A stretch of 64,000 nucleotides of DNA from an uncultured Flavobacteriaceae bacterium (lineage in GTDB: Bacteria; Bacteroidota; Bacteroidia; Flavobacteriales; Flavobacteriaceae). A program made the position numbers and the translations under genes. Below the pieces are notes generated by a model. That model searched no databases. It was not told the origin of the DNA and saw only the letters and a list, made by a program, of their open reading frames with translations. This document shows, one piece after another, positions 1 to 64,000 of the stretch (positions are counted from its first letter, which is position 1; each line of letters starts with the position of its first letter). Location: NCBI GenBank assembly GCA_947494325.1, contig CANLUS010000005.1, positions 62,001 through 126,000 on the forward strand. Reading direction: 5' to 3'.

Positions 1-36
1 ATAGATTTCTTTGGCGGTTTTATCGGTAGTTTGCAT
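1..36 (-). CDS. Start of an unidentified gene, cut by the window edge
   Basis: Twelve codons beginning with ATG at 36 (MQTTDKTAKEIY) read off the left edge. The start lies 14 nt after the stop of the NTF2-like gene on the same strand, a spacing that fits the tight operon running down from 4888. The fragment is too short to assign a family. It could still be a chance ATG, so this is only a probable further member of the catabolic operon. Confidence 0.35.
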   Translation of the reverse strand, partial: MQTTDKTAKEIY

Positions 37-50
37 AGTTGTATGATTCT

Positions 51-485
51 TTATTTTGTAGTTCTTTCTTTAATTTTGGAGGATTGCATTGAAATAATTT
101 GCCATCGTTCTTTTTCAAACGTCCAGATAACTGTTAAACGAAATCTTCCTTTATCGAAGTTTTTATACTTTCGTTCATTAATATAATTTGTTAGCACTAC
201 ATTTTCTGCCAAATTCATAAATTCAATAGCTGAACTTTCGTAACTCTCAAAGGTGTTTTTAAGATTCAATAGCGCAACTTTCGTATCGTATTTTTTGCCA
301 CTTTGAGAAGTTAATATAAGATTTGGATGATAGATTTTAGTCGCTAGGTCGAAATCACTATTCAAATGAGCGGTTCTTAACTGCGCTATTTGCTCTTTTA
401 TTTGTTGTTTCTTCTCATCGCTAACTTCTTGAGCGATTCCGAAAAGGAAAAAAAAACAACAGCAAAATGTGATTATAGTTTTCAT
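51..485 (-). CDS. Secreted NTF2-like (SnoaL/DUF4440-type) protein
   Basis: 144 residues. The first 18 or so form a Sec signal peptide with a Cys/Phe-rich hydrophobic core ending near IAQ. The remainder has the pattern of the DUF4440/SnoaL branch of the NTF2-like fold: a helix with AHLNSDFD, then YHPNLILTSQSG, and a late beta strand VIWTFEKERWQI. Family members are small cone-shaped proteins that bind or isomerise small molecules, and many are uncharacterised. It is the sixth gene of the minus-strand operon that starts with the HMG-CoA-lyase-like gene, 6 nt from the CoA-transferase gene. A periplasmic accessory or binding role in the same pathway is inferred from position only. Confidence 0.7.
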   Translation of the reverse strand: MKTIITFCCCFFFLFGIAQEVSDEKKQQIKEQIAQLRTAHLNSDFDLATKIYHPNLILTSQSGKKYDTKVALLNLKNTFESYESSAIEFMNLAENVVLTNYINERKYKNFDKGRFRLTVIWTFEKERWQIISMQSSKIKERTTK

Positions 486-491
486 ATGTAT

Positions 492-1673
492 TTAATCTAA
501 TTTAACAATTCCGGCCGCAACCATTTTTTCAATGGTCGCATCATCGATGTTTAGTTCTTTTAATACTTCCGAGGTATGTTCTCCAATCTTCGGAGGATCC
601 ATACGTTTCTCGATACGCGTTCCTTTGTATTCTAATGGAAATTTCGGAAGTTTCGTTAGTTTTCCGTCGCCCATATCTACCTCCATGAGGCTATTACCCT
701 CATTTAACTGTTCATCTTCAAAGAGATCTTCAGGTCTACTGATAGGGGCAAATGGGATATGCCCTTTGTCACACCTTTCAATAATTTCTTTTTTCGTGAA
801 TTCTTTGAAACGCTTTTCTAAGGCAGGAATAAACCATTCTCTTTCACCGATGCGTAAATTGTTGGTTTTTAATTTTTCATCATGAAGCCAATCTTGCCAA
901 TTAAAGACATCGCATAATCGTTCCCAATGTTTTTCACTGATGATTCCGACAAATACCTTGTCATTATCTTTTGTATCAAATACTTTATAGATTGACCAAG
1001 CACTTACCCGTGATGGCATAGGCGGTATTTTATAATCGATTTGAGAGGCATAGGCCATATGTTGTCCCATTAAAAAAGCACAGGTTTCGAATAATGCTGC
1101 TTTTACAAAACCACCTTTTCCTGTTTTTTCTCTTTCAAATAGTGCTTGTAGAATTCCAATATAACCAAACATGCCACCCGTAATGTCAATTACCGATGTA
1201 CCGGCGCGCAATGGGTCACCTTCGCGTCCTGTCATATAGGCCAAACCTCCCATCATTTGAACTACTTCATCCATGGCGTGTCTTTTCTCATAAGGACCAC
1301 TCAAAAATCCTTTCAAAGAGCAATAAATAAGACGTTCGTTAAAAGTTTTGAGCTTCTCATATCCTAGACCTAAACGATCCATGGTGCCTGGTCCAAAATT
1401 TTCTACCACTACATCATATTCTTTGACCAATTGATAGATTAGATCAATGCCTTCCTGCGATTTTAAATTGATAGCTAAACTCTTTTTATTTCGATTGTAA
1501 AACCAAAAATAGCCTGTGCCAAAGCCTTGTAACCTTCTAGTATTATCACCATTGATTGGTTCTACATGTACGACTTCCGCGCCCATATCTGCGAGCATGA
1601 GTCCAGCACAAGGCCCCATAACCGCATGCGTAAATTCTAAAACTTTGATACCTTTTAAAGGAGCGCTACTCAT
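492..1673 (-). CDS. Family III CoA-transferase (CaiB/BaiF type)
   Basis: 393 residues, the usual length of family III CoA-transferases, which move CoA between carboxylic acids through an aspartyl-CoA mixed anhydride. The N-terminal block (GIKVLEFTHAVMGPCAG, DMGAEVVHVEP) and the active-site region are clear. Asp135 in the HAMDEVVQMMGG segment aligns with the catalytic Asp of formyl-CoA transferase. The gene sits 1 nt after the CMD gene and is in one operon with a LeuC/LeuD-type hydratase and an HMG-CoA-lyase-like enzyme. This suggests it activates a 2-hydroxy-2-alkyl diacid (citramalate-like) to the CoA ester cleaved by the lyase. The exact acid and CoA donor cannot be read from the sequence. 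Confidence 0.9.
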   Translation of the reverse strand: MSSAPLKGIKVLEFTHAVMGPCAGLMLADMGAEVVHVEPINGDNTRRLQGFGTGYFWFYNRNKKSLAINLKSQEGIDLIYQLVKEYDVVVENFGPGTMDRLGLGYEKLKTFNERLIYCSLKGFLSGPYEKRHAMDEVVQMMGGLAYMTGREGDPLRAGTSVIDITGGMFGYIGILQALFEREKTGKGGFVKAALFETCAFLMGQHMAYASQIDYKIPPMPSRVSAWSIYKVFDTKDNDKVFVGIISEKHWERLCDVFNWQDWLHDEKLKTNNLRIGEREWFIPALEKRFKEFTKKEIIERCDKGHIPFAPISRPEDLFEDEQLNEGNSLMEVDMGDGKLTKLPKFPLEYKGTRIEKRMDPPKIGEHTSEVLKELNIDDATIEKMVAAGIVKLD

Positions 1674-1674
1674 T

Positions 1675-2235
1675 TTATTTTTTGTTTAGAGATTTATAAA
1701 AAGTTTCTGGAGCATTTTCTATAGTTGTATTTAAGGTAGAATTCCATCGATTCAAAAAACCGAACATGGCTATCACACTTACAATTTCTATCATTGCTTC
1801 GTTATCATAATATTTTTTGAGAATTTTAAAATCTTCATCTTTTATTTGGTTTGGAACCATACTGCCTTTTAGAGCAACGTTTAACGCCGCCTTTTCTGCA
1901 TCGGTAAACAAAGTCGAAGTTTGATATTCCCAGAGTTGATCTAGCTTCTCCTTTGCGACACCTTGTTCATTGGCTCCATATGCTGAATGTGCACTGCAAT
2001 ATTCGCATCCACTCGTTTTACTCGAAATATGACCGATCATTCTTTTTAAGCCTGCATCTATTTTCCCTTCAGCATAAATAGCCTTCGCTAAGTCAAAAAA
2101 GGAAGTTAAGACAGCAGGTTTATGAGCCATTGTTAATCCATCATTAGGCATAAAACCCATCCAAGCTTCTGCTTGTTTGAATAAAGGGCCTAATTTGCCT
2201 TGTTTCGGTTTTGATATAGGGTCAACTCTACTCAT
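1675..2235 (-). CDS. AhpD/carboxymuconolactone decarboxylase-family protein
   Basis: 186 residues with the all-helical AhpD-like fold signature. The redox motif Cys77-x-x-Cys80-x-x-His83 lies in the segment SGCEYCSAHS, preceded by a helix KRMIGHISSKTSG. CxxCxxH proteins of this family act as peroxidase partners or thiol-dependent redox proteins; the true decarboxylases lack the two cysteines. A disulfide or peroxide-linked redox role is therefore more likely than decarboxylation. It lies 3 nt after the small hydratase subunit and 1 nt before the CoA-transferase, so it is translated with the catabolic enzymes. Substrate is unknown. Confidence 0.8.
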   Translation of the reverse strand: MSRVDPISKPKQGKLGPLFKQAEAWMGFMPNDGLTMAHKPAVLTSFFDLAKAIYAEGKIDAGLKRMIGHISSKTSGCEYCSAHSAYGANEQGVAKEKLDQLWEYQTSTLFTDAEKAALNVALKGSMVPNQIKDEDFKILKKYYDNEAMIEIVSVIAMFGFLNRWNSTLNTTIENAPETFYKSLNKK

Positions 2236-2238
2236 ATA

Positions 2239-2742
2239 TTACAGCGAATAGTTTCCGTGTTTTGTTAAATAGTTTACCAATCCGCCTTCGTTTAAAATAT
2301 CGATCATGATGTCTGGGAGTTTCGTGGCGCTGTAGACTTTGTTTGCACTTAAATCTTTGACAATCCCTGCTTTTAAATCGATGTCAAGTTCGGCCCCTTT
2401 TTGAATATTGTGGTCTGCTATTTCTAATACAGGCAATCCAATATTAATAGCATTTCTAAAAAATATACGTGCAAAATCTTGGGCGATTACAACTGATACG
2501 CCGGCTTGCTTTAAGGCCAGTGGAGCTTGTTCTCGAGAAGATCCACAACCAAAGTTGATACCCGCTACAAGGATATCTCCTTGTTGAACAATTTTATTAA
2601 AGTTAGGATCTAAATCTTCTAAAACATGATCAGCCAACGTTGAAAGATCTAATGTCTTCGTATACTTTCCAGGAATGATACGGTCAGTATCAATATGGTC
2701 ACCATACACATGTGCTTTGGCATGTATCGTTGTTGCTTTCAT
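2239..2742 (-). CDS. Aconitase-family hydratase small subunit (LeuD/DmdB-like), copy 1
   Basis: 167 residues, the size of the stand-alone swivel subunit of archaeal-type isopropylmalate isomerase, homoaconitase and dimethylmaleate hydratase. It carries the start motif [14 protein letters not shown] and an intact substrate-recognition loop [12 protein letters not shown] at residues 63-74. It overlaps the large-subunit gene by one nucleotide, so the two chains are probably made together as a heterodimer. No leuA or leuB gene is nearby, and the flanking CoA-transferase and lyase point to hydration of an unsaturated diacid in catabolism rather than to leucine synthesis. The actual diacid (citraconate, dimethylmaleate or a longer alkyl-maleate) is inference. 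Confidence 0.88.
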
Positions 2743-3977
2743 TACAATAAATATTTTTTAGGATTTACAATATAGCCTTCCAGAGCAGCAGCAGCCACTG
2801 TAGATGGAGCTCCAAGATAAATATTAGAATTGGGGTTTCCCATACGTCCTCTAAAGTTTCGATTTGCTGCAGAAATAACTACTTCACCATCTGCCGGGAC
2901 CCCTTGATGAGTACCAACACAGGGTCCACAACCAGAAGTAATGAGTGAAGCTCCTGCTTCAATTAATGTGCTCATACTTCCATTTTTCATGGCGTCTAAT
3001 AATACACTTTGTGAGGCTGGTGCGATAACCATACGTACATCGGGATGTATTTTTTTACCTTTTAATATTTCAGCGGCGATGTCTAAATCTTCGAGGCGAC
3101 CATTACAGCAAGTGCCTATAAATGCGTAGTCAATTTTTGTGCCTTCGTAAGCCGAAATATTATGCACATTATCTGGAGATTCAGGAGCACTTACTTGAGG
3201 CTCTAAATCTGTAACATCGAAATCAAATACTTTTACATAGTTGGCATGTTCGTCTGGTGTTATTGCTTCAAAATCATAATCCAGTTGTAGTCCTTTCGGA
3301 TGTACAATACCAGTTTTCGCGCCCATTTCTGATGACATGTTCGCGATGGTCATGCGGCTCGCTAAACTCAAGCCTTCAAAAGCTTCTCCCGAAAATTCAA
3401 TCGCCTGATATGTGGCTCCAGAAACTGTTACTTTCCCTACTAAAAAGAGAATCAAGTCTTTTGCGGTCACTCCTTCTTTTAGTTTTCCTGAGCAATTAAT
3501 TTTAATAGTTTGAGGGACTTTGAGCCAAATTTTTCCTGTCATCATGGTGGCGGCTAGATCTGTAGAACCTACACCACAAGCGAAAGCGTTTAATGCTCCA
3601 TAAGTCGGAGTATGTGAATCGGCTCCAATAAAAATATCACCAGGTTTTACATAGTGATTTTCGACCATTACTTGATGGCAAATACCTTCTCCAATTTCAA
3701 ACAATCGCATGCCTTGTTCTTTAGCAAAATCGCGCATCATTTTATGTAAATTGGCAATACGTTCATTCGGTGAGGGTGCCGCGTGGTCGATGATTAATGC
3801 ACATTTTTCAGGATTAAAAACCTTTTTTCCACCCATTTCATGAAAGGCTTTTATGGTTAATGGTCCAGTTGTATCACTCGCCATAGCGCCGTCAACATCG
3901 CTTATAACCAGTTCGCCAGCAAAGACTTTTTTGCCTACATGTTTTGATATTATTTTTTCTGATATTGTTTGTCCCAT
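2742..3977 (-). CDS. Aconitase-family hydratase large subunit (LeuC/DmdA-like), copy 1
   Basis: 411 residues, typical of the HacA/LeuC2/DmdA group. The three 4Fe-4S ligands are Cys290 (in IGTCCNGRLED), Cys350 and Cys353 (in SGCGPCVGTHQG). The substrate motif GADSHTPTYGAL lies at residues 118-129. The family adds or removes water across a C=C bond beside a carboxylate, using the cluster as Lewis acid. Its stop codon overlaps the start of the small subunit, and its start overlaps the stop of the lyase gene by one base. With the CoA-transferase and HMG-CoA-lyase-like enzyme it fits hydrate, activate, cleave chemistry. A second, divergent LeuC/LeuD pair lies at 27511-30666. Confidence 0.9.
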   Translation of the reverse strand: MGQTISEKIISKHVGKKVFAGELVISDVDGAMASDTTGPLTIKAFHEMGGKKVFNPEKCALIIDHAAPSPNERIANLHKMMRDFAKEQGMRLFEIGEGICHQVMVENHYVKPGDIFIGADSHTPTYGALNAFACGVGSTDLAATMMTGKIWLKVPQTIKINCSGKLKEGVTAKDLILFLVGKVTVSGATYQAIEFSGEAFEGLSLASRMTIANMSSEMGAKTGIVHPKGLQLDYDFEAITPDEHANYVKVFDFDVTDLEPQVSAPESPDNVHNISAYEGTKIDYAFIGTCCNGRLEDLDIAAEILKGKKIHPDVRMVIAPASQSVLLDAMKNGSMSTLIEAGASLITSGCGPCVGTHQGVPADGEVVISAANRNFRGRMGNPNSNIYLGAPSTVAAAALEGYIVNPKKYLL

Positions 3978-4888
3978 TAGATCATTTTAATGTCTTCCTT
4001 ATCTACTAATTGGTATAACTGTCCGGGTAGCTTTAAACCTAATGTTGTTTCCATTTCTCTACTGATGGCTGCTATTTTATGAATGTCTACACCGGTTTCA
4101 TAACCCATTTGATGTATCATATGAGCACTGTCTTCTGTGGCAATATTACCTGTAGCACTTTTTATAAATGGGCAACCTCCCAAACCACCAAAAGCTGTGT
4201 CGAATATTTGCACTCCTGCTTCGATGGCAGCATATAAATTGGCATATCCTTTATTTTCTGTATTGTGAAGATGTAACACAACCGGTACGGTACCAGCTTT
4301 TTCAACAACTTTGTGCATAAGTTGGCCGAGTTGTTTTGGATTTCCCATACCCGTAGAATCTGCCAATGCGAGTTCATCAATGCCCGCGTCTAAATGATGA
4401 TCTACCATGTCTAACACATGATTTGGATCAATATGACCTTCATAACGACAACCAAAGGCACATTGAATACCTCCTCGAACAGTTATGTTATTTGATTTAG
4501 AAAGCTTCACCATTTCATTGAATACTTTTTTAGCTTCCAACAAGGTAAGTCTCGCATTTTTTTGGCTATGTGTATCGCTTGCTGAAATTGAACAAGCAAG
4601 ATGGTCTAAGCCAGCATCAATACCCCTTTCGACACCTTTTAAATTGAGAACGAGTCCGCTGTAAATGACATCAGGTTGTTTTTCTACTTGATTACAAATT
4701 GCCTCTGCATCAGCCATCTGTGGTACAAGTTTAGGATGTACAAAAGAGGCTATTTGTATCCGTTTGACTCCTGCAGCTACCAATTGATCAATATAGGCCA
4801 TTTTTTTCGCAGTTGGAATGACCTGAGAAAGGGTTTGAAAACCATCTCTAAGACCCTGCTCTTCTAAGATAATGTGCTTAGTGTTCAT
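3977..4888 (-). CDS. HMG-CoA lyase-like enzyme (DRE-TIM metallolyase)
   Basis: About 303 residues from the ATG at 4888. An in-frame TTG at 4906 would add six residues, but it lies inside the operator palindrome, so the ATG is preferred. The protein has EQGLRDGFQ (the DRE-TIM metal and catalytic Arg-Asp), IQIASFVHPKLVPQM, the metal histidines in VVLHLHNTENKG, and the C-terminal loop FDTAFGGLGGCPF with the conserved loop Cys. Family members cleave 3-hydroxy-3-alkyl acyl-CoAs into a keto acid and an acyl-CoA. As first gene of the operon with a hydratase and CoA-transferase, it probably cleaves a citramalyl-CoA-like ester to pyruvate (or a homologue) plus acyl-CoA. True HMG-CoA from leucine breakdown is the alternative. 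Confidence 0.85.
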   Translation of the reverse strand: MNTKHIILEEQGLRDGFQTLSQVIPTAKKMAYIDQLVAAGVKRIQIASFVHPKLVPQMADAEAICNQVEKQPDVIYSGLVLNLKGVERGIDAGLDHLACSISASDTHSQKNARLTLLEAKKVFNEMVKLSKSNNITVRGGIQCAFGCRYEGHIDPNHVLDMVDHHLDAGIDELALADSTGMGNPKQLGQLMHKVVEKAGTVPVVLHLHNTENKGYANLYAAIEAGVQIFDTAFGGLGGCPFIKSATGNIATEDSAHMIHQMGYETGVDIHKIAAISREMETTLGLKLPGQLYQLVDKEDIKMI

Positions 4889-4899
4889 ATATAACAAAG

Positions 4900-4938
4900 A
4901 TAACAAAATTAGTTAACTATGTTAACTAATTTTGTTAT
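4900..4938. promoter_or_regulatory. Perfect 39-bp palindrome between divergent operons (operator, site 1)
   Basis: The left arm 4900-4917 and the right arm 4921-4938 are exact 18-base reverse complements around the spacer TAT. The core is AGTTAAC-N3-GTTAACT at 4911-4927. The outer flanks contain TAATTTTG (4927-4934, plus strand) and its mirror image (4904-4911, minus strand), each matching the Bacteroidota -7 consensus TAnnTTTG. The palindrome may therefore serve transcription in both directions. It separates the lyase operon from the aldehyde dehydrogenase operon. Related sites are at 11990, 13875, 26869 and 36283. A dimeric regulator is inferred; its identity is not known. Confidence 0.85.
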
Positions 4939-5013
4939 ATATTTACCTAGTCGAGTTATTTTTCGTTTTTAGAAACTAGCCGTACGAGTATATTCCATTA
5001 GATAATAGAAATT

Positions 5014-6429
5014 ATGAAGGTACGTAACCCATTTACAGGTCACTATGATTATGAATTAGTTGAAGATTCTGGTCAAGATATTTTAGAAAAAACCAAAGAA
5101 ATTCGTGAAGCTCAGGCAACCTGGAAATCATTGGATATAATTGAACGAGTAGGAATATTAAAGAAATGGATTACAAGTTTTATGGAATTTCAATCTGAAA
5201 TTACAGAGCAGTTAGCAATAGATACAGCTAGAAAAAGAATCGCTAGTGTCGAAGTGGAAGGAATTATTGGGTTAATGCAAGCTTGGTCATTTAGGGCTCC
5301 ACAATTATTTAAACCTCCTGTCGATCGATCTTCGGCTTCTGCAAGTTCTGTAATGATTGGTCAACAATGGGTACCGTATGGTGTTGTAGGGGTTATCAGT
5401 CCGTGGAACTTCCCTTTACTATTAGCATTAATTGATACTATTCCCGCGCTAATGGCAGGTTGTGGAGTCTTGTTAAAACCTAGTGAAGTTACGCCGAGAT
5501 TTATGGATGGACTAGAAAAAAGTATAAAAGCAGTTCCTGAATTGGCCAACGTACTTAAATTAGTTAGAGGTGGAGCGGAGGCGGGTAAGGCTGTGGTGAA
5601 TAATGCCGACGCTATTTGTTTTACCGGAAGTGTACCTACGGGTAAAAAAATTGGGGCGGTTTGCGCTGAACGGTTTATACCAGCTTTTTTGGAGTTAGGA
5701 GGAAAGGATCCTGGAATTGTATTGAAAGATGCTGATTTAGAAGTCGCTACAGATGCTGTGCTTAGAAGTGCGGTTGGCGCTACTGGTCAGGCATGTCAGT
5801 CTTTAGAAAGAATCTATGTTGATAACACTATTTATGATGATTTTGTGAAAATCATATCTAATAAAGCGGAAAGAGTTACTTTAACGACGGACCTTAATAA
5901 AGGACAAATGGGACCTTTGATTTTTGAGCAGCAAGCGAAAAAAATACAAGAACAAATTGACGATGCGTTATCAAAAGGCGCGAAAGTCCTCACTGGTGGA
6001 AAAGTTGAAACAATTAATGGTGGGATATGGTGCGAACCAACAGTGCTTATCAACGTAGATCATACGATGAAGGTAATGACAGAAGAAACATTTGGGCCAA
6101 TAGTTCCAATCATGGCTTTTTCAACGGTCGAGGAGGCTTTAAAATTAGCAAATGATAGTATTTACGGCTTATCAGCCTCTGTCTTTTCTAAAGATATTGA
6201 GAATGCTATTGCCATAGGTTCTCAAATTGAAGCAGGTGCTATAAGTATCAATGATGGTAGTTTAACGAATAAAGTATATGACGCCGAAAAGAACTCATTT
6301 AAATATTCTGGGATTAATGGTTCAAGAATGGGAGATGCAGGTTTTTTGAGGTTTTTTAGAAAAAAGGCCTTATTGATTCAAACGGCACATCCAGAGACTA
6401 TGGCAAATTTTGAAGAAACAAGTTCCTAA
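5014..6429 (+). CDS. NAD(P)-dependent aldehyde dehydrogenase
   Basis: 471 residues, the standard ALDH superfamily length. The N-terminal coenzyme region contains VISPWNFPLLLALID and the nucleotide loop FTGSVPTGKKIG. The general base Glu227 lies in FLELGGKDPG and the catalytic nucleophile is Cys261 in GATGQACQS. It oxidises an aldehyde to a carboxylate with NAD(P); the substrate cannot be told from motifs. It is the first gene to the right of the 39-bp palindrome and overlaps the following lipoprotein gene by 20 nt, so it belongs to the same regulon as the lyase operon. The ATG at 5014 follows the palindrome by 75 nt and leaves room for a leader. Confidence 0.93.
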   Translation: MKVRNPFTGHYDYELVEDSGQDILEKTKEIREAQATWKSLDIIERVGILKKWITSFMEFQSEITEQLAIDTARKRIASVEVEGIIGLMQAWSFRAPQLFKPPVDRSSASASSVMIGQQWVPYGVVGVISPWNFPLLLALIDTIPALMAGCGVLLKPSEVTPRFMDGLEKSIKAVPELANVLKLVRGGAEAGKAVVNNADAICFTGSVPTGKKIGAVCAERFIPAFLELGGKDPGIVLKDADLEVATDAVLRSAVGATGQACQSLERIYVDNTIYDDFVKIISNKAERVTLTTDLNKGQMGPLIFEQQAKKIQEQIDDALSKGAKVLTGGKVETINGGIWCEPTVLINVDHTMKVMTEETFGPIVPIMAFSTVEEALKLANDSIYGLSASVFSKDIENAIAIGSQIEAGAISINDGSLTNKVYDAEKNSFKYSGINGSRMGDAGFLRFFRKKALLIQTAHPETMANFEETSS

Positions 6430-8128
6430 TTTGATGTCTAGTTGTGTGAGAGAAAGTGTTAACATATTGATATGCCTTTGTTGGGTTGCGATTATTAGTT
6501 CTTGTAGTCAAAACACTTTTAAAATTAACGATTACTATCCTATTGCCGACGAAAACGAATGGCGCTATACCGCTCCCGCGGGATGGAAAGATGGTGATTA
6601 TATTTCTCGTATTGAAGAGGTGTCGGGTGGATTTTCCTCTCTTTTTACTGAAATACAGGGTGAAGACGGATCCAAACTTTTTGCATTAAATGAAAATGAT
6701 AAGACTTTTCGTCATTACGATGCCACCAAAGCTTCAAAACTACTATCAGTAAATGAAGAAGGGATCTTTTATCATGGAGAGGCGTTTTCGAGTGATGGAA
6801 GTATTGCCGTTTTCGAAAAACCAATACGATGGTTTAAAGCAAAAGAGTGGATAAAATCTAGCATAAATGTGAAAAGAAATTTTATCCGTTTTTTCAAAGA
6901 TGGGACTCGGCAAGACGGTATTTTCACATTGAAACAAAAAGTTGCAAAAAAAGAAGATGTAAGCACACCTGCTGGAAATTTTAAAGATTGTCTACGAATT
7001 GAATTTAATACTTATTGGGATTTAGGAAAAGGTACGGAAGCAAAGTCAATCAATGTCTATTACCACGCGAAGGATATCGGTGTAGTGAAGGCTTCAGCTC
7101 GTTTTATTATTCTGAAAAATGACCAAGAAATTATAAATAGACTGGTACAGCCAGAACTGAAGTCCTACACTTTGAATGATGGTTCTAGTTCCTCCCTAAA
7201 ACTACCTATCTCTCCTAAGGTTTCTACTATGCATCGCATTAAAATGGCGACTATTGTTTCTCAAGACATAGAAACATCAACGAACTTGTATCAAGATTGG
7301 CTCAATTATAGTGTTGTAGAAGAAGGAGTATTAAGTAGTGCTATGACGAAAGTTTGGGGTACGCCGAAAATGACAGGTAAACCATACGCCTTACTCCAGC
7401 CTGAAAGTGGTGATGATGTTTATTTAAGAGTGATTCAAGGTACGGTCCCAAAAAATTATAAAGCGATGACGACTTATGGATGGAATGCGATCGAATTAAT
7501 TGTGGAGGATCCTGATGCCGTCTATGAGAAATTATTAAAGAGTCCTTTTACGTATTTAGATGGCCCGGCAAACTTAGGAGATGAATTTTCTACAATTCGC
7601 GCGGTTCAATTCAAAGGACCCTCTGAAGAAGTGTTTTATTTTACTACAGATACTGGCGATCGGTCGACTTCAACTTTACTAACGTCTAGATCTTCTATAG
7701 ACCGTATATTTATTATGGTTGTTGGAGTTTCCAATGCAAGAGTTGTGACCGAATTTTATAAAAGCAATTTCGGCGTTAAGGAAGCTTTTTTTATTAATAC
7801 ACCAATTGGTTTAATCGCTTCTGCTCAAAACTTACCTGATGATCATAAATTCCCTCTTAGTTTAGTACGACTTGGTGCTTTTAGTAATTCAATTGAAATA
7901 GATGAATACCCTAAAACAGCCCAAAAAAGACCAGTCGCTGAAGGAGAATTACCTCCTGGTATATCTATTTCCTCTTTTACAGTTGAGAATTTGGATTTAA
8001 TAAACCCAACTTTATTTGTAAGTACTCCTGAGATACTGGATGGCATTGGGTATAATGGAAATCGAACAGCCACCATTATTGGTCCTGCAGGTGAAATGAT
8101 AGAATTGATTGAAGAGAAAAAGGAGTAA
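6410..8128 (+). CDS. Lipoprotein with TapB/DUF3108-like domain fused to two VOC domains
   Basis: 572 residues. A lipobox IISSC places the acylated Cys at 32, so the protein is probably anchored in an outer or inner membrane. Residues 38-250 resemble the secreted YYPxxxxNxWxY family, with STPAGNFKDC and KDIGVVKASARF near its end. Residues 280-420 and 430-565 each look like a vicinal-oxygen-chelate (glyoxalase/dioxygenase) repeat, with the strand patterns KMATIVSQDIETSTNLY and IFIMVVGVSNARVVTEFY, but clear metal ligands are not obvious. It overlaps the aldehyde dehydrogenase gene by 20 nt; a start at 6434 would remove the overlap. The VOC pair may bind rather than oxidise a ligand. Function unknown. 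Confidence 0.75.
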   Translation: MKKQVPNLMSSCVRESVNILICLCWVAIISSCSQNTFKINDYYPIADENEWRYTAPAGWKDGDYISRIEEVSGGFSSLFTEIQGEDGSKLFALNENDKTFRHYDATKASKLLSVNEEGIFYHGEAFSSDGSIAVFEKPIRWFKAKEWIKSSINVKRNFIRFFKDGTRQDGIFTLKQKVAKKEDVSTPAGNFKDCLRIEFNTYWDLGKGTEAKSINVYYHAKDIGVVKASARFIILKNDQEIINRLVQPELKSYTLNDGSSSSLKLPISPKVSTMHRIKMATIVSQDIETSTNLYQDWLNYSVVEEGVLSSAMTKVWGTPKMTGKPYALLQPESGDDVYLRVIQGTVPKNYKAMTTYGWNAIELIVEDPDAVYEKLLKSPFTYLDGPANLGDEFSTIRAVQFKGPSEEVFYFTTDTGDRSTSTLLTSRSSIDRIFIMVVGVSNARVVTEFYKSNFGVKEAFFINTPIGLIASAQNLPDDHKFPLSLVRLGAFSNSIEIDEYPKTAQKRPVAEGELPPGISISSFTVENLDLINPTLFVSTPEILDGIGYNGNRTATIIGPAGEMIELIEEKKE

Positions 8129-8163
8129 ATTATAAGATTTTTATGAGTCAATTCTTCGTTAAA

Positions 8164-8198
8164 AAACCTCAATACGTTATTTATAAGTATTGAGGTTT
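8164..8198. terminator. Hairpin between convergent genes
   Basis: Arms 8164-8175 and 8187-8198 are perfect 12-base complements (AAACCTCAATAC and its reverse complement) with an 11-base loop. A-runs lie on the left, which read as T-runs on the minus strand. It sits between the plus-strand lipoprotein gene ending at 8128 and the minus-strand DUF1838 gene ending at 8222, so it can serve both. Confidence 0.85.
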
Positions 8199-8221
8199 AA
8201 CTAAAATTAAATAAATACAAA

Positions 8222-9127
8222 TTATTGAATAGGATTCATTTTTTTAAAATAGGTCCAACTTGTTTCGTTTGGTGAAGTAAATTCTGTCGGAGCATGTCGG
8301 TATTCTGGTTTGTTAGCCATGACATATTCGGTTAGAATTTTAGGCATTTTATCATAATTGGTTTCTGATAATTTATATCCGGCGCCTTGGTATACCATAT
8401 TACCTTGATGTTTTCCCATTTTTAACCATGGGAGCCATGGCCCCATTCGAGTCCAAGAAATTGTACATTCGATACTATTTTTAGTAGGATCATTCATATC
8501 TTTTTCGGAAAAGAAGAACTGAAATAATTCAGCAGCTTCATATAGATCGGATTGCGAATTTTTTGGATATTCTTTTGTAGACAATGGTGATGGATAGGCT
8601 AAAAAAATATCTGCATTCATGCAAATAATATCATCTCCTAATTTGTTATGATTGACACCCCATTTGCCGTATTTACCTTCTAAAGCTTGCTTTTGATTTA
8701 CTGGTGAATTCCATACATGTAAAACATCTACAGTCTCATTGGTATAGGGGTTTTGAAATTGTTCTAAAACTTCACCTGTTTTTAAATTTGTATAAAGTAA
8801 AACTTCATTCGTTAGGAGATCGTAACTATGATCGCCCGTTTTAACTTGTCGTCCAATATTATACATTTGGAAACCCATTAATGGCTTGTCGCGTTCGCCT
8901 TCTACAAAACCATAAACGGTTCCGTTAGCATAGAAAATCACTTCTTCACCATCTTTTAATGAACCTCGAACCTTTATAAAGGCGGTCAGGTTATCTTCAG
9001 GATTGTCCAAATTTAAGTTTAAGGAAGTTGATTTTTCTAATGGTTCTTTTGAATCATCTGTCTTTTCTTGTTTACAAGAAACGAAAAGAAAAATCGAAAG
9101 AAAAATCGAGATTATTTTAGTGTTCAT
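8222..9127 (-). CDS. DUF1838-family lipoprotein
   Basis: 301 residues. The signal peptide ends in the lipobox FVSC (Cys18), so the mature protein is lipid-anchored. The body follows DUF1838: NLDNPEDNLTAFIKVRGSL at the start, then GTVYGFVEGE, FQNPYTNETVDVLHVWNSP, and a C-terminal ISWTRMGPWLPWLKMG. The family is known mainly from genome annotation, has no established activity, and is often seen near catabolic enzymes. It follows the TonB receptor gene on the same strand but is separated from it by a strong terminator, so it may have reduced or independent expression. A cell-surface or periplasmic role in handling the imported compound is inferred. Confidence 0.8.
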   Translation of the reverse strand: MNTKIISIFLSIFLFVSCKQEKTDDSKEPLEKSTSLNLNLDNPEDNLTAFIKVRGSLKDGEEVIFYANGTVYGFVEGERDKPLMGFQMYNIGRQVKTGDHSYDLLTNEVLLYTNLKTGEVLEQFQNPYTNETVDVLHVWNSPVNQKQALEGKYGKWGVNHNKLGDDIICMNADIFLAYPSPLSTKEYPKNSQSDLYEAAELFQFFFSEKDMNDPTKNSIECTISWTRMGPWLPWLKMGKHQGNMVYQGAGYKLSETNYDKMPKILTEYVMANKPEYRHAPTEFTSPNETSWTYFKKMNPIQ

Positions 9128-9153
9128 TGTTGATAGTTTTGGTTGTCTTATTC

Positions 9154-9184
9154 AAAAAAGGGTAGGTTTTTTAAAAACCTACCC
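9154..9184 (-). terminator. Rho-independent terminator after the TonB receptor gene
   Basis: A perfect 12-bp stem (GGGTAGGTTTTT pairing with AAAAACCTACCC, 9160-9184, one unpaired base) is followed on the minus strand by six T residues (complement of 9154-9159). It lies 34 nt after the stop of the TonB receptor gene and 32 nt before the start of the DUF1838 gene. Confidence 0.92.
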
Positions 9185-9218
9185 TCTCTTAACTAATTCA
9201 AATTCAATATTGATTTAT

Positions 9219-11873
9219 CTAAAATTGATATGCTAAAGTTACCAATGTTCTTCTTGGGTTTTGCAATACAGCAAATCCAAGTTGGTCTGTGTAATTTGCG
9301 TCAGCAATTCGAGCCTGAATAACTTCATCTAAACCACCTCCAGTAAATAAGTTTTGTGCTTTCTGACCATCAAAGATATTTTTAACTCTAACGCTAATTT
9401 TGAATTTATTTTTACCCATTGGGAAGGCATAATAACCACCCGCATTATAAACAGATAAACTTTGTTCGTCATAAATATTAGCTGCATCATAGTAGATGCC
9501 TGAGTAGGTGAATCCACCAAAATCAAGTCCCCAGGTTTTAGAAGTATATCCTAGATTTAAGTTAAAGATAGTTTTTGGTTGAGCGCGTACCTGATTGCCT
9601 GCCAAATTCAACGCGGTAGCTCCGCCTCCTGTAACTAAATTCAAGTTTAACGGATTTCCGTTGTCATTTATGGCAGTTACGGTTGCAGCATCTAATCCTT
9701 CGATAAAATCATCATATTCAGATTTTTGAAGGGTTACTCCGCCTCTAAATAAAAGACCTTTGATAGCCTTTGGTGCATAAGCCAGTGCAATTTCCGCACC
9801 ACTAATACTATAAGAACCAGCTGGTCGATCTTCGAACCCGCCTGTGTCATTATCGAAGATTGTCGAAATACTATTATCAATAGTCGTATTGAAATAGGTA
9901 GCGTCAATCGTGATATCACCTAACCCGGCACGATATCCCACTTCGAAGTTTTGCACAGACTCATTGTCTAAAACTTCGGCGGCTAAATTAGCCACAGAAG
10001 CAAATGTAAACGAGCGGTTAAAATTGGCATATGCGGCCGAATTTTCTCCGATTAAGTAGTTTGCTCCAATAGAAAAAGAGTAATCTTCTAAATCTATTTC
10101 AACCTCTTCGGTCGTAGCAGGATCCCAGTCAGTACCAGTTTCACGTATTTTTTCTGGGTTATTATTGAAAGTGCCTTTTTGCCAATCATACCTCCATGCT
10201 ACGTTCACACTTAGTTTTTCGTTAAATACCATTTCATCTCCTACAAAGATTCCCGTGGCAGTTTCTGTTCTATTTGAAGAGGTATTTGAAAGATAAACTG
10301 TAGGTGGCAATGTTGGTGGGAAAGCGAAAGAACCTGTACTTAAACCAAATAATGGTGTAAATGTTGGTCTTGTGCTAACGTCTGACCCATAAAAATAATT
10401 GAATCCTAAACGATCTCTCTCAGCATCACTATAATAGAGGCCTGCAGTAAGATTATGTTCTGAGTTTGCTCCCTTGAGAACCTTTTGAATTCTCGCTTCC
10501 GTTAATATGTCGCGGGTTTGGTTAAGCGCATTTGCGTTTAGTCTCTGAATTGTAGAGGTTGCTTCGAATATAGTTGTAAGACCTAGCTCATTAATATCTT
10601 GAAGGAAAAAGTTATTGTATTTAACTTTTCCATTAACATACCACTCACTGCCTAAATGAAAAGTAGCATCAAAACCAATATTGGTTCCCTTGGTACTTTC
10701 TACACTTTCTGCAGGATTCCATGTAAACGGAGTTCCAGTATCAGCATCAACAGCTGGTGTTGTATTAAAGAAAGCTGTTCTTACGCCTAGTTCCGTAAGT
10801 CCACTTGCAACCGGGTCGTTATAGAAGGTATTATGAGTTCCCCAACCGTCGGCAATACGATCATTTTCCATATCCCAAACACCATCTACTACATTTTGAA
10901 ATTCATTATTAAATGTTCCAAAGTAGACTCTAACCTTACTTTTATCTGAAACTAACCAGTCTAGATTAGCACGTAGTTGAGCACCTTTATCTCTATTTGC
11001 TTGTTCTTTTTGACCTGCGTCATTCAAGATGTAACCACCAATATTGTAACGCACTTTATCACTTATAGGTCCATTAAAATTGAAGTCCGCTCTATAATTA
11101 AATGCACCAGAAAATTTGTGCTCACTATCAGATGTGTTACTGTAGTTTGTCATCGAGAATGAACCTTTATGATCTGTGCCTCCGGTTCGAGATATAATAT
11201 TTATAGCACCTGCAGCAGAAGATCTACCAAATAATGTCGCTGCAGCTCCTCTTACTACCTCTATACGTTCTACGTTAGGGTCAAAACCAAAAAATTCTTG
11301 AACGCCTCCAGAAAATCCTGCGATACCAGAAACTGGCATACCATCAATTAAGGTCGTTAAAAAGTTTCCTCCCGGAAATCCACGAATGTTAAAACCACCT
11401 TTTCTACCTTGAGATTCATCGGTTGTAATACCTGGTGTATTTTGAATGGCCTCAGAAAAGGTTTCAGGACGAATAGTTTCTAATTCTTGCGCTCCAACAC
11501 TATTAATTGCTGTAGTTGCTTGTAATTTTCGAATTGGTTTTCGAGATGAGGAAACAACAACTTCATCGAGTAGACCAGCTTCTTCCATCTGTACATTAAT
11601 AGTAGTGGAGCTACCTACGGTAATCTGTTGTGTTGAGTATCCAATAAATGAGAAGATGAGTACATCTCCTTCATTCGCTTGAAGCGAATACATACCATCA
11701 ATATCGGCTGTAACTCCTGTAGAAGTGCCTTTTACTTGAACGGTAGCACCAAATAAAGCTTCTCCTGCTTCATCTGTAATTTTTCCTGTAATCGTACTTT
11801 GAGCGAAAATTGCTGTTGTAAACAATAAAAATCCTAGAGTACAAATTAACTGAGTAAGGGTTTTTAGTTTCAT
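9219..11873 (-). CDS. TonB-dependent outer-membrane receptor
   Basis: 884 residues. A signal peptide (to about 24, ending IFAQ) is followed by a carboxypeptidase-regulatory-like domain (about 25-108, TGKITDEAGEALFGATVQVKG), a linker VDEVVVSS-like segment (LDEVVVSSSRKPIRK), a plug (about 115-235, with INSVGAQELETIRPETFSEA and IEVVRGAAATLFGRSSAAGA), and a barrel ending in aromatic YQF. Such receptors import scarce compounds through the outer membrane with TonB/ExbB energy. No SusD-like gene follows, so it is not a typical glycan SusC/SusD pair. The overall layout is closer to siderophore or small-molecule receptors. A double operator site lies 117-149 nt upstream, placing the receptor in the island regulon, so it probably imports the substrate of the pathway. 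Confidence 0.93.
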   Translation of the reverse strand: MKLKTLTQLICTLGFLLFTTAIFAQSTITGKITDEAGEALFGATVQVKGTSTGVTADIDGMYSLQANEGDVLIFSFIGYSTQQITVGSSTTINVQMEEAGLLDEVVVSSSRKPIRKLQATTAINSVGAQELETIRPETFSEAIQNTPGITTDESQGRKGGFNIRGFPGGNFLTTLIDGMPVSGIAGFSGGVQEFFGFDPNVERIEVVRGAAATLFGRSSAAGAINIISRTGGTDHKGSFSMTNYSNTSDSEHKFSGAFNYRADFNFNGPISDKVRYNIGGYILNDAGQKEQANRDKGAQLRANLDWLVSDKSKVRVYFGTFNNEFQNVVDGVWDMENDRIADGWGTHNTFYNDPVASGLTELGVRTAFFNTTPAVDADTGTPFTWNPAESVESTKGTNIGFDATFHLGSEWYVNGKVKYNNFFLQDINELGLTTIFEATSTIQRLNANALNQTRDILTEARIQKVLKGANSEHNLTAGLYYSDAERDRLGFNYFYGSDVSTRPTFTPLFGLSTGSFAFPPTLPPTVYLSNTSSNRTETATGIFVGDEMVFNEKLSVNVAWRYDWQKGTFNNNPEKIRETGTDWDPATTEEVEIDLEDYSFSIGANYLIGENSAAYANFNRSFTFASVANLAAEVLDNESVQNFEVGYRAGLGDITIDATYFNTTIDNSISTIFDNDTGGFEDRPAGSYSISGAEIALAYAPKAIKGLLFRGGVTLQKSEYDDFIEGLDAATVTAINDNGNPLNLNLVTGGGATALNLAGNQVRAQPKTIFNLNLGYTSKTWGLDFGGFTYSGIYYDAANIYDEQSLSVYNAGGYYAFPMGKNKFKISVRVKNIFDGQKAQNLFTGGGLDEVIQARIADANYTDQLGFAVLQNPRRTLVTLAYQF

Positions 11874-11989
11874 GATTAAAATTTATCTGATTAAATTAGT
11901 TAGGTCCGACACTTTTTACCATCAATATTGAGTCATCAAAATGACTAAATTTATAATAATAGGTGTCGATAATAATACACTAAATTAAT

Positions 11990-12022
11990 AATTAATTTCA
12001 TTAATCGTTAATTTAATTAACT
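11990..12022. promoter_or_regulatory. Double operator upstream of the TonB receptor gene (site 2)
   Basis: Four TTAA half-sites make two adjacent 3-spaced palindromes: AATTAAT-N3-ATTAAT (11990-12005) and GTTAAT-N3-ATTAACT (12007-12022), with one base between. The inner 15 bases 12007-12021 form an exact palindrome. The same 33-bp layout recurs before aceE (13875-13907) and before the DUF3598-like gene (26869-26901). The rest of the 352-nt gene-free stretch 11874-12225 is AT-rich leader plus the terminator at 12145; no small gene is evident. Confidence 0.78.
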
Positions 12023-12144
12023 ATTTTTTAGATAAAAGTAAGTTTTTATATCTATTTATAATGACAATAATAATTGGCAAAGATGGATTTTGTCTAGGTT
12101 TTATAGGGGTTTTGGAGAATTATGAACATCAATTTATTGGAGAT

Positions 12145-12198
12145 AAAAAAAAGGAGCTCAAAAGGTAATTATCGAAGAAAAACTTCGATTTGAGCCTC
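12145..12198 (-). terminator. Terminator after the quinone reductase gene
   Basis: On the minus strand an outer stem (GAGGCTCAAA with TTTGAGCTCC, one mismatch and one G-T pair) encloses an inner hairpin TCGAAG-TTTTT-CTTCGA. It is followed by eight T residues (complement of the A-run 12145-12152). It starts 28 nt after the stop at 12226. Confidence 0.8.
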
Positions 12199-12225
12199 TT
12201 TATTACAGAAAAAAGGTCTTAGTAA

Positions 12226-12891
12226 TTATTCGGTAATATAGCTTTCGCCAAAATGATGGTGCAGGTAACTACTGTATTTTTTTAAGATTTCTTTCCTTTC
12301 TTGAGCGCTACTTCGACTAACGGCATATGCTACAAACGGCTCTTGCACATCAAAACCTACCAAGCCTAAAATTCCTTCATGAATATTTCTTAGGATATCG
12401 GACAGTGTCCTTTGATGCATCCCTTTTAAATTGTAAAAAGATTCAGGGCTCCCGGTCGTAATACTTAAAAAGGCTCGTTTATTCTTAAACCGCCCCTTTT
12501 TATAAAGACCATAATCTCCACCATAGGCAAAGCCATATGCTAAAACACGATCTACCCATCCCTTTAAGATAGCGGGCATATCAAACCACCATAATGGGAA
12601 GTTAAATATTAGTACATCGGCTTTTGTCAAAGCATCCATCTCTCTTTTGATTTCTGAAGCGAAAGAAGTTTCATTGTGAGCATGAAACTGTTCTAAGGCA
12701 TATTTATAATACTCGGCATTCGATTGTTTTTTAAAATCGTGTTTCCCTCCCACTGGGTTAAATTGTTGTTTGTAAAGATCGGAAACAGTTACAGAAGCCC
12801 CGTTTCTCTCAAAATACGTTCGAGCAGTACTTGCCAAGGCTGAAGAAAATGAACTAGGGTTTTCATGGGCATGTACGATTAAAATATTCAT
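12226..12891 (-). CDS. NAD(P)H:quinone oxidoreductase-like flavoprotein (NQO1/MdaB fold)
   Basis: 221 residues with the flavodoxin-like fold of the NQO1/MdaB family. The FMN/FAD phosphate loop is at the N-terminus (ILIVHAHENPSSFSSALA) and the isoalloxazine-contact motif is FPLWWFDMPAILKGWVDRV, followed by GFAYGGDYGLYKKG and LSITTGSPESFY. These soluble enzymes carry out two-electron reduction of quinones, azo compounds or conjugated electrophiles with NAD(P)H. It is second in a two-gene operon, 26 nt after an alpha/beta-fold gene, divergent from aceE. It may reduce a conjugated or quinonoid intermediate, or protect against one. Substrate is not deducible. Confidence 0.88.
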   Translation of the reverse strand: MNILIVHAHENPSSFSSALASTARTYFERNGASVTVSDLYKQQFNPVGGKHDFKKQSNAEYYKYALEQFHAHNETSFASEIKREMDALTKADVLIFNFPLWWFDMPAILKGWVDRVLAYGFAYGGDYGLYKKGRFKNKRAFLSITTGSPESFYNLKGMHQRTLSDILRNIHEGILGLVGFDVQEPFVAYAVSRSSAQERKEILKKYSSYLHHHFGESYITE

Positions 12892-12917
12892 AATATATAA
12901 GGTGTAAAGTGAAAGAA

Positions 12918-13733
12918 TTATTCTTTTGATAAAAACTCATGTATTATTTCAGCGCACTCTTTAGCTCTATCGAAGAACAAAAATGCACCGCCATTTTTTA
13001 CTACCTTCCTCTGCGCGATAGGCAGTATGGCTAATAAATTTTCTTGGTTAGTTACAAAGCTGTCTAAACCACCTTGTATCAATAAAACGGGCATTTTCAG
13101 ACTAGCTAAGGCCTGTTTTCTATCCCATTTTAAAACGGCATCATGGGCATCATAAGGGCGAATTCGGGATAAGACGCTATTGAGGTAGGGTCTCAAAATT
13201 TCGTCAACTGAAGTGTCTGGCATGTAGTCTACAAAACGTTGCCAAGCTAATAATAATGATTGCCCTTTTTCATCTAAAATTACTTTCTTTTTGTTGACAA
13301 GTCGTTGTTTAAAAGCTTCTGATTCTTGAGCAGTCTTTATACCACTAGTGCCAGATAATATTACTTTTTCAACTCTGTCTGGGTATTGATAGGCAAGATT
13401 CATACTTATAAGAGCACCACCGTGATGTCCAAGTGCACTAAACCGATCGATGCCTAAATGATCCATCAGGGCTATGGCAACATCAGTAAATTCGGCTACA
13501 CCGGGTTCACTGCTCGGGTCATAAGACATACCGTGTCCGGGAAGGTCAAAAAGAATTAGTTGATACATGTCCGCGAAGTGCGGTGCTAAACTGGCGTATT
13601 CTTCTAAAGAAGATGAAGATTGATGGATACATAATAGTATTGGGCCTTTCCCTGCAATAGCATAATGAATTTGACCATCTGGATATTCAAAATAAGCTTT
13701 TTTTATGTTCTTGTTGGATGTGATTTGTAACAT
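12918..13733 (-). CDS. Alpha/beta-hydrolase-fold protein with altered catalytic triad
   Basis: 271 residues with a clear alpha/beta hydrolase core: oxyanion region CIHQSSSSLEEY, strand LILFDLPGHGMSYDP, nucleophile elbow LGHHGGALISM and late strand PVLLIQGGLDSFV. The elbow reads Gly102-His-His104-Gly-Gly, so the nucleophile position that is usually Ser, Asp or Cys is His104. The C-terminal loop that normally supplies the catalytic His reads NGGAFLFFD, with Ala where His is expected. Ordinary ester hydrolysis is therefore doubtful. The protein may use cofactor-free chemistry, bind a ligand, or act on an unusual substrate. It is the first gene of the operon divergent from aceE, under operator site 3. 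Confidence 0.8.
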   Translation of the reverse strand: MLQITSNKNIKKAYFEYPDGQIHYAIAGKGPILLCIHQSSSSLEEYASLAPHFADMYQLILFDLPGHGMSYDPSSEPGVAEFTDVAIALMDHLGIDRFSALGHHGGALISMNLAYQYPDRVEKVILSGTSGIKTAQESEAFKQRLVNKKKVILDEKGQSLLLAWQRFVDYMPDTSVDEILRPYLNSVLSRIRPYDAHDAVLKWDRKQALASLKMPVLLIQGGLDSFVTNQENLLAILPIAQRKVVKNGGAFLFFDRAKECAEIIHEFLSKE

Positions 13734-13874
13734 ATAGTTCGCTGTTTGTATGAATGAAAAGGCATTTAATCTCGATTAAAATTTTAACATTTAGAATGCC
13801 TTAAAGTTCTTTATGATACATTTTAATTGACCATATCGAAAGTTAATATTTAATTCATAAATTTTTACTAAAAT

Positions 13875-13907
13875 AGTTAATTTCATTAATAATTAATAAG
13901 ATTAACT
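13875..13907. promoter_or_regulatory. Double operator between the hydrolase operon and aceE (site 3)
   Basis: AGTTAAT-N3-ATTAAT (13875-13890) and ATTAAT-N3-ATTAACT (13892-13907) are separated by a single A. The outer 12-base arms 13870-13881 and 13901-13912 are exact reverse complements, so the whole element is symmetric. It lies 49 nt before aceE and 141 nt before the divergent alpha/beta-fold gene. Confidence 0.82.
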
Positions 13908-13956
13908 ATTTTTTATTACTTTTATACTGAATTTAATATGTTTAATTCTTAATTAC

Positions 13957-16632
13957 ATGACCCAAATAGCAAAAGATATAGACCAAGATTGGCAATTAGA
14001 GTTAAAAGAATGGTTAGCTTCTATGGATGCTATCATTCAGGATCAAGGTGATGAACAGGCTGCCCATTTAATTCGTGAGTTGAGGGCATTTGCTATACGT
14101 AAAGGGGTAAAGCTTGCAGGTGAAGCTCTAAATTCACCTTATATAAATACAATAAATGTAAAACATCAGCCTGCTTATCCTGGAGATATTTCACTCGAAA
14201 CTAAGATAGAAAACATTAATCGATGGAACGCTATGGCAATGGTATTACAAGGCTATGATAGTGGAGAGGGAGTAGGAGGACACATTGCTACTTATGCTTC
14301 TGCTGCAAGTATGTATGAAGTTGGACTGAATCATTTCTTTAGAAAAAAATCGGAAGATTATGGGGGTGACCTAGTGTCATTCCAACCGCATGCAGCCCCT
14401 GGGATTTATGCACGAGCTTTACTAGAAGGACGATTGACCGAAACGAATTTGAAAAACTTTAGACGCGAATTACAGAAAGAGGGAGGATTACCTTCTTATC
14501 CACACCCTCGAAGATTGCCGTCTTTCTGGGAGATTCCTTCTGCTTCAATGGGCTTAATTGGTGTAAGTGCGATTTATCAAGCGCGTTTTCAAAAATATCT
14601 CGAAAACAGAGGTTTAAAAGAGAAAAAGGGAGGTAAAATATGGACGTTCGTAGGTGACGGAGAAATGGATGAGCCTGAAACATTAGGAACATTAAATATC
14701 GCTGTACGAGAACAGTTGGATAATCTAGTATTAGTTGTGAATTGTAACCTACAGCGCTTAGATGGCCCTGTGAGGGGTAACGGCAAAGTTATTCAAGAGT
14801 TGGAACGCAGTTTTTTAGGTGCAGGATGGAACGTTACCAAGGTAATATGGGGTAGCGAATGGGATGCTTTATTGGAACGAGACCATAAAGGTATTCTAAC
14901 CGAAAGAATGAATCAGGCGTTAGATGGTGACTATCAAATGTATTCGGTTTTACCTGGCGATGAGGTACGTCAACATTGGGTACAAGGTAACTCAGAACTA
15001 GAGACGATGATGCAATCGTTATCCGATGAAGAAATTAGAACAATCAAACGTGGGGGTCACGATTATAAAAAAATATTTGCCGCTTTTGATAAAGCAGCCA
15101 AACCAAACGGAAAGCCTAGTGTTATTCTAATGAAAACATTAAAAGGCTATGGGATGGGAGATTCGGGAGAGGGTAAGAACACAACCCATCAAAAAAAGAA
15201 CATGAATGCCGATGAACGTATTTCTGCCGCAAAGAGATTTGGCATTCCTTTGAGTGAGAAAGATGCTGCCAAGGCAAAGTTTTATGTTCCTGCAAAAGAT
15301 AGTCCGGAAATCAACTATTTAAAAGAAAGAAGAAGTGCTTTAGGAGGTTCGCTGCCCGAAAGAAAAGATGAGAGTATCTCTATAAAGACTCCAGGTAAAG
15401 AACTTTGGAGTGAGTTTTATGAAGGAACCGCAGATCGAGAGGTTTCAACCACTATGGTGTTAGTTAGAATTATTACCAAATTATTGCGAGATGATTGTAT
15501 TAAAGATTATATAGTTCCTATCATTCCCGACGAAGCTAGAACATTTGGTTTAGACGGCTTGTTTCGATACGCCGGGATCTACCAACCTAAGGGGCAATTA
15601 TATCAACCTGTTGATGCGGGAAGTATCTCCTATTATAGAGAAAGTGTGGATGGACAAATTTTACAAGAAGGTATTTGTGAAGCAGGAGCCATTGCTTCAT
15701 TTATGGCTGCAGGGTCGGCATATTCGATGCATGGTTTGCCGATGATACCATTTTATGTATTCTATTCAATTTTCGGTTTTCAACGTGTTGGAGATATGAT
15801 CTGGGCGTGTGGTGATATGCTATGTAAAGGTTTTTTAATTGGAGGTACGTCAGGACGAACAACACTTAACGGAGAAGGAGTTCAACATCAAGATGGTCAC
15901 TCACATATATTATCGAGTATTGTTCCGAATATGAAAAGTTATGACCCCTGTTTTGCTTTTGAATTAGCATTGATTGTAAAAGATGGAATTCACAGAATGT
16001 ACGAACTGCAAGAAAAGATATTCTATTATATCACAGTTACTAATGAAAATTATGGGATGCCAGCGATGCCGAAAGGTGTTGAAGAAGGTGTAATTAAAGG
16101 AATGTATCGATACGAAAAATCTTCTCAAAAAGTAAAGACCGATAGAAAAGCGCATTTAATGGGAAGTGGTTCTATTATGATGCAAGTAATAGCAGCCAAA
16201 AAACTCCTTGAGGATATGGGTATTTCTGCAGATATCTGGAGTGTTACAAGTTATACAGAATTGCAGCGCGACGCATTAAATGTTGAAAGGAAGCAATTAT
16301 TATCTCCCAATAAATCAAAAACAAAACCATATGTCCAACAATTAACTGAAAATGAAAAAGGTGTTTTTGTTTCAGTCTCTGACTACGTGAAGCAATGGGC
16401 ACATGGTATTGCTAAATGGATGCCTAAGGCTTATCACGTTTTAGGAACTGATGGCTATGGCTTGAGTGAGTCGAGAGATGATTTGAGGAATCACTTTGAA
16501 ATAAGTCCGAAATTTATTGCGTTAGCCGCCTTGCAACTATTGAAAGAAGAAGGGAGTGTCTCCGTAAAAGAAGTAACAGATTTTATCAAAGAGCATGAAA
16601 TCAACGGTGATAAAATAAATCCGATGAATTAA
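13957..16632 (+). CDS. aceE: Pyruvate dehydrogenase E1 component, homodimeric type
   Basis: 891 residues, close to the 887 of Escherichia coli AceE. It has the signature blocks of the homodimeric 2-oxoacid dehydrogenases: the thiamine-diphosphate motif GDGEMDEPETLGTLN from Gly233, NLQRLDGPVRGNGKVIQELE about 30 residues later, and conserved GQLYQPVDAGS and GGTSGRTTLNGEGVQHQDG segments. It decarboxylates pyruvate and reductively acetylates the E2 lipoyl groups. Many Flavobacteriaceae use the alpha/beta heterotetrameric E1 instead (family knowledge), so this copy inside a catabolic island looks specialised. It may oxidise pyruvate or a homologue such as 2-oxobutyrate released by the two lyases. 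E2 follows after 30 nt; no E3 gene is present here. Confidence 0.95.
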   Translation: MTQIAKDIDQDWQLELKEWLASMDAIIQDQGDEQAAHLIRELRAFAIRKGVKLAGEALNSPYINTINVKHQPAYPGDISLETKIENINRWNAMAMVLQGYDSGEGVGGHIATYASAASMYEVGLNHFFRKKSEDYGGDLVSFQPHAAPGIYARALLEGRLTETNLKNFRRELQKEGGLPSYPHPRRLPSFWEIPSASMGLIGVSAIYQARFQKYLENRGLKEKKGGKIWTFVGDGEMDEPETLGTLNIAVREQLDNLVLVVNCNLQRLDGPVRGNGKVIQELERSFLGAGWNVTKVIWGSEWDALLERDHKGILTERMNQALDGDYQMYSVLPGDEVRQHWVQGNSELETMMQSLSDEEIRTIKRGGHDYKKIFAAFDKAAKPNGKPSVILMKTLKGYGMGDSGEGKNTTHQKKNMNADERISAAKRFGIPLSEKDAAKAKFYVPAKDSPEINYLKERRSALGGSLPERKDESISIKTPGKELWSEFYEGTADREVSTTMVLVRIITKLLRDDCIKDYIVPIIPDEARTFGLDGLFRYAGIYQPKGQLYQPVDAGSISYYRESVDGQILQEGICEAGAIASFMAAGSAYSMHGLPMIPFYVFYSIFGFQRVGDMIWACGDMLCKGFLIGGTSGRTTLNGEGVQHQDGHSHILSSIVPNMKSYDPCFAFELALIVKDGIHRMYELQEKIFYYITVTNENYGMPAMPKGVEEGVIKGMYRYEKSSQKVKTDRKAHLMGSGSIMMQVIAAKKLLEDMGISADIWSVTSYTELQRDALNVERKQLLSPNKSKTKPYVQQLTENEKGVFVSVSDYVKQWAHGIAKWMPKAYHVLGTDGYGLSESRDDLRNHFEISPKFIALAALQLLKEEGSVSVKEVTDFIKEHEINGDKINPMN

Positions 16633-16662
16633 TATGTATTCCAACGCATTATAACAAGAAAA

Positions 16663-18276
16663 ATGAAGGCACTAAAATTACCCTCTTTAGGAGAAGGAAT
16701 CGAGAAAGGAACCGTGATTTCTATCATGGTCAACGTTGGAGATGTAATTACTACTGAGCAATCGCTTATGGAGATTGAAACTGATAAAGTGGTAGTTGAA
16801 GTTCCATCAGATGCTGCTGGAATAGTGACAGAAATACTGGTGGATTTGGGAGATGAGGTGAGCGAAGGAATGGCTATTTTGAAACTGGAGGCCAAAAATA
16901 TGGAAACCAGTGATGAGCCTGTAGAAGCAAAATCTGTTGCGGATGTCGCTGTTGCGGAAGCTGTTATTTCGGCTCCTATACCTGTAACGAAGGCAAAAGG
17001 AAAAGATACACAAACAATAAAAGAGTTAGAGTTGCCCTCTCTAGGCGAAGGCATAGAAAAGGGAACCGTGATTTCTGTACTGGTCAATGTTGGTGACAAC
17101 ATTGTGGCCGAACAGGCGCTCATGGAAGTAGAAACTGATAAGGTGGTTGTAGAAGTGCCATCTGCAGAGGCGGGAATTATAGCAGAGATTTTAGTGAATT
17201 TAGGCGATGAGGTTTCTGAGGGAATCCCAATCGTCAGAATAAATGCCGCAACTGTTGAAGATGATGCTTTTGATGAGAAGAATAATTCACTCGTTGCAAA
17301 AGTGGAAAAGGAACAAATTAATGAGGAAGTAAAGGCGACTGAGCCAAGGATGCATCAACCAATCGATTCAGAACGAAAATCTGGCTATAGATCGTCGCCG
17401 TTAGCAAAAAAAATAGCTCGAGAAATAGGCATTGATATTGCGAGTATACCAGCGGTCAATCCAAGCAAGCGTATTTCGGTTCAAGATGTAAAGAATTATG
17501 CAAAACAATTGAATCTGACAAGGGCCGCTGGTGGAGTAGCGCCTAGCACAAATGTTGAACTTCCTGATTTTGCAAAATGGGGTGCGATTCGTAGAGAAGT
17601 AATGACGGGAATCATGCAAGCAACCAGTAAAAATATGACAACTTCATGGAGTCAGATTCCGCATGCATGGTTACAAGAAAAGATAGACATTACATATCTA
17701 GAAGAAAAACGTCAATTGCATAAATCCGCAATTAAAGTAAAAGGAGGATCACTTACAATTACAGGGATCTTAGTAAAAACTATCGCAAAAGCATTGGAAG
17801 ATTTTCCGATCTTTAATGCTAGTATTGATCAACAAAATAATGCGATTGTTTATAAGGATTTTATCAACATTGGAGTTGCAGTAGATTCCGATAGAGGTCT
17901 GTTAGTTCCTGTACTAAAAGATGCGAATAAAAAGAGTATTTCAGAGATTGCGATGGAGTTACCAAGTTTGGCAACTAAAGTAAAACAAAAGAAAGTAACG
18001 GTGGCTGAATTAGAAGGAGCAACGTTTACCATCTCTAATTTAGGAGGTATCGGTACGAATGCAATTTTTCCTTTAGTTACCTTTCCGCAGGTGGCAATTA
18101 TGGGTGTGGCTGCAAGTCAAACAGAAGCTGTATATATTGAGGGTCAATTTCAGCCCAGATTAATAATGCCATTAACTATTGGTTTTGACCATCGTATCAT
18201 TAACGGGGCCGACGCTGCACGTTTTCTGAAACATATAAAGGCATTACTAGAAGATTGGTTTCAATGGAGCTTATAA
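16663..18276 (+). CDS. aceF: Dihydrolipoyl acyltransferase, E2 component of the pyruvate dehydrogenase complex
   Basis: 537 residues: two lipoyl domains (about 1-76 and 120-196) with lipoylated lysines Lys42 and Lys160 in the repeated ETDKVVVEVPS motif, a peripheral subunit-binding domain (about 242-282, SPLAKKIAREIGIDI), then the catalytic core. The core ends with DHRIINGADAARF, giving the catalytic His510. The acidic position of the usual HxxxD motif is Asn514. It transfers the acyl group from E1 to CoA. The gene is 30 nt after aceE, so both are co-expressed under operator site 3. The E3 partner must come from elsewhere in the genome. The two lipoyl repeats are also alike at DNA level, an internal duplication. 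Confidence 0.95.
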   Translation: MKALKLPSLGEGIEKGTVISIMVNVGDVITTEQSLMEIETDKVVVEVPSDAAGIVTEILVDLGDEVSEGMAILKLEAKNMETSDEPVEAKSVADVAVAEAVISAPIPVTKAKGKDTQTIKELELPSLGEGIEKGTVISVLVNVGDNIVAEQALMEVETDKVVVEVPSAEAGIIAEILVNLGDEVSEGIPIVRINAATVEDDAFDEKNNSLVAKVEKEQINEEVKATEPRMHQPIDSERKSGYRSSPLAKKIAREIGIDIASIPAVNPSKRISVQDVKNYAKQLNLTRAAGGVAPSTNVELPDFAKWGAIRREVMTGIMQATSKNMTTSWSQIPHAWLQEKIDITYLEEKRQLHKSAIKVKGGSLTITGILVKTIAKALEDFPIFNASIDQQNNAIVYKDFINIGVAVDSDRGLLVPVLKDANKKSISEIAMELPSLATKVKQKKVTVAELEGATFTISNLGGIGTNAIFPLVTFPQVAIMGVAASQTEAVYIEGQFQPRLIMPLTIGFDHRIINGADAARFLKHIKALLEDWFQWSL

Positions 18277-18320
18277 TGTTGATCTAAAACCGAAAATAAT
18301 GAGTATTAAAGCTATTCTAA

Positions 18321-19208
18321 ATGACAAATAATGTAATTAACAAGCTCACCCTAGTATTTGTTTTACTTGTATTTTTTAGCTGTAAACAAAAACAAGCCGA
18401 TGTACCCGTGGCGGCGCAAAAGGAAGCACAAGGATCTCAAAGTGTCAAGTCTAGTCAGAGTGATATCGATATTCATTATTCTATAGAGGGCAAAGGAAAT
18501 CATGCCTTAGTTTTTGTACATGGTTGGTCGTGTGATCAAACCTATTGGGAAAAACAAATATCTTATTTTAAGGATAGGTATAAAGTTGTTACAATTGATT
18601 TAGGGGGACATGGAAAATCTGGAACGAATAGAAATGATTGGACCATGGATGCATTTGCTACAGATGTTGCAGATGTTCTCAATACTATTGAATATACCGA
18701 ATTGAATATTGTTGGTCACTCTATGGGATCAGTGGTTGTTTTGAATACGGTACCTCGTTTAGATGATAAATTGAAGAATATAGTCTTTGTAGATTATTTT
18801 AAAAACAAACCTCAGACAATACTACCCAAGGAACAAATCGAAAAGATGACAACTGGCTTCAAATTAGATTTTGTAAATACCACAAAAGGTTTTGTTAAAG
18901 GAATGTTTTTGAAAAACGCAGATACGATTTTAGTAAACCGTATTGCAACGAATATGTCGAAAGCGAATCCCGTCATTGCCATTGAGGCTATGATGAGTAT
19001 GATGCAATATGACGTAGACACTGGCTTTCAGAAATTACGCGGCGAAAATTTCAATGTACACCTAATAAATTCTGATCAAAGGCCTGTAGATACGGCATAT
19101 TTTGATTCGATCGGTTTTAGATCAAATAGTATTGAGAATACAGGACATTTTTTGATGCTTGAACAAGACAAGGCTTTTAATAAGCTTTTAGAAAATATAT
19201 TGAGATAA
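18321..19208 (+). CDS. Lipoprotein alpha/beta hydrolase
   Basis: 295 residues. The signal peptide ends in the lipobox FFSC (Cys21), then a Ser/Gln-rich linker leads into an alpha/beta hydrolase domain from about residue 48. The oxyanion motif VHGWSCDQTYW, the nucleophile elbow VGHSMGS (Ser134) and the catalytic His276 in TGHFLMLEQ are all present, so this copy is a plausible active hydrolase. This contrasts with the degenerate one at 12918. Being membrane-anchored on the periplasmic side, it may hydrolyse an ester or amide of the substrate after import. It lies 44 nt after aceF in the same operon. Confidence 0.88.
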   Translation: MTNNVINKLTLVFVLLVFFSCKQKQADVPVAAQKEAQGSQSVKSSQSDIDIHYSIEGKGNHALVFVHGWSCDQTYWEKQISYFKDRYKVVTIDLGGHGKSGTNRNDWTMDAFATDVADVLNTIEYTELNIVGHSMGSVVVLNTVPRLDDKLKNIVFVDYFKNKPQTILPKEQIEKMTTGFKLDFVNTTKGFVKGMFLKNADTILVNRIATNMSKANPVIAIEAMMSMMQYDVDTGFQKLRGENFNVHLINSDQRPVDTAYFDSIGFRSNSIENTGHFLMLEQDKAFNKLLENILR

Positions 19209-19237
19209 GTTAATTATGTGCAGAAAACCATTATGAT

Positions 19238-19900
19238 ATGAGCATATTTCTATTTTTAAAATTATTCCATGTATTATTGTTTGTTTTTTGGCTAGGTACA
19301 GATATGGGCACTTTTTATGCAAGTCGATTTGTTATCAATCCAAAATTATCTGGACCTCAACGATCTACGGCTTTACAAATTTTATTAGGTTGTGATCTGG
19401 GGCCGCGTATTGCGATGACCTTAATTATACCTACAGGTATTCATATGGCTAGTATTTTGGGAGTTGTGGAAATTGGTAATACTGGTGTAGCTGCCATTTG
19501 GGCCACCGGTCTTCTTTGGTTAACGCTGGTGCTTATTGTTCATTTTAGTAAAAATGAAGTGCACAAAAAGAAATTAAAAAATGTAGACTTCTGGATACGT
19601 CCGATGTTGGTGCTTTTAATTGCGTCGATTGCAATTTATTCATTTTTTGAGCCTACTTACACTATGGCTCCTTTTATTGTTTATAAATTATTGATACTTT
19701 GCGGATTGATTCTATGTGGGTTGGGAATTCGATATCATTTAGCGAGGTTTACACCAGCTTTTATTGATATGATGTCTGGCAAAAATATTGAAGCCGCGAA
19801 TGCTATTATGAAAAAGAGAATGGATATGTGTATGCCTTATGTATATGGAATATGGATAGGAACTATATTGAGTGCCGCTCTAGGATTACATCTTATATAA
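19238..19900 (+). CDS. Polytopic membrane protein, CopD/DUF2269-like appearance
   Basis: 220 residues with about six hydrophobic segments (near 2-24, 45-65, 80-100, 117-135, 145-167 and 200-218). The first helix KLFHVLLFVFWLGTDMGTF has a buried His and a Trp-Leu-Gly pattern like the CopD/DUF2269 class of small membrane proteins, some of which may bind haem or metals. No enzyme motif is seen. The gene is 29 nt after the lipoprotein hydrolase and 6 nt before the next gene, so it is part of the aceE operon. A role in transport, electron transfer or ligand binding cannot be separated from the sequence. Confidence 0.6.
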   Translation: MSIFLFLKLFHVLLFVFWLGTDMGTFYASRFVINPKLSGPQRSTALQILLGCDLGPRIAMTLIIPTGIHMASILGVVEIGNTGVAAIWATGLLWLTLVLIVHFSKNEVHKKKLKNVDFWIRPMLVLLIASIAIYSFFEPTYTMAPFIVYKLLILCGLILCGLGIRYHLARFTPAFIDMMSGKNIEAANAIMKKRMDMCMPYVYGIWIGTILSAALGLHLI

Positions 19901-19906
19901 CTAGCT

Positions 19907-20629
19907 ATGAAACATAAAACCATTCGAGGATATATTCGTTATACCAGCAAAAAACCAGAACGTTTTGATCATGAACGAGGCCGAGAATTTTTTACAATAA
20001 CAACACAGAAAGATGGTGTTATTGTCATGGATGCTCATTGCGAAATTGACGATGAACCTAATGTGACGCGCGATGTTGTTTTAGCAATGAATTCTGATGC
20101 TTCACCGATAGATTGTAGTGTTCGCCTGTCAGTAGGCGATAAGTATGAAGGTACTGGTTGGTTTAGGTTCGATACTAATTTTGCAGAATGTGAAATGCAT
20201 AATAAGACCCAAGGACGGATAACAGAACGATTAGAGCTAGAGAAGAAAGTGCCTTGGTTGCAGGCTCACCCCATTGTTGGTGATGGCCTATTGATGAAAC
20301 TATACGATCTTTCTTTGGGTAAAGGAAAACAGTTTGTTACAGATTTTATGCTGACCTCTCCAGATCATCGAGGAGCCACTGGGCCACGGTTTTTCAAAAT
20401 GCCAAAGATGAGTATCTCTTATCACGGAGACGAAGAAATAACTATAAAGGCTGGAACATTCAAGGCACGTCATTTTTCTGTGGGTGATACGGCTGGGAAC
20501 TTACCTGAAGAACATCCGCCGTATAACGTCTGGGTAACTGCCGATGAGAATTATTTATTTCTGAAAGCAGGAGTCGATGGATATATGCAAACACATTACG
20601 AACTAGAAAGTGTAGAATATTTTGAGTAA
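19907..20629 (+). CDS. Uncharacterised cytoplasmic protein, DUF3108-like pattern
   Basis: 240 residues, no signal peptide and no transmembrane segment. The sequence is rich in beta strands and ends with ITIKAGTFKARHFSVGD followed by YNVWVTADENYLFLKAGVDGY. This is the pattern of proteins in which a modified group is read out by DUF3108/TapB-like beta folds. A similar TPAGNFKDC block occurs in the lipoprotein at 6410, which hints at a distant relationship between the two. I do not recognise a characterised family. It overlaps the next gene by 8 nt, so the two products are probably translationally coupled. Confidence 0.65.
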   Translation: MKHKTIRGYIRYTSKKPERFDHERGREFFTITTQKDGVIVMDAHCEIDDEPNVTRDVVLAMNSDASPIDCSVRLSVGDKYEGTGWFRFDTNFAECEMHNKTQGRITERLELEKKVPWLQAHPIVGDGLLMKLYDLSLGKGKQFVTDFMLTSPDHRGATGPRFFKMPKMSISYHGDEEITIKAGTFKARHFSVGDTAGNLPEEHPPYNVWVTADENYLFLKAGVDGYMQTHYELESVEYFE

Positions 20630-21647
20630 AAAATTAATCATAAAAGATGCGTTAAATAAAATATTGATTGAAAGGATAATCTTAATTTTTGTCTTAACAT
20701 CTATATCTTGTTCTTCTCCAAATACTGTCAATCAAGCACCCATTCATTTAGATGATATTCATCTCATTGTGACCGATGAAGAAGCATCTGTAAAGTTTTT
20801 CGAAAAATATTTTGGTGCCAGAGAGATGGCTCATCCTGGAGATAGGTTTGATTTGGTACGTTTTCTATCCTTAAAATGGCAAGGGCCAACCATTACAATC
20901 ACCCCTATTGGTCCATATCCTGATCTTCCGCCTGAGCGCAATCGGCGTTGGCTTGATGCGAAAATTATAGCTCCAAAGTCCGAAAAAGTAAAACCAGTTT
21001 ATGGAGTAAAATGGTTAGCGATATCGACTTCTTCTATTTCGAAATCCAAAGCTGAACTCTTGGATTATGGTGTTGAAATTTCTGAGGAAAATATTTCGCT
21101 TCCCTTGGAGCCCATTACTGCTGCATTTAGCGTTTTTGGGCCTGATGGTTTGGAAATTGTGATTGTAGAACGACCAACATACGACTTTGGTGATGCAAAG
21201 TATGCCATTGATCATATTCAGTTTCTAGTCAAAGATGTTGAAACGACACAGACATTTTTTGAAAAAACCTTCGGAGGTAAGCAATTAAAAAGAGGAAAAG
21301 AAGGTGCTAGCTTGCAAGTTGCAGATGCAAAACTTGTTTTATCAGAACCAGAGGCTTTTGGTATTGATTCGAAAAATGTCTCGTCAAGAAAAGTTGACGG
21401 TACCATTAGAATTGGTTTAGACCATTTAGGTTTTTTGTATAGCGACGTTCAGGCAGCTGTCGATCAAGCAACGACAAATGGGTATACGCCTATTTTTCAG
21501 CCTCAAAGGTATCTCTACAAGAATAAGCCTACAGTATATACATTTACGGCGTTCTCCTTACCTGAGAATTTAAATATTGAAATGGTTCAGGCCGATGGTC
21601 GTGTTGGCCCTCATTCATATTATATGGATGAAAATAGTTCAAGGTGA
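20622..21647 (+). CDS. Lipoprotein with two VOC (glyoxalase/extradiol-type) domains
   Basis: 341 residues from a TTG start that overlaps the previous stop by 8 nt; there is no ATG before the signal peptide. The lipobox SISC puts the acylated Cys near residue 30. Two VOC repeats follow: about 42-185 (LDDIHLIVTDEEASVKFFE to GLEIVIVE) and 193-330 (AIDHIQFLVKDVETTQTFFE to LNIEMVQADG). In each, His at the first strand (DDIHLIV, DHIQFLV has Gln) and Glu at the last strand are where metal ligands lie in type I extradiol enzymes, so the second domain may lack one. A periplasmic ring-cleavage or ligand-binding function is possible. It ends the aceE operon. Confidence 0.78.
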   Translation: MSKKLIIKDALNKILIERIILIFVLTSISCSSPNTVNQAPIHLDDIHLIVTDEEASVKFFEKYFGAREMAHPGDRFDLVRFLSLKWQGPTITITPIGPYPDLPPERNRRWLDAKIIAPKSEKVKPVYGVKWLAISTSSISKSKAELLDYGVEISEENISLPLEPITAAFSVFGPDGLEIVIVERPTYDFGDAKYAIDHIQFLVKDVETTQTFFEKTFGGKQLKRGKEGASLQVADAKLVLSEPEAFGIDSKNVSSRKVDGTIRIGLDHLGFLYSDVQAAVDQATTNGYTPIFQPQRYLYKNKPTVYTFTAFSLPENLNIEMVQADGRVGPHSYYMDENSSR

Positions 21648-21653
21648 CGTTGA

Positions 21654-22661
21654 TTATAATTGCACGACTACTTTTCCACAACTCTTTCCTGCCAATAGAT
21701 ATTCAGAGGCCTCAGTAATTGATTCGATACCTTGAAAAGTAATTGGATCGACCTTTATCCGGAGCTCTTTCTTTTGATATAAGTCGAATAAGAAGTTTCT
21801 AGCTTCGGCATGTTGAGATTTATACAAATGATTCATAAAGCAACGTACTGAAGCTCCTTTCCAATACATGCTTTCATAAACTCGAGTCGCATGTATTTTC
21901 TCGAATTGAGGTCTCGTCAATTCAGTTGCCAATCCACTTACTACAAGGCGACCTAAGGGGGCCAAATTTTCTAAAAAAGCGTCAAACATATAAGTACCGA
22001 CAGAATCGAAACCAACATCTATTTTGTTTGCGTATTCATTTTTTAAAACTTTTGCAATATTCTCTTCTTTATAATTAATAATTCGATCACAGCAATTCAA
22101 TTTCTCCAGTAATGACACTTTTTCTGAACTTCCACAGATCGCAACTACATGACACTTTTTCATCTTCGCCAATTGAGCAACAATATGACCTAAACCACCT
22201 GCTGCCGCCGAAACAATTATAGTTTCTCCATCTTGTAATTCAGCTGTATTTTTTAGTGCTAAATAAGCAGAAACACCTGTAGGATTTAGAGTCAAATATT
22301 CAGGTGTAGCCTCTGGAATTTTTATAACATCTTGTTGGTCGATGATTTGATATTCTTGATAGGCAGTGCCAACCTTAACTGTAGAAAGTGCTTGTCCTTT
22401 TTTTACATTTTTTACAGAATGGCCAACATCTAGCACAATACCTACAGCTTCAACACCAAATACATATGGAAAATTGATTTGTATATATGGTATCCTTCCT
22501 TTATACAATTCACGATCATAAATTGCATTGATACCAATAAATTTATTTTGTATCAATACTTCCGAAGCTTCTAATTTAGGAATTGAAGTTTCTATAGTAA
22601 CACTTGCCGTTTTAAGATTATCTGCGAATTGCGTAATGACGAGTTGTTTATTTTTTTGCAT
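21654..22661 (-). CDS. MDR-family reductase (quinone oxidoreductase-like)
   Basis: 335 residues of the zinc-independent medium-chain dehydrogenase/reductase type. An N-terminal GroES-like part has VLIQNKFIGINAIYDRE and YVFGVEAVGIVLDVGHSV. The Rossmann part has the coenzyme motif AAAGGLGHIVAQLAKMKKCHV. The structural zinc cysteines are absent, as in quinone oxidoreductases and enoyl or prostaglandin reductases, which reduce a C=C bond beside a carbonyl with NADPH. The gene is last in the minus-strand operon begun by the MFS transporters and converges with the aceE operon, 6 nt from its end. It may saturate a conjugated intermediate. Confidence 0.88.
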   Translation of the reverse strand: MQKNKQLVITQFADNLKTASVTIETSIPKLEASEVLIQNKFIGINAIYDRELYKGRIPYIQINFPYVFGVEAVGIVLDVGHSVKNVKKGQALSTVKVGTAYQEYQIIDQQDVIKIPEATPEYLTLNPTGVSAYLALKNTAELQDGETIIVSAAAGGLGHIVAQLAKMKKCHVVAICGSSEKVSLLEKLNCCDRIINYKEENIAKVLKNEYANKIDVGFDSVGTYMFDAFLENLAPLGRLVVSGLATELTRPQFEKIHATRVYESMYWKGASVRCFMNHLYKSQHAEARNFLFDLYQKKELRIKVDPITFQGIESITEASEYLLAGKSCGKVVVQL

Positions 22662-22669
22662 GGTATAGG

Positions 22670-23407
22670 TTATTTTAAAATAAATAAACTGTCAGGTAAA
22701 TCTTCATTTACTTCAAAATCTTCCCAAATGATTTCATTTGAAAGTTTTCCATTGTAGAAGAGTTCAACCCGACCGGCTTGAAGCCACGAATATTTTTCTT
22801 TAGAGAAGAATTCAGAATATTCTCTATGGTGCCAACCTCTAGGTGTTTGAAAAGCTACTTTAACGATTTTAAAATCGGTTGCATCGATACCAAAAAAAGT
22901 TTCTCCGTTAGTTGGGTCAGTAATTTTTATAGTATAGGTGATGTTGCTTTTTACAGTATCATTTGCTATTTTTTCTAATGTATAGCCATCATCTAGTGCA
23001 TGTCGAATTGCACCGTATCCAAAATTGGAAGACCAGCGTTTGTCGGCGGCTTGTTTCTCTTGCTTTCCGTTAAGGTCATAGGTGTTTTCACCATCATAGG
23101 TAACAATGAATATGGGCGTGCTATCTCGAAATGATTCAATGCGTACTTTTCCGTTTGCCTGATGTGCGGCATTTTTGGTTTGTTCAAATTCACGCCACAT
23201 ATTATGAATCTCATGCTTTACAGATGTTCCATTACGATAAAAAAGCCCATATCCCTTTAGGGTCAAACTATTGGGTTGTTGCCAAAAAGACCCGCCAGCT
23301 TTTTCATGCGCTTTCTGTATGATTTCAGTGGCCGTTAAAGGAGGTGCTTTTTTGCAACTTAAAAGTATCAATGCAAATGATATGACTAAAGAGAGCGCTC
23401 GTTTCAT
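22670..23407 (-). CDS. Lipoprotein of unknown function, LolA-like pattern
   Basis: About 245 residues from the ATG at 23407. A longer reading frame opens at 23527 but would overlap the CpeT-like gene and lose the signal peptide, so the shorter start is chosen. The lipobox LLSC is followed by TATEIIQKAHEKAGGSFW and a run of beta strands (SLTLKGYGLFYRNG, IFIVTYDGENTYDLNG, TYTIKITDPTNGETFFGID). This resembles the half-barrel of LolA/LolB or lipoprotein-sorting-like proteins, a fold that binds hydrophobic ligands. It lies 34 nt after the CpeT-like gene and 8 nt before the MDR reductase gene. Carrying a lipophilic pathway compound in the periplasm is a possibility, not shown. Confidence 0.7.
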   Translation of the reverse strand: MKRALSLVISFALILLSCKKAPPLTATEIIQKAHEKAGGSFWQQPNSLTLKGYGLFYRNGTSVKHEIHNMWREFEQTKNAAHQANGKVRIESFRDSTPIFIVTYDGENTYDLNGKQEKQAADKRWSSNFGYGAIRHALDDGYTLEKIANDTVKSNITYTIKITDPTNGETFFGIDATDFKIVKVAFQTPRGWHHREYSEFFSKEKYSWLQAGRVELFYNGKLSNEIIWEDFEVNEDLPDSLFILK

Positions 23408-23441
23408 TTTTTTAAAATTTAAGTACTTAAATATTATTGTT

Positions 23442-24149
23442 TTAATCACAAGAATTTTCCTTATAATTAATCGTTGGTCCTTTTTGATGAACTCCAAAAA
23501 CTGGTTTACCGTTGCTATCAGTTGCACTATCTTCTAACAATAATGCATCTTTTCGGAGTATTAAAGTTTCATTAAGATATACTTGCTTACCGAACCTATC
23601 TGAATAATAATTACAGGCATTTTGTTTTAAATAACCTTTGAAAATAGAACCTTCTCGTTTCCAAAACACATCACATCCTGGTTTTAGAAAAAAATATTCA
23701 GCATTTAAATTGGCAAACAGTTCAGGTTTTAAGTGTCCGTTTTTTAATTTTCTTGGATCTTTTGGTGTGTAGATTCTTAAACGAATAGCTTTTTCTAAGC
23801 TGTCAATCTCGAATGCATAAATTCTTTGACGATATATATCGTCTAAATTATAGTGCTGTGACTGCTGCGCATAAATGGTTTCTCCGGGAATAAAATCGAG
23901 TCTAACTCTAGAGAAGATATGATGCGTTTGCCTATGACGTTTTGCGGTTGGTATTTTATGAATAGCCTCCTTATATACTTGCTGATGATTATCATATTCT
24001 CCTGGAAACCATTCCAGTAAGATACTTAAGTCTTTTTCAAGTGAATCAATAGTTCGATGGTTTGCTTTTTGTTCTTGGGCGGATAATGTCATCACTGTAA
24101 ATAGTGTTAAGAACATGATTGAAAGTAAAATGTGATGTTGTTTGTTCAT
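23442..24149 (-). CDS. CpeT/CpcT-family protein, secreted (copy 1)
   Basis: 235 residues: a Sec signal peptide (to about residue 24, LSAQ), then a CpeT-like domain. Recognisable family blocks are LEWFPGEYDNHQQ, IYRQRIYAFE, RLRIYTPKDPRKLKN, LKPGCDVFWKREG and a late YYSDRFGKQVYLNETLILR followed by DSNGKPVFG. In cyanobacteria CpcT and CpeT attach or chaperone phycobilins, linear tetrapyrroles, on phycobiliproteins through a calycin barrel. No phycobiliprotein gene is here and the organism is a heterotroph, so a bilin-binding or related ligand-binding role in the periplasm is inferred. It lies 2 nt after an MFS transporter gene. A second, longer homologue is at 39961. Confidence 0.82.
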   Translation of the reverse strand: MNKQHHILLSIMFLTLFTVMTLSAQEQKANHRTIDSLEKDLSILLEWFPGEYDNHQQVYKEAIHKIPTAKRHRQTHHIFSRVRLDFIPGETIYAQQSQHYNLDDIYRQRIYAFEIDSLEKAIRLRIYTPKDPRKLKNGHLKPELFANLNAEYFFLKPGCDVFWKREGSIFKGYLKQNACNYYSDRFGKQVYLNETLILRKDALLLEDSATDSNGKPVFGVHQKGPTINYKENSCD

Positions 24150-24151
24150 GG

Positions 24152-25417
24152 CTATTTATTTTCTGATAAGTCGGTAATATTTTTGATTTTTGGGATGAAA
24201 ATCATGACAAGAGCAGCTGAAATAATATGTAAAAATGCTACTATCACAAATACGGGTGAATAGGAAATGGTATCAACCAACCATCCTATGACGGGAGTGA
24301 AAAGCATAGCTCCAAAACTACCTGCTGACCCAGAAATTCCCCAAACGGAGGCCGCATCTTTTTTGGAGAATAAATCTATGGGTAATGTAAATAAGGATGC
24401 CTGTTTAAATTGTGTAGCGAATAAAGAAAAACTGATAAGGGCAATGGCCCAATAAGGTGATTCAATGTAGAGACAACCTAAAACGGGCACTACTAAAATA
24501 GCGCCTATCCAAATAACCCATTTTCGTGAGGCATCAAGTGACACTCCATTCTTCATCAATTGACTCCCGGTAAAACCTCCAACAAAACTCCCAATATCAG
24601 AAAGTAAAAAAGGAATCCAAGCAAACATGCCTATTTCGACTAGGCTGAACCCTTTGACATCAGCTAGCCAGGAGGGTAGCCAAAAAACAAAGAAGTAAAA
24701 AGCACCATCAGAGACAAATCGAGACAATGCCAAACCCCAAACTTCTCGATATTTAAAATATTGAAACCAAGGGAGTTTTTCTCCGAACTTCTCTTGTTCT
24801 TGACCCTCTCGAATAAGGGTTAGTTCTTCTTTCGATATTCTTGGGTGCTGTTCGGGCTCATAATACACCCATCTCCATAAAAACAACCATAAAAAACCGA
24901 TTGCACCAGTAATTACAAAAGCTATTTTCCATCCTACATCGATAATGAGCCAAGCCATTAGCGGAGGCGCAATAATAGCTCCTAAACCTGGTCCCATATT
25001 TAAAATGCCCACTGCCTTTGTGCGCTCTCCTTTCGGAAACCATTCGGAAATAGCCTTCATAGCTGCTGGATAATTTCCTGCCTCTCCGATTCCAAGGAGA
25101 AAACGAAAAATTCCGAGGCTCATGATGCCTCTGCCAAAAGCATGCAGCATGTTGGCGATCGACCACCATACAACAGCTATTGTAAACCCTTTTTTGGTAC
25201 CAAGGCTATCAATTAAACGACCAGATACCATCTGCATAATGGCATATGCAAATAAAAATGCGCTAACAATCCAACCATATTGTTCATTAGACAATCCCAG
25301 GTCTTCGCGAATGACAGGGGCGGCCACAGATAATGCTTGCCTGTCGATATAGTTAATCGTGGTTGCTAGAAAAATGGATCCAGCAATCCACCATCTAAGG
25401 TTTTTTCGCTTGCGCAT
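24152..25417 (-). CDS. MFS transporter, ACS (hexuronate/anion) type
   Basis: 421 residues with 12 predicted hydrophobic segments. It starts WWIAGSIFLATTINYIDR and the loop between helices 2 and 3 reads GRLIDSLGTKKGF, the usual MFS motif A position. The N-terminal INYIDRQALSVAAPVI pattern and the FRFLLGIGEAGNYPAAMK segment place it in the anion:cation symporter family, whose members move organic acids such as hexuronates, phthalate or glucarate with protons. It is 1 nt from another MFS gene of a different subfamily. It probably brings an anionic substrate or intermediate across the inner membrane. The ligand cannot be named from sequence. Confidence 0.9.
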   Translation of the reverse strand: MRKRKNLRWWIAGSIFLATTINYIDRQALSVAAPVIREDLGLSNEQYGWIVSAFLFAYAIMQMVSGRLIDSLGTKKGFTIAVVWWSIANMLHAFGRGIMSLGIFRFLLGIGEAGNYPAAMKAISEWFPKGERTKAVGILNMGPGLGAIIAPPLMAWLIIDVGWKIAFVITGAIGFLWLFLWRWVYYEPEQHPRISKEELTLIREGQEQEKFGEKLPWFQYFKYREVWGLALSRFVSDGAFYFFVFWLPSWLADVKGFSLVEIGMFAWIPFLLSDIGSFVGGFTGSQLMKNGVSLDASRKWVIWIGAILVVPVLGCLYIESPYWAIALISFSLFATQFKQASLFTLPIDLFSKKDAASVWGISGSAGSFGAMLFTPVIGWLVDTISYSPVFVIVAFLHIISAALVMIFIPKIKNITDLSENK

Positions 25418-25418
25418 T

Positions 25419-26687
25419 TTATGAATTTATTTTACCATCTGGACCAAATTTTCGATATTTCCCTAGTAATAATAGAGGTATTGATCCGACAATAAATGCA
25501 ATGGCTGCATAGCCTAGTATTTGATCATAGCTTCCAGTAATCGTGAAAGATCGGCTAAATATATATGGACCAAAACCTGCACCCAAGGCGAAGAAACTAT
25601 ATAGCATACCATAGATAGTTGAGTAGTATTTCATTCCGAAATATTTTGATACTAAAAACCCTAGAATATCATATTCTACACCAGCGGCAAAGCCTAAAAT
25701 AGTTATAGCTAATACAGCCATTGAGTAACTTACTTCAGGTTGCATTAAAAGGTAACATGAAATTGCAGGAGCACATAATAAAACAAATGATACGGCCGGC
25801 GCCCAAAATCGGTCAATTAGATAACCTCCAACAATTCGACCAGCAAGCACAGAATAGCCTAAGAAACTAGCCAAAATTACTGCTTGGTTAAAGTCAAATC
25901 CTTTTGAATCAAGCATTTTCTCCAAATTTGGAATGGGACCTCCTACGGCGAAAGAAATTGGAACAAAAGCTAAGGCGAGCAGCCAAAATTTAGAATCTCT
26001 AAAAGCTTCTTTAAGATTCATTCCGTAAACTTCGATTGAAGCAGTTTCTGGAAATTCAGCTTTTAACGCAGCGGCGCGTTTGGCTACTTTTTTATCGTTG
26101 ATATCTCGAAACCACATGAAGGCAACCGGTAAGGCAATGAGCAACGGTAGTGCACCTACACCCAAATAAGCCATTTTCCAACCATAATTCTCAATAAGGT
26201 ATGATGCATATAATTTGGCCCCTGCTCCGAAAAGTCCCGTTCCCATTAACGTGACACCAAGGGCAAGACCGCGATTTTTATGAAACCAATTATTTACTGC
26301 CCTAGTCCAAGTCATAGGTAATGTCCCTGCTCCTGTAATTGAGAGTAAAGCCCAAAGTGCTAGGTACAGGGTTTTATTGCCCGTATTAAACATGAAAGCA
26401 ATAAAGGTGAGTCCAAAAAGAAGCACTGCTAATAAAACTGTTTTACGAGCTCCAAATTTATCAGCAATCAATCCGATTAATGGACTCATAAAAATTGCAG
26501 CAATTGTAAAAATCGGTAGCGCCAACATAACATCATCCATGCCCCAACCGAATTGTTTTGTTAAGGGTATCGCAAAAACGCCAATAGTATAAAAAGGCAA
26601 TGGAGACATACCCAAGCCAATTCCTAGCGCGGAAGATAGCACCACACGCCAACCAAATTTAAATTCTTTAAGGTCCTTAAAATTCAT
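25419..26687 (-). CDS. MFS transporter, oxalate/formate-antiporter-like (OFA/MCT) type
   Basis: 422 residues with about 12 hydrophobic segments. The order GLGMSPLPFYTIGVFAIPL, then GLIADKFGARKTVL (motif A) and TWTRAVNNWFHKNRGLALG, matches the OFA/monocarboxylate branch of MFS, in which mono- and dicarboxylates are exchanged or symported. As first gene of its operon, directly under operator site 4 and divergent from the DUF3598-like gene, it should be induced with the degradative enzymes. Together with the adjacent ACS-type carrier it gives the island two inner-membrane routes, perhaps for two acids. Substrate is unknown. Confidence 0.88.
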   Translation of the reverse strand: MNFKDLKEFKFGWRVVLSSALGIGLGMSPLPFYTIGVFAIPLTKQFGWGMDDVMLALPIFTIAAIFMSPLIGLIADKFGARKTVLLAVLLFGLTFIAFMFNTGNKTLYLALWALLSITGAGTLPMTWTRAVNNWFHKNRGLALGVTLMGTGLFGAGAKLYASYLIENYGWKMAYLGVGALPLLIALPVAFMWFRDINDKKVAKRAAALKAEFPETASIEVYGMNLKEAFRDSKFWLLALAFVPISFAVGGPIPNLEKMLDSKGFDFNQAVILASFLGYSVLAGRIVGGYLIDRFWAPAVSFVLLCAPAISCYLLMQPEVSYSMAVLAITILGFAAGVEYDILGFLVSKYFGMKYYSTIYGMLYSFFALGAGFGPYIFSRSFTITGSYDQILGYAAIAFIVGSIPLLLLGKYRKFGPDGKINS

Positions 26688-26826
26688 AATAATCTAATTT
26701 TATTTTAAATACTATCTCTAATTATACCATTTCTTCAGGTTAATAATCTTTTTTGAATTTAACTTAAGCTGAAAAACACAGTCTTTAATTATTGATAATA
26801 AGCATTTTATCCTTGATTTAATCTTT

Positions 26827-26851
26827 AATAACTCTTTGTTAATGAGTTATT
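26827..26851. repeat. Small inverted repeat in the 26688-26948 intergenic region
   Basis: AATAACTC (26827-26834) and its exact reverse complement GAGTTATT (26844-26851) are separated by nine bases. It lies 18 bp from operator site 4. It may be a leader hairpin for the minus-strand MFS transcript or an extra protein-binding site; its arms differ from the operator half-site. Confidence 0.5.
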
Positions 26852-26868
26852 TTATTTATAAAAATAAT

Positions 26869-26901
26869 GATTAATTATGTTAATTGTTAATTAAATTAAC
26901 T
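26869..26901. promoter_or_regulatory. Double operator between the MFS and DUF3598-like operons (site 4)
   Basis: GATTAAT-N3-GTTAAT (26869-26884) and GTTAAT-N3-ATTAACT (26886-26901) are separated by one T, the same 33-bp arrangement as sites 2 and 3. It ends 47 nt before the DUF3598-like start codon. The right edge runs into TAATTTTA (26901-26908), one base off the Bacteroidota -7 consensus TAnnTTTG. Confidence 0.82.
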
Positions 26902-26948
26902 AATTTTATAAAATCAAAGTAAAAAAATAATCATTTTAATACATATTT

Positions 26949-27467
26949 ATGAATCCGCCTGAATTAAAATTATTTCCCAAGCATGCAGGTATTTGGGAAG
27001 GTACTTACAAAAGAATTGATGCCAATGGTAAATTAGTTGATCAATGGAACAGTCGTTTAACTTGTGCAATGCTTCCAGATAGGAAGTACCACCAAGTAAA
27101 TGAATATACTTGGGATGATGGATTTAAAGAATGTCTTGATTTTGGAATTTGTCCATTTAACGAAAAGAGCGAGTTGATTTTTGAGAATCCTAGACTTTCT
27201 GGGAAAGCATGGGAAACAGGAAGAAGTGTAGTGTTGATTTGGGAATATAAGCATAGACCAGGAATGACTTTGTTTGAGCAAATTGATTTAATAGGTAATG
27301 ATGATCATCGTATTCGCGTTTGGAAATGGTCCGAAGGTGATACATTTAATGGGATAACGATGATAGAAGAGCGCAAGGTTTGTGGTCAAGATGGTATTGA
27401 TCCTCAGTTTTGGATTGACCTTCCAAAAAATAGAACTAACGGTCAAGCGTCAAGATCTGATAGTTAA
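26949..27467 (+). CDS. DUF3598-like lipocalin-type protein
   Basis: 172 residues, no signal peptide. The first third reads FPKHAGIWEGTYKRIDANG and YHQVNEYTWDDGF, the opening pattern of DUF3598 and related calycin proteins known mostly from cyanobacteria and algae. Later strands are FENPRLSGKAWETG, VVLIWEYKHRPGMTLFEQID and DTFNGITMIEERKV. Calycins form an eight-stranded barrel that binds a hydrophobic ligand; CpeS and CpeT bilin lyases share the fold. It is the first gene of the long plus-strand operon under operator site 4, so it is made in step with the enzymes. Binding of the pathway substrate in the cytoplasm is an inference. My family call is from pattern memory, not a search. Confidence 0.68.
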   Translation: MNPPELKLFPKHAGIWEGTYKRIDANGKLVDQWNSRLTCAMLPDRKYHQVNEYTWDDGFKECLDFGICPFNEKSELIFENPRLSGKAWETGRSVVLIWEYKHRPGMTLFEQIDLIGNDDHRIRVWKWSEGDTFNGITMIEERKVCGQDGIDPQFWIDLPKNRTNGQASRSDS

Positions 27468-27510
27468 AATTGAAGATTAAAATCAAAATTTAAAAAAAAC
27501 ACATCTCAAT

Positions 27511-28779
27511 ATGGGAATGACCATTACAGAAAAGATTATGGCCCGCAGTAGCGGTAGAGATAAAGTAGTACCCGGAGAACTCGTTTGGACAGATATAGAA
27601 TCTGTAATGACAATGGATTTTTTGGGTAAGCAATGTTTCGATAAATTCAGATCACTCGGAAAAACGGAGGTGTTTGATAAAAATAAAGTTATCTGTGTTT
27701 CCGATCATTTAGTGCCTCCACCAACCCAAAAGTTTGCAAATATGTTAAATGAGTGGCGCGAGGTTGTTAAACAGCATGACATTACTAATTTCTATGACTT
27801 AGGACGTCAAGGAATAGCGCACCAGATAATGGTTGAACAAGGGCATGTCTTACCAGGTACGATAAGTATTGGTACAGATTCTCATGCGAATACCTATGGT
27901 GCAGTTGGTGCCGTTGGTAATGCCATTGGAGTGACAGATGCCGCAGTAGCCATGGCAACTGGAAAAGCGTGGTTTAGAATTCCTAAAACTGTAAAATTTA
28001 ATATTACTGGTAAATGGCAACCGTGGGTGATGGCGAAAGATTTAAGCTTGCACATTATGGGTATGATGCATTGGAATGGACATTTATTATACAAATCATT
28101 AGAGTTCACCGGGCCTGCTATAAGTAGTTTGAGTATGGCAGGTCGTATGACTCTGTGTAATATGACAGTAGATTTAGGTGCTAAAAATGGGATCGTCGCC
28201 CCAGATGTGGTCACAGAAAGATATCTACGTAATCGAACGAATGAAAAATGGGATTTTGTAACGAGTGATAACGACGCTAACTATGATATGGTGTATGACA
28301 TTGATATTTCGGATTTAGCACCAACCATAGCATTACCAGGAAAATTAGATAACACTGTTACTGTTGATAAATTAATAGGAACAAAATTTAATAAAGCTTT
28401 TGTAGGCACTTGTACTAATGGTAGATTAGAAGATATTGCTACAATGGCTGAGATTATGAAAGATAAGCAAGTACATAGAGATGTGAATATGATTTTGGTA
28501 CCTGCCAGTCAGACGGTTTATTTAGAAGCTTTGCAAGCCGGTCATTTAGAAACATTAATTAAAGCAGGTGTTGCGATTGATACACCGAGTTGCGCCTCTT
28601 GTGCAGGATTGCATACAGGGGTTGCTGGTGACGGAGATATCGTTTTGAGTGCCGGAAATAGAAATATGACAGGTCGTATGGGAAGTCGTGAAGCTAAAGT
28701 CTATTTAACATCACCTTCTGTAGTCGCCGCATCAGCAATACGAGGCGAAATTACAGATCCAAGGACATTTGATATTTAG
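27511..28779 (+). CDS. Aconitase-family hydratase large subunit (LeuC-like), copy 2
   Basis: 422 residues. The 4Fe-4S ligands are Cys301 (VGTCTNGRLED), Cys361 and Cys364 (PSCASCAGLHTG). The substrate motif GTDSHANTYGAV is at residues 121-132. It differs clearly from copy 1 (for example SHTPTYGALNAFACG there, SHANTYGAVGAVGNA here), so the pairs probably act on different diacids. The gene is followed after 2 nt by a flavoprotein gene, which separates it from its presumed small subunit at 30139. Downstream HpcH/HpaI aldolase suggests a CoA-independent route: hydrate an alkyl-maleate, then retro-aldol cleave the alkylated malate, as in dimethylmaleate breakdown of nicotinate fermenters. The substrate remains inferred. 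Confidence 0.9.
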   Translation: MGMTITEKIMARSSGRDKVVPGELVWTDIESVMTMDFLGKQCFDKFRSLGKTEVFDKNKVICVSDHLVPPPTQKFANMLNEWREVVKQHDITNFYDLGRQGIAHQIMVEQGHVLPGTISIGTDSHANTYGAVGAVGNAIGVTDAAVAMATGKAWFRIPKTVKFNITGKWQPWVMAKDLSLHIMGMMHWNGHLLYKSLEFTGPAISSLSMAGRMTLCNMTVDLGAKNGIVAPDVVTERYLRNRTNEKWDFVTSDNDANYDMVYDIDISDLAPTIALPGKLDNTVTVDKLIGTKFNKAFVGTCTNGRLEDIATMAEIMKDKQVHRDVNMILVPASQTVYLEALQAGHLETLIKAGVAIDTPSCASCAGLHTGVAGDGDIVLSAGNRNMTGRMGSREAKVYLTSPSVVAASAIRGEITDPRTFDI

Positions 28780-28781
28780 AA

Positions 28782-30128
28782 ATGGAAAGAAGAACCTTCA
28801 TACGAAATTCTGCAATGGCGAGTGCGGCTTTGGGTTTGTTGCCTTTTTCATGTGCAAAGACGGCTCCAAATACAGAGTATCTCATTTTGGGAGGGGGTCT
28901 TTCAGGCCTATATCTGGCACATCTGTTAGATAAAGCAGGGAAAGACTATTTAGTTCTTGAGGGTAGTAAGAGAATAGGAGGGAGAATGTTTTCAAGAGAC
29001 GATATTGGTCGCGAAGTTGGAGGTAGAGGAATCGGTGATAAGTATACAGAGGTAATGAAGTTAGTAACAGAGTTCAAAACCGAAATGATAGATATTACCG
29101 ACTATATGCGATCACCTACAGCGACTTATGTAGATGGGAAATTATATGGCAAATGGCCAGATCCAACAACAAATCCTGCATATTTACAGTTTGCTGCTTT
29201 TGGGAAATCTTTGCAATTAACAGCACTAGATCAGTGGTATCAAAAACCAGCCTTAGATGAAGTTTATAGCGAATTGTTAAAACGTAATGGACTTACGGAA
29301 GAGCAAATCGATTTGGCGAATATTAGCGCAAACTATAACGATATAAGAAATACTTCTGCAATCAATGCCTACCATAGCTCAGCATTTCGCAAGTTTAATG
29401 GTTCTGAGCGAATTTTAAATTTTAAAGGCGGTTCAAAACATTTTATCAATTCCATTGCGTCTAGTTTAAAAAATGCCGTTTTAACCAATAAAATGGTAAC
29501 ATCAATTCATGATGATCAAAAAAAGGTCACAGTGAGTTGTGCTGATGGATCCAAGTATACAGCTAAAAAAGTGGTTGCTACCTTGCCATTTACCACATTA
29601 CGCGATGTTGATATGAATGGAACCTTTAATAGTAATCAGAAAAAAGCTATTGAACAATTAGATTATACAAGCATTACACAAATACATTTACAACATAAAG
29701 AAGCTTTTTGGGAAGAAGATGAGATGCCCCTAGATATGTGGACTGATACCCCATTGGAACGTATTATGAATATGAGTTCTTCACGAACCGAAAAAGAAAT
29801 AGCCTGTTGGGTGAATGGAACAGGAACTGCGTTTTTTGATAAAATGTCTGAGAAAGAAATAGCTGAGTATACAATAAAAAAAATAAACGAAATCCGACCG
29901 TCAACCGTTGGAAAAATTGAATATCTCGGGCAGCAAAATTGGGGAAAATACCCTTTTAATAAAGGGGCTTATGTTGAATTTGGTGTTGGTCAAGCCGCAT
30001 GGTTTGAAGATATGATAAAACCTGCTGGAAATATGCATTTTGCAGGTGAACATACGGCTCATGAAAGCAGAGGTATGGAAGCAGCAGCAGAATCTGCTCA
30101 AAGAGTATATAAAGAATTAATAAACTAA
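28782..30128 (+). CDS. FAD-dependent amine-oxidase-family flavoprotein, exported
   Basis: 448 residues. The N-terminus ERRTFIRNSAMASAALG looks like a twin-arginine signal and ends near FSC, a possible lipobox. FAD-binding motifs follow: EYLILGGGLSGLYLAHLLDKAG, then EGSKRIGGRMFS, and the C-terminal GNMHFAGEHTAHESRGMEAA that contacts the flavin. This is the monoamine oxidase / protoporphyrinogen oxidase superfamily, which oxidises C-N or C-C bonds with oxygen. Export through Tat would place the folded flavoenzyme in the periplasm or on a membrane. It sits between the large and small hydratase subunit genes, 2 and 10 nt away. An oxidative first attack on the imported compound is plausible but unproved. 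Confidence 0.85.
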   Translation: MERRTFIRNSAMASAALGLLPFSCAKTAPNTEYLILGGGLSGLYLAHLLDKAGKDYLVLEGSKRIGGRMFSRDDIGREVGGRGIGDKYTEVMKLVTEFKTEMIDITDYMRSPTATYVDGKLYGKWPDPTTNPAYLQFAAFGKSLQLTALDQWYQKPALDEVYSELLKRNGLTEEQIDLANISANYNDIRNTSAINAYHSSAFRKFNGSERILNFKGGSKHFINSIASSLKNAVLTNKMVTSIHDDQKKVTVSCADGSKYTAKKVVATLPFTTLRDVDMNGTFNSNQKKAIEQLDYTSITQIHLQHKEAFWEEDEMPLDMWTDTPLERIMNMSSSRTEKEIACWVNGTGTAFFDKMSEKEIAEYTIKKINEIRPSTVGKIEYLGQQNWGKYPFNKGAYVEFGVGQAAWFEDMIKPAGNMHFAGEHTAHESRGMEAAAESAQRVYKELIN

Positions 30129-30138
30129 ATTAGTCAAA

Positions 30139-30666
30139 ATGATAAAAGGAAAATGTTGGGTCGCAGACGACTACGTCATGGCGTACGATATTATAATATC
30201 AGAATACTGGACTTCACCGATTGATCCTGCCGAGAATAGTAAAATGGTGATGGCCGGTGTGAAAGAAGAATTTAATAAGGAAAATGCATTTAAAGACAAT
30301 GACTTTACGTTCATTGTAGCAAATCACAATTTCGCTGGAGGTGGAAAATCTATTGAACATGTAATTACAGGGCTTATGGGAGCCGGAATTAAAGCTGTTT
30401 TTGCTACAAGTTTTGCACGACTTCAGTTTCGTAACGCGATTAATTACGGTCTTCCATTTGTAACATCAGATGATGATATACATTTGGGTTGTGAAACCGG
30501 TGATGAATTAGAATATGATGCAGATAAGGGCATAATTAAAAATATGACAAAAGGTACGGAGTTTACTTCTATTCCAGCGGCTCCTTTTGTTTCAGAAGTT
30601 GCTGCATCTGGTGGTTTGATGAATTTTGTTCGCAATAAAATTGCTAAAGGCGAACCAATTAAATAA
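30139..30666 (+). CDS. Aconitase-family hydratase small subunit (LeuD-like), copy 2, altered loop
   Basis: 175 residues of the swivel-domain type: FTFIVANHNFAGGGKSIEH, then IKAVFATSFARLQFRNAINYGLP and a C-terminal ASGGLMNFVR. The loop that recognises substrate in the family normally reads [11 protein letters not shown] (as in copy 1). Here residues 64-74 are NFAGGGKSIEH, lacking the Cys, the paired Ser and the Arg. The loop change suggests a different diacid, perhaps with a longer or uncharged side group. It should pair with the large subunit at 27511 although a flavoprotein gene lies between them. The downstream aldolase starts 3 nt later. Confidence 0.82.
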   Translation: MIKGKCWVADDYVMAYDIIISEYWTSPIDPAENSKMVMAGVKEEFNKENAFKDNDFTFIVANHNFAGGGKSIEHVITGLMGAGIKAVFATSFARLQFRNAINYGLPFVTSDDDIHLGCETGDELEYDADKGIIKNMTKGTEFTSIPAAPFVSEVAASGGLMNFVRNKIAKGEPIK

Positions 30667-30669
30667 ATA

Positions 30670-31431
30670 ATGAAAGAAAATCAATTAAAGAAAAGAATTA
30701 ATGAAGGAAAAGTGGGTTTTGGACTCATTTCACCTACCGTAGACCCAACTATATGTGAATATGTAGGTTTAGCAGGAATGGATTTCTATATGATCGATGC
30801 AGAGCATGGAGCCATTACTGCCTCCGACGTAACCAATATGGTACGTGCTTGTGAGTTGAGAAAAACCACGCCACTTGCTAGAATTAGAAGTGTAGATCCT
30901 AAATTAATATTACAATATATGGATGCCGGTGTAATGGGTGTAATGATGCCTACAGTTGATACCGTTGAGGACGTCAAAGCTTTAGTACAGGCGATTAAAT
31001 ATCCGCCTATTGGTAAACGAGGCTTGGGACCTGTTCGGGCAGCAGATTATATGCAAGGAGCAATGACCCAAGAAGAGTATGTACATTTTGCGAATTCTCA
31101 GACGTTGGTAATGCCGCAAATAGAGAGCATGGAATGCGTTCGAAACTTGCCAGATTTATGTAAGATTGATGGTGTTGATGGTTTCATCATTGGACCAAGA
31201 GATTTGGCAATGTCAATGGGGTTTTATGATGGCCCTGGTCATCCAGAAGTGAAAGAAGTTTTAGATCAAATTTTTAAAACAATTTTAGATGCTGGGAAAT
31301 GGTATGGAACAGTAGCGGGAAATGCCGATCAGGCAACTGCTTTAATCGAGAAAGGAGCTTCGTTTGTCATGAACTCTGTTCAAGGCATGATAAAAAAATC
31401 TGCATCAGCATTTTTAAAAGCAAGAGACTAA
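30670..31431 (+). CDS. HpcH/HpaI-type aldolase/lyase
   Basis: 253 residues, the usual length of class II HpcH/HpaI aldolases (2,4-dihydroxyhept-2-ene-1,7-dioate aldolase, 2-keto-3-deoxy acid and dimethylmalate-type lyases). Visible features: MIDAEHGA with His46 as likely base, LARIR with Arg71, PQIES with metal ligand Glu152, and the second ligand loop IIGPRDLAMSMG with Asp178. The family makes or cleaves a C-C bond next to a pyruvate enolate held on Mg or Mn. Following the second hydratase it should split a hydrated diacid to pyruvate plus a second product without CoA. Pyruvate can go to AceE/AceF. Confidence 0.92.
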   Translation: MKENQLKKRINEGKVGFGLISPTVDPTICEYVGLAGMDFYMIDAEHGAITASDVTNMVRACELRKTTPLARIRSVDPKLILQYMDAGVMGVMMPTVDTVEDVKALVQAIKYPPIGKRGLGPVRAADYMQGAMTQEEYVHFANSQTLVMPQIESMECVRNLPDLCKIDGVDGFIIGPRDLAMSMGFYDGPGHPEVKEVLDQIFKTILDAGKWYGTVAGNADQATALIEKGASFVMNSVQGMIKKSASAFLKARD

Positions 31432-31455
31432 ACAAAAAATATAAAATTAATTCTA

Positions 31456-31767
31456 ATGGCAGCACTAGTCGTATTATTCAATTTAAAAGATCCATCATCA
31501 AAAATAGCATATGAAGCATGGGCAAAAGAAACGGATGTTCCTACCGCTTCTAAAATGAGTTGTGTTGATGATTTCAAAGTTTTTAGATTAGGAACCGTTA
31601 TGGGTACCAATAACCCTTCACCTTACCAATATTGCGAAGTTTTACAGATCAATGATATGAATAAATTGGGCGAAGAAGCAAGTTCAGAAGCGATGCAAAA
31701 AGTAGCTGCTCAGTTTCAATCTTTTGCTGATAATCCGATGTTTATTATTTCAGAACAAATTGCCTAG
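31456..31767 (+). CDS. HapK/RedY-like small protein
   Basis: 103 residues with the dimeric alpha/beta-barrel pattern LVVLFNLKDPSSKIAYEAWAK, then TDVPTASKMSCVDDFKVFRL, YQYCEVLQINDMNK and a C-terminal AAQFQSFADNPMFI. I recognise this as the RedY/HapK type. Those proteins occur in prodiginine (tripyrrole pigment) clusters of Streptomyces and Hahella and adopt a ferredoxin-like dimer with unclear chemistry. No prodigiosin biosynthetic genes are present here, so a role with a pyrrole-like catabolic intermediate is inferred. The gene lies 24 nt after the aldolase and 9 nt before the SDR. Other monooxygenase or muconolactone-isomerase-like barrels remain possible. Confidence 0.72.
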   Translation: MAALVVLFNLKDPSSKIAYEAWAKETDVPTASKMSCVDDFKVFRLGTVMGTNNPSPYQYCEVLQINDMNKLGEEASSEAMQKVAAQFQSFADNPMFIISEQIA

Positions 31768-31776
31768 AATATTAGT

Positions 31777-32610
31777 ATGTATAATTTAAAAGGAAAAACA
31801 GCAATAGTCACGGGCTCCGGTCGAATTGATGGTATTGGCGAAGCCATTATCTTAAAACTAGCAGAACAAGGTTGTAATGTTGTTGTCACAGATATTGGCA
31901 TCAGCAAAGGCGCACAATTTAGTGAAGAGCATATTGGTACCACTGCCGATATGGAAACTATTGTTAAAAAAGCGAAGGACAAAGGTGTAAATGCCATGGC
32001 TATTGTGTGCGATATTCGTTTCGAAGATCAAGTCATTGATCTCATAAATGAAACGAAAGAGGCTTTTGGTAGTGTAGATATTATGGTGAATAATGCGGGT
32101 GTAGGCTATATCATGGAACCTTTTACTGAATTTAAAGAAGAAAGCTGGGATGCAGTGTTAGATGTGAATCTAAAAGGAGCCTTTTTATGTTCGAAACATG
32201 CGGCCGCAGCAATGATTGCTCAAAACAGTGGCGGCGCAATTATAAATATTGCAAGTCAGGCGGCTAAATCAGGTTTTCCATATGCAGCCGCATACACAGC
32301 TTCAAAACACGGTATGATTGGATTGACTCGGTCGAATGCGGTTGAACTGGGCGCGCATAAGATTCGCGTAAATGCAGTGTGTCCAAACCATATTACAACA
32401 GGTTTAGGGCATTGGCAGAATAAATTTTTTAGCGAAAAAACAGGTCAAAATTATGACACTTACTTGCAAGCCATCGTAGACAAAAACCCATTAAAAAGAA
32501 CAGGGCTTGTAGAAGATATTGCAAAAGCAGTGGCTTTTTTGGCTTCAGATCAGGCAGATTATATCACAGGAGAAGCAATGAATGTGAGCGGTGGTGAAGA
32601 ATATCACTAG
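31777..32610 (+). CDS. Short-chain dehydrogenase/reductase
   Basis: 277 residues of the classical SDR type. The coenzyme loop is TGSGRIDGIGEAI, NNAG is at 105-108, and the catalytic Ser160, Tyr173 and Lys177 are in NIASQAAKSG and YTASKHG. The C-terminal FLASDQADYITGEAMNVSGG is standard. The acidic residue after the second strand (VVTDIG, Asp39) favours NAD over NADP. The reaction is alcohol to ketone or the reverse on an unknown intermediate. It has an 88-nt gap to the next gene (32611-32698), which holds no clear gene; a -7-like TTAATTTG lies there and may be a weak internal promoter. Confidence 0.93.
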   Translation: MYNLKGKTAIVTGSGRIDGIGEAIILKLAEQGCNVVVTDIGISKGAQFSEEHIGTTADMETIVKKAKDKGVNAMAIVCDIRFEDQVIDLINETKEAFGSVDIMVNNAGVGYIMEPFTEFKEESWDAVLDVNLKGAFLCSKHAAAAMIAQNSGGAIINIASQAAKSGFPYAAAYTASKHGMIGLTRSNAVELGAHKIRVNAVCPNHITTGLGHWQNKFFSEKTGQNYDTYLQAIVDKNPLKRTGLVEDIAKAVAFLASDQADYITGEAMNVSGGEEYH

Positions 32611-32698
32611 AGCGTATCGACATAAAAATGAGGACCAAGTTCGAAATACATATGAAGTTAATTTGAAGATTGACAGTTTTACGAGAATTTAAAATAGT

Positions 32699-34771
32699 AT
32701 GAAGTTAGGAATAGACATCGGAGGAACATTTACAGATTTTGTATTGTTCGATAATGAAAGTAATCAATTATATTTTGCGAAGACATTAACGACATATCCT
32801 GATCCGACCAAGGGTATTTTTAATGGCATTAAAGAGATTGAAGAGAAATTTAATTTTACGGTAAAAAATATGGATGGTATTGTGCATGGCACGACCTTAG
32901 TAACGAATGCCGTTATTGAGCGCAAAGGCGCAAAAACGGCTTTTATTACAACAAAAGGTTTTGAAGATATATTAGAAATAGGACGGGAAATGCGTTATGA
33001 TATTTATGACATTTTCTTAACAATGCCCAAACCTTTGATTCCAAGAAATTTAAGAATTGGCGTCTCAGAAAGAGTAGATATTGAGGGTAATGTAGTTACA
33101 CCATTAGATGAAGATGGAATGCAATCATTAGCAAATACTCTTAAAGAAAATGGTATTGAAGCAGTTGGCGTATGTTTGCTTAATTCTTTTGCTAATACAG
33201 CACATGAAAAAACATTAGGCAATTATTTGTCTAAACATGTGCCAGAGATGTACTACAGCTTATCTTCTGAAATCATGCCCGAAATTCGTGAATATGAAAG
33301 AAGTTCTGCTACCGCTATGAACGCATATGTACAGCCTATTACGGATAAGTATCTAAAAGATTTTGAAACACAATTGCGAACAGCTGGCTTTCATGGAAAT
33401 ATTAATATTATGATTTCTAGTGGAAGGTTAACCACGATTGATGGTGCTCGAAAATCACCAATTCATTTGTTAGAATCGGGCCCCGCAGGGGGCGCGATGG
33501 CTGGTGTTTTCTATGGAAAACATTTAGGTGAAGAAAACCTCCTGTGTTTTGATATGGGAGGTACTACAGCGAAAGCTTGTGTCATTTATGAAGGAAAACC
33601 AGAAATCACGAATCATTTTGAAGCTGGTCGTGTAAAACGATTTAAAAAAGGTAGCGGACTACCAGTACGTATTCCTGTCATTGATTTAATAGAAATTGGT
33701 GCCGGAGGCGGCAGTATTGCCCGCGTAAACAACATAGGACTACTAACCGTAGGTCCAGATAGCGCCTCATCAACACCGGGTCCTGCGTGTTACAATTTAG
33801 GCGGAGATGATCCAACAGTTACTGACGCCGATTTAGTATTAGGTTATTTAAATGCCGATTACTTTCTTGGCGGTGAAATGAAATTGAGTGTTGATGCCGC
33901 AAGAAAAGCAATTGAGACGAAATTGGCAAAACCTATGGGCATCTCCATAGAGGAGGCAGCGATGGGTGTTCATAGAATTGTGAATGAAAATATGGCGAAT
34001 GCGGCTCGTGTTCACGTACTGGAAAAAGGAATGGATCCACGACATTTTAATATGATTGGATTTGGCGGGGCCGGTCCTGTACACTCTTTTGGAGTAGCTA
34101 AACTATTAAATACAAAACGCTTAATTATTCCGGTCGGTGCAGGAGTAACATCTGCGATTGGTTTTTTAGTATCACCAGTTGCTAGTGAGAAAATTCATAG
34201 CTACATTTCAGAATTGAAAACATTAAACTGGAATGAGGTAAACGACTTTCTTACAGAGATGGAAGAAGCCGGATACAAATTCTTAGAAAAATCAAATATT
34301 GAGAGAAAAGATGCTATTGTTAAACGTGTTGTAGAAATGCGTTACTATGGCCAAGGTCATGAAATCACAATAGATCTGCCAGAAGGAATTTTGAGTGAAA
34401 AGGATGTTGTTGAAATTCAAAAACGTTTTATAAAAGAATATGAATTCCGCTACAATCGATCGATTGAAGGTATGCAGCTAGAAATGGTTACATGGCGCGT
34501 TGTGGTGCAAGGCCCCACACCTGAGATGAAAGTGAAGCAGTTTTCTGACTCAGCGAGTGAGGAAGAATCGTATAAAGGAACACGTAAAGTATATTTTGAA
34601 GAAACTGGTTATTTAGACTGTCCAGTGTATAATAGATATGCTTTGAAATCAAACGAGAAGTTTTACGGCCCGGCAATTATTGAAGAAACTGAAAGTACAA
34701 CCGTTATAGGTGTCAATACAACCATTCAGGTAGATAAAGATAAAAACATCCTTATAGATTTACATCAGTAA
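32699..34771 (+). CDS. Hydantoinase/oxoprolinase subunit A
   Basis: 690 residues, the normal size of HyuA/OplA proteins. The N-terminal ATPase part starts KLGIDIGGTFTDFVLFD, with a second phosphate motif LCFDMGGTTAKACVI and the conserved LLESGPAGGAMAG and EIGAGGGSIARV. With subunit B the family hydrolyses lactams, imides or hydantoins using ATP (5-oxoprolinase, N-methylhydantoinase, caprolactamase) or carboxylates ketones (acetone or acetophenone carboxylase). The B subunit at 36311 lacks the extra carboxylase subunits, and none is nearby, so ring opening of a lactam or imide is favoured. A maleimide-like or pyrrolinone ring would fit the hydratases that follow in the pathway. Confidence 0.93.
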   Translation: MKLGIDIGGTFTDFVLFDNESNQLYFAKTLTTYPDPTKGIFNGIKEIEEKFNFTVKNMDGIVHGTTLVTNAVIERKGAKTAFITTKGFEDILEIGREMRYDIYDIFLTMPKPLIPRNLRIGVSERVDIEGNVVTPLDEDGMQSLANTLKENGIEAVGVCLLNSFANTAHEKTLGNYLSKHVPEMYYSLSSEIMPEIREYERSSATAMNAYVQPITDKYLKDFETQLRTAGFHGNINIMISSGRLTTIDGARKSPIHLLESGPAGGAMAGVFYGKHLGEENLLCFDMGGTTAKACVIYEGKPEITNHFEAGRVKRFKKGSGLPVRIPVIDLIEIGAGGGSIARVNNIGLLTVGPDSASSTPGPACYNLGGDDPTVTDADLVLGYLNADYFLGGEMKLSVDAARKAIETKLAKPMGISIEEAAMGVHRIVNENMANAARVHVLEKGMDPRHFNMIGFGGAGPVHSFGVAKLLNTKRLIIPVGAGVTSAIGFLVSPVASEKIHSYISELKTLNWNEVNDFLTEMEEAGYKFLEKSNIERKDAIVKRVVEMRYYGQGHEITIDLPEGILSEKDVVEIQKRFIKEYEFRYNRSIEGMQLEMVTWRVVVQGPTPEMKVKQFSDSASEEESYKGTRKVYFEETGYLDCPVYNRYALKSNEKFYGPAIIEETESTTVIGVNTTIQVDKDKNILIDLHQ

Positions 34772-34776
34772 ATATT

Positions 34777-36207
34777 ATGATGAAATATGATATTCTTATA
34801 GTGGGTGCAGGCACAGCTGGAATGAGCTGTGCCATTAACGCTGCTCAGCGCGGATTGAAAGTTGGGGTGGTTGAAAAGTCAGATTATTATGGCGGTGCGT
34901 TGCATTGGTCTGGTGGTCATATGAGTGCCGGAGGGACGCGTCTTCAAAAAGAACAAGGTATTGAGGATTCGATTGAGAAACATCTAGATGAAATCTATCA
35001 AATTAATAACAAGTCGGGAGATCACCATCTAATCGAAAAGGCGGTGAATGAAGCCCCCGAAACTATTAAATGGTTAGACGATAATGGTATGGAATGGGCA
35101 CCTGAATGTCCAAGGATAATTTATGGTCATGTAGCATATAAAACGCCTCGTACTATTTATGGTCCAGACAAAGCAATGAGTATTTATAAAGTAATGGCAC
35201 CTTTATGGGATGAGCAAGTCTCTAAAGGAAATATTGAATGTCATTTTAATAATACATTTACAGGTCTCGATACATCCAATGGACGTTTTGATGCGGTTAT
35301 TTGTAACACACCTGATGGTGAGTGCCGCTATGCAGGTAGACATATTATAATAACCTCCGGAGGCTACGGAAGCAATCCTGCCTATTTTCAAGAAAAGCAT
35401 CCAGGCATTCCTTTAGTAAGTTCTTGCTATCCAACGGCCACGGCCGATGGGCATGTAATTCTAGAAAAGCAAGGAGCAAAATTTCGTTTCGGGACCTATC
35501 ATTTACCCAGCTTAGGAGGAATGGAAGAGGAAGAAGGAAGCGGACGATGCGATTTTAATAAAGCGTGGGCGATGGTACTAACATCTGTTTATAGGAACCC
35601 AAGAGATATTTATGTGAATGCAAACGGAGAACGCTTTATCGCTGAAGATGAAGTGGATCCTGAGAAGCGAGAATTGGCAACTATGCAGCAACCAGATTGG
35701 TGTTTTTGGGTAATTTTTGACGAGGATGGATTAATTTCGAATGACGAAAACGGAAATCATAATCCAATCATTATTGGAAGAACTATTAGTGAAATGAAAG
35801 CTGAAGCCGAGAAGGAAAATGCTTTGTGTATGGCAGATACTATAGAAACATTGGCACATAAGACTGGACTTCCGGTAGGAACACTTGAGAAAACTATTGC
35901 AAAATATAACGGGATGGTGGATAATAAGAAGGATCCCGATTTTGGAAGAACTTATTTAGAAGATCCGATTCGTAAGGCCCCGTTTTACGCGTTGAAAGTG
36001 CATGCATCTGTATTAGTGACATTTGGGGGTATTAAAGTTGATAAAGATTTAAGAGTACTAGATGCCGAAGGATCTCCAATGAATGGATTGTATGCTGCGG
36101 GAGAAGTATTAGGGTTGGGAGCGACTAGTGGAAGTTCATTTTGTAGCGGAATGGCGATTACTCCAGCACTAAGTTTCGGTCGGATTTTAGGAAGAACACT
36201 TTCTTAA
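34777..36207 (+). CDS. FAD-binding flavoprotein of the fumarate reductase/tricarballylate dehydrogenase type
   Basis: 476 residues. The dinucleotide fold is at the N-terminus (DILIVGAGTAGMSCAINAAQRG, VEKSDYYGGALHWSGGHMSAGG) and the C-terminal FAD cap is GLYAAGEVLGLGATSGSSF. The middle capping domain has IYVNANGERFIAED, typical of the FAD_binding_2 family (fumarate reductase, urocanate reductase, tricarballylate dehydrogenase, 3-ketosteroid desaturase). Such enzymes add or remove two hydrogens across a C-C bond beside a carbonyl. No signal peptide is seen, so it is cytoplasmic. It is placed between the A and B subunits of the hydantoinase, 5 nt after A. Its acceptor and substrate are unknown. 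Confidence 0.9.
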   Translation: MMKYDILIVGAGTAGMSCAINAAQRGLKVGVVEKSDYYGGALHWSGGHMSAGGTRLQKEQGIEDSIEKHLDEIYQINNKSGDHHLIEKAVNEAPETIKWLDDNGMEWAPECPRIIYGHVAYKTPRTIYGPDKAMSIYKVMAPLWDEQVSKGNIECHFNNTFTGLDTSNGRFDAVICNTPDGECRYAGRHIIITSGGYGSNPAYFQEKHPGIPLVSSCYPTATADGHVILEKQGAKFRFGTYHLPSLGGMEEEEGSGRCDFNKAWAMVLTSVYRNPRDIYVNANGERFIAEDEVDPEKRELATMQQPDWCFWVIFDEDGLISNDENGNHNPIIIGRTISEMKAEAEKENALCMADTIETLAHKTGLPVGTLEKTIAKYNGMVDNKKDPDFGRTYLEDPIRKAPFYALKVHASVLVTFGGIKVDKDLRVLDAEGSPMNGLYAAGEVLGLGATSGSSFCSGMAITPALSFGRILGRTLS

Positions 36208-36282
36208 AGACAACAAATCGGAATAAAAGTATTGTGATGACAATAATTTTAAAAATATTAACAGTAACAAATTAAAAAAAAT

Positions 36283-36299
36283 AGTTAACTTAGTTAACT
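36283..36299. promoter_or_regulatory. Single operator before hydantoinase subunit B (site 5)
   Basis: AGTTAAC-N3-GTTAACT, identical in both half-sites to the core of site 1; the perfect arms extend one base each side (36282-36300). It ends 11 nt before the ATG of subunit B. A perfect -7 match TAATTTTG occupies 36299-36306, as in site 1, so a transcript would start almost at the ATG. The site divides the 103-nt gap and may drive or block a second promoter for the second half of the island. Confidence 0.82.
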
Positions 36300-36310
36300 A
36301 ATTTTGAATT

Positions 36311-37930
36311 ATGCAAGAAACGAAGACAACATTTGATCCAATTGCTCTAAGTATTCTGTGGTCAAGACTAATCAGTATTGTTGATGAAGCGGGTACGACA
36401 TTGCAGCGAACGTCTTTTTCTACAGTAACGAGGGAAAGTAATGATTTTGCAGTAGTTTTAATGGATAAAAAAGGGCGTTCTATTGCGCAATCGAGCGTAT
36501 CAGTACCATCGTTTTTAGGCGTTTTACCAATTTTGACAAAAGCATTATTAAAAGATTACTTTCCAGAAGATACATGGAATGATGGCGACGTCGTTATGAC
36601 CAACGATCCATGGTTATGTGCTGGTCACAAACCAGATATTGGTATTGTTTCTCCTATTTTTCATCAAAAAAAATTGATTGGTTTTATCGGTACAATTGCC
36701 CATTCACCCGATATGGGAGGTCAACTCTGGGGTGCAGGTACCAGAGACTTATATGAAGAAGGCTTAATGGTACCACCAACAAAGTTGATTTCTAAAGGTG
36801 TTCCAAACCAAACACTGTTTAATATTTTAGAACAAAATGTAAGGGCTGCTGATCAAACTGTTGGAGATATAAGGGCGCAGGTTGCTGCCAATGATCAAGG
36901 TATTAAATCATTGATGAAATTGATGGAAGAAAATGATTTAGATGACCTTCAAGAGTTGGCAGATGCTGTAATTAATGCTTCCGAAAAAGCAATGCGAGAG
37001 GCCTTACTAGCTGCTCCAGATGGTAGCTATAGTTATTCCTATGATACGGATGGAGATGGTCTTGGTACAGGTTGTCATTTTGAAATTACAATTACTATAA
37101 AAGGTGATGAAATTGTTGCTGATTATACTGGTACTTCAGGGGCACATTATATGAGTATCAATGCAGTATTAAATTATACATTCGCGTACACGGCTTATCC
37201 CATTAAGTGTGCTTTTAGCCCTGATGTACCGAACAATGATGGATCTTTTTACCCCATCACCGTGACAGCGCCTAAGGGATGTTTGGTTAATGCACAAAAA
37301 CCAGTGCCGTTAGGAGCTCGAAATGTGACGGGCAATATGTTACATTCGGTTGTTTTTGGTGCCTTAGCGAAAGCAGTACCCGAGCAAGTGCAAGCGGATT
37401 GCGGAAGTGCTTGCTGGTGTATAGTATTGAATGGTGAACATAAAGGAAAAGAATTTGTAGAGTACTTTTTCTTAAACGGAGGTTATGGAGCCAGACCTAA
37501 CATGGACGGTGAGCATGTATTGAGTTTTCCTACCAACGTGGCTAATGTGCCAATAGAAGTATTAGAAACTGATGTGGCAGTGCTAGTAACCGAAAAATCC
37601 CTTATCCCAAATTCAGCGGGTAGCGGAAAATATCGAGGAGGTCTAGGACAGCGTTTTAGCTTTAAAAATATAGGCGAAAATGCAATTAATGTATCCATGG
37701 TTGCCGAAAAAACTGTAACTTCAGCTAAGGGATTATTAGAAGGAAAAGATGGACAGATGGGATCTGTGAAAATTAGACCAGAACGCGAATTTCCATCAAA
37801 AGGATTAGATAAATTATTTCCTGGCGAGGAACTAATTTTAACCTTACCAGGAGGGGCGGGCTATGGTAATCCAGCAGAAAGAGATAAAAAATCAATAGAA
37901 CAGGATATTGCTTTGGGATACGTTTCATAG
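36311..37930 (+). CDS. Hydantoinase/oxoprolinase subunit B
   Basis: 539 residues, typical for HyuB. The family start FDPIALSILWSRLISIVDEAG, TLQRTSFSTVTRESNDF, the metal/substrate block NDPWLCAGHKPDIGIVSP and FIGTIAHSPDMGG, and the C-terminal GGLGQRFSFKN and TLPGGAGYGNP are all present. Subunit B carries the hydrolytic site; ATP use is by subunit A at 32699. Here the pair is split by a flavoprotein gene and a separate operator, an unusual layout since A and B genes are normally adjacent or fused. The ATG at 36311 gives the expected family N-terminus, so a later start is unlikely. Confidence 0.93.
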   Translation: MQETKTTFDPIALSILWSRLISIVDEAGTTLQRTSFSTVTRESNDFAVVLMDKKGRSIAQSSVSVPSFLGVLPILTKALLKDYFPEDTWNDGDVVMTNDPWLCAGHKPDIGIVSPIFHQKKLIGFIGTIAHSPDMGGQLWGAGTRDLYEEGLMVPPTKLISKGVPNQTLFNILEQNVRAADQTVGDIRAQVAANDQGIKSLMKLMEENDLDDLQELADAVINASEKAMREALLAAPDGSYSYSYDTDGDGLGTGCHFEITITIKGDEIVADYTGTSGAHYMSINAVLNYTFAYTAYPIKCAFSPDVPNNDGSFYPITVTAPKGCLVNAQKPVPLGARNVTGNMLHSVVFGALAKAVPEQVQADCGSACWCIVLNGEHKGKEFVEYFFLNGGYGARPNMDGEHVLSFPTNVANVPIEVLETDVAVLVTEKSLIPNSAGSGKYRGGLGQRFSFKNIGENAINVSMVAEKTVTSAKGLLEGKDGQMGSVKIRPEREFPSKGLDKLFPGEELILTLPGGAGYGNPAERDKKSIEQDIALGYVS

Positions 37931-37966
37931 CAATAATTTTAATATAATGTCTAATAGTTAGAAAAT

Positions 37967-39151
37967 ATGGCAAAGAATTTAACCCCAGTTTGGAATAAGG
38001 TAGCAAAGCATGCCATGCTACCAGAAACAACACATGATGAGCGCGCGCGGTATAATTTCTTATCGAACTTAAACAAACATCTTGCGCATGTTTCACATGG
38101 CACGAAAACGGCTTATGAAACTCGCGTTGTGCCAAAATTTAGAAAGAAACACGGTCGTGATATACAGAATAGAACCGAGTTAAAAGAGGCAATTGAAAAA
38201 GATCCGCATTACCAAATTTGGTCTTCTTTACGGAGAAGTACAATGGAAATGCGTCAGCAAGCGGGCCGATCTTTAACCTTACGTCAAGCAACATCCTTAC
38301 GTGATAAAGCTTCAGCATTAAATGAAGGGAAATCTACGTTGGTATTAAACCCTGAAGTCAAGGTTCCTGAGTATTTATTGGCAGTAGATAATCATATCAT
38401 GCCTGGGAGCTACCATACTGAATTATTAGAAGGAGATGTGACTCCTGCTGCTAATTATGATTCTGGAATTTTTGTCACGACTGCTGGTTTAATTGGTCGT
38501 TATAATGACGGTGGTGGAAAAGCAATTACGACATGGGTACGACAAAATTATCCAGAATTTAAACCAAAGCGAATTCTAGATATTGGTTGTGGTTTGGGTC
38601 ATAATGTGCTGCCAATTGCTAAGGCCTATCCGGATGCTGAAATTATAGCAATTGATACAGGGGCTCCTATGTTGAGATATGGCCATGCTCGTGCCATGGA
38701 TTTAGGATATAAAAACGTAACTTTTATGCAGATGGATGCAGCAAAAACAATCTTTGAAGATGAGTCTTTTGATTGGATTCAATCTACAATGTTTTTGCAT
38801 GAAACAGGAGGGAAGTCTATTTATAATATTATGGATGAGGTATATCGTTTACTCAAACCAGGAGGATTGACGCTTCATATTGAACAACCTCAATATACTG
38901 ATGACATGTCTGAATATGAGAAGTTCATGCGAGATTGGGATGCCTTGAATAATTCTGAGCCCTACTGGTCAAAAATGCATGATATTGACCCTGTAGAACT
39001 GATGGCAGCATCGGGATTCAAAAAAGAAGATTTTATGCAGATTGGCGCTAAAGCGGAAAACGATTTAATTGAAGGCGGCGTTAATGAAGAAGAACCAGAA
39101 GATTTTGGAAGATCCCCAATTTGGAATGTATTTGGAGCAATTAAAAAATAA
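37967..39151 (+). CDS. SAM-dependent methyltransferase with unknown N-terminal region
   Basis: 394 residues. A class I methyltransferase core occupies about residues 195-330: motif I ILDIGCGLGHNVLPIAKAYP, acidic ribose-binding IIAIDTGAPML, then FMQMDAAKTIFEDESFD and LLKPGGLTLHIEQPQ. The first 190 residues are charged, helix-rich and match nothing I know. They include HDERARYNFLSNLNKHLAHVS and a Lys/Arg-rich patch, and may bind substrate or a partner. The methyl acceptor is unknown; carboxyl, O- or C-methylation of an intermediate are all possible. Spacing is 36 nt from subunit B and 3 nt from the next small gene, so it belongs to the operon. Confidence 0.85.
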   Translation: MAKNLTPVWNKVAKHAMLPETTHDERARYNFLSNLNKHLAHVSHGTKTAYETRVVPKFRKKHGRDIQNRTELKEAIEKDPHYQIWSSLRRSTMEMRQQAGRSLTLRQATSLRDKASALNEGKSTLVLNPEVKVPEYLLAVDNHIMPGSYHTELLEGDVTPAANYDSGIFVTTAGLIGRYNDGGGKAITTWVRQNYPEFKPKRILDIGCGLGHNVLPIAKAYPDAEIIAIDTGAPMLRYGHARAMDLGYKNVTFMQMDAAKTIFEDESFDWIQSTMFLHETGGKSIYNIMDEVYRLLKPGGLTLHIEQPQYTDDMSEYEKFMRDWDALNNSEPYWSKMHDIDPVELMAASGFKKEDFMQIGAKAENDLIEGGVNEEEPEDFGRSPIWNVFGAIKK

Positions 39152-39154
39152 GAA

Positions 39155-39517
39155 ATGGAAGAAGAGTTAGATTATATAAAATTAGCATCGAATAAATCGA
39201 AAGGAAAACGTCCCTATTTTCATGATGATCATGCGGTAGAACGGGTATTGAATATAACGATGGCTATTGCAGGTGAACTGGCGGTAATTAGAGAGCGTAT
39301 GGATAGTATTGAACGCCTTTTAGAAAAAAATGGAACAGTTTCCAGAGAAGATATTGAGAACTTTGTACCTGAAACACCAGAACAAGAAGAACAACGTCAG
39401 TCATGGCATAGTGAGTATATTTCGAGGGTGCTGCGCATCGTTCAGCAAGAACAGGAAGAGATGGAAAATCCAGATAAAAGTATAGAGGAGATTGCCAACG
39501 ATATAAATGAAATGTAA
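39155..39517 (+). CDS. Small acidic protein of unknown function
   Basis: 120 residues, rich in Glu, Asp and Arg, with strong helix or coiled-coil character (about 30-65 and 80-118: IAGELAVIRERMDSIERLLEK, QEEQRQSWHSEYISRVLRI). The central segment GTVSREDIENFVPE may be a linker. I do not recognise a family. It starts 3 nt after the methyltransferase gene and its stop overlaps the next start by one base. It might be a small partner subunit of the methyltransferase, which is suggested by position only. Confidence 0.7.
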   Translation: MEEELDYIKLASNKSKGKRPYFHDDHAVERVLNITMAIAGELAVIRERMDSIERLLEKNGTVSREDIENFVPETPEQEEQRQSWHSEYISRVLRIVQQEQEEMENPDKSIEEIANDINEM

Positions 39518-39942
39518 TGGCCGAATTACACGACAGAATAACGAAATTTTTCAATGCGATTATTGCGGAGAATATTGAAGAAATTAAGAATGGATATGTG
39601 CAAGATGAAAGAACTTATGTTGTTCTTGAAGGGCCAAGATATAGCACAAAAGGATACTCAATGATCGCAAAAGGATGGGGAGACTTTACAACCTCACCGA
39701 TTGCCATGACTAAAATAGTTTGGACAGAAGGCCCATTTGAAGAAATTATTGGAGATATGGGATGGATTAGTGGAATCACAGAATTATATCTGAACGTAAA
39801 TGGGAAGGAAGTTTTTAATACTTTTCGTTCATCTTTTGTTTTCAAACGGGAGGACAATGATTGGAAGATTCGCCACGAACATGTATCTGCGCCACATCCT
39901 GACCCGTATGGAGTTGGCGATTGGTTAAAGAAAGATAAATAA
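39517..39942 (+). CDS. SnoaL/NTF2-like protein
   Basis: 141 residues without a signal peptide. The pattern is that of NTF2-like proteins: a first helix AELHDRITKFFNAIIAENIEEI, YVVLEGPRYSTKGYSMIAKGWGDF, then beta strands EIIGDMGWISGITELYLNV and SSFVFKREDNDWKIRHEHVSAP. The last is the typical DUF4440/SnoaL_3 closing motif (W-K-I-x-H-x-H). Small-molecule isomerases, cyclases and hydratases occur in the family. It differs from the secreted NTF2-like protein at 51-485. It overlaps the preceding stop by one base and lies 18 nt before the second CpeT-like gene. Confidence 0.8.
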   Translation: MAELHDRITKFFNAIIAENIEEIKNGYVQDERTYVVLEGPRYSTKGYSMIAKGWGDFTTSPIAMTKIVWTEGPFEEIIGDMGWISGITELYLNVNGKEVFNTFRSSFVFKREDNDWKIRHEHVSAPHPDPYGVGDWLKKDK

Positions 39943-39960
39943 TTATCAAAATACTACTAT

Positions 39961-41052
39961 ATGAAGCCCGTTAAAAAAACAATGATAACCCTTATTTTTT
40001 TAATGGGTTTTTTAATTGGTCATTGTCAAAAAAAAGAAAAACCATTGGCTAGTTCACCCTCAATGGGAACAACATCTAAAACTAGTGTAAATCGATTGAG
40101 TACTACCGTAGAACCTAATAGGAAGTTTTCTTATGTTGAGCGTGAATTGGACTACTTAAAATATATTTGGGAAGGTGAATACGACAACGTTGAGCAATTA
40201 GATTTTGATAAAATTCAGCGTAAAGATGATGCTAAAAAAGCAGTTCATGAACGTGTTCATGTTTCAGTACGACCATTTCAAAATTCAAATTTTGGTGTTG
40301 GAGCTGTCTACATCGAAGAGTATAGAAACAATGATCCAACCGTCATTACTCGGCAGGTTATTTATCAACTATTGCCTGATGATAAAGAGAAAGCAATACG
40401 TGTGAAGGTATTTCATTTTATAGATAGGATGCCGATTTTGTCGAATAATAGAAGTTTTGGAGAGATTGCCAATCTAACTCCAAATTCTAATAGATTGGTC
40501 CTAGGTTGTGAAATGCTACTCAGAAGAGTTGGAAATGGATTCGTGGCAAAAACAATTAATAAAACCTGTATTCAAAAGAATCGTACAACTATTGATTATC
40601 AATTTAGGGTTTCAGAAGATAATTTTAGTTTTCAAGAAATTACCTATGTTTCAAATAAGCGGTTACCTGATGATATGCAGACAAATGCTTATTCCTTAGA
40701 AAAAGCCAGATGTTTTACGTGCATGATAGATTTTCCTAACAATACAAACGGAAGACCTACTGAAACAAAATATTACATTGATATTTATGATCAAGGAGGG
40801 ACGTTTAATTTTGATTATCCTGATGGGCGCAATATGTCTTTTGGAATGCGTAATACTTGGTCTTTCGGTATGCATAGAGAAACATTTGTTATCTATATTA
40901 TAGATATAAATACAAAGAAAACCTTAGTATATTCTTGGGGTGAGCCTGGTGCAGATCGTATTGGTTTTAATCCGGGTTGGATTAGAGCGCAATGCGATTT
41001 AAAAACACCTCGAAATGTAAAATTACAACAAGAATTGCGGCCAAAATCTTAA
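39961..41052 (+). CDS. CpeT/CpcT-like protein with extra C-terminal domain (copy 2)
   Basis: 363 residues. A signal-like hydrophobic start (ITLIFLMGFLIGHCQ) may end in a lipobox at Cys23. About residues 58-215 are CpeT-like: LKYIWEGEYDNVEQ, GAVYIEEYRNNDPTV, VIYQLLPDDKEKAIRVKVFHF, then LVLGCEMLLRRVGNGFVAKT with a Cys-containing strand. Residues 240-355 form an additional beta-rich part (ARCFTCMIDFPNNTNG, YYIDIYDQGGTFNF, TFVIYIIDINTKK) not found in the first copy at 23442. CpeT relatives bind phycobilins in cyanobacteria (family knowledge). It is the last gene of the plus-strand operon and converges on the LacI-type gene 13 nt away. Confidence 0.75.
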   Translation: MKPVKKTMITLIFLMGFLIGHCQKKEKPLASSPSMGTTSKTSVNRLSTTVEPNRKFSYVERELDYLKYIWEGEYDNVEQLDFDKIQRKDDAKKAVHERVHVSVRPFQNSNFGVGAVYIEEYRNNDPTVITRQVIYQLLPDDKEKAIRVKVFHFIDRMPILSNNRSFGEIANLTPNSNRLVLGCEMLLRRVGNGFVAKTINKTCIQKNRTTIDYQFRVSEDNFSFQEITYVSNKRLPDDMQTNAYSLEKARCFTCMIDFPNNTNGRPTETKYYIDIYDQGGTFNFDYPDGRNMSFGMRNTWSFGMHRETFVIYIIDINTKKTLVYSWGEPGADRIGFNPGWIRAQCDLKTPRNVKLQQELRPKS

Positions 41053-41065
41053 TAAAAAGTCATGA

Positions 41066-42118
41066 TCATTTTACCGCATAGGTGATCGATTTATACTTTT
41101 TTGTAGATTCTCTGATCGTTAGTTCAGTGTCTAAAATTTTAGTTTCAAAAGGTAATGGAGTATCGTTATTTTCAATCCGATTTACGATGGTTGTCACTGC
41201 GTTCTTACCAATGTCTAACGCATTTTGACTTACAACGGTAAGAGGCGGCGTCGCTAGCCTAGAGATTTTGTTATCTGAGAAACCTATAATGGAAATATCA
41301 CGCGGAATTTTATATTCATTTTTGTTGGCAACTTTGAGCGCCGTGGCGGCTGAGACATTGTCGGTGGCAAGAATACCATCTACATCAGGATGCTCTTTAA
41401 ACAAACGCGAAATTATTTTCTCATAATTATTTTTGTTGTCAATAGTAATTAATAAAGGTTTGTTTTTATAATTAGTATATTCGGCAATAGCGTCATTGTA
41501 TCCTTTAGATCGCAGTTTCCCAATTCCTATTTCATCGATTGAACTAATAAGAACAATTTTTTTACAGTTAAGTTCTAACAAATATTTCGTTGCTTTATAT
41601 GCAGCTTTTACATCATCAATTATTACCTTATCACAATTTTTAATGTCATTCGAAGTTCGGTCAAACATAACAATAGGATATCCTTCTTCAATGGCATTTT
41701 TAAAATGATTACTTTTTTGTAAAATCTGTGTTTCTTTAGCAACAGATAAAATGAGTCCGTCGACACTTCCGTCACATAAAAGGTTCAAACTATCTACTTC
41801 TTTTTTATATTGATTATTAGATAAGCAAATAATTATCTGATATCCCAATTCGTTTGCTTCCTGCTCTATGCCTAGTAGCACCTTCGCGAAAAAGTAATTT
41901 AAAATATTAGGAATGATAACACCAATAGTCTTTGTTTGTCTATTTTTTAAACTGAGAGCAGTCTTGTTAGGTTTATAGTTATATTTTTTTGCAAGCGCCT
42001 TTACTTTTTTTATCGTTTCTTCATTGATTTCATAGCTGTTTTTCAATGCTTTAGATACGGTTGAAATTGATACATTCAACTCATTGGCTAATTGTTTTAA
42101 TGTTACTTTGCCGTTCAC
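41066..42118 (-). CDS. LacI-family transcriptional regulator
   Basis: 350 residues. The N-terminal helix-turn-helix is VTLKQLANELNVSISTVSKALKNS, followed by a hinge YKPNKTALSLKNRQT and a periplasmic-binding-like effector domain (TIGVIIPNILNYFFAKVL, DGLILSVAKE, VIIDDVKAAYKATKYLLEL, DGILATDNVSAATAL). The family binds palindromes with a central CG and usually responds to sugars. The shared operator of the island has a different form (half-sites with a 3-nt spacer), so this protein is not an obvious match to it. It lies next to the island and downstream of a UspA gene at 5 nt spacing, and converges on the CpeT-like gene. Target and ligand are unknown. Confidence 0.92.
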   Translation of the reverse strand: MNGKVTLKQLANELNVSISTVSKALKNSYEINEETIKKVKALAKKYNYKPNKTALSLKNRQTKTIGVIIPNILNYFFAKVLLGIEQEANELGYQIIICLSNNQYKKEVDSLNLLCDGSVDGLILSVAKETQILQKSNHFKNAIEEGYPIVMFDRTSNDIKNCDKVIIDDVKAAYKATKYLLELNCKKIVLISSIDEIGIGKLRSKGYNDAIAEYTNYKNKPLLITIDNKNNYEKIISRLFKEHPDVDGILATDNVSAATALKVANKNEYKIPRDISIIGFSDNKISRLATPPLTVVSQNALDIGKNAVTTIVNRIENNDTPLPFETKILDTELTIRESTKKYKSITYAVK

Positions 42119-42123
42119 TAAAA

Positions 42124-42954
42124 TTAAATTTTAAAAGTAATTACTGGTTTTAAGGCATGATTCGCTAAATCCTTACCAATATTATCGCTAAATAGTTGAT
42201 ATAAACCACTTCTATTGTGAGTGTTTATGGCAATAAGACTCGCATTTATTTCACTAGAGAAATTAAGAATACCTTCTTCTACGGTAGTGTCACTATATAC
42301 GTTTACTGTATAATTCTCTAAATCTAATTCTTTCGTAAATGCTGCTATCTTTTCATTTAATACTCGTGTAGAAACAAAATTGTGAACCGTATTTATATAA
42401 AGCAAATGAAGTTTCGCATCAAACATTTTGGCATATTCAATAATATTTGGGAAAGATTTTTTACTATCCTTACCTAGATCAGATGCATAAACAATATCAT
42501 TCACTTCAAAATCGTCTACATCCTGTTTTATGACAAGCACTGGGATGTGAGATAATCGCACTACTTTTTCAGTATTTGAACCAACCAGCATTTCCTTTAA
42601 GCCAGAAGTGCCGTGTGATCCCATTACAATAAGATCTACATCTTTTTCTTTGCTCTCTTCGATCACGCCTTCGAAAGCTTTATGGAAACGAACCGACTCA
42701 ATTACATTTAATCCTTCAAAAAATGGAAGTGCCATAAATTTTGCAAACTCTCTTTTAATACCTTTCATATAATAGATATTTTGAGCGCCGCCTTGCATGT
42801 TGGCACTACTTGCAGGGTCTATAGTATCAGCCGGAATATCAAACATATGCAGTAAAATAATTTCACTGTTCGTTTTTCTTGCAATACTGGCTGCAACTTT
42901 ACTTGCATACTTAGCTTGATCGGAAAAATCGATCGGAACTAAAATTCGCTTCAT
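42124..42954 (-). CDS. Tandem universal stress protein (UspA)
   Basis: 276 residues with two Usp repeats. The first (about 1-143) has RILVPIDFSDQAKYASKVAA and the ATP-type loop VMGSHGTSGLKEMLVGSNTEKVV. The second (about 150-276) has DIVYASDLGKDSKKSFPN and a shorter NTHNRSGLYQLFSDNIG. Proteins of this type in Bacteroidota are cytoplasmic stress proteins with unclear partners. The G-2x-G-9x-G-S pattern in the first repeat suggests nucleotide binding. It is 5 nt before the LacI gene on the same strand, so the two probably form one transcript. Confidence 0.92.
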   Translation of the reverse strand: MKRILVPIDFSDQAKYASKVAASIARKTNSEIILLHMFDIPADTIDPASSANMQGGAQNIYYMKGIKREFAKFMALPFFEGLNVIESVRFHKAFEGVIEESKEKDVDLIVMGSHGTSGLKEMLVGSNTEKVVRLSHIPVLVIKQDVDDFEVNDIVYASDLGKDSKKSFPNIIEYAKMFDAKLHLLYINTVHNFVSTRVLNEKIAAFTKELDLENYTVNVYSDTTVEEGILNFSSEINASLIAINTHNRSGLYQLFSDNIGKDLANHALKPVITFKI

Positions 42955-43017
42955 AATATTTTGGTTTAAAATTGAGAAGTATAAATATATAAATATTACT
43001 TATATAATTCAATCATT

Positions 43018-43048
43018 TTTGCTAATATCGAATAAGTTTGTATATTTG
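43018..43048 (+). promoter_or_regulatory. Bacteroidota-type promoter of the rimP operon
   Basis: TTTG at 43018-43021 as the -33 element is followed after 19 nt by TATATTTG at 43041-43048, a perfect match to the -7 consensus TAnnTTTG. Transcription would start near 43055, ahead of the leader hairpin. Confidence 0.8.
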
Positions 43049-43079
43049 CATCGCAAAATAACACAGTTATAAGAATTTG

Positions 43080-43105
43080 GAGGGGACGTAAAGTCCCCTC
43101 TTTTT
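43080..43105 (+). terminator. Leader hairpin with T-run upstream of rimP (possible attenuator)
   Basis: GAGGGGAC (43080-43087), loop GTAAA, GTCCCCTC (43093-43100), then five T residues. The promoter at 43018 lies upstream and the rimP start codon is only 9 nt downstream of the T-run. The structure therefore resembles an intrinsic terminator within the leader and could attenuate the operon or expose the start only when unfolded. Confidence 0.8.
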
Positions 43106-43114
43106 ATACAAAAA

Positions 43115-43576
43115 ATGAAGAGAGACGTTGTACAGAACTTGGTTGAGGAGGCAATAGCAGAAAACAGTAGATTATTTTTAATCGATTTGAATTTTTCAGA
43201 CGGTAATAAAATTATAGTGATTGTTGATGGAGATGATGGAGTTTCGGTAAAAGAATGTGTAAGAATAAGTCGACATGTAGAGCATAATCTAGATAGAGAA
43301 AGTGAAGATTTCTCTTTAGAAGTTACAACGCCAGGAGCAACTACTCCCTTTACGAATAATAGGCAGTATAAAAAGAATATTGGTAGAGTGTTAAAAATTA
43401 AGACTGATACCGAAAATTTAGAAGGTACTTTAGTTGAGGTGACTGATGAAGATATTTCGATTGAATGGAAAGCTAGAGAGCCCAAACCAATAGGTAAAGG
43501 AAAAGTTACCGTTGTTAAGAGAGCAACGTTAAAATATAATACTATTAAAGAAGCAAAAGTGAAAATAATTTTTTAA
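43115..43576 (+). CDS. rimP: Ribosome maturation factor RimP
   Basis: 153 residues, the normal length. The N-terminal alpha/beta domain has VQNLVEEAIAENSRLFLIDLNF and the conserved DGDDGVSVKECVRISRHVEHNLDRE; SLEVTTPGATTPFTNNRQYKKNIGR leads into the C-terminal SH3-like barrel. It binds the 30S subunit during assembly of the head region. It is the first gene of the conserved rimP-nusA-infB set, 12 nt before nusA. The ATG at 43115 lies 9 nt after the leader hairpin. Confidence 0.97.
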   Translation: MKRDVVQNLVEEAIAENSRLFLIDLNFSDGNKIIVIVDGDDGVSVKECVRISRHVEHNLDRESEDFSLEVTTPGATTPFTNNRQYKKNIGRVLKIKTDTENLEGTLVEVTDEDISIEWKAREPKPIGKGKVTVVKRATLKYNTIKEAKVKIIF

Positions 43577-43588
43577 TTTGAGAATGAA

Positions 43589-44836
43589 ATGGAAAACATC
43601 GCATTAATTGAATCTTTTTCAGAGTTTAAAGATGATAAAAGCATAGATAGAGTAACCTTAATGGCAATACTCGAAGAGGTGTTTAGAGCTGCATTGAAAA
43701 GAAAATATGGTTCTGATGAAAATTTCGATATTATTATAAATCCTGATAAAGGAGATTTAGAAATTTGGAGAAACAGAGTTGTAGTAAACGATGGAGAAGT
43801 AGAAGAACCCAATGAAGAAATTTCATTATCGGAAGCGCAAAAAATTGAACCTGACTTTGAAGTGGGTGAAGATGTATCTGAAGAGGTGAAATTGGTAGAT
43901 TTAGGTAGAAGAGCTATTTTAGCATTACGTCAGAATTTGATTTCTAAAATACACGAACATGACAATACGAACATCTTTAAACAGTTTAAAGATTTAGAGG
44001 GTGAAATTTATAGTGCTGAAGTACATCATATTCGTCATAATGCAATTATTTTACTTGACGATGAAGGAAATGAAATAATATTACCAAAAAGTGAGCAAAT
44101 TCGTTCTGATTATTTCCGCAAAGGAGAATCTGTAAGAGGGATTATTAAATTAGTAGAATTGAGAGGGAATAAGCCTGCAATAATTATGTCTAGAACGTCA
44201 CCTGATTTTCTAACGAAATTATTTGAACAAGAAATTCCTGAAGTTTTTGATGGTTTAATTACCATAGAACGAGTAGCACGTATCCCTGGAGAAAAAGCGA
44301 AGGTAGCTGTTGACTCATATGACGATAGGATAGATCCAGTTGGTGCCTGTGTAGGTATGAAAGGTTCTCGTATTCATGGTATTGTACGTGAATTAGGGAA
44401 TGAAAATATTGATGTAATTAACTATACGAAAAACGATAAAATATTTATTGCAAGAGCTCTAAGTCCAGCGAAAGTTGTTTCTATGGAAATCAAAGAAGCT
44501 GCCGAAGGAGAGAAACCTAGAGTAGATGTCTTTTTAAAACCAGAAGAAGTATCGAAAGCGATAGGTAAGGGTGGTGTAAATATTCGTTTAGCGAGTCAGT
44601 TAACAGGATATGAACTCGATGTGCAACGTGAAGGCTTAGAAGATGAAGATGTAGAATTGACTGAATTCTCTGACGAAATCGAAGCTTGGGTAATTAATGA
44701 ACTGAAAAATGTTGGTTTAGACACTGCAAGAAGCGTACTAGATCAAGAAGTTGCTGATTTAGTAAAAAGAACAGATTTAGAAGAAGAAACTATTATAGAA
44801 GTGCAACGAATTTTGAAAGAAGAATTTGAAGATTAA
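43589..44836 (+). CDS. nusA: Transcription elongation/termination factor NusA
   Basis: 415 residues: an N-terminal RNA-polymerase-binding domain (1-125, ALIESFSEFKDDKSIDRVTLM), an S1 domain (about 130-200, GEIYSAEVHHIRHNAIIL), then two KH domains (KVAVDSYDDRIDPVGACVGMKG and FLKPEEVSKAIGKGGVNIRLAS). The C-terminal acidic repeats seen in E. coli NusA are absent, as in most Bacteroidota. It modulates pausing, termination and antitermination. It sits 12 nt after rimP and 71 nt before infB. Confidence 0.97.
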   Translation: MENIALIESFSEFKDDKSIDRVTLMAILEEVFRAALKRKYGSDENFDIIINPDKGDLEIWRNRVVVNDGEVEEPNEEISLSEAQKIEPDFEVGEDVSEEVKLVDLGRRAILALRQNLISKIHEHDNTNIFKQFKDLEGEIYSAEVHHIRHNAIILLDDEGNEIILPKSEQIRSDYFRKGESVRGIIKLVELRGNKPAIIMSRTSPDFLTKLFEQEIPEVFDGLITIERVARIPGEKAKVAVDSYDDRIDPVGACVGMKGSRIHGIVRELGNENIDVINYTKNDKIFIARALSPAKVVSMEIKEAAEGEKPRVDVFLKPEEVSKAIGKGGVNIRLASQLTGYELDVQREGLEDEDVELTEFSDEIEAWVINELKNVGLDTARSVLDQEVADLVKRTDLEEETIIEVQRILKEEFED

Positions 44837-44907
44837 TTTTTCAAAAATAAGATTCGGTTGTTGTTCACACTAAATAGATTGGAATAAAGAATAATACACA
44901 AAGTTAT

Positions 44908-47610
44908 ATGGCTACATTAAGGCTAAATAAAATTTTAAGAGAATTAAATATCTCATTAGATAGAGCTGTTGAGCATCTTTCAAAAAAAGGATTTGAAATT
45001 GAGGCAAGACCGACTACAAAAATATCTGATGAGATATATAATGTACTTTTAGATGAATTTCAAACCGATAAAAGTAAAAAGGTTGCTTCTCGTGAAGTTG
45101 GTGAGGAAAAGCGAAAAGAAAAAGAGGCCCTTAGAATAGCGCAGGAGCAGGAACAAGAAGAGAAGCGATTAAAAGAAGAGGCTAAAAAAGAAATTTTTAA
45201 GGCGGAACCTACGAAATTGGCTGGTTTGAAGCCAGTAGGAAAGATCGAAGTAGAAACTACTAAAAAATCTGCTAAAAAAGAGGAGGCAAAAATAGAAACG
45301 CCTGTCGTTGAAGAAAAGCCAGAAGTTGTAGAGAAAGAGTCTGCAAAAGAAGTTGTAAAAGAATCTGTAGAACCTGTTGTAGAAGAAAGCAAGGATGAAG
45401 CTAAAAAACCTGAGGAAGCTTCGACTGATACTGGTGTCATAACCACCAAATATCAAAAACTAACAGGACCTAAAAAGGTTGGTGAGAAAATTGATTTAAA
45501 ACAATTTGAAAAGCCTAAAAAGAAAGTAGAAGATAAGAAGAAAGAAGATACGAAGGACGCTAATAAGCGAAAGCGAAAGCGTATTGTGAATAAACCTGGT
45601 GCTGGTTCAAGACAAGGAACAGGTTCAAGGCCGCCACAAAGAGGTGGTTTTGCTGGAAGAAATGGTGGTCCTGGTAGAGGAAGAAATGTAGTTAAAGAAG
45701 AACCATCAGAAGCAGAGGTGCAAAAGCAAGTTAGAGAGACCTTAGAAAAATTACAAGGTAAGTCTAAAAAAGGAAAAGGTGCCAAGTATAGAAGAGATAA
45801 AAGAGATCAACATCGTCAACAAACAGAAATTGATCAAGAAATAGCAGCTGCAGAAAGTAAAATTTTGAAGGTTACAGAATTTGTAACTGTTAGTGAAGTT
45901 GCTACCATGATGAGCGTTGGTGTTACAGAAATTATTTCAGCTTGTATGTCATTAGGAATGATGGTAACAATGAATCAGCGTTTAGATGCTGAAACATTAT
46001 CAATCGTTGCCGAAGAATTTGGATATCAAGTTGAATTTGTCGGTGCTGAAGTTGAAGAGGCTATTGAAGAAGTAGTAGATAAAGAGGAAGACCTAGAACC
46101 AAGAGCGCCGATCGTAACTGTAATGGGGCACGTAGATCATGGTAAAACATCTTTATTAGATTATATTAGAGAAGCAAATGTAATTGGTGGTGAATCAGGA
46201 GGAATTACACAGCATATTGGTGCTTACGGAGTAACCTTACCAGATGGACAAAAAATTACCTTCTTAGATACGCCAGGTCACGAGGCATTTACAGCCATGC
46301 GTGCACGTGGGGCTCAAGTAACAGATTTGGTAATCATTGTAATCGCAGCAGATGATGCGATTATGCCTCAAACAAAAGAAGCAATAAGTCATGCTCAAGC
46401 AGCAGGAGTGCCAATCGTTTTCGCAATAAATAAAGTCGATAAACCTGATGCCAATCCTGAAAAAGTGAAGGAAGAGTTGGCGCAGATGAATTTATTAGTA
46501 GAAGATTGGGGAGGTAAAGTTCAATCACATGATGTTTCTGCCAAAACCGGTTTAGGGGTTCCAGAATTATTAGAAAAAGTATTGTTGGAGGCTGAATTAT
46601 TAGAGTTGAAGGCAAACCCAAAGAAGAACGCAGTTGGTACTGTTGTAGAAGCCTTATTAGATAAAGGGAAAGGGTACGTTTCAACGATTTTAGTAGAAGC
46701 CGGTACCTTGAGAGTTGGTGATTTCTTACTGGCTGGAAAAAACAGCGGTAAGGTAAAAGCTATGCATGACGAACGTGGTAATGTGATAAAAGAAGCAGGC
46801 CCATCTACGCCTGTATCAATTTTAGGATTAGATGGTGCGCCTCAGGCGGGTGATAAGTTCCATGTATTTGATGATGAAAGAGAAGCGAAACAAATCGCAA
46901 CAAAAAGGTCGCAATTACAACGTGAGCAGTCAGTTAGAACGCAACGTCATATTACTTTAGATGAAATCGGAAGAAGAATTGCGTTAGGAGACTTTAAAGA
47001 ATTGAATATTATCTTAAAAGGTGATGTTGATGGTTCTGTTGAAGCCTTAACAGATTCTTTACAGAAATTATCTACCGAAGAGATTCAAGTAAATATCATT
47101 CATAAAGCGGTTGGAGCGATTACAGAATCTGATGTGTTATTAGCTTCGGCTTCTGATGCTATTGTAATAGGATTTAACGTAAGACCATCTACGAATGCAC
47201 GTTCTTTAGCAGATAAAGAAGAAATTGATATCAGAAATTACTCTATCATTTATGATGTAATTAATGATGTGAAAGATGCAATGGAAGGCATGTTATCTCC
47301 AGAAATGAAAGAAGAAATTACTGGTAACGCTGAAATTAGAGAGACCTATAAGATTTCTAAGGTTGGTACCATTGCCGGATGTATGGTTACTGACGGTAAG
47401 ATCTTTAGACATTCTAGAATTAGAATCATTAGAGAGGGTGTAGTTGTCTTTACTGGAGAATTAGCTTCGCTAAAACGCTTTAAGGATGATGCGAAGGAAG
47501 TAGCAAAAGGCTATGACTGTGGTATGCAAATTAAAAACTACAATGATATCAAAGAACTAGATATTATTGAAGCATATCAAGAAGTAGCTGTTAAGAAAAA
47601 ACTGAAATAA
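44908..47610 (+). CDS. infB: Translation initiation factor IF-2
   Basis: 900 residues. The N-terminal IF2_N helix motif ([21 protein letters not shown]) is followed by a long, low-complexity Lys/Glu/Ala-rich and then Gly/Arg-rich region to about residue 280, a second IF2_N ([16 protein letters not shown]), and the GTPase domain with P-loop GHVDHGKT at 407-414, DTPGHE and NKVDKPD. Beta-barrel and C-terminal domains follow, ending with the initiator-tRNA-binding part. It positions fMet-tRNA on the 30S subunit. A strong terminator follows at 47629. Confidence 0.97.
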
Positions 47611-47628
47611 ATTTCTTAGATAAATAAA

Positions 47629-47658
47629 AAAAGTCTGAACAATTGTTCAGACTTTTTT
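47629..47658 (+). terminator. Rho-independent terminator after infB
   Basis: AAGTCTGAACAA and TTGTTCAGACTT form a continuous 12-bp palindrome (47631-47654) bracketed by an A-run and a T-run, so it can act on both strands. It lies 20 nt after the infB stop and ends the rimP-nusA-infB transcript. Confidence 0.93.
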
Positions 47659-47759
47659 TGTTGAGTTTTAGTCAAGTTTATGAATAGGTAATCTTTGCAG
47701 TTTTTAACCATTTTTTTGTCTAAAATAGGTCTTTCTTTATGCATAATTATATTCAGTTT

Positions 47760-48491
47760 TTAATCTGCCACAAGTTTGAACAAGGTAAACGCATCATAAT
47801 TCGGTTTATACCCAACTTTTTCTATAGACTCTGTGATATCTAGTCGCTTGTGTCTATTATTTGAAATTGCGTTGAGCACTTCGTATTGGATAGTAGTTGT
47901 TTCGATACATCCAATCAATAACTGGTTAAAATCATCGGGATGTAAAAATGCCGATAAATCACGTGCGTTCATTTCGGTAAAGTCTTTTGGAAATTCGTAA
48001 GCTCCAATTCTCAAGCAAATGGCTGAAATTCTATGAGCATATGCATGATATGCAGCTAAAGCCTCTCCAAAACATTTTGAAACTCCATAAATATTCTTTG
48101 GTTTTACCAGCATATTCTTGTTCACTTGAATGTCTATAGGATAGTTTTCAATAGTCTGCGCACTACTGGCGAAAATCAACCTTTTACACTTTGATTTTAT
48201 GGCGGATTTAAAAATATGCTGTGTTGTTTTTGTATTTATTTCTAAAATCTTGTCTGATTCCGAAATGGGGTCAACTATTCCTGCTAGATGGATTACTGTA
48301 TCGATTCCCTCGCACAGTTTCGAGCAAGCTGAAAAGTCCATCAAATCCGCTTTTTCAATTCTAACATTTTCAGAGAAAGTTATGCTATCGGTTACAATGT
48401 CGGCAACTGTTATTTCGTATTTATGGCTGAAGTTTCGGACAAAATGTTTTGCTATTTTACCAAACCCACCTGTTATTAAAATTTTTTTCAT
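47760..48491 (-). CDS. NAD-dependent epimerase/dehydratase-family protein
   Basis: 243 residues, a short extended-SDR protein. The coenzyme loop is ILITGGFGKIAKHFVRNF, then DLMDFSACSKLCEGIDTVIHLAG, and the catalytic YxxxK is YGVSKCFGEAL. The length is below the 300 or more of most nucleotide-sugar epimerases, similar to short uronate dehydrogenase-like or reductase forms. The substrate is unknown. The gene overlaps the preceding alpha/beta hydrolase gene by 4 nt, which suggests coupled translation in one operon (49399 to 47760). There is no link to the catabolic island. Confidence 0.87.
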   Translation of the reverse strand: MKKILITGGFGKIAKHFVRNFSHKYEITVADIVTDSITFSENVRIEKADLMDFSACSKLCEGIDTVIHLAGIVDPISESDKILEINTKTTQHIFKSAIKSKCKRLIFASSAQTIENYPIDIQVNKNMLVKPKNIYGVSKCFGEALAAYHAYAHRISAICLRIGAYEFPKDFTEMNARDLSAFLHPDDFNQLLIGCIETTTIQYEVLNAISNNRHKRLDITESIEKVGYKPNYDAFTLFKLVAD

Positions 48492-49399
48492 TTACTATTT
48501 TTAATGATCAAAGACTTTTGTTTTATCCATTGAACCGCAATGCCTATTGGTTCTGTCTTATTAGTGTTGTGACCTAATGTTGGAAATAAAACATATTCGA
48601 AAGGTTTGTTTTTTATTTTTAGAGTGTTTAGATGTTCAATACACATTTTCACAGGAATTTGAATGTCTTGTTCACCGAAAAGCCAAAGACTGGGAATTGA
48701 AAGAGTTTTTAGAGCATCTTTGGGGTCGGTAGCTTTAAATTGATATCTATCAGGGTCATTCTTGATATGTTCACGTACGTTCTCCTCTGTATGATTTGTC
48801 CAAAAATCTGTTCTCCCATTTGTGTAAAATTGAAATCTTAATTGTTCAAGAGTGGTTATAGTAGGGCAACTGAATAAAACCATAAATTCTACTATTGGGT
48901 TTTTATTTGCAACAATTGGAATTATCCACCCTGCTTGACTCGCACCCACAAGACCAATAGGTATATTTCTTTCTTTTTTACGGATTAAATCAACAGCAGC
49001 GCTTGCGTCTTTTGCTAATAAATTTAGATTGTCAATACTAATGTTATTTGTACCTACTTCAGGGCCCGCATAAACTCCACCAGACTCTCCAACTCCACGT
49101 TTATCATAAGTGAATACCAATATGTCATTTTGGGCTAATAGTTGAGCAAATTTTATCATTCGAGTTACCCTGTCAGATCCGTGAACAATGACAACTGCTG
49201 AATGTGCATGTTTAGGACTATAAATTGTACCTGCCAATGTAATTCCCTCACTCTTGAAAGTTACATTTTGTGTTTTTATAGAATCTATAGATTGATTTTT
49301 TTCTTGAGTAAATGCAAGGTGTTTTTGTTTAGAAGATTTATTGCAACTAATGACATTTATAAATATAGATAATAATAAAAGTCGACTTATTAATTTCAT
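48488..49399 (-). CDS. Lipoprotein alpha/beta hydrolase (BAAT/dienelactone hydrolase-like)
   Basis: 303 residues. The signal peptide ends in VISC (Cys19). The hydrolase domain starts after about residue 45 (NVTFKSEGITLAGTIYSP) and has SAVVIVHGSDRVTRM, FTYDKRGVGESGG, nucleophile elbow LVGASQAGWIIP, acid loop LFGEQDIQIPV and catalytic His in TLGHNTNKTEP. The BAAT/acyl-CoA-thioester-hydrolase-like order is seen in membrane-anchored esterases. Substrate is unknown. The gene lies 11 nt after the serine hydrolase gene and 4 nt overlapped with the epimerase gene. Confidence 0.9.
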   Translation of the reverse strand: MKLISRLLLLSIFINVISCNKSSKQKHLAFTQEKNQSIDSIKTQNVTFKSEGITLAGTIYSPKHAHSAVVIVHGSDRVTRMIKFAQLLAQNDILVFTYDKRGVGESGGVYAGPEVGTNNISIDNLNLLAKDASAAVDLIRKKERNIPIGLVGASQAGWIIPIVANKNPIVEFMVLFSCPTITTLEQLRFQFYTNGRTDFWTNHTEENVREHIKNDPDRYQFKATDPKDALKTLSIPSLWLFGEQDIQIPVKMCIEHLNTLKIKNKPFEYVLFPTLGHNTNKTEPIGIAVQWIKQKSLIIKNSK

Positions 49400-49410
49400 T
49401 CCTATTTTAA

Positions 49411-50499
49411 CTATTTATTCTTAGGAATTTTACTTAGTGATAATCGCAACAAATCATTTGCGATAGTGTCAACACTAGATTGCGCTCGTGACGTATTCGC
49501 AAGAATAATACTTATCGCTTTTTTCTCTGGAACAATAAAAAGAAACGAAGTACATCCGGTCTGTGCTCCAGGATGCCCTATGATAGCACCCTCGTAGGGT
49601 TTTGGGTTATACAAAAACCATCCGAAACCATAAGCGTTATTTTCTTTTTCTAGACTGTGATGTTGTCTCATTAACTTTAGCGTCTCTTCTTTAACAAATC
49701 TATTATTTATTACAGCATCTCCAAATTTCAACATATCTACAGCAGTCGTATAAAACCCTCCTGCCGGTATTCTGTTACTTAAATTATTTTCTTTTGCAGG
49801 TTTGGCTTTTCCTTTGCCGTTATTACGAGTATACAACTTTGATTCATTTTCTAATTCTTCTCCAAACTTTTCAACTCCCGTATTGGTCATTCCTGCTTTA
49901 GCAAAAATGTTTTCTTGCATATAGGCTTCAAAGGTTTGTCCCGTAACTTTCTCTAGGATTGCTCCCAATACCGTGTATCCGTAGGTGGAATATGAATATT
50001 GCGTACCTGGTTCAAATAATAAATCACGATCTTTAAATAAACTCAATGCGTCGTATAAAGTAGGATATGTTTTGATCGTATTTGACTCCCGACCATCTTT
50101 GTAACCCGAAATACCTGAAGTGTGCGATAACAAATGTCTTGTAGTAATTTGAGTTTTTGTTTGTTTGGGATAGTCGGGTAAGTATGTTTGGATCGGAGTA
50201 TCTAGATCTAACTTCCCCTGTTCTACCAGTTGCATAACCCCAAGTGCTGTCATTGGTTTTGCGATAGAGCCCATTCGCAATTTGGTGTCGATTTTAAACT
50301 TTTCTCCGTCCTTTTTATTTGCGTACCCCGCAGCTACTTGTTCCATAATTTTACCATCTATAGAATAAGCGGCAGCGACACCCATCACCATTTTATCTGT
50401 TACTATTTTATCAAGCTGTTTCTGAATACTATTGTTTTTTTCTTGTGCGATGCTATTAAAAGCAAAAAGTAGTAAAATTAAAATACTATATTTTTTCAT
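49411..50499 (-). CDS. Secreted serine hydrolase, beta-lactamase class C fold
   Basis: 362 residues from the ATG at 50499, which directly begins the signal peptide MKKYSILILLLFAFNSIAQ; an in-frame start at 50526 would add nine residues before it. The catalytic SxxK is MGSIAKPMTALG, the tyrosine motif is YSTYGY, and the late motif HPGAQTG replaces the KTG-type. The class includes beta-lactamases, D-aminopeptidases and esterases; without an acyl-enzyme-specific clue the true substrate cannot be named. It heads the operon ending with the epimerase gene. Confidence 0.9.
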   Translation of the reverse strand: MKKYSILILLLFAFNSIAQEKNNSIQKQLDKIVTDKMVMGVAAAYSIDGKIMEQVAAGYANKKDGEKFKIDTKLRMGSIAKPMTALGVMQLVEQGKLDLDTPIQTYLPDYPKQTKTQITTRHLLSHTSGISGYKDGRESNTIKTYPTLYDALSLFKDRDLLFEPGTQYSYSTYGYTVLGAILEKVTGQTFEAYMQENIFAKAGMTNTGVEKFGEELENESKLYTRNNGKGKAKPAKENNLSNRIPAGGFYTTAVDMLKFGDAVINNRFVKEETLKLMRQHHSLEKENNAYGFGWFLYNPKPYEGAIIGHPGAQTGCTSFLFIVPEKKAISIILANTSRAQSSVDTIANDLLRLSLSKIPKNK

Positions 50500-50602
50500 T
50501 TTTATTTGATTTAAAGGTTGAAACAAATTTAGAGAGGTTGTTTAAAATATATCTTGTTTTTATTGTGTTTGGGACGAATAGCCATGTTTTGGTGGTGAAT
50601 GA

Positions 50603-51814
50603 TTATTTAATTGAGTTTACGATAGCTCGCAACATAGCCATTGACTCTTTTTCTCTAAAACTACTTTCGTCATTTGTTGTACCATAGTTGTTATTTGCTG
50701 CTGATTTTACAATAACAATATTGCGTTTAGGATTGATGTAAATAAGTTGATTATATATACCCATAGCCGCATATTCACCTTCTTTACTCTCAAACACCCA
50801 CCATTGATACCCATAGCCGAAATCATTATTAGAATTTTCATTTAAACCAGGAAGCAAATGTGGAGCATCAGGTGTAGTAGATTGAGACACCCATTCTTTA
50901 GGAATTATTTGTTTGTTATTCAACTTCCCTTTATGGAGAAATAATAGTCCAAATTTGGCATAATCAATAAGAGAAGCGCTTAATCCTGCGGCGGCGAATT
51001 CATTGCTCTGATTGTCAATAACCCAATATCCTTTTCGTTCCATTCCTAAAGGCTGCCATATTTTTTTCTCCAAATAATCAGATACTGTAGTACCCGTAGC
51101 TTTGGAAATTATCATCCCTAAAACCTGTGTGTCAGAACTATTGTACCGATTAAAAGTTCCTTGTGGTTTATCGTATTTTAGTGTTTTTACAAATGATTCA
51201 AAAGAACGTCCAAGGGCTAGGGTTCTACCAAAACGATTAATATCAGAATTACGATCGCTATAATCTTCATTCCAGCTGACACCTGAAGACATTTGCAACA
51301 GATTTTTTATCGTAATACGTTCATAGGCAGAACCTTTTAATTCAGGGACATATTGATATACAGTATCATTGATACTATTTATATGATCTTCTTCAATGGC
51401 AATTCCGATGAGTGCCGAAACAAATGATTTGGTGACAGACCAACCTATTGTATGATCTTCAGGTGTATTTTCTTTATAATACTTTTCAAATAGAACGGTG
51501 TCATTTTTAATGACGAGCAATCCTGTAATATCCGTTTCTTGTATTAAATTTTCTGTTTTGCAAGATTTTCCATTGAATCTATAAGTCGTTGGTAAGGCAA
51601 TATTTTTCTTTTTTGGAATATTAAGTGGATTATTACCGGGTATAATTTCTCGTGTAGGAAAGTATTTTTCGATAGATCGAAAGCGTTCCACTTGTTCTTT
51701 TCCAGAAAACATTTTCATGGCAAATTGAAGACGCGCTATTTTACAGCGATTAAAGAGAAGTAGGATACCGATAAGTCCAATTATGACTATTAAAATTTTA
51801 GTGTATTTTTTCAT
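50603..51814 (-). CDS. Membrane-anchored serine hydrolase, beta-lactamase class C fold
   Basis: 403 residues. The N-terminus has one hydrophobic helix (ILIVIIGLIGILLLF) as anchor. The SxxK motif is WSVTKSFVSALIG, the Tyr motif YNSSDTQVLG, and the final GYGYQWWVFE and YAAMGIYNQLIYINP resemble 6-aminohexanoate-dimer hydrolase-like and esterase members. Its gene is directly after the amidohydrolase gene (stop codon region 51814/51815), so the two are probably expressed together. Function is unknown; cleavage of a small amide or ester in the periplasm is likely. Confidence 0.9.
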   Translation of the reverse strand: MKKYTKILIVIIGLIGILLLFNRCKIARLQFAMKMFSGKEQVERFRSIEKYFPTREIIPGNNPLNIPKKKNIALPTTYRFNGKSCKTENLIQETDITGLLVIKNDTVLFEKYYKENTPEDHTIGWSVTKSFVSALIGIAIEEDHINSINDTVYQYVPELKGSAYERITIKNLLQMSSGVSWNEDYSDRNSDINRFGRTLALGRSFESFVKTLKYDKPQGTFNRYNSSDTQVLGMIISKATGTTVSDYLEKKIWQPLGMERKGYWVIDNQSNEFAAAGLSASLIDYAKFGLLFLHKGKLNNKQIIPKEWVSQSTTPDAPHLLPGLNENSNNDFGYGYQWWVFESKEGEYAAMGIYNQLIYINPKRNIVIVKSAANNNYGTTNDESSFREKESMAMLRAIVNSIK

Positions 51815-53350
51815 TTATTTTTTGCGTTTATAACTGTTAATGTCAACTGTTCTACTATTGTCATTTGCCTTCTTTACTGCATTTAGCATACTGTCTAACA
51901 ATTGCCTATCAAAGATCTTTCCTCCTACAATTACGGTATGAATTGATTCAGTATTTTCAATATTTTCTAACGGATTTTTATCGAGTAATACTAAATTCGC
52001 TTTATAACCTGTATCAATTACACCTGCATTATTGTTCAACCATTTCGCAGGAGTAGCTGTCGCAGAACGGAGTGCTTCTGAAGGAGACATACCCATTTTG
52101 TGTAATGATTGTAGTTCTTGATGCAAAGAAAATCCGGGCACTTTAACAGATAGGTTATTGTCGGTGCCTGCCAGTATTTTTACACCCTTCTTGTGCATAT
52201 TTTTACCAACCCGTTCGCAGGCTTCGGCATAGATAGTCCAAAAGATTTTACGTTCATTCTTTGATTCCTCACTAAGCCCTTCAGGATATCTAACTCTATT
52301 AAATTGAGGTAACCAACCCAAACCTCCTTCCGGAATATATTTAATTCCTTCACTAATCCCTGGGTTTTCATATTCAATAGCTACTTCGCTTAATAGACCT
52401 TTTAAGTCTTCTTTTTGTCTAAGATGCGTATGCCATCCCCATAAAACTGATGTGACCGCAATATCATTTTTTAGTAATGCTTCGGCAACTGCATTACTGC
52501 GTTCATCAATAAAATTAAAAAAGGCTCCTTTGTTTTCTCTAAGGTGAGGACTGCCAAACTCACGAAACAGACTGTTCATGATTTCTTCAAAATGAGCAAC
52601 TTCTCGTTGATTTCCATTCCAAACCTCGGTTAAGCTCACATGAATAGGAATATGTCCAATAATATCAATGTCCTTCGTTTCTGAAATAGCGAGATAACTT
52701 TCTTTATTCAGTTGGCTGTATATTTTTATACCATCATACCCCTTTTCAATGTATTCAGCTACTTTATCTGTAGCCTCAGTAGCACTGGTTACATTACTGT
52801 AACCTTGGGTGTATGACATAAATAGCCCTTCCCAAAAATCAAAACTACCCAATCTGGGCGAAGCTATATACAACTCCGGGCCAATTCTCCCATTTTTTAT
52901 TTCTTCTCTCCAGGTAAGATGTTCTTCAGTACCAATCATTTCTCGCACATGGGTAATTCCATTAACCAGATACAATAATAAATCATTTGAACTTTGAAAC
53001 ATGTGCACATGGGAATCTATCAAGCCAGGAATCAAATATTTTCCAGTGCCGTCTATTACTTTTGTTACTTTTGAGATGTTTAATGTACTATCAATAGTAG
53101 CTATAAGTCCTTTTTCGATTAAAATTGTTCGGTTAGGTAGTAGGCTATTTCCTTCGGCAGATAAAATAGTTACATTCTTAATTGCAAATGAGCCTTCGTA
53201 AGGTGTAAATTCGTTAGTATTTACAACTTCGGTAAGGCCTCCATACATACGTTTACGTTCTCTATTCACCAAAAAAGCTGAAATGATGAGTAAAATCATA
53301 TGGATGAGAACAATATACTTAAGCCATTTTAAGATTTTTTTTTTGCTCAT
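51815..53350 (-). CDS. Membrane-anchored amidohydrolase
   Basis: 511 residues. An N-terminal hydrophobic helix (IVLIHMILLIISAFLV) anchors a metal-dependent amidohydrolase of the imidazolonepropionase/prolidase type: LIPGLIDSHVHMFQSS carries the two metal His, then IIGHIPIHVSL, and the late metal Asp is in ILAGTDNNLS. The final YKANLVLLDKNPLENI is standard for the composite beta domain. It may hydrolyse a cyclic amide or dipeptide. It is the first of a two-gene unit with the serine hydrolase at 50603. Confidence 0.92.
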   Translation of the reverse strand: MSKKKILKWLKYIVLIHMILLIISAFLVNRERKRMYGGLTEVVNTNEFTPYEGSFAIKNVTILSAEGNSLLPNRTILIEKGLIATIDSTLNISKVTKVIDGTGKYLIPGLIDSHVHMFQSSNDLLLYLVNGITHVREMIGTEEHLTWREEIKNGRIGPELYIASPRLGSFDFWEGLFMSYTQGYSNVTSATEATDKVAEYIEKGYDGIKIYSQLNKESYLAISETKDIDIIGHIPIHVSLTEVWNGNQREVAHFEEIMNSLFREFGSPHLRENKGAFFNFIDERSNAVAEALLKNDIAVTSVLWGWHTHLRQKEDLKGLLSEVAIEYENPGISEGIKYIPEGGLGWLPQFNRVRYPEGLSEESKNERKIFWTIYAEACERVGKNMHKKGVKILAGTDNNLSVKVPGFSLHQELQSLHKMGMSPSEALRSATATPAKWLNNNAGVIDTGYKANLVLLDKNPLENIENTESIHTVIVGGKIFDRQLLDSMLNAVKKANDNSRTVDINSYKRKK

Positions 53351-53486
53351 TGTTAATAAGGGATTACTGTTAATGAATAAATCTACTGTTTAAGAGTTAA
53401 GATAATATTATGAATTCACCGTATTGTGACGAAATACAAACGGGATGTGATAATTAACTATATTCTCCATAAATTAAAGAGAAGTT

Positions 53487-54317
53487 TTATTTTTTTCTAA
53501 ATATAGGAACCCAAGTTCTCGACACGGGAATTGTAATATCGCAATCAGACAGTGTGAGTGATAAACCTTGTGAATTACCTACGGTATTTATAATAGCATT
53601 TACGTTTACTAAATAGGAGCGATGGCATTTTAGAATCGAACTATCTTTAACTTTTGTTTGAATTTCTTTAAGAGTAGCCCGTTCAATTTGAATTTTTAAA
53701 TGCCCATCGTTATCGATATAGGCTATTTTAACATAGTTCTGAAGTGCTTCAATGTATCTGATCTGAAGAATAGGGATATTAAAAAGTAATTGATGTTTTG
53801 TATTGGATGAATTCTCTTGCGCTGCGATCACTTCATTTGTAATATTTTGATCCTTATTTTTTTGAGATATTATAAAGAACCCACCAATCATTATTAATGG
53901 AATGATGCCTACCATAAAAGTACCATAGATCATAGTGGGAAAAAGGCTCCATTCTACATATCCAAAAAATGTGAATCTAGCAAAAAGAAAATTGGCTAAA
54001 CTTATACAGAGCATAGCGCCTAGATTGTTCAATAACCATTTGCCAAACGTAAACGAAGTATGATTTTTTCTAAATTTTTTTAATCGACATATTATGAGTT
54101 CATAAACGGTCCCTCCAAGAAAGGTCATTGCTCCAAAACCAACGTATATTAAAAACGATTTATTTTTAAGTTGATGCATTCCAAAAGGCTTATAAATATA
54201 AAGGAATACTATTGCAAAGAGGCTTAGGATGCCTAATGAACGATAATACCAAAGTCTATTTTCTCCTTTAGGGAAAGGTTTACGAATTACTTTTGCTACA
54301 GTATTGAAAATATGCAT
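53487..54317 (-). CDS. Membrane-bound LytTR-family regulator
   Basis: 276 residues from the ATG at 54317; a TTG at 54362 would add 15 but is less likely. Four to five hydrophobic segments (about 27-45, 55-75, 95-115, 130-150) are followed by a LytTR DNA-binding domain from about 180 (LQIRYIEALQNYVKIAYID, IQIERATLKEI, FKCHRSYLVN-like ILKCHRSYLVNVNAI, VPVSRT-like IPVSRTWVP). No receiver domain is present. Such proteins couple a membrane signal directly to transcription. The neighbours (membrane-anchored hydrolases) are candidate targets; the signal is unknown. Confidence 0.9.
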   Translation of the reverse strand: MHIFNTVAKVIRKPFPKGENRLWYYRSLGILSLFAIVFLYIYKPFGMHQLKNKSFLIYVGFGAMTFLGGTVYELIICRLKKFRKNHTSFTFGKWLLNNLGAMLCISLANFLFARFTFFGYVEWSLFPTMIYGTFMVGIIPLIMIGGFFIISQKNKDQNITNEVIAAQENSSNTKHQLLFNIPILQIRYIEALQNYVKIAYIDNDGHLKIQIERATLKEIQTKVKDSSILKCHRSYLVNVNAIINTVGNSQGLSLTLSDCDITIPVSRTWVPIFRKK

Positions 54318-54483
54318 TTTTAAAAATGTCAAATTTGTTTTACAGTATTTAACTGATTTCAAAAATAAAAACGAAAAGTGACCTTAAAGCTTAAATTAGT
54401 GTAATTGTGGCGAATTACTATCTTTTAGGGATGAATGATTATATACCTAAGGTGTAGGCTTTGGGTCCACATATAGAAATAAA

Positions 54484-54515
54484 GAAAAGGCCCGAGCAAG
54501 TGCTCAAGCCTTTTC
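54484..54515 (-). terminator. Terminator after the M1 peptidase gene
   Basis: GAAAAGGC at 54484 pairs with GCCTTTTC ending at 54515, with an inner GAGCA/TGCTC pairing, giving a long hairpin. On the minus strand it is followed by a short T-containing stretch. It lies 32 nt after the stop codon at 54548. Confidence 0.78.
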
Positions 54516-54547
54516 AAATACTATATTTAAATGTTGAGATCGAGACC

Positions 54548-56383
54548 TTAATTCTTAATTACTTCAAATATATTATTTGTTCTATCGATATCTGCCATAC
54601 GTTTGGAAGCGTCAATTTCAACAGATTTTACCGTTTTTGGTGTTTGAAATGAGTAGGAGGGCTGTACCCATGGCCAATCTTCAATGACCGTAGCTTTTGT
54701 TGGTTTTTTTCCATACATCATTCGCAAAGGAATATAAAAATTTTCGGTAGACCCATCATTATAGACAACTTTAATGTCTAAGGGCATAGGTAGCTTACCC
54801 TTATTAGTTATGGTAATTTGATTATTAGTTACTTCTGTAACGGCATAATCAATAGTGTGGGTTGTTTGCGTCCAGTAATTCAAATACCAATCTAACTGGA
54901 TGCCCGAAACTTTCTCAGCGGTTCTCTTGATGTCGTTAGGAGTAGGATGTTTGAATTTAAAATCGTTAAAATATTTTTTTATGGTTTTTTTCAAATTATC
55001 CTCACCGATAAGATAGCCTAATTGTACCAAGAACAATTGCCCTTTGTTGTAGGCCGAAATACCATAGGCCATATTGTAATTGTAACGATCTGCATGTAAC
55101 GTTTGTGGTTCTTCTACTCCAGTTTTCGCTAAGTAATTATAACTTCGTAAAGCACCATCATGGGGATTTTTACCATCTTTCATCACTGCTCTCATTGCGA
55201 GACTAGAAATATATGAAGTGAAACCTTCATCCATCCATTCGTGTTTTTGTTCGTTGGTAGCTAATAAAAATTGAAACCATGTGTGAGCAAACTCATGGGC
55301 GGTAACTCCTACCAAGCTTCCGAATTTACGTTCGCCAGTAATCAACGTACACATGGCATATTCCATGCCACCATCACCTCCTTGAATTACCGAATATTGT
55401 TTGTAAGGATACGGACCAATATGCTCACTCAAAAATGTAAGAATTTGAGCCGTTTTCGGCTGCAGTTTTTTCCAGTTTTCTTTAATGTCGTCATTGTCTT
55501 TGTAGAAAAAATGCAGCGTAATACTGTCTTGCGCAATTATCTTGTCATGAATATACTCTGGGTCTGCGGCCCACGTAAAATCGTGTACTTTAGGTGCTTT
55601 AAAATGCCAAGTAAGTTTCTTTACTTTTCTTTTATGTTTGACTGGCTTTTCAGAATAACCGTGACCTATTTCTTCTGGGTTCTGTAGGTAACCAGTACCT
55701 CCGATAGTATAATTTTTGTCAATCGTAATTTTCACATCAAAATCTCCCCAAACACCGTGAAATTCTCTGCCGATATAGGCATTTGCATGCCATCCTTCGA
55801 AATCATATTCGGCCAGTTTAGGATACCATTGTGCCATTGATAGTGCTACGCCTTCTTTATTATTTCTTCCAGACCTACGAATTTGAACAGGAACTTGTCC
55901 TTTAAACGTCATGTCGAGTACTGTTTTTTCTCCTGGTTTTAGAGGTTTATTTAACTGAACCTTTAGAATGGTACCAAGAGTTGTATGCTGCAGTTCGACA
56001 CCGTCTTGCTGAAGTGAGTTTACCTTGATAAAACCAATTTCATCTGGTCCGAGTTTAGAAATTCGACTTTCATAAACCGGAGCCTCTTTAGTCCCTATAT
56101 TGTTTGTCATTCTACCGTCAGGATCAGAAATATTTTGCAAACGAATATCCATTTCACTACCTGGTTGAAAGGCATTAAAAAATAAATGGTAAAAGACTTT
56201 ATCTATTGTATCTGGAGAGTTATTTGTATAGACTAATTTTTGTACCCCATCATACTGATAGTTTTCAACGTTCATGTCTATTGACATTGTATAATCTACA
56301 TGCTGTTGCCAATAATTTGGGTTTTGAGCACTATTAAAAAAAGGAATTGCTATGAATAGAGCTAAAAGAACTAATTTCTTCAT
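54548..56383 (-). CDS. M1-family metallopeptidase, secreted
   Basis: 611 residues from the ATG at 56383, which opens the signal peptide MKKLVLLALFIAIPFFNSAQ; an in-frame upstream start at 56431 gives a worse N-terminus. The zinc motif HEFAHTW has His363 and His367, with third ligand Glu386 in HEWMDEGF. The GAMEN-type exopeptidase motif is GGDGGMEYAM just before it. A beta-rich N-terminal domain precedes the catalytic domain. The enzyme is an aminopeptidase acting on peptides in the periplasm or outside. Confidence 0.95.
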   Translation of the reverse strand: MKKLVLLALFIAIPFFNSAQNPNYWQQHVDYTMSIDMNVENYQYDGVQKLVYTNNSPDTIDKVFYHLFFNAFQPGSEMDIRLQNISDPDGRMTNNIGTKEAPVYESRISKLGPDEIGFIKVNSLQQDGVELQHTTLGTILKVQLNKPLKPGEKTVLDMTFKGQVPVQIRRSGRNNKEGVALSMAQWYPKLAEYDFEGWHANAYIGREFHGVWGDFDVKITIDKNYTIGGTGYLQNPEEIGHGYSEKPVKHKRKVKKLTWHFKAPKVHDFTWAADPEYIHDKIIAQDSITLHFFYKDNDDIKENWKKLQPKTAQILTFLSEHIGPYPYKQYSVIQGGDGGMEYAMCTLITGERKFGSLVGVTAHEFAHTWFQFLLATNEQKHEWMDEGFTSYISSLAMRAVMKDGKNPHDGALRSYNYLAKTGVEEPQTLHADRYNYNMAYGISAYNKGQLFLVQLGYLIGEDNLKKTIKKYFNDFKFKHPTPNDIKRTAEKVSGIQLDWYLNYWTQTTHTIDYAVTEVTNNQITITNKGKLPMPLDIKVVYNDGSTENFYIPLRMMYGKKPTKATVIEDWPWVQPSYSFQTPKTVKSVEIDASKRMADIDRTNNIFEVIKN

Positions 56384-56435
56384 CTTATGATTTGTTTGTT
56401 CGCAAGATACCAATATCAATTTTGATACCAAAAAA

Positions 56436-56463
56436 AGACGAACTTAAATGAATAAGCTCGTCT
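56436..56463 (-). terminator. Terminator after the S8 peptidase gene
   Basis: AGACGA (56436-56441) pairs with TCGTCT (56458-56463), with an inner CTTA/TAAG pairing. On the minus strand a T-run (complement of 56430-56435) follows. It lies 28 nt after the stop at 56491 and before the M1 peptidase start. Confidence 0.85.
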
Positions 56464-56490
56464 AATAAATTTTATAAAAAACGGAAAGAG

Positions 56491-58245
56491 TTACTTTGCC
56501 ATTTTATCTGCTAATCGTAAAGCGTTATAAGCATTTACTATTTTTCCAGAAACCGATAAGTCGCTAAAATTTGTAGTTTCCGATTCAGCACCTGGTTTTA
56601 TAACTTCATTGTTAAATTCAATTCCAGAGTCCATAATAACTTGTTTTACTTGAGATGCCTTGAGTGTTGGATAATATGAACGTATTAAGGCAGCAACTCC
56701 TGCAACTTCAGGAGCGGCCATAGATGTTCCTTGAATAGATTCATAGCTATCTTTCGGGAAGGTAGAATAAATTTCAAGTCCAGGAGCGAAAACATCTACA
56801 TTTTTCTTTCCGTAATTTGAAAAGGAGGCAACAAGCTGTTCATTATAAAAGCGCGTCATAGCTCCAACAGTAATGACATTATCAGCGAACTCTACCAATT
56901 TATCTTTCGAGTCGTTCGGGAAATTTTCGGCGGTATCAATATCACTTGCATCATTACCAGCAGCGTGTACTAGCAGCACATCTTTTTGTGCGGCATAAGT
57001 GATTGCATCATACACCCATTCGGCATTCGGAGAATAGCTTTTTCCAAAACTCATATTGATCACTTTAGCACCATTATCTACTGCGTAGCGTATAGCTAAG
57101 GCGATATCTTTATCATATTCATCTCCATCTGGAACCGCTCTCAACGCCATAATTTTAACATTATGAGCAACTCCGTTCATGCCTTTTCCATTGTTTCTTT
57201 CTGCAGCAATAATTCCAGATACGTGTGTACCATGAATTTCATCATCTTTAGAGCCGATCACATAGTTATTACCATAACTTGTATCAGTAATGTCATAAGG
57301 ATCATCACCTGTCAATCTGCCGTTGAAATTTATTTTGTATTGTGCATTTAGTTGATTGTTATAATGATCTTTTATCTCCTTATTATTTGCAATAACGGCA
57401 TCTAAATCAACAAAAGCATCTTCAACAGTAGCACCCGCGTCGAGTACGCGCATGATGATGAGTTTACCATTCATTAATTTTTGATCAGCCAAGATGATAC
57501 TATTTAAGTTATTTGTATTCATCTCTTTATCACCAAGTACTTTTTGAATGGTATCATTGGCACTAACAACCATTTCTTTAACAAGTTGAAATTGTTGTAA
57601 TTGTGCCGCTGCCTTTTCTACTTGCTTCGCAGCGCTTTCATTCTTTTTGTCTATAAGTTCCTTTAGTTCGGTGTATAGTTCGAAATCTTTTTTATCATCA
57701 GTTACAATCTCTTCCGGTGATTTTCCGGCAAATCTAGGTGTCCATTTCTTTACAATCCTAGTCAATTCAAGTTGTTCAGGGTTTTTTTGACCTTTTTCAC
57801 CACCTAAGAAATTCCAACCATGAATATCATCTACATAGCCATTTTTGTCATCATCTACGCCATTACCGGCTATTTCATCCTGATTTACCCAGGTTACATT
57901 TTTTAAATCTTCATGTTCCACATCAATACCAGAATCAATAACCCCAACAATCACGGTATTCCCTTTTTTGTTCTTTACGAATTCATAAGCTTTTGCAAGG
58001 CTCAATCCGGGAATTGAATCAACATAAATATCTTTATGCGGCCAAGCTTGAATCTCAGATTCGGTCATATCACCTTTCTTTGCAACAAGCGCTGCACTTT
58101 TTACAGGAGCTTCAATGTTGGTAGATGCCTCATTAACTTCTATGGTTCTTGAAGTTGTTGACGTAGTTGTACTTTTTGTCGTTGCACAACCTACGAGTAT
58201 TGTTGTGACTATAAACGCCACAATAAATTGTTTTAATAATCTCAT
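56491..58245 (-). CDS. S8-family serine peptidase, lipoprotein
   Basis: 584 residues. The lipobox LVGC makes Cys20 the acylated residue; a Ser/Thr-rich linker follows. The subtilisin triad is Asp104 (VIVGVIDSGID), His338 (HGTHVSGIIAA) and Ser508 (GTSMAAPEVAG). The distance between Asp and His is about 230 residues, much larger than in subtilisin. It holds a charged helical insertion (KNESAAKQVEKAAAQLQQFQ) typical of some Bacteroidota peptidases. It acts as a surface-anchored protease. It follows the MBL-fold gene by 2 nt, so the two form an operon. Confidence 0.95.
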   Translation of the reverse strand: MRLLKQFIVAFIVTTILVGCATTKSTTTSTTSRTIEVNEASTNIEAPVKSAALVAKKGDMTESEIQAWPHKDIYVDSIPGLSLAKAYEFVKNKKGNTVIVGVIDSGIDVEHEDLKNVTWVNQDEIAGNGVDDDKNGYVDDIHGWNFLGGEKGQKNPEQLELTRIVKKWTPRFAGKSPEEIVTDDKKDFELYTELKELIDKKNESAAKQVEKAAAQLQQFQLVKEMVVSANDTIQKVLGDKEMNTNNLNSIILADQKLMNGKLIIMRVLDAGATVEDAFVDLDAVIANNKEIKDHYNNQLNAQYKINFNGRLTGDDPYDITDTSYGNNYVIGSKDDEIHGTHVSGIIAAERNNGKGMNGVAHNVKIMALRAVPDGDEYDKDIALAIRYAVDNGAKVINMSFGKSYSPNAEWVYDAITYAAQKDVLLVHAAGNDASDIDTAENFPNDSKDKLVEFADNVITVGAMTRFYNEQLVASFSNYGKKNVDVFAPGLEIYSTFPKDSYESIQGTSMAAPEVAGVAALIRSYYPTLKASQVKQVIMDSGIEFNNEVIKPGAESETTNFSDLSVSGKIVNAYNALRLADKMAK

Positions 58246-58247
58246 TT

Positions 58248-59111
58248 TTAGTATTTAAATATGTCCTTAAATTTAAAAGTTTCGTTTAAACGAACCCCTT
58301 TTTCTGTATGTTTTACAGTACATAATTCGTGGTACGGATCATGTTCTAAAAACAACAAATAGTCATTATCAGCTGCCTTATTTAGAAAACGCTGTTTTTC
58401 ATCGATCGTTAGCAATGGTCTGGTATCATAACCCATAACATAAGGTAGCGGAATATGTCCAGTTGTTGGTAACAAGTCTGCCATAAAAACAATGGTCTTT
58501 CCTTTGAATTGAATATGAGGCAACATTTGTTTTTCAGTATGACCATTTGCAAATAAAATGCCAAAGTTTAGTTCTGAGGTTGTTGCAAAATCTGCTTCTG
58601 GTAAGGAAATAAAATTAAGCTGACCACTTTCCTTGATGGGATTTATATTTTCCTTTAAAAAGGAAGCTTTTTCTCGCGCATTTGGTATTGTTGCCCATTG
58701 CCAGTGATTTTCATTGCTCCAGAATTTCGCATTTTTAAAAGCTGGCTCATAACCAGTTCTATTTTTATTCCATTGGATACTCCCTCCACAATGATCAAAA
58801 TGTAAATGGGTCAAGAATACATCGGTAATATCATCTCTGTGAAAGCCATATTTGGCTAACGACGCATCTAAAGAATAATCTCCAAATAAGAAGTAATAAC
58901 CAAAGAATTTTTCGGATTGCTTATCGCCTAAACCAGTATCAATCAATATGAGTCTATTAGTATCTTCAATTAGCAAACAACGCATGCTCATTTCTATCAT
59001 ATTATTGCTATCGGCGGGATTAGTTCGTTGCCAAAGTGATTTGGGTACAACACCGAACATAGCGCCTCCATCTAGTTTGAAATTTCCAGTCTCAATTGGG
59101 TAAATTGTCAT
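58248..59111 (-). CDS. MBL-fold metallo-hydrolase
   Basis: 287 residues, no signal peptide. The metallo-beta-lactamase motif HLHFDHCGG is present, with further likely ligands His in ILFANGHTEKQM, Asp in VFMADLLPTTGH, and a last His in FLEHDPYHEL. The length and order suit the lactonase/glyoxalase-II-like group (for example AHL lactonase-like). The substrate is unknown. It lies 2 nt before the S8 peptidase gene and downstream of the tRNA-Cys terminator. The gene-free 59112-59284 holds only AT-rich DNA and that hairpin. Confidence 0.92.
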   Translation of the reverse strand: MTIYPIETGNFKLDGGAMFGVVPKSLWQRTNPADSNNMIEMSMRCLLIEDTNRLILIDTGLGDKQSEKFFGYYFLFGDYSLDASLAKYGFHRDDITDVFLTHLHFDHCGGSIQWNKNRTGYEPAFKNAKFWSNENHWQWATIPNAREKASFLKENINPIKESGQLNFISLPEADFATTSELNFGILFANGHTEKQMLPHIQFKGKTIVFMADLLPTTGHIPLPYVMGYDTRPLLTIDEKQRFLNKAADNDYLLFLEHDPYHELCTVKHTEKGVRLNETFKFKDIFKY

Positions 59112-59250
59112 CTCTTCAATAAAAGTTTACAAATATGCTGAAAATTAGTTATATAATAGTTAAATAAAATAAAAAATGGTGTTGTTAATATGTGTCATTT
59201 TTTAAGATATTTAAGAATAAAGGAGAAGTTTAGTTTTATTTCTAAAGCAA

Positions 59251-59280
59251 AAAAAAGATCGTAATTAAACGATCTTTTTT
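59251..59280 (-). terminator. Terminator of the tRNA-Cys gene
   Basis: AAAAAAGATCG (59251-59261) and its exact reverse complement (59270-59280) around an 8-base loop. On the minus strand the T-run follows the stem directly, 4 nt after the tRNA 3' end. Confidence 0.9.
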
Positions 59281-59284
59281 GAAG

Positions 59285-59355
59285 AGGCGTCGAGCGGATT
59301 CGAACCGCTGTACAAGCTTTTGCAGAGCTCTGCCTAGCCACTCGGCCACAACGCC
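59285..59355 (-). tRNA. tRNA-Cys (anticodon GCA)
   Basis: The minus strand folds as a full cloverleaf of 71 nt. The acceptor GGCGTTG pairs with CGACGCC (one G-T), discriminator T. The anticodon stem GAGCT pairs with AGCTT with loop CTGCAAA, giving anticodon GCA. The T arm is AGCGG-TTCGAAT-CCGCT. The 3' CCA is not encoded. Confidence 0.96.
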
Positions 59356-59366
59356 ATTTTGGTTTG

Positions 59367-59396
59367 CAAATTTACTTAAATTAAGTATTCATGCAA
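59367..59396 (-). promoter_or_regulatory. Promoter of tRNA-Cys
   Basis: On the minus strand TTG (complement of 59394-59396) is followed after 19 nt by TAAATTTG (complement of 59367-59374), both perfect matches to the Bacteroidota -33 and -7 elements. The tRNA starts 11 nt downstream. Confidence 0.87.
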
Positions 59397-59411
59397 TAAA
59401 AAAATAAATTA

Positions 59412-59768
59412 TTATCGCTTCTTTGACATTTTTATGGTAACCATTGCAACATTGCCTCCTATAGGAGGGTTTATTTTAGAAACATCGACTGTTGCTTTTT
59501 TAACTAATGGAATTTCAGATAAGATCCGATCTAATATTTTGGCAGCCACAGTTTCCAATAATTTTGATCGAATTCCCATTTCTTCTTTAACGATTTTATT
59601 TAAATGCACATAATCAACAGTATCAGATAGTTTGTCAGTTTGTGAAGATCTTTTTAAATCGGCATGTACTGATACATCTACGCGATATTCTGAACCTATT
59701 TTCCCTTCTTCATCCAAACAACCGTGATAAGCGTAGACACGAATGTTTTTTACTTTTATAATACCCAT
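59412..59768 (-). CDS. folB: Dihydroneopterin aldolase
   Basis: 118 residues, normal FolB length. Family blocks are VKNIRVYAYHGCLDEEGKIGSEY with the substrate His-Gly, the central RSSQTDKLSDTVDYVHLNKIVKEEM, and the late KINPPIGGNVAMVTIKM with catalytic Lys and Glu positions. It converts 7,8-dihydroneopterin to 6-hydroxymethyl-dihydropterin in folate synthesis. It lies upstream of the tRNA-Cys promoter on the same strand. Confidence 0.93.
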   Translation of the reverse strand: MGIIKVKNIRVYAYHGCLDEEGKIGSEYRVDVSVHADLKRSSQTDKLSDTVDYVHLNKIVKEEMGIRSKLLETVAAKILDRILSEIPLVKKATVDVSKINPPIGGNVAMVTIKMSKKR

Positions 59769-59834
59769 TAATTAAAATTTCGGTAAATATAGAATTATTC
59801 TTTCAGGATATATTTATAATTTCATCTGGGTAAA

Positions 59835-61469
59835 ATGAATTTATTAAATTTAACATCAAAATCAACTAAGAGTATGAAAGTAAGAGAACAGTTTATTTTG
59901 ATTTCAATCTTAACCGTGGTTACTATTGTTGCTATCGCGCAATTTTGGAATCCAATGCTATGGAGCTTTGTAATTGTAGCTCCCTTAATATTAATGGGTG
60001 TTTATGATATTTTACAAACCAAGCATACGATTCGGCGTAACTTTCCTGTTCTCGGTAGATTTCGGTACGCTCTAGAGTCAATTCGTCCTGAAATAATGCA
60101 GTATTTTGTAGAAACTGATACGCAAGGGCGTCCGCTAAATAGAATTTTTAGATCTCTTATTTATCAGCGTTCGAAAAAGGAAAATGATACGACTCCTTTT
60201 GGAACTCAGATGAATGTTTACCGTTCGGGCTATGAATGGATGGATCACTCTATGTATGCTTCAAATGTTGTTACAAGAGAAGAGGATTTCCCAAGAGTAG
60301 TTGTTGGGGGAAAAGACTGTAAACAACCATATTCATGTAGTTTATTAAACATTTCTGCGATGAGCTTTGGCTCCTTAAGTAAAAATGCAGTAATGGCCTT
60401 AAATAAGGGAGCCAAAATGGGGCATTTCGCACATAATACAGGTGAAGGTGGCGTGAGTCCATATCACCTAAAATATGGAGGAGATTTAATTTGGCAAGTC
60501 GGTACTGGATACTTTGGTTGTAGAAATGCTGAAGGTAATTTCAGTGAAGAGGGCTATATTGAAAATGCCACCAGACCAGAGGTGAAAATGATTGAATTAA
60601 AATTGTCTCAAGGAGCGAAGCCTGGTCATGGAGGAATTTTACCTGCGAAGAAGAATACAGAAGAAATTGCCAAGATCCGGCATGTAAAACCTGGGATTGC
60701 CGTGCATTCACCGCCATCGCACGCTGCTTTTTCTAATGCCGAAGGGTTATTAAAATTTATAAAGAAATTGCGTGATCTTTCGGGTGGAAAACCAGTTGGA
60801 TTTAAATTATGCGTTGGGAAGAAACAAGAGTTCATTGATATTTGTGAAGCGATGTTGAACACAGGAATATTACCTGACTTTATTTCGGTTGATGGAGGCG
60901 AAGGAGGCACCGGAGCAGCACCGGTTGAGTTTTCAAATTCAATTGGCATGCCTTTGCGCGAAGGGTTGGTTTTTGTTCATGATACTTTAGTAGGGTTCGA
61001 TTTAAAAAAGGATATAAAATTGATGGCCGCAGGTAAAATTATTACTGGTTTTCATATGGCACGAGCTATTGCTCTTGGAGCCGATATTTGTTATAGTGCT
61101 CGTGCTATGATGTTATCTGTGGGTTGCATCCAAGCGTTATTGTGCAATAACAATACATGTCCGGTAGGCGTAGCTACTCAGAATGCTTCTTTGATGAAAG
61201 GTTTAGTAGTTGATGATAAAGCGCCTAGAACAGCAAATTTTCATGAAGAAACTATTCATAGTTTTTTAGAAATGATTGCAGCTTCAGGATTGGATTCACC
61301 AAGTGATATTCGCCGCAAACATATTAATAAACGTGTCGGAATAAGTAAGGTCGTTAAATACGACGAAATGTATCCAGAAATGAAAGTTGGATGTTTACTT
61401 ACCAAAAATACGATACCTAAAGAGTACCTATCTTTTTTTGAAAAGGAGAAAATTTCTACTACGGTTTAA
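59835..61469 (+). CDS. FMN-binding glutamate synthase-family protein
   Basis: 544 residues. Two hydrophobic segments near the N-terminus (about 20-60) probably anchor it, then the glutamate synthase central/FMN domain: [38 protein letters not shown] (FMN phosphate loop) and [13 protein letters not shown] with cluster or substrate cysteines. The amidotransferase domain of true GOGAT is missing. Similar stand-alone proteins occur widely in Bacteroidota and are of uncertain activity. The ATG at 59835 gives a slightly longer N-terminus; 59874 is an equally possible start. It converges with fbp, overlapping it by 4 nt. Confidence 0.9.
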
Positions 61470-62485
61470 TAAGTAGCATCATCGGGATGATTTTGCATAA
61501 ATTTTTCAGCCACTTCAACCATATTTTTACTACCGCAGAAAAAAGGAACCCTTTGATGTAATTCGATTGGTTTTATATCTAGCATTCTAATGTAACCATC
61601 AGAGGCTTTCCCACCTGCTTGTTCGGCTAAAAATGCCATAGGATTACATTCGTATAGCAAACGTAACTTACCTTGTGGTGCTTTAGAACTGGTAGGATAA
61701 ATATAAATGCCTCCTTTGATCATATTTCTATGAAAATCAGAAACTAAAGAGCCAATATAACGTGCTTTGTAAGGTCTATTTCCCTCTTCCATTTGGCAAT
61801 ATTTCAGATAATCTTTTACGCCTTGAGGAAAGTGTGAATAATACCCTTCATTAATGGAATAAATACTGCCATCTTCTGGAAATTTCATATTAGGATGTGA
61901 TAAATAAAAAGTCCCAATTGCAGGGTTTAAAGTAAAACCATTTACGCCATGCCCAGTCGTATAAACGAGCATCGTCGATGTTCCATATACAATATATCCA
62001 GCAGCGACTTGCTTATTACCTTCTTGCAAAAAATCTTCTAGTTGAACTGGAGTGCCAGGTTTGGTGACTCTTCGATAGATAGAAAAAATTGTACCAACAG
62101 AAACATTCACATCAATATTTGATGATCCGTCAAGAGGATCAATCAACACTACATATTTACTGCTGTTAGCTTCATCACTTCCAGAAATGGTAACAAAATC
62201 ATCTTCTTCTTCACTCGCAATACCACAAACTATCTGTCTATTAATCAATCTTTTCATAAAGATCTCATTAGCATAAACATCTAATTTTTGCTGATCTTCT
62301 CCTTGTATATTTGTGTCTCCAGCATCTCCGAGAATATCGACTAAACCAGCTTTATTTACTTCGTGATTAACTACTTTGGCGGCTAAACGGATTGAATTAA
62401 TGAGGCGAGAAAGTTCCCCTGCGGCATACTTAAAATGTTTTTGATTGCCAATAATGAACTCCCCAAGAGTACTGTTTTTTTGCAT
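61466..62485 (-). CDS. fbp: Fructose-1,6-bisphosphatase class I
   Basis: 339 residues, the class I length. Metal-binding motifs are [10 protein letters not shown] and [25 protein letters not shown], with the substrate part [22 protein letters not shown] and the late [22 protein letters not shown]. It dephosphorylates fructose 1,6-bisphosphate in gluconeogenesis. Growth on pyruvate and acyl-CoA products of the island would need it, but it is not part of that regulon. The start at 62485 follows an AT-rich region with a -7-like TATTTG. Confidence 0.96.
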
Positions 62486-62615
62486 AGCGATATACTTTAT
62501 TTTTGACTTTGCAAATATCGTTTTTCTTTTTAGAAACTATAACGTTTTCGTAATACTTTTAGTAAAGTTTTTTTACATTCGCCTATAGAATAAGTATTCA
62601 TATAAATTTGAATTG

Positions 62616-63104
62616 ATGAATTTTAGTATTCGTAAAGGAACCAAAGATGACATGTCTTCTGTTTTGGAATTGATTACCGAACTAGCAATTTTTGAAAATG
62701 AACCTGATGCTGTTAAGATTACCGTAAATGATCTTATTGAAAACGGTTTTAAAGCCTCTCCAGAATTTAGAACTTTTGTCGCAGAAGTGGATCATCAAGT
62801 TGTTGGAATGGCCCTTTTTTATAATAGATTTTCAACCTGGGATGGTAAATCTATTCATTTAGAAGATTTGGTGGTAAAAGCGTCTTTTAGAGGCATGGGA
62901 ATAGGAAAAGCGTTGTATTCAAAGGTGATTGAATATGCTTATGTAAACAAGGCAAACAGAGCAGAATGGGTGGTGTTAGATTGGAACAAGGTGGCAGCAG
63001 ATTTTTATGTAAGTACTGGGGCTAAAATGTTAGAAGATTGGAATCTCTGCCAAATGAATAGAACTATCATGAAGCAATATTTAAAAGGAAATGAGAATAT
63101 TTAA
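62616..63104 (+). CDS. GNAT-family N-acetyltransferase (SSAT-like)
   Basis: 162 residues from the ATG at 62616; the codon before it is a TTG that would only add Met. The acetyl-CoA loop is KASFRGMGIGKALYSKVIEYA, with the C-terminal VVLDWNKVAADFYVSTGAKML. The order LITELAIFENEPDAV and GMALFYNRFSTWDGKSIHLEDLVV fits the spermidine/diamine acetyltransferase-like subgroup. It may acetylate a polyamine or other small amine. Its end overlaps the aspartate kinase start by 14 nt, suggesting coupled expression. Confidence 0.92.
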   Translation: MNFSIRKGTKDDMSSVLELITELAIFENEPDAVKITVNDLIENGFKASPEFRTFVAEVDHQVVGMALFYNRFSTWDGKSIHLEDLVVKASFRGMGIGKALYSKVIEYAYVNKANRAEWVVLDWNKVAADFYVSTGAKMLEDWNLCQMNRTIMKQYLKGNENI

Positions 63105-64000
63105 ATTTGGCGGTGCTGCAGTTAAAGACGCTGCCGGAATACAAAATGTTGCCAAAGTTTTAGAGCAAGTCGGATATAAAGATGTGTTTCTTGTGGTTTC
63201 GGCAATGGGTAAAATGACGAATGCTTTTGAAAAATTAACGGCAGCTTACTTTTACAATACTTCTGAGTCATTTAAATATGTAGATGAAGTTAGAGCCTAT
63301 CATTATAAAATTATCAACGATCTATTCAGTGATAACAGAAATGAAGTTTTAATTGAAATAGAACGATTGTTCGCTGAGATGACTCAATTCATGATTCGAA
63401 ATGAATCAAAGGATTTTAACTATGTATATGATCAACTTGTGAGTTATGCTGAGCTTTTATCTACAAAAATAGTGAGCGCATATCTTAACGTAATTGGTGT
63501 TGAAAGTACGTGGTTGGATGTAAGAAGTTGTATCGAAACAAACAGTGATTTTAGAGATGCTAAAGTGAATTGGGAGACTACTAAACAACAGATATTAGAA
63601 AATGTTAGTCGTGACAAATTACAAATAACACAGGGTTTTATAGGTAGAGACGCTGACCAAAACACTACTACTTTAGGTCGTGAAGGGTCTGATTATACAG
63701 CCGCAATATTTGCATATTGCTTAAAGGCCGAAAATGTAACTATATGGAAAGATGTTGAAGGTGTTTTAAATGCCGATCCTCGTCATTTTGAGGAGACCAC
63801 ATTATTGCAAAGAATTTCGTACACGGAGGCGATAGAATTGGCATTTTATGGTGCTTCGGTAATTCACCCAAAAACTTTACAGCCTCTTCAGAAAAGTGAA
63901 ATTCCGTTGTACGTTAAGTCATTTAAAGATGCTGCAAAAAAAGGTACAATAGTGACAAAAGGTACAGCTATTATTCCTGAAGTTCCTTGTTTTATTGTTA
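63091..64000 (+). CDS. lysC: Aspartate kinase, 3' end outside the window
   Basis: The first 303 codons run off the right edge. The ATG at 63091 gives MRIFKFGGAAVKDAAGI, the kinase start motif with Ala-Ala in place of the usual Thr-Ser after KFGG. Further conserved blocks are VVSAMGKMTNAFEKL, QGFIGRD, TLGREGSDYTAAIFA, IWKDVEGVLNADPR and FYGASVIHPKTLQPL. It phosphorylates aspartate at the head of lysine/threonine/methionine synthesis. The regulatory ACT part, if any, lies beyond the window. The start overlaps the GNAT gene by 14 nt. Confidence 0.94.
   Translation, partial: MRIFKFGGAAVKDAAGIQNVAKVLEQVGYKDVFLVVSAMGKMTNAFEKLTAAYFYNTSESFKYVDEVRAYHYKIINDLFSDNRNEVLIEIERLFAEMTQFMIRNESKDFNYVYDQLVSYAELLSTKIVSAYLNVIGVESTWLDVRSCIETNSDFRDAKVNWETTKQQILENVSRDKLQITQGFIGRDADQNTTTLGREGSDYTAAIFAYCLKAENVTIWKDVEGVLNADPRHFEETTLLQRISYTEAIELAFYGASVIHPKTLQPLQKSEIPLYVKSFKDAAKKGTIVTKGTAIIPEVPCFIV

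Follow-up and report, generated by a model that had tools for sequence, protein, structure and literature searches.

A conserved gene cluster of marine Flavobacteriaceae that may serve the breakdown of linear tetrapyrroles

The window analysed here, a stretch of 64,000 nucleotides from an uncultured Flavobacteriaceae bacterium whose first base is C5:62,001, contains at positions 1 to 41,052 the right-hand part of a gene cluster of about 72 kb and about 70 genes (contig C5:31,286-103,052; Table 1). The left 30.7 kb of the cluster, which begin with a MarR gene at C5:31,286, lie outside the window. A preliminary description had taken the span 1-41,052 for the whole unit. Its right end fits because genes for LacI, USP and RimP come next and LacI adjoins the block in just 2 of 44 related loci, but its left end was an artefact of the window, and the right-hand half is one part of a cluster with further genes to the left. 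All families that had been named are present by Pfam and NCBIfam profile searches, among them the TonB receptor and the two MFS carriers.

Table 1. Cluster genes inside the window. Core genes are those kept in the five compared clusters (G013, G034, G131, G283 and G341).
Gene or product	Position	Strand	Support and conservation
DUF4440, NTF2-like small protein	51..485	-	Pfam E 3.2e-7; in 3 of 5 flavobacterial clusters (best match, at least 40% identity), plus others
CaiB, CoA-transferase family III	492..1673	-	Pfam E 6.5e-108; core gene
CMD/peroxidase-related protein	1675..2235	-	Pfam E 6.5e-10
LeuD1, aconitase-type hydratase small subunit	2239..2742	-	Pfam E 3.1e-18; core gene
LeuC1, aconitase-type hydratase large subunit	2742..3977	-	NCBIfam PRK00402 552.8, cut-off 385; core gene
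HMGL, HMG-CoA-lyase type lyase	3977..4906	-	PRK05692 295.5, cut-off 246; core gene
Aldehyde dehydrogenase	5014..6429	+	Pfam E 1.1e-106
DUF3108-like lipoprotein	6410..8128	+	Pfam 29.7 vs 27 bits; lipobox (simple scan)
DUF1838d lipoprotein	8222..9127	-	Pfam E 1.2e-69; DUF1838 and close HyuB share their six genomes (of 395)
TonB-dependent receptor	9219..11873	-	Pfam
Flavodoxin_2 NAD(P)H oxidoreductase	12226..12891	-	Pfam E 8.9e-48
Alpha/beta hydrolase	12918..13733	-	Pfam
AceE, homodimeric pyruvate dehydrogenase E1	13957..16632	+	TIGR00759 1237 vs 859.9 bits
AceF, E2	16663..18276	+	Pfam E 1.5e-75; TIGR01348 461.9, under cut-off 552.1
Alpha/beta hydrolase lipoprotein	18321..19208	+	Pfam; missing from all five compared clusters
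P220, membrane protein, weak UPF0093 (HemJ-type) similarity	19238..19900	+	18 bits, cut-off 34.2
P240, weak DUF3108 similarity	19907..20629	+	18.5 vs 26 bits
VOC_g, glyoxalase/dioxygenase superfamily	20622..21647	+	Pfam E 1e-12
CurA4, MDR-type ene reductase	21654..22661	-	Pfam ADH_zinc_N
P285, lipoprotein without Pfam family	22670..23527	-	Conserved beside CpeT3; start probably further inside ORF
CpeT3, T-type bilin-lyase-like	23442..24149	-	PF06206 E 1.2e-25, over Pfam cut-off
MFS organic-acid carrier	24152..25417	-	Pfam; TIGR00893 304.9, under cut-off 395
MFS monocarboxylate/oxalate-type carrier	25419..26687	-	Pfam; L-lactate MFS model 152.5, under cut-off 320
DUF3598-like protein	26949..27467	+	PF12204 (DUF3598_N) 26.4 vs 22 bits, weak; core gene
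LeuC2, hydratase large subunit	27511..28779	+	PRK00402 513.8, cut-off 385; core gene
AmOx3, flavin amine-oxidase family	28782..30128	+	Pfam E 1.8e-47
LeuD2, hydratase small subunit	30139..30666	+	Pfam E 1.1e-6
HpcH/HpaI-type aldolase	30670..31431	+	Pfam E 1.2e-34; HpaI 165, under cut-off 369
HapK/RedY-like protein	31456..31767	+	PF11639 34.7 vs 25 bits
SDR3 dehydrogenase	31777..32610	+	Pfam E 2.5e-57; core gene
HyuA, ATP-dependent lactamase/hydantoinase subunit	32699..34771	+	Pfam E 1.3e-88; caprolactamase alpha 550.7, cut-off 1000
FAD-dependent fumarate-reductase-like oxidoreductase	34777..36207	+	Pfam E 2.5e-56
HyuB, second lactamase/hydantoinase subunit	36311..37930	+	Pfam E 1.8e-143; 44 related loci
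SAM methyltransferase, N-terminal half without known family	37967..39151	+	Pfam E 1.8e-20; core gene
P120, without Pfam family	39155..39517	+	In 35 of 44 loci
SnoaL_3, NTF2-like	39517..39942	+	Pfam E 8.5e-9
CpeT4, T-type bilin-lyase-like	39961..41052	+	PF06206 E 5.4e-13, over Pfam cut-off

CaiB scores under the cut-offs of all NCBIfam equivalogs (formyl-CoA, succinate-glutarate and mesaconate transferases). The AceE of the cluster is the sole one over cut-off in the genome. At its score, P220 was not accepted as HemJ. No fold was assigned to DUF1838, whose moderately confident AlphaFold model (pLDDT 70) has no PDB match at E 0.001 and a TM below 0.3 for the matches of best E.

A search for the same gene set in other marine Bacteroidota, as the preliminary description had suggested, found 55-64 of the 70 genes within 63-73 kb in five marine Flavobacteriaceae, in shuffled order and with 1-6 foreign ORFs between them; another 5 genomes from two distant families carry 19-26 of the 70 on one contig. 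Close HyuB relatives (at least 66% identity), strong DUF1838 matches and the small protein P190 occur in the identical six of 395 genomes of the phylum, which represent three genera only. Because of this shared occurrence and the grouping of 55-64 genes in five other genomes, the cluster is more than a chance assembly, and the two CpeT genes and the DUF3598-like and HapK/RedY-like genes previously seen among catabolic genes belong with them to one conserved catabolic unit. Genes are dispersed across contigs in Bernardetiaceae and other Cytophagales, HyuB has no adjoining HyuA in four long loci, and two Kapaibacterium-type genomes have, in place of a PuuE pair in the cluster (see below), a D-hydantoinase-like amidohydrolase, from the second family with known imidases according to titles in the reference list of PMC9863593. 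A Roseomonas locus (39% HyuB) with HyuA and HyuB as sole matches was treated as a different pathway. Two block-carrying isolates came from the red alga Gelidium and one from a sponge, and strain 4-528 peaked in abundance on the green alga Ulva, a mixed ecology as far as the excerpted isolate descriptions go. Seaweed-associated marine bacteria thus retain the block as a unit, and distant relatives have a reduced form of it.

All four Pfam-level CpeT (PF06206) matches of the genome lie inside the cluster, and the CpeT-type set grows to five or six when lipo249 (CpeT-related by profile, without a Pfam match at E 0.001) and P190 (without a convincing Pfam match, CpeT fold in the predicted model) are counted. 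For the P190 model the best PDB fold is CpcT with bound phycocyanobilin (4o4s; E 1.7e-5, TM 0.68) and the second best phage CpeT (5hi8); by sequence it is weakly tied to CpeT (E 7.5e-6 over 48 columns; probability 27 in a separate comparison). CpeT3 matches CpcT 4o4o at E 4.1e-4 as a single sequence and at 3.2e-18 as a CpeT profile, which otherwise reaches phage CpeT (3.5e-4) and CRL (0.04) and no others to E 0.1. These comparisons support an enlarged CpeT set whose profile points to a bilin lyase. CpeT is present in 28 of the 395 phylum genomes, including all six with close HyuB, but the cluster members have diverged and are outscored by those of most of the 22 cluster-less genomes. Pfam-level CpeT was not found in 8 of 29 HyuB genomes, among them the Saprospiraceae G407, G411 and G414, which have much of the block; G414 encodes P190-like and lipo249-like ORFs. 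Since no phycobiliprotein (PF00502) was found in any of 18 genomes examined, the cluster CpeTs have no host antenna to supply, and we did not file them as phycobiliprotein lyases.

The nearest named NCBIfam models for HyuAB are the caprolactamase subunits (CapA, 550.7, and CapB, 209.9, against 1000 each). We claim family-level likeness alone, as assignment to a carboxylase or to caprolactamase proper was rejected at scores far under all equivalog cut-offs. Members of the HyuB clade in the core lineages share 65-72% identity with each other but no more than 37% with any HyuB outside it in the phylum sample. HyuAB had earlier been proposed to open lactam or imide rings. Because HyuAB resembles a lactamase, the candidates for imide opening are now PuuE1 and PuuE2, which are located left of the window together with an isochorismatase-type gene and adjoin LeuCD1-HMGL-CaiB. 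In PDB comparisons, PuuE1 matches 3s6o (9.1e-26), PuuE 3cl6 (6e-25) and 3qbu (4e-9), and PuuE2 matches 3cl6 (1.1e-22) and 3qbu (1.5e-10). The isochorismatase-type protein (Pfam E 1.2e-26) is maleamate-amidase-like. In the PDB it matches 4l07 (7e-26), which we take to be maleamate amidase, and, about equally well, the N-carbamoylsarcosine amidohydrolase 26st (1.4e-25), and D36, K130 and C163, presumably the catalytic Asp, Lys and Cys, are conserved in 14 sequences. PuuE itself is an allantoinase, and since the isochorismatase-type protein is equally near N-carbamoylsarcosine amidohydrolase, the ring may also be a ureide. A creatinine-type ureide route combining HyuAB with this protein was nevertheless rejected as a full explanation because it leaves LeuCD, HMGL and CaiB without use. 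The excerpted part of PMC9304392 describes HxnM, a relative of 3qbu and PuuE that is likened to PDB 3qbu and to the P. putida cyclic imide hydrolase, as an in vivo cyclic imide hydrolase. Known cyclic imide hydrolases belong to the PuuE superfamily, which spans imide and allantoin activities.

Each of the two hydratases, LeuCD1 and LeuCD2, has a separate small subunit and a large subunit over the subfamily cut-off with three conserved Fe-S cysteines (C290, C350 and C353 in LeuC1; C301, C361 and C364 in LeuC2), and the catalytic residues R20, D21, H212, H214 (HxH) and C245 of HMGL are conserved in 14 sequences. In nicotinate fermentation, an aconitase-type, two-subunit dimethylmaleate hydratase precedes dimethylmalate lyase, which forms pyruvate and an acid. 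Judged by its families, the gene set would fit a sequence from imide over half-amide, alkylmaleate and alkylmalate to pyruvate and acyl-CoA. The earlier suggestion that the hydratases, CoA-transferase, two lyases and AceE/AceF lead to these products is coherent and is strengthened by PuuE1, PuuE2 and the isochorismatase left of the window. The preliminary reading as a whole is partly borne out, with a conserved catabolic unit, an enlarged CpeT set and a coherent imide/maleate/pyruvate route in its favor and the role of candidate imide opener moved from HyuAB to the PuuE-type pair.

From the observed genes and families, the catalytic residues of LeuC1, LeuC2 and HMGL and the conservation of the unit, we infer a substrate, a step order and every reaction. 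In our best reading, to which we give even chances, the cluster serves catabolism of a linear tetrapyrrole; phycobilins or bilin peptides from red algae and cyanobacteria are the most plausible candidates. More tentatively, at slightly below even chance, we propose that the route is aerobic and complete and would lead from a phycobilin- or biliverdin-type linear tetrapyrrole to pyruvate, acyl-CoA and ammonia; CpeTs would handle the substrate, and all four rings would be recovered through imide and lactam opening. The bilin would be taken up by the TonB receptor, held by lipoprotein and cytosolic CpeT-fold proteins and split at its bridges into one-ring lactams and imides by extracytoplasmic amine-oxidase-type flavoenzymes, DUF1838, VOC proteins and ene reductases. 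HyuAB would then open lactams with ATP and the PuuE-type pair maleimides or succinimides, while the isochorismatase-type enzyme and nitrilases would release ammonia. The two LeuCD-type hydratases may hydrate alkylmaleates, one per ring kind (with or without propionate arm). One alkylmalate would receive CoA from the CoA-transferase and be cleaved by the HMG-CoA-lyase type enzyme into pyruvate and an acyl-CoA, where hematinic acid would yield glutaryl-CoA and the methyl-ethyl or methyl-vinyl ring butyryl- or crotonyl-CoA. The second alkylmalate may pass through the HpcH aldolase, and AceE/AceF would convert pyruvate to acetyl-CoA. Against the bilin reading, none of the cluster enzymes has known bilin-cleaving activity, and the scheme gives no function to the methyltransferase, P120 or SnoaL.

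The main rival, which we consider a real but lesser possibility, is that the cluster degrades a different N-heterocycle, abundant in algae or cyanobacteria and bearing lactam, imide or ureide groups, and that the CpeT-fold proteins bind this ligand. Alkaloids, mycosporine-like compounds and pyrrole pigments such as prodiginines would be examples. C-N hydrolases do predominate (HyuAB, two PuuE-type proteins, isochorismatase, nitrilases), the PDB relatives of PuuE and isochorismatase take ureides as well as imides, HapK comes from a family that we take to be prodigiosin-linked, and CpeT-like lipocalin-type folds, which also occur in the 22 cluster-less genomes, can bind other ligands. However, the two LeuCD hydratases, the CoA-transferase and the HMG-CoA-lyase type lyase would be superfluous for a ureide route, two sets of hydratase go well with a compound that contains two types of alkylated ring, and a bilin lyase is the sole strong PDB match of the CpeT profile. 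It is improbable that closed macrocycles (chlorophyll derivatives or heme) are degraded through an unrecognised ring-opening enzyme of the cluster, even though the monopyrrole products would be identical and the weak HemJ similarity of P220 and many oxidative candidates (amine-oxidase family, VOC, FGE-like) could be cited for it. Because PaO homologues were found in 0 of 18 genomes and heme oxygenase (PF01126) was absent from 14 of them, including the window's own, an already open tetrapyrrole fits better; the four genomes with heme oxygenase, all from core lineages, carry it off the cluster contig. A heme or chlorophyll route via these two enzymes was not supported on the same counts, and CpeT family proteins bind open-chain bilins, as known for CpcT (PDB 4o4s).

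Biosynthesis or modification of a pigment or secondary metabolite could account for the methyltransferase and the HapK-like protein in the core, but we consider it very unlikely, given the catabolic nature of the hydratases, lyases, CoA-transferase, AceEF, MFS acid carriers, TonB receptor and amidohydrolases and the absence of a backbone synthase among the families found. Least probable of all is that unrelated operons are neighbors by coincidence: the dispersal in Cytophagales and the four loci with unpaired HyuB would agree with this, but not the contiguity of most genes despite shuffled order in five genomes, the presence of 19-26 of them on a single contig in members of two distant families or the joint occurrence of HyuB, DUF1838 and P190 in six genomes out of 395.

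Tetrapyrroles rank with the most abundant pigments. The complete route, if true, would open phycobilin nitrogen and carbon to marine and mat Bacteroidota. If the linear tetrapyrrole reading is true, the CpeT family would gain a new role outside phototrophs, and the genes would come with a testable route and with P190, DUF1838 and the HyuB clade as markers for phycobilin turnover in metagenomes. No bacterial pathway from bilin rings to central metabolism was found in the literature searched (CpeT, bilin degradation, phycobilin catabolism), among the matches listed. The novelty lies in the pathway, as the single enzymes are all from known families, and as far as this literature goes the conserved unit of 70 genes amounts to a pathway not yet described even with another substrate, in which case it would still provide a first functional context for DUF1838, a family that one paper of the literature searched mentions.

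With the T-type phycobiliprotein lyases CpcT/CpeT (PF06206; PDB 4o4o, 4o4s, 5hi8) the cluster proteins share the HMM family, the conserved G..DN..Q, RQ and two Cys and, for P190, the fold, but here several copies lie beside catabolic enzymes in genomes without phycobiliprotein (18 genomes), and many are lipoproteins or have an additional C-terminal domain. Bacterial heme and bilin metabolism shares the tetrapyrrole substrate, but its pathways (heme oxygenases, bilirubin reductase) are not known to go beyond bilins or reduced bilins, whereas we propose ring-level breakdown, and heme oxygenase is found in neither the cluster nor this genome. HyuAB belongs to the two-subunit, ATP-dependent superfamily of caprolactamase CapAB, N-methylhydantoinase and acetophenone carboxylase, though far under the equivalog cut-offs and with a separate HyuB clade. 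The likeness to nicotinate fermentation lies in a two-subunit aconitase-type hydratase, which would here too act on a dialkylmaleate before cleavage to pyruvate and an acid, but the lyase here is of a different family, being either an HpcH-type enzyme or one of HMG-CoA-lyase type paired with a CoA-transferase. Cyclic imide catabolism and the fungal nicotinate pathway with HxnM/HxnN, as far as their excerpted source covers them, would share imide opening by the PuuE superfamily, with both cluster PuuE-type proteins matching 3qbu, and a subsequent half-amide amidohydrolase; the cluster differs in having two PuuE-type genes and HyuAB followed by two LeuCD hydratases and lyases, with CpeT and DUF1838 upstream in the proposed route.

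The catabolic gene cluster comprises 70 genes in 71.8 kb by our own count and lies on contig C5 (354,831 bases) of a Bacteroidota genome of 3.64 Mb and 99.4% completeness. The window covers C5:62,001-126,000. The genes named in the preliminary description were confirmed, but the start that it had placed at base 1 of the window was not: inspection of 40 kb to the left revealed no clear break in catabolic genes across this position, and the cluster is thus larger (see the table, in which genes left of the window are a selection rather than a full inventory). LacI, USP, and RimP genes form its right flank. ORF P285 and the CpeT3 gene overlap by 86 bases as called, and the true start of P285 is probably an internal ATG ahead of its lipobox.

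Coordinates and selected gene content of the cluster and of related features
Feature	Location	Description
Whole cluster	C5:31,286-103,052 (window share 1-41,052)	MarR gene at C5:31,286 to CpeT gene ending at window 41,052 (C5:103,052)
Two PuuE-type proteins, isochorismatase-type protein		Left of window
Two nitrilases, VOC proteins, CurA-type ene reductases		Left of window
Two amine-oxidase-family flavoenzymes, three DUF1838 proteins		Left of window
FGE-like protein, cytochrome c, two further CpeT proteins		Left of window
P220	Window 19238-19900	Membrane protein; weak UPF0093 (HemJ, protoporphyrinogen oxidase type) similarity, 18 bits versus cut-off of 34.2
P285	Window 22670-23527	ORF
CpeT3	Window 23442-24149	CpeT-type protein
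FGE/SUMF1-like gene	L005:18217-19164	Between DUF1838a/peroxiredoxin and CpeT1; present in several Maribacter clusters
TonB/SusD-like stretch	L102:15674-20146	Large TonB receptor and weak SusD-like protein beside CpeT and DUF1838, Kapaibacterium-type genome

There is good support for reading the cluster as one catabolic pathway. A scan of 84,980 named species with HyuB, part of the lactamase/hydantoinase-type pair HyuAB, reached 44 loci with identities of 83-96% in Flavobacteriaceae (Maribacter, Croceitalea, Aquimarina, Muricauda, and others), 71-81% in Saprospiraceae MAGs, 69-73% in Cytophagales and Bernardetiaceae MAGs, 72% in one Kapaibacterium MAG, and 39% in one Roseomonas. Among the 33 HyuB loci longer than 21 kb, HyuA was present in 29, MTase, P120, and SnoaL in 28, HapK and SDR3 in 27, LeuC2 and HpcH in 26, LeuD2 in 25, AmOx3 in 23, FADred in 22, DUF3598 in 18, and CpeT4 in 16. 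The preliminary description had proposed looking for the gene set in other marine Bacteroidota, and longer stretches of five Flavobacteriaceae indeed hold 55-64 of the 70 genes together (counted as kept at ≥40% identity) within 63-73 kb: 64 each in M. algarum (G395; 1 other ORF) and Croceitalea (G398; 2), 62 in M. vaceletii (G397; 5), 61 in Maribacter (G400; 6), and 55 in Aquimarina (G399; 4). Block order is shuffled and flanks differ among these clusters. Two further families of the phylum have a smaller version on a single contig, with 26 cluster genes in G013, 24 each in G283 and G341, 23 in G034, and 19 on a 24-kb contig in G131. The genes are dispersed in Bernardetiaceae and other Cytophagales, and HyuB lacks an adjacent HyuA at L032, L033, L036, and L048. 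At L032, L033, and L048 (Bernardetiaceae and Cytophagales MAGs), HyuB is 72-73% identical and stands alone, with DUF1838, PuuE, CpeT, and AmOx genes on separate contigs, so that the pathway genes may be scattered in these genomes.

Co-occurrence was assessed in an even sample of 395 genomes across the phylum. HyuB matches of any kind occurred in 60, reaching at least 66% identity in only six and at most 37% in the rest. Exactly these six carry P190 and the six strong DUF1838 matches (a seventh, in G236, falls under Pfam's cut-off), and all six are among the 28 genomes with CpeT. Hypergeometric probabilities of 2e-13 (DUF1838) and 7e-8 (CpeT) for six out of six are overstated, given that the six genomes represent only three genera. 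Close HyuB, DUF1838, P190, and CpeT are all absent from G107, which belongs to the same genus as the window. Among the 29 genomes reached via HyuB loci, DUF1838 is present in 26 (27 of 30 counting the window's genome) and CpeT in 21; 17 of 30 carry PuuE1 at ≥47% identity, 13 of these with an adjacent second copy.

The cluster likely contains a module for imide or ureide opening and for C-branched dicarboxylates. The isochorismatase-type protein resembles N-carbamoylsarcosine amidohydrolase and the maleamate amidase PDB 4l07 to about the same degree. PuuE1 and PuuE2 both match PuuE allantoinase and PDB 3qbu. According to PMC9304392, the fungal in vivo cyclic imide hydrolase HxnM, 64% identical to the cyclic imide hydrolase of P. 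putida, has 3qbu, a relative of PuuE, as its nearest structural neighbour, and on this account the PuuE superfamily includes imide hydrolases. The G283 and G341 clusters have no PuuE pair and instead hold an amidohydrolase that, within the PDB, is most closely related to D-hydantoinases and allantoinases; D-hydantoinase-like imidases, one hydrolysing maleimide, appear in titles cited in PMC9863593. Replacement of one imide- or ureide-opening family by an unrelated one is the pattern expected if the pathway requires a ring-opening step.

For the subsequent steps, the hydratase subunits LeuC1 and LeuC2 keep three Fe-S cysteines, and the lyase HMGL keeps R-D, H-x-H, and Cys and scores over the HMG-CoA lyase subfamily cut-off; the CoA-transferase CaiB, the lyase HpcH, and HyuAB give superfamily matches that reach no equivalog. 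HMG-CoA is a tertiary alcohol, as is alkylated citramalyl-CoA, cleavage of which would give pyruvate and an acyl-CoA. Hematinic acid would thereby yield glutaryl-CoA and methylethylmaleimide butyryl-CoA, and the two hydratase pairs and two lyases might be matched to these two kinds of ring. The window's genome has a single homodimeric pyruvate dehydrogenase E1 that scores over cut-off, AceE, which is present in all five flavobacterial clusters and in none of the core clusters retrieved from the other families.

We infer a linear tetrapyrrole as the putative substrate, a good reading to which we give about even chances. PaO, of the chlorophyll catabolic route, was found in none of the 18 genomes searched, and heme oxygenase was not found in 14 of them, including the window's own; an already open molecule is therefore the simpler tetrapyrrole substrate. 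The four genomes with heme oxygenase (G034, G131, G283, and G341) encode it on contigs other than the cluster's. Isolate sources fit red-algal pigments only loosely: two papers name the red alga Gelidium for M. algarum RZ26 (L011) and for strain 4-528 (tied to L013 by isolate name), whereas M. vaceletii (L014) came from a sponge and strain 4-528 reached its highest read share on green Ulva. The gene arrangement at L102 suggests SusCD-like uptake in that genome.

Four CpeT proteins pass Pfam, all inside the cluster, and profile comparison adds lipo249 to the group (E 3.2e-38 to CpeT3). Since no phycobiliprotein gene was found in any of the 18 genomes searched, we do not class them as antenna lyases. 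Their PF06206 scores are lower than those of most stand-alone CpeTs of the phylum, which counts against simple function transfer. CpeT in the 22 of 395 genomes without close HyuB is mostly single, shorter, and often a better PF06206 match than the cluster's. Residues G50, N54, Q57, R107, Q108, C159, and C179 of CpeT3 are invariant in the alignment of 15 cluster-type CpeTs. P190 matches no Pfam family convincingly, and its sequence tie to CpeT is weak (E 7.5e-6 over 48 columns; probability 27 in a separate comparison); its predicted model is confident (pLDDT 94.7). A profile of the 15 cluster-type CpeTs matched CpcT (3.2e-18), phage CpeT (3.5e-4), and plant CRL (0.04), with no other PDB match up to E 0.1, and the predicted P190 fold most resembles phycocyanobilin-bound CpcT (4o4s; E 1.7e-5, TM 0.68), followed by phage CpeT (5hi8).
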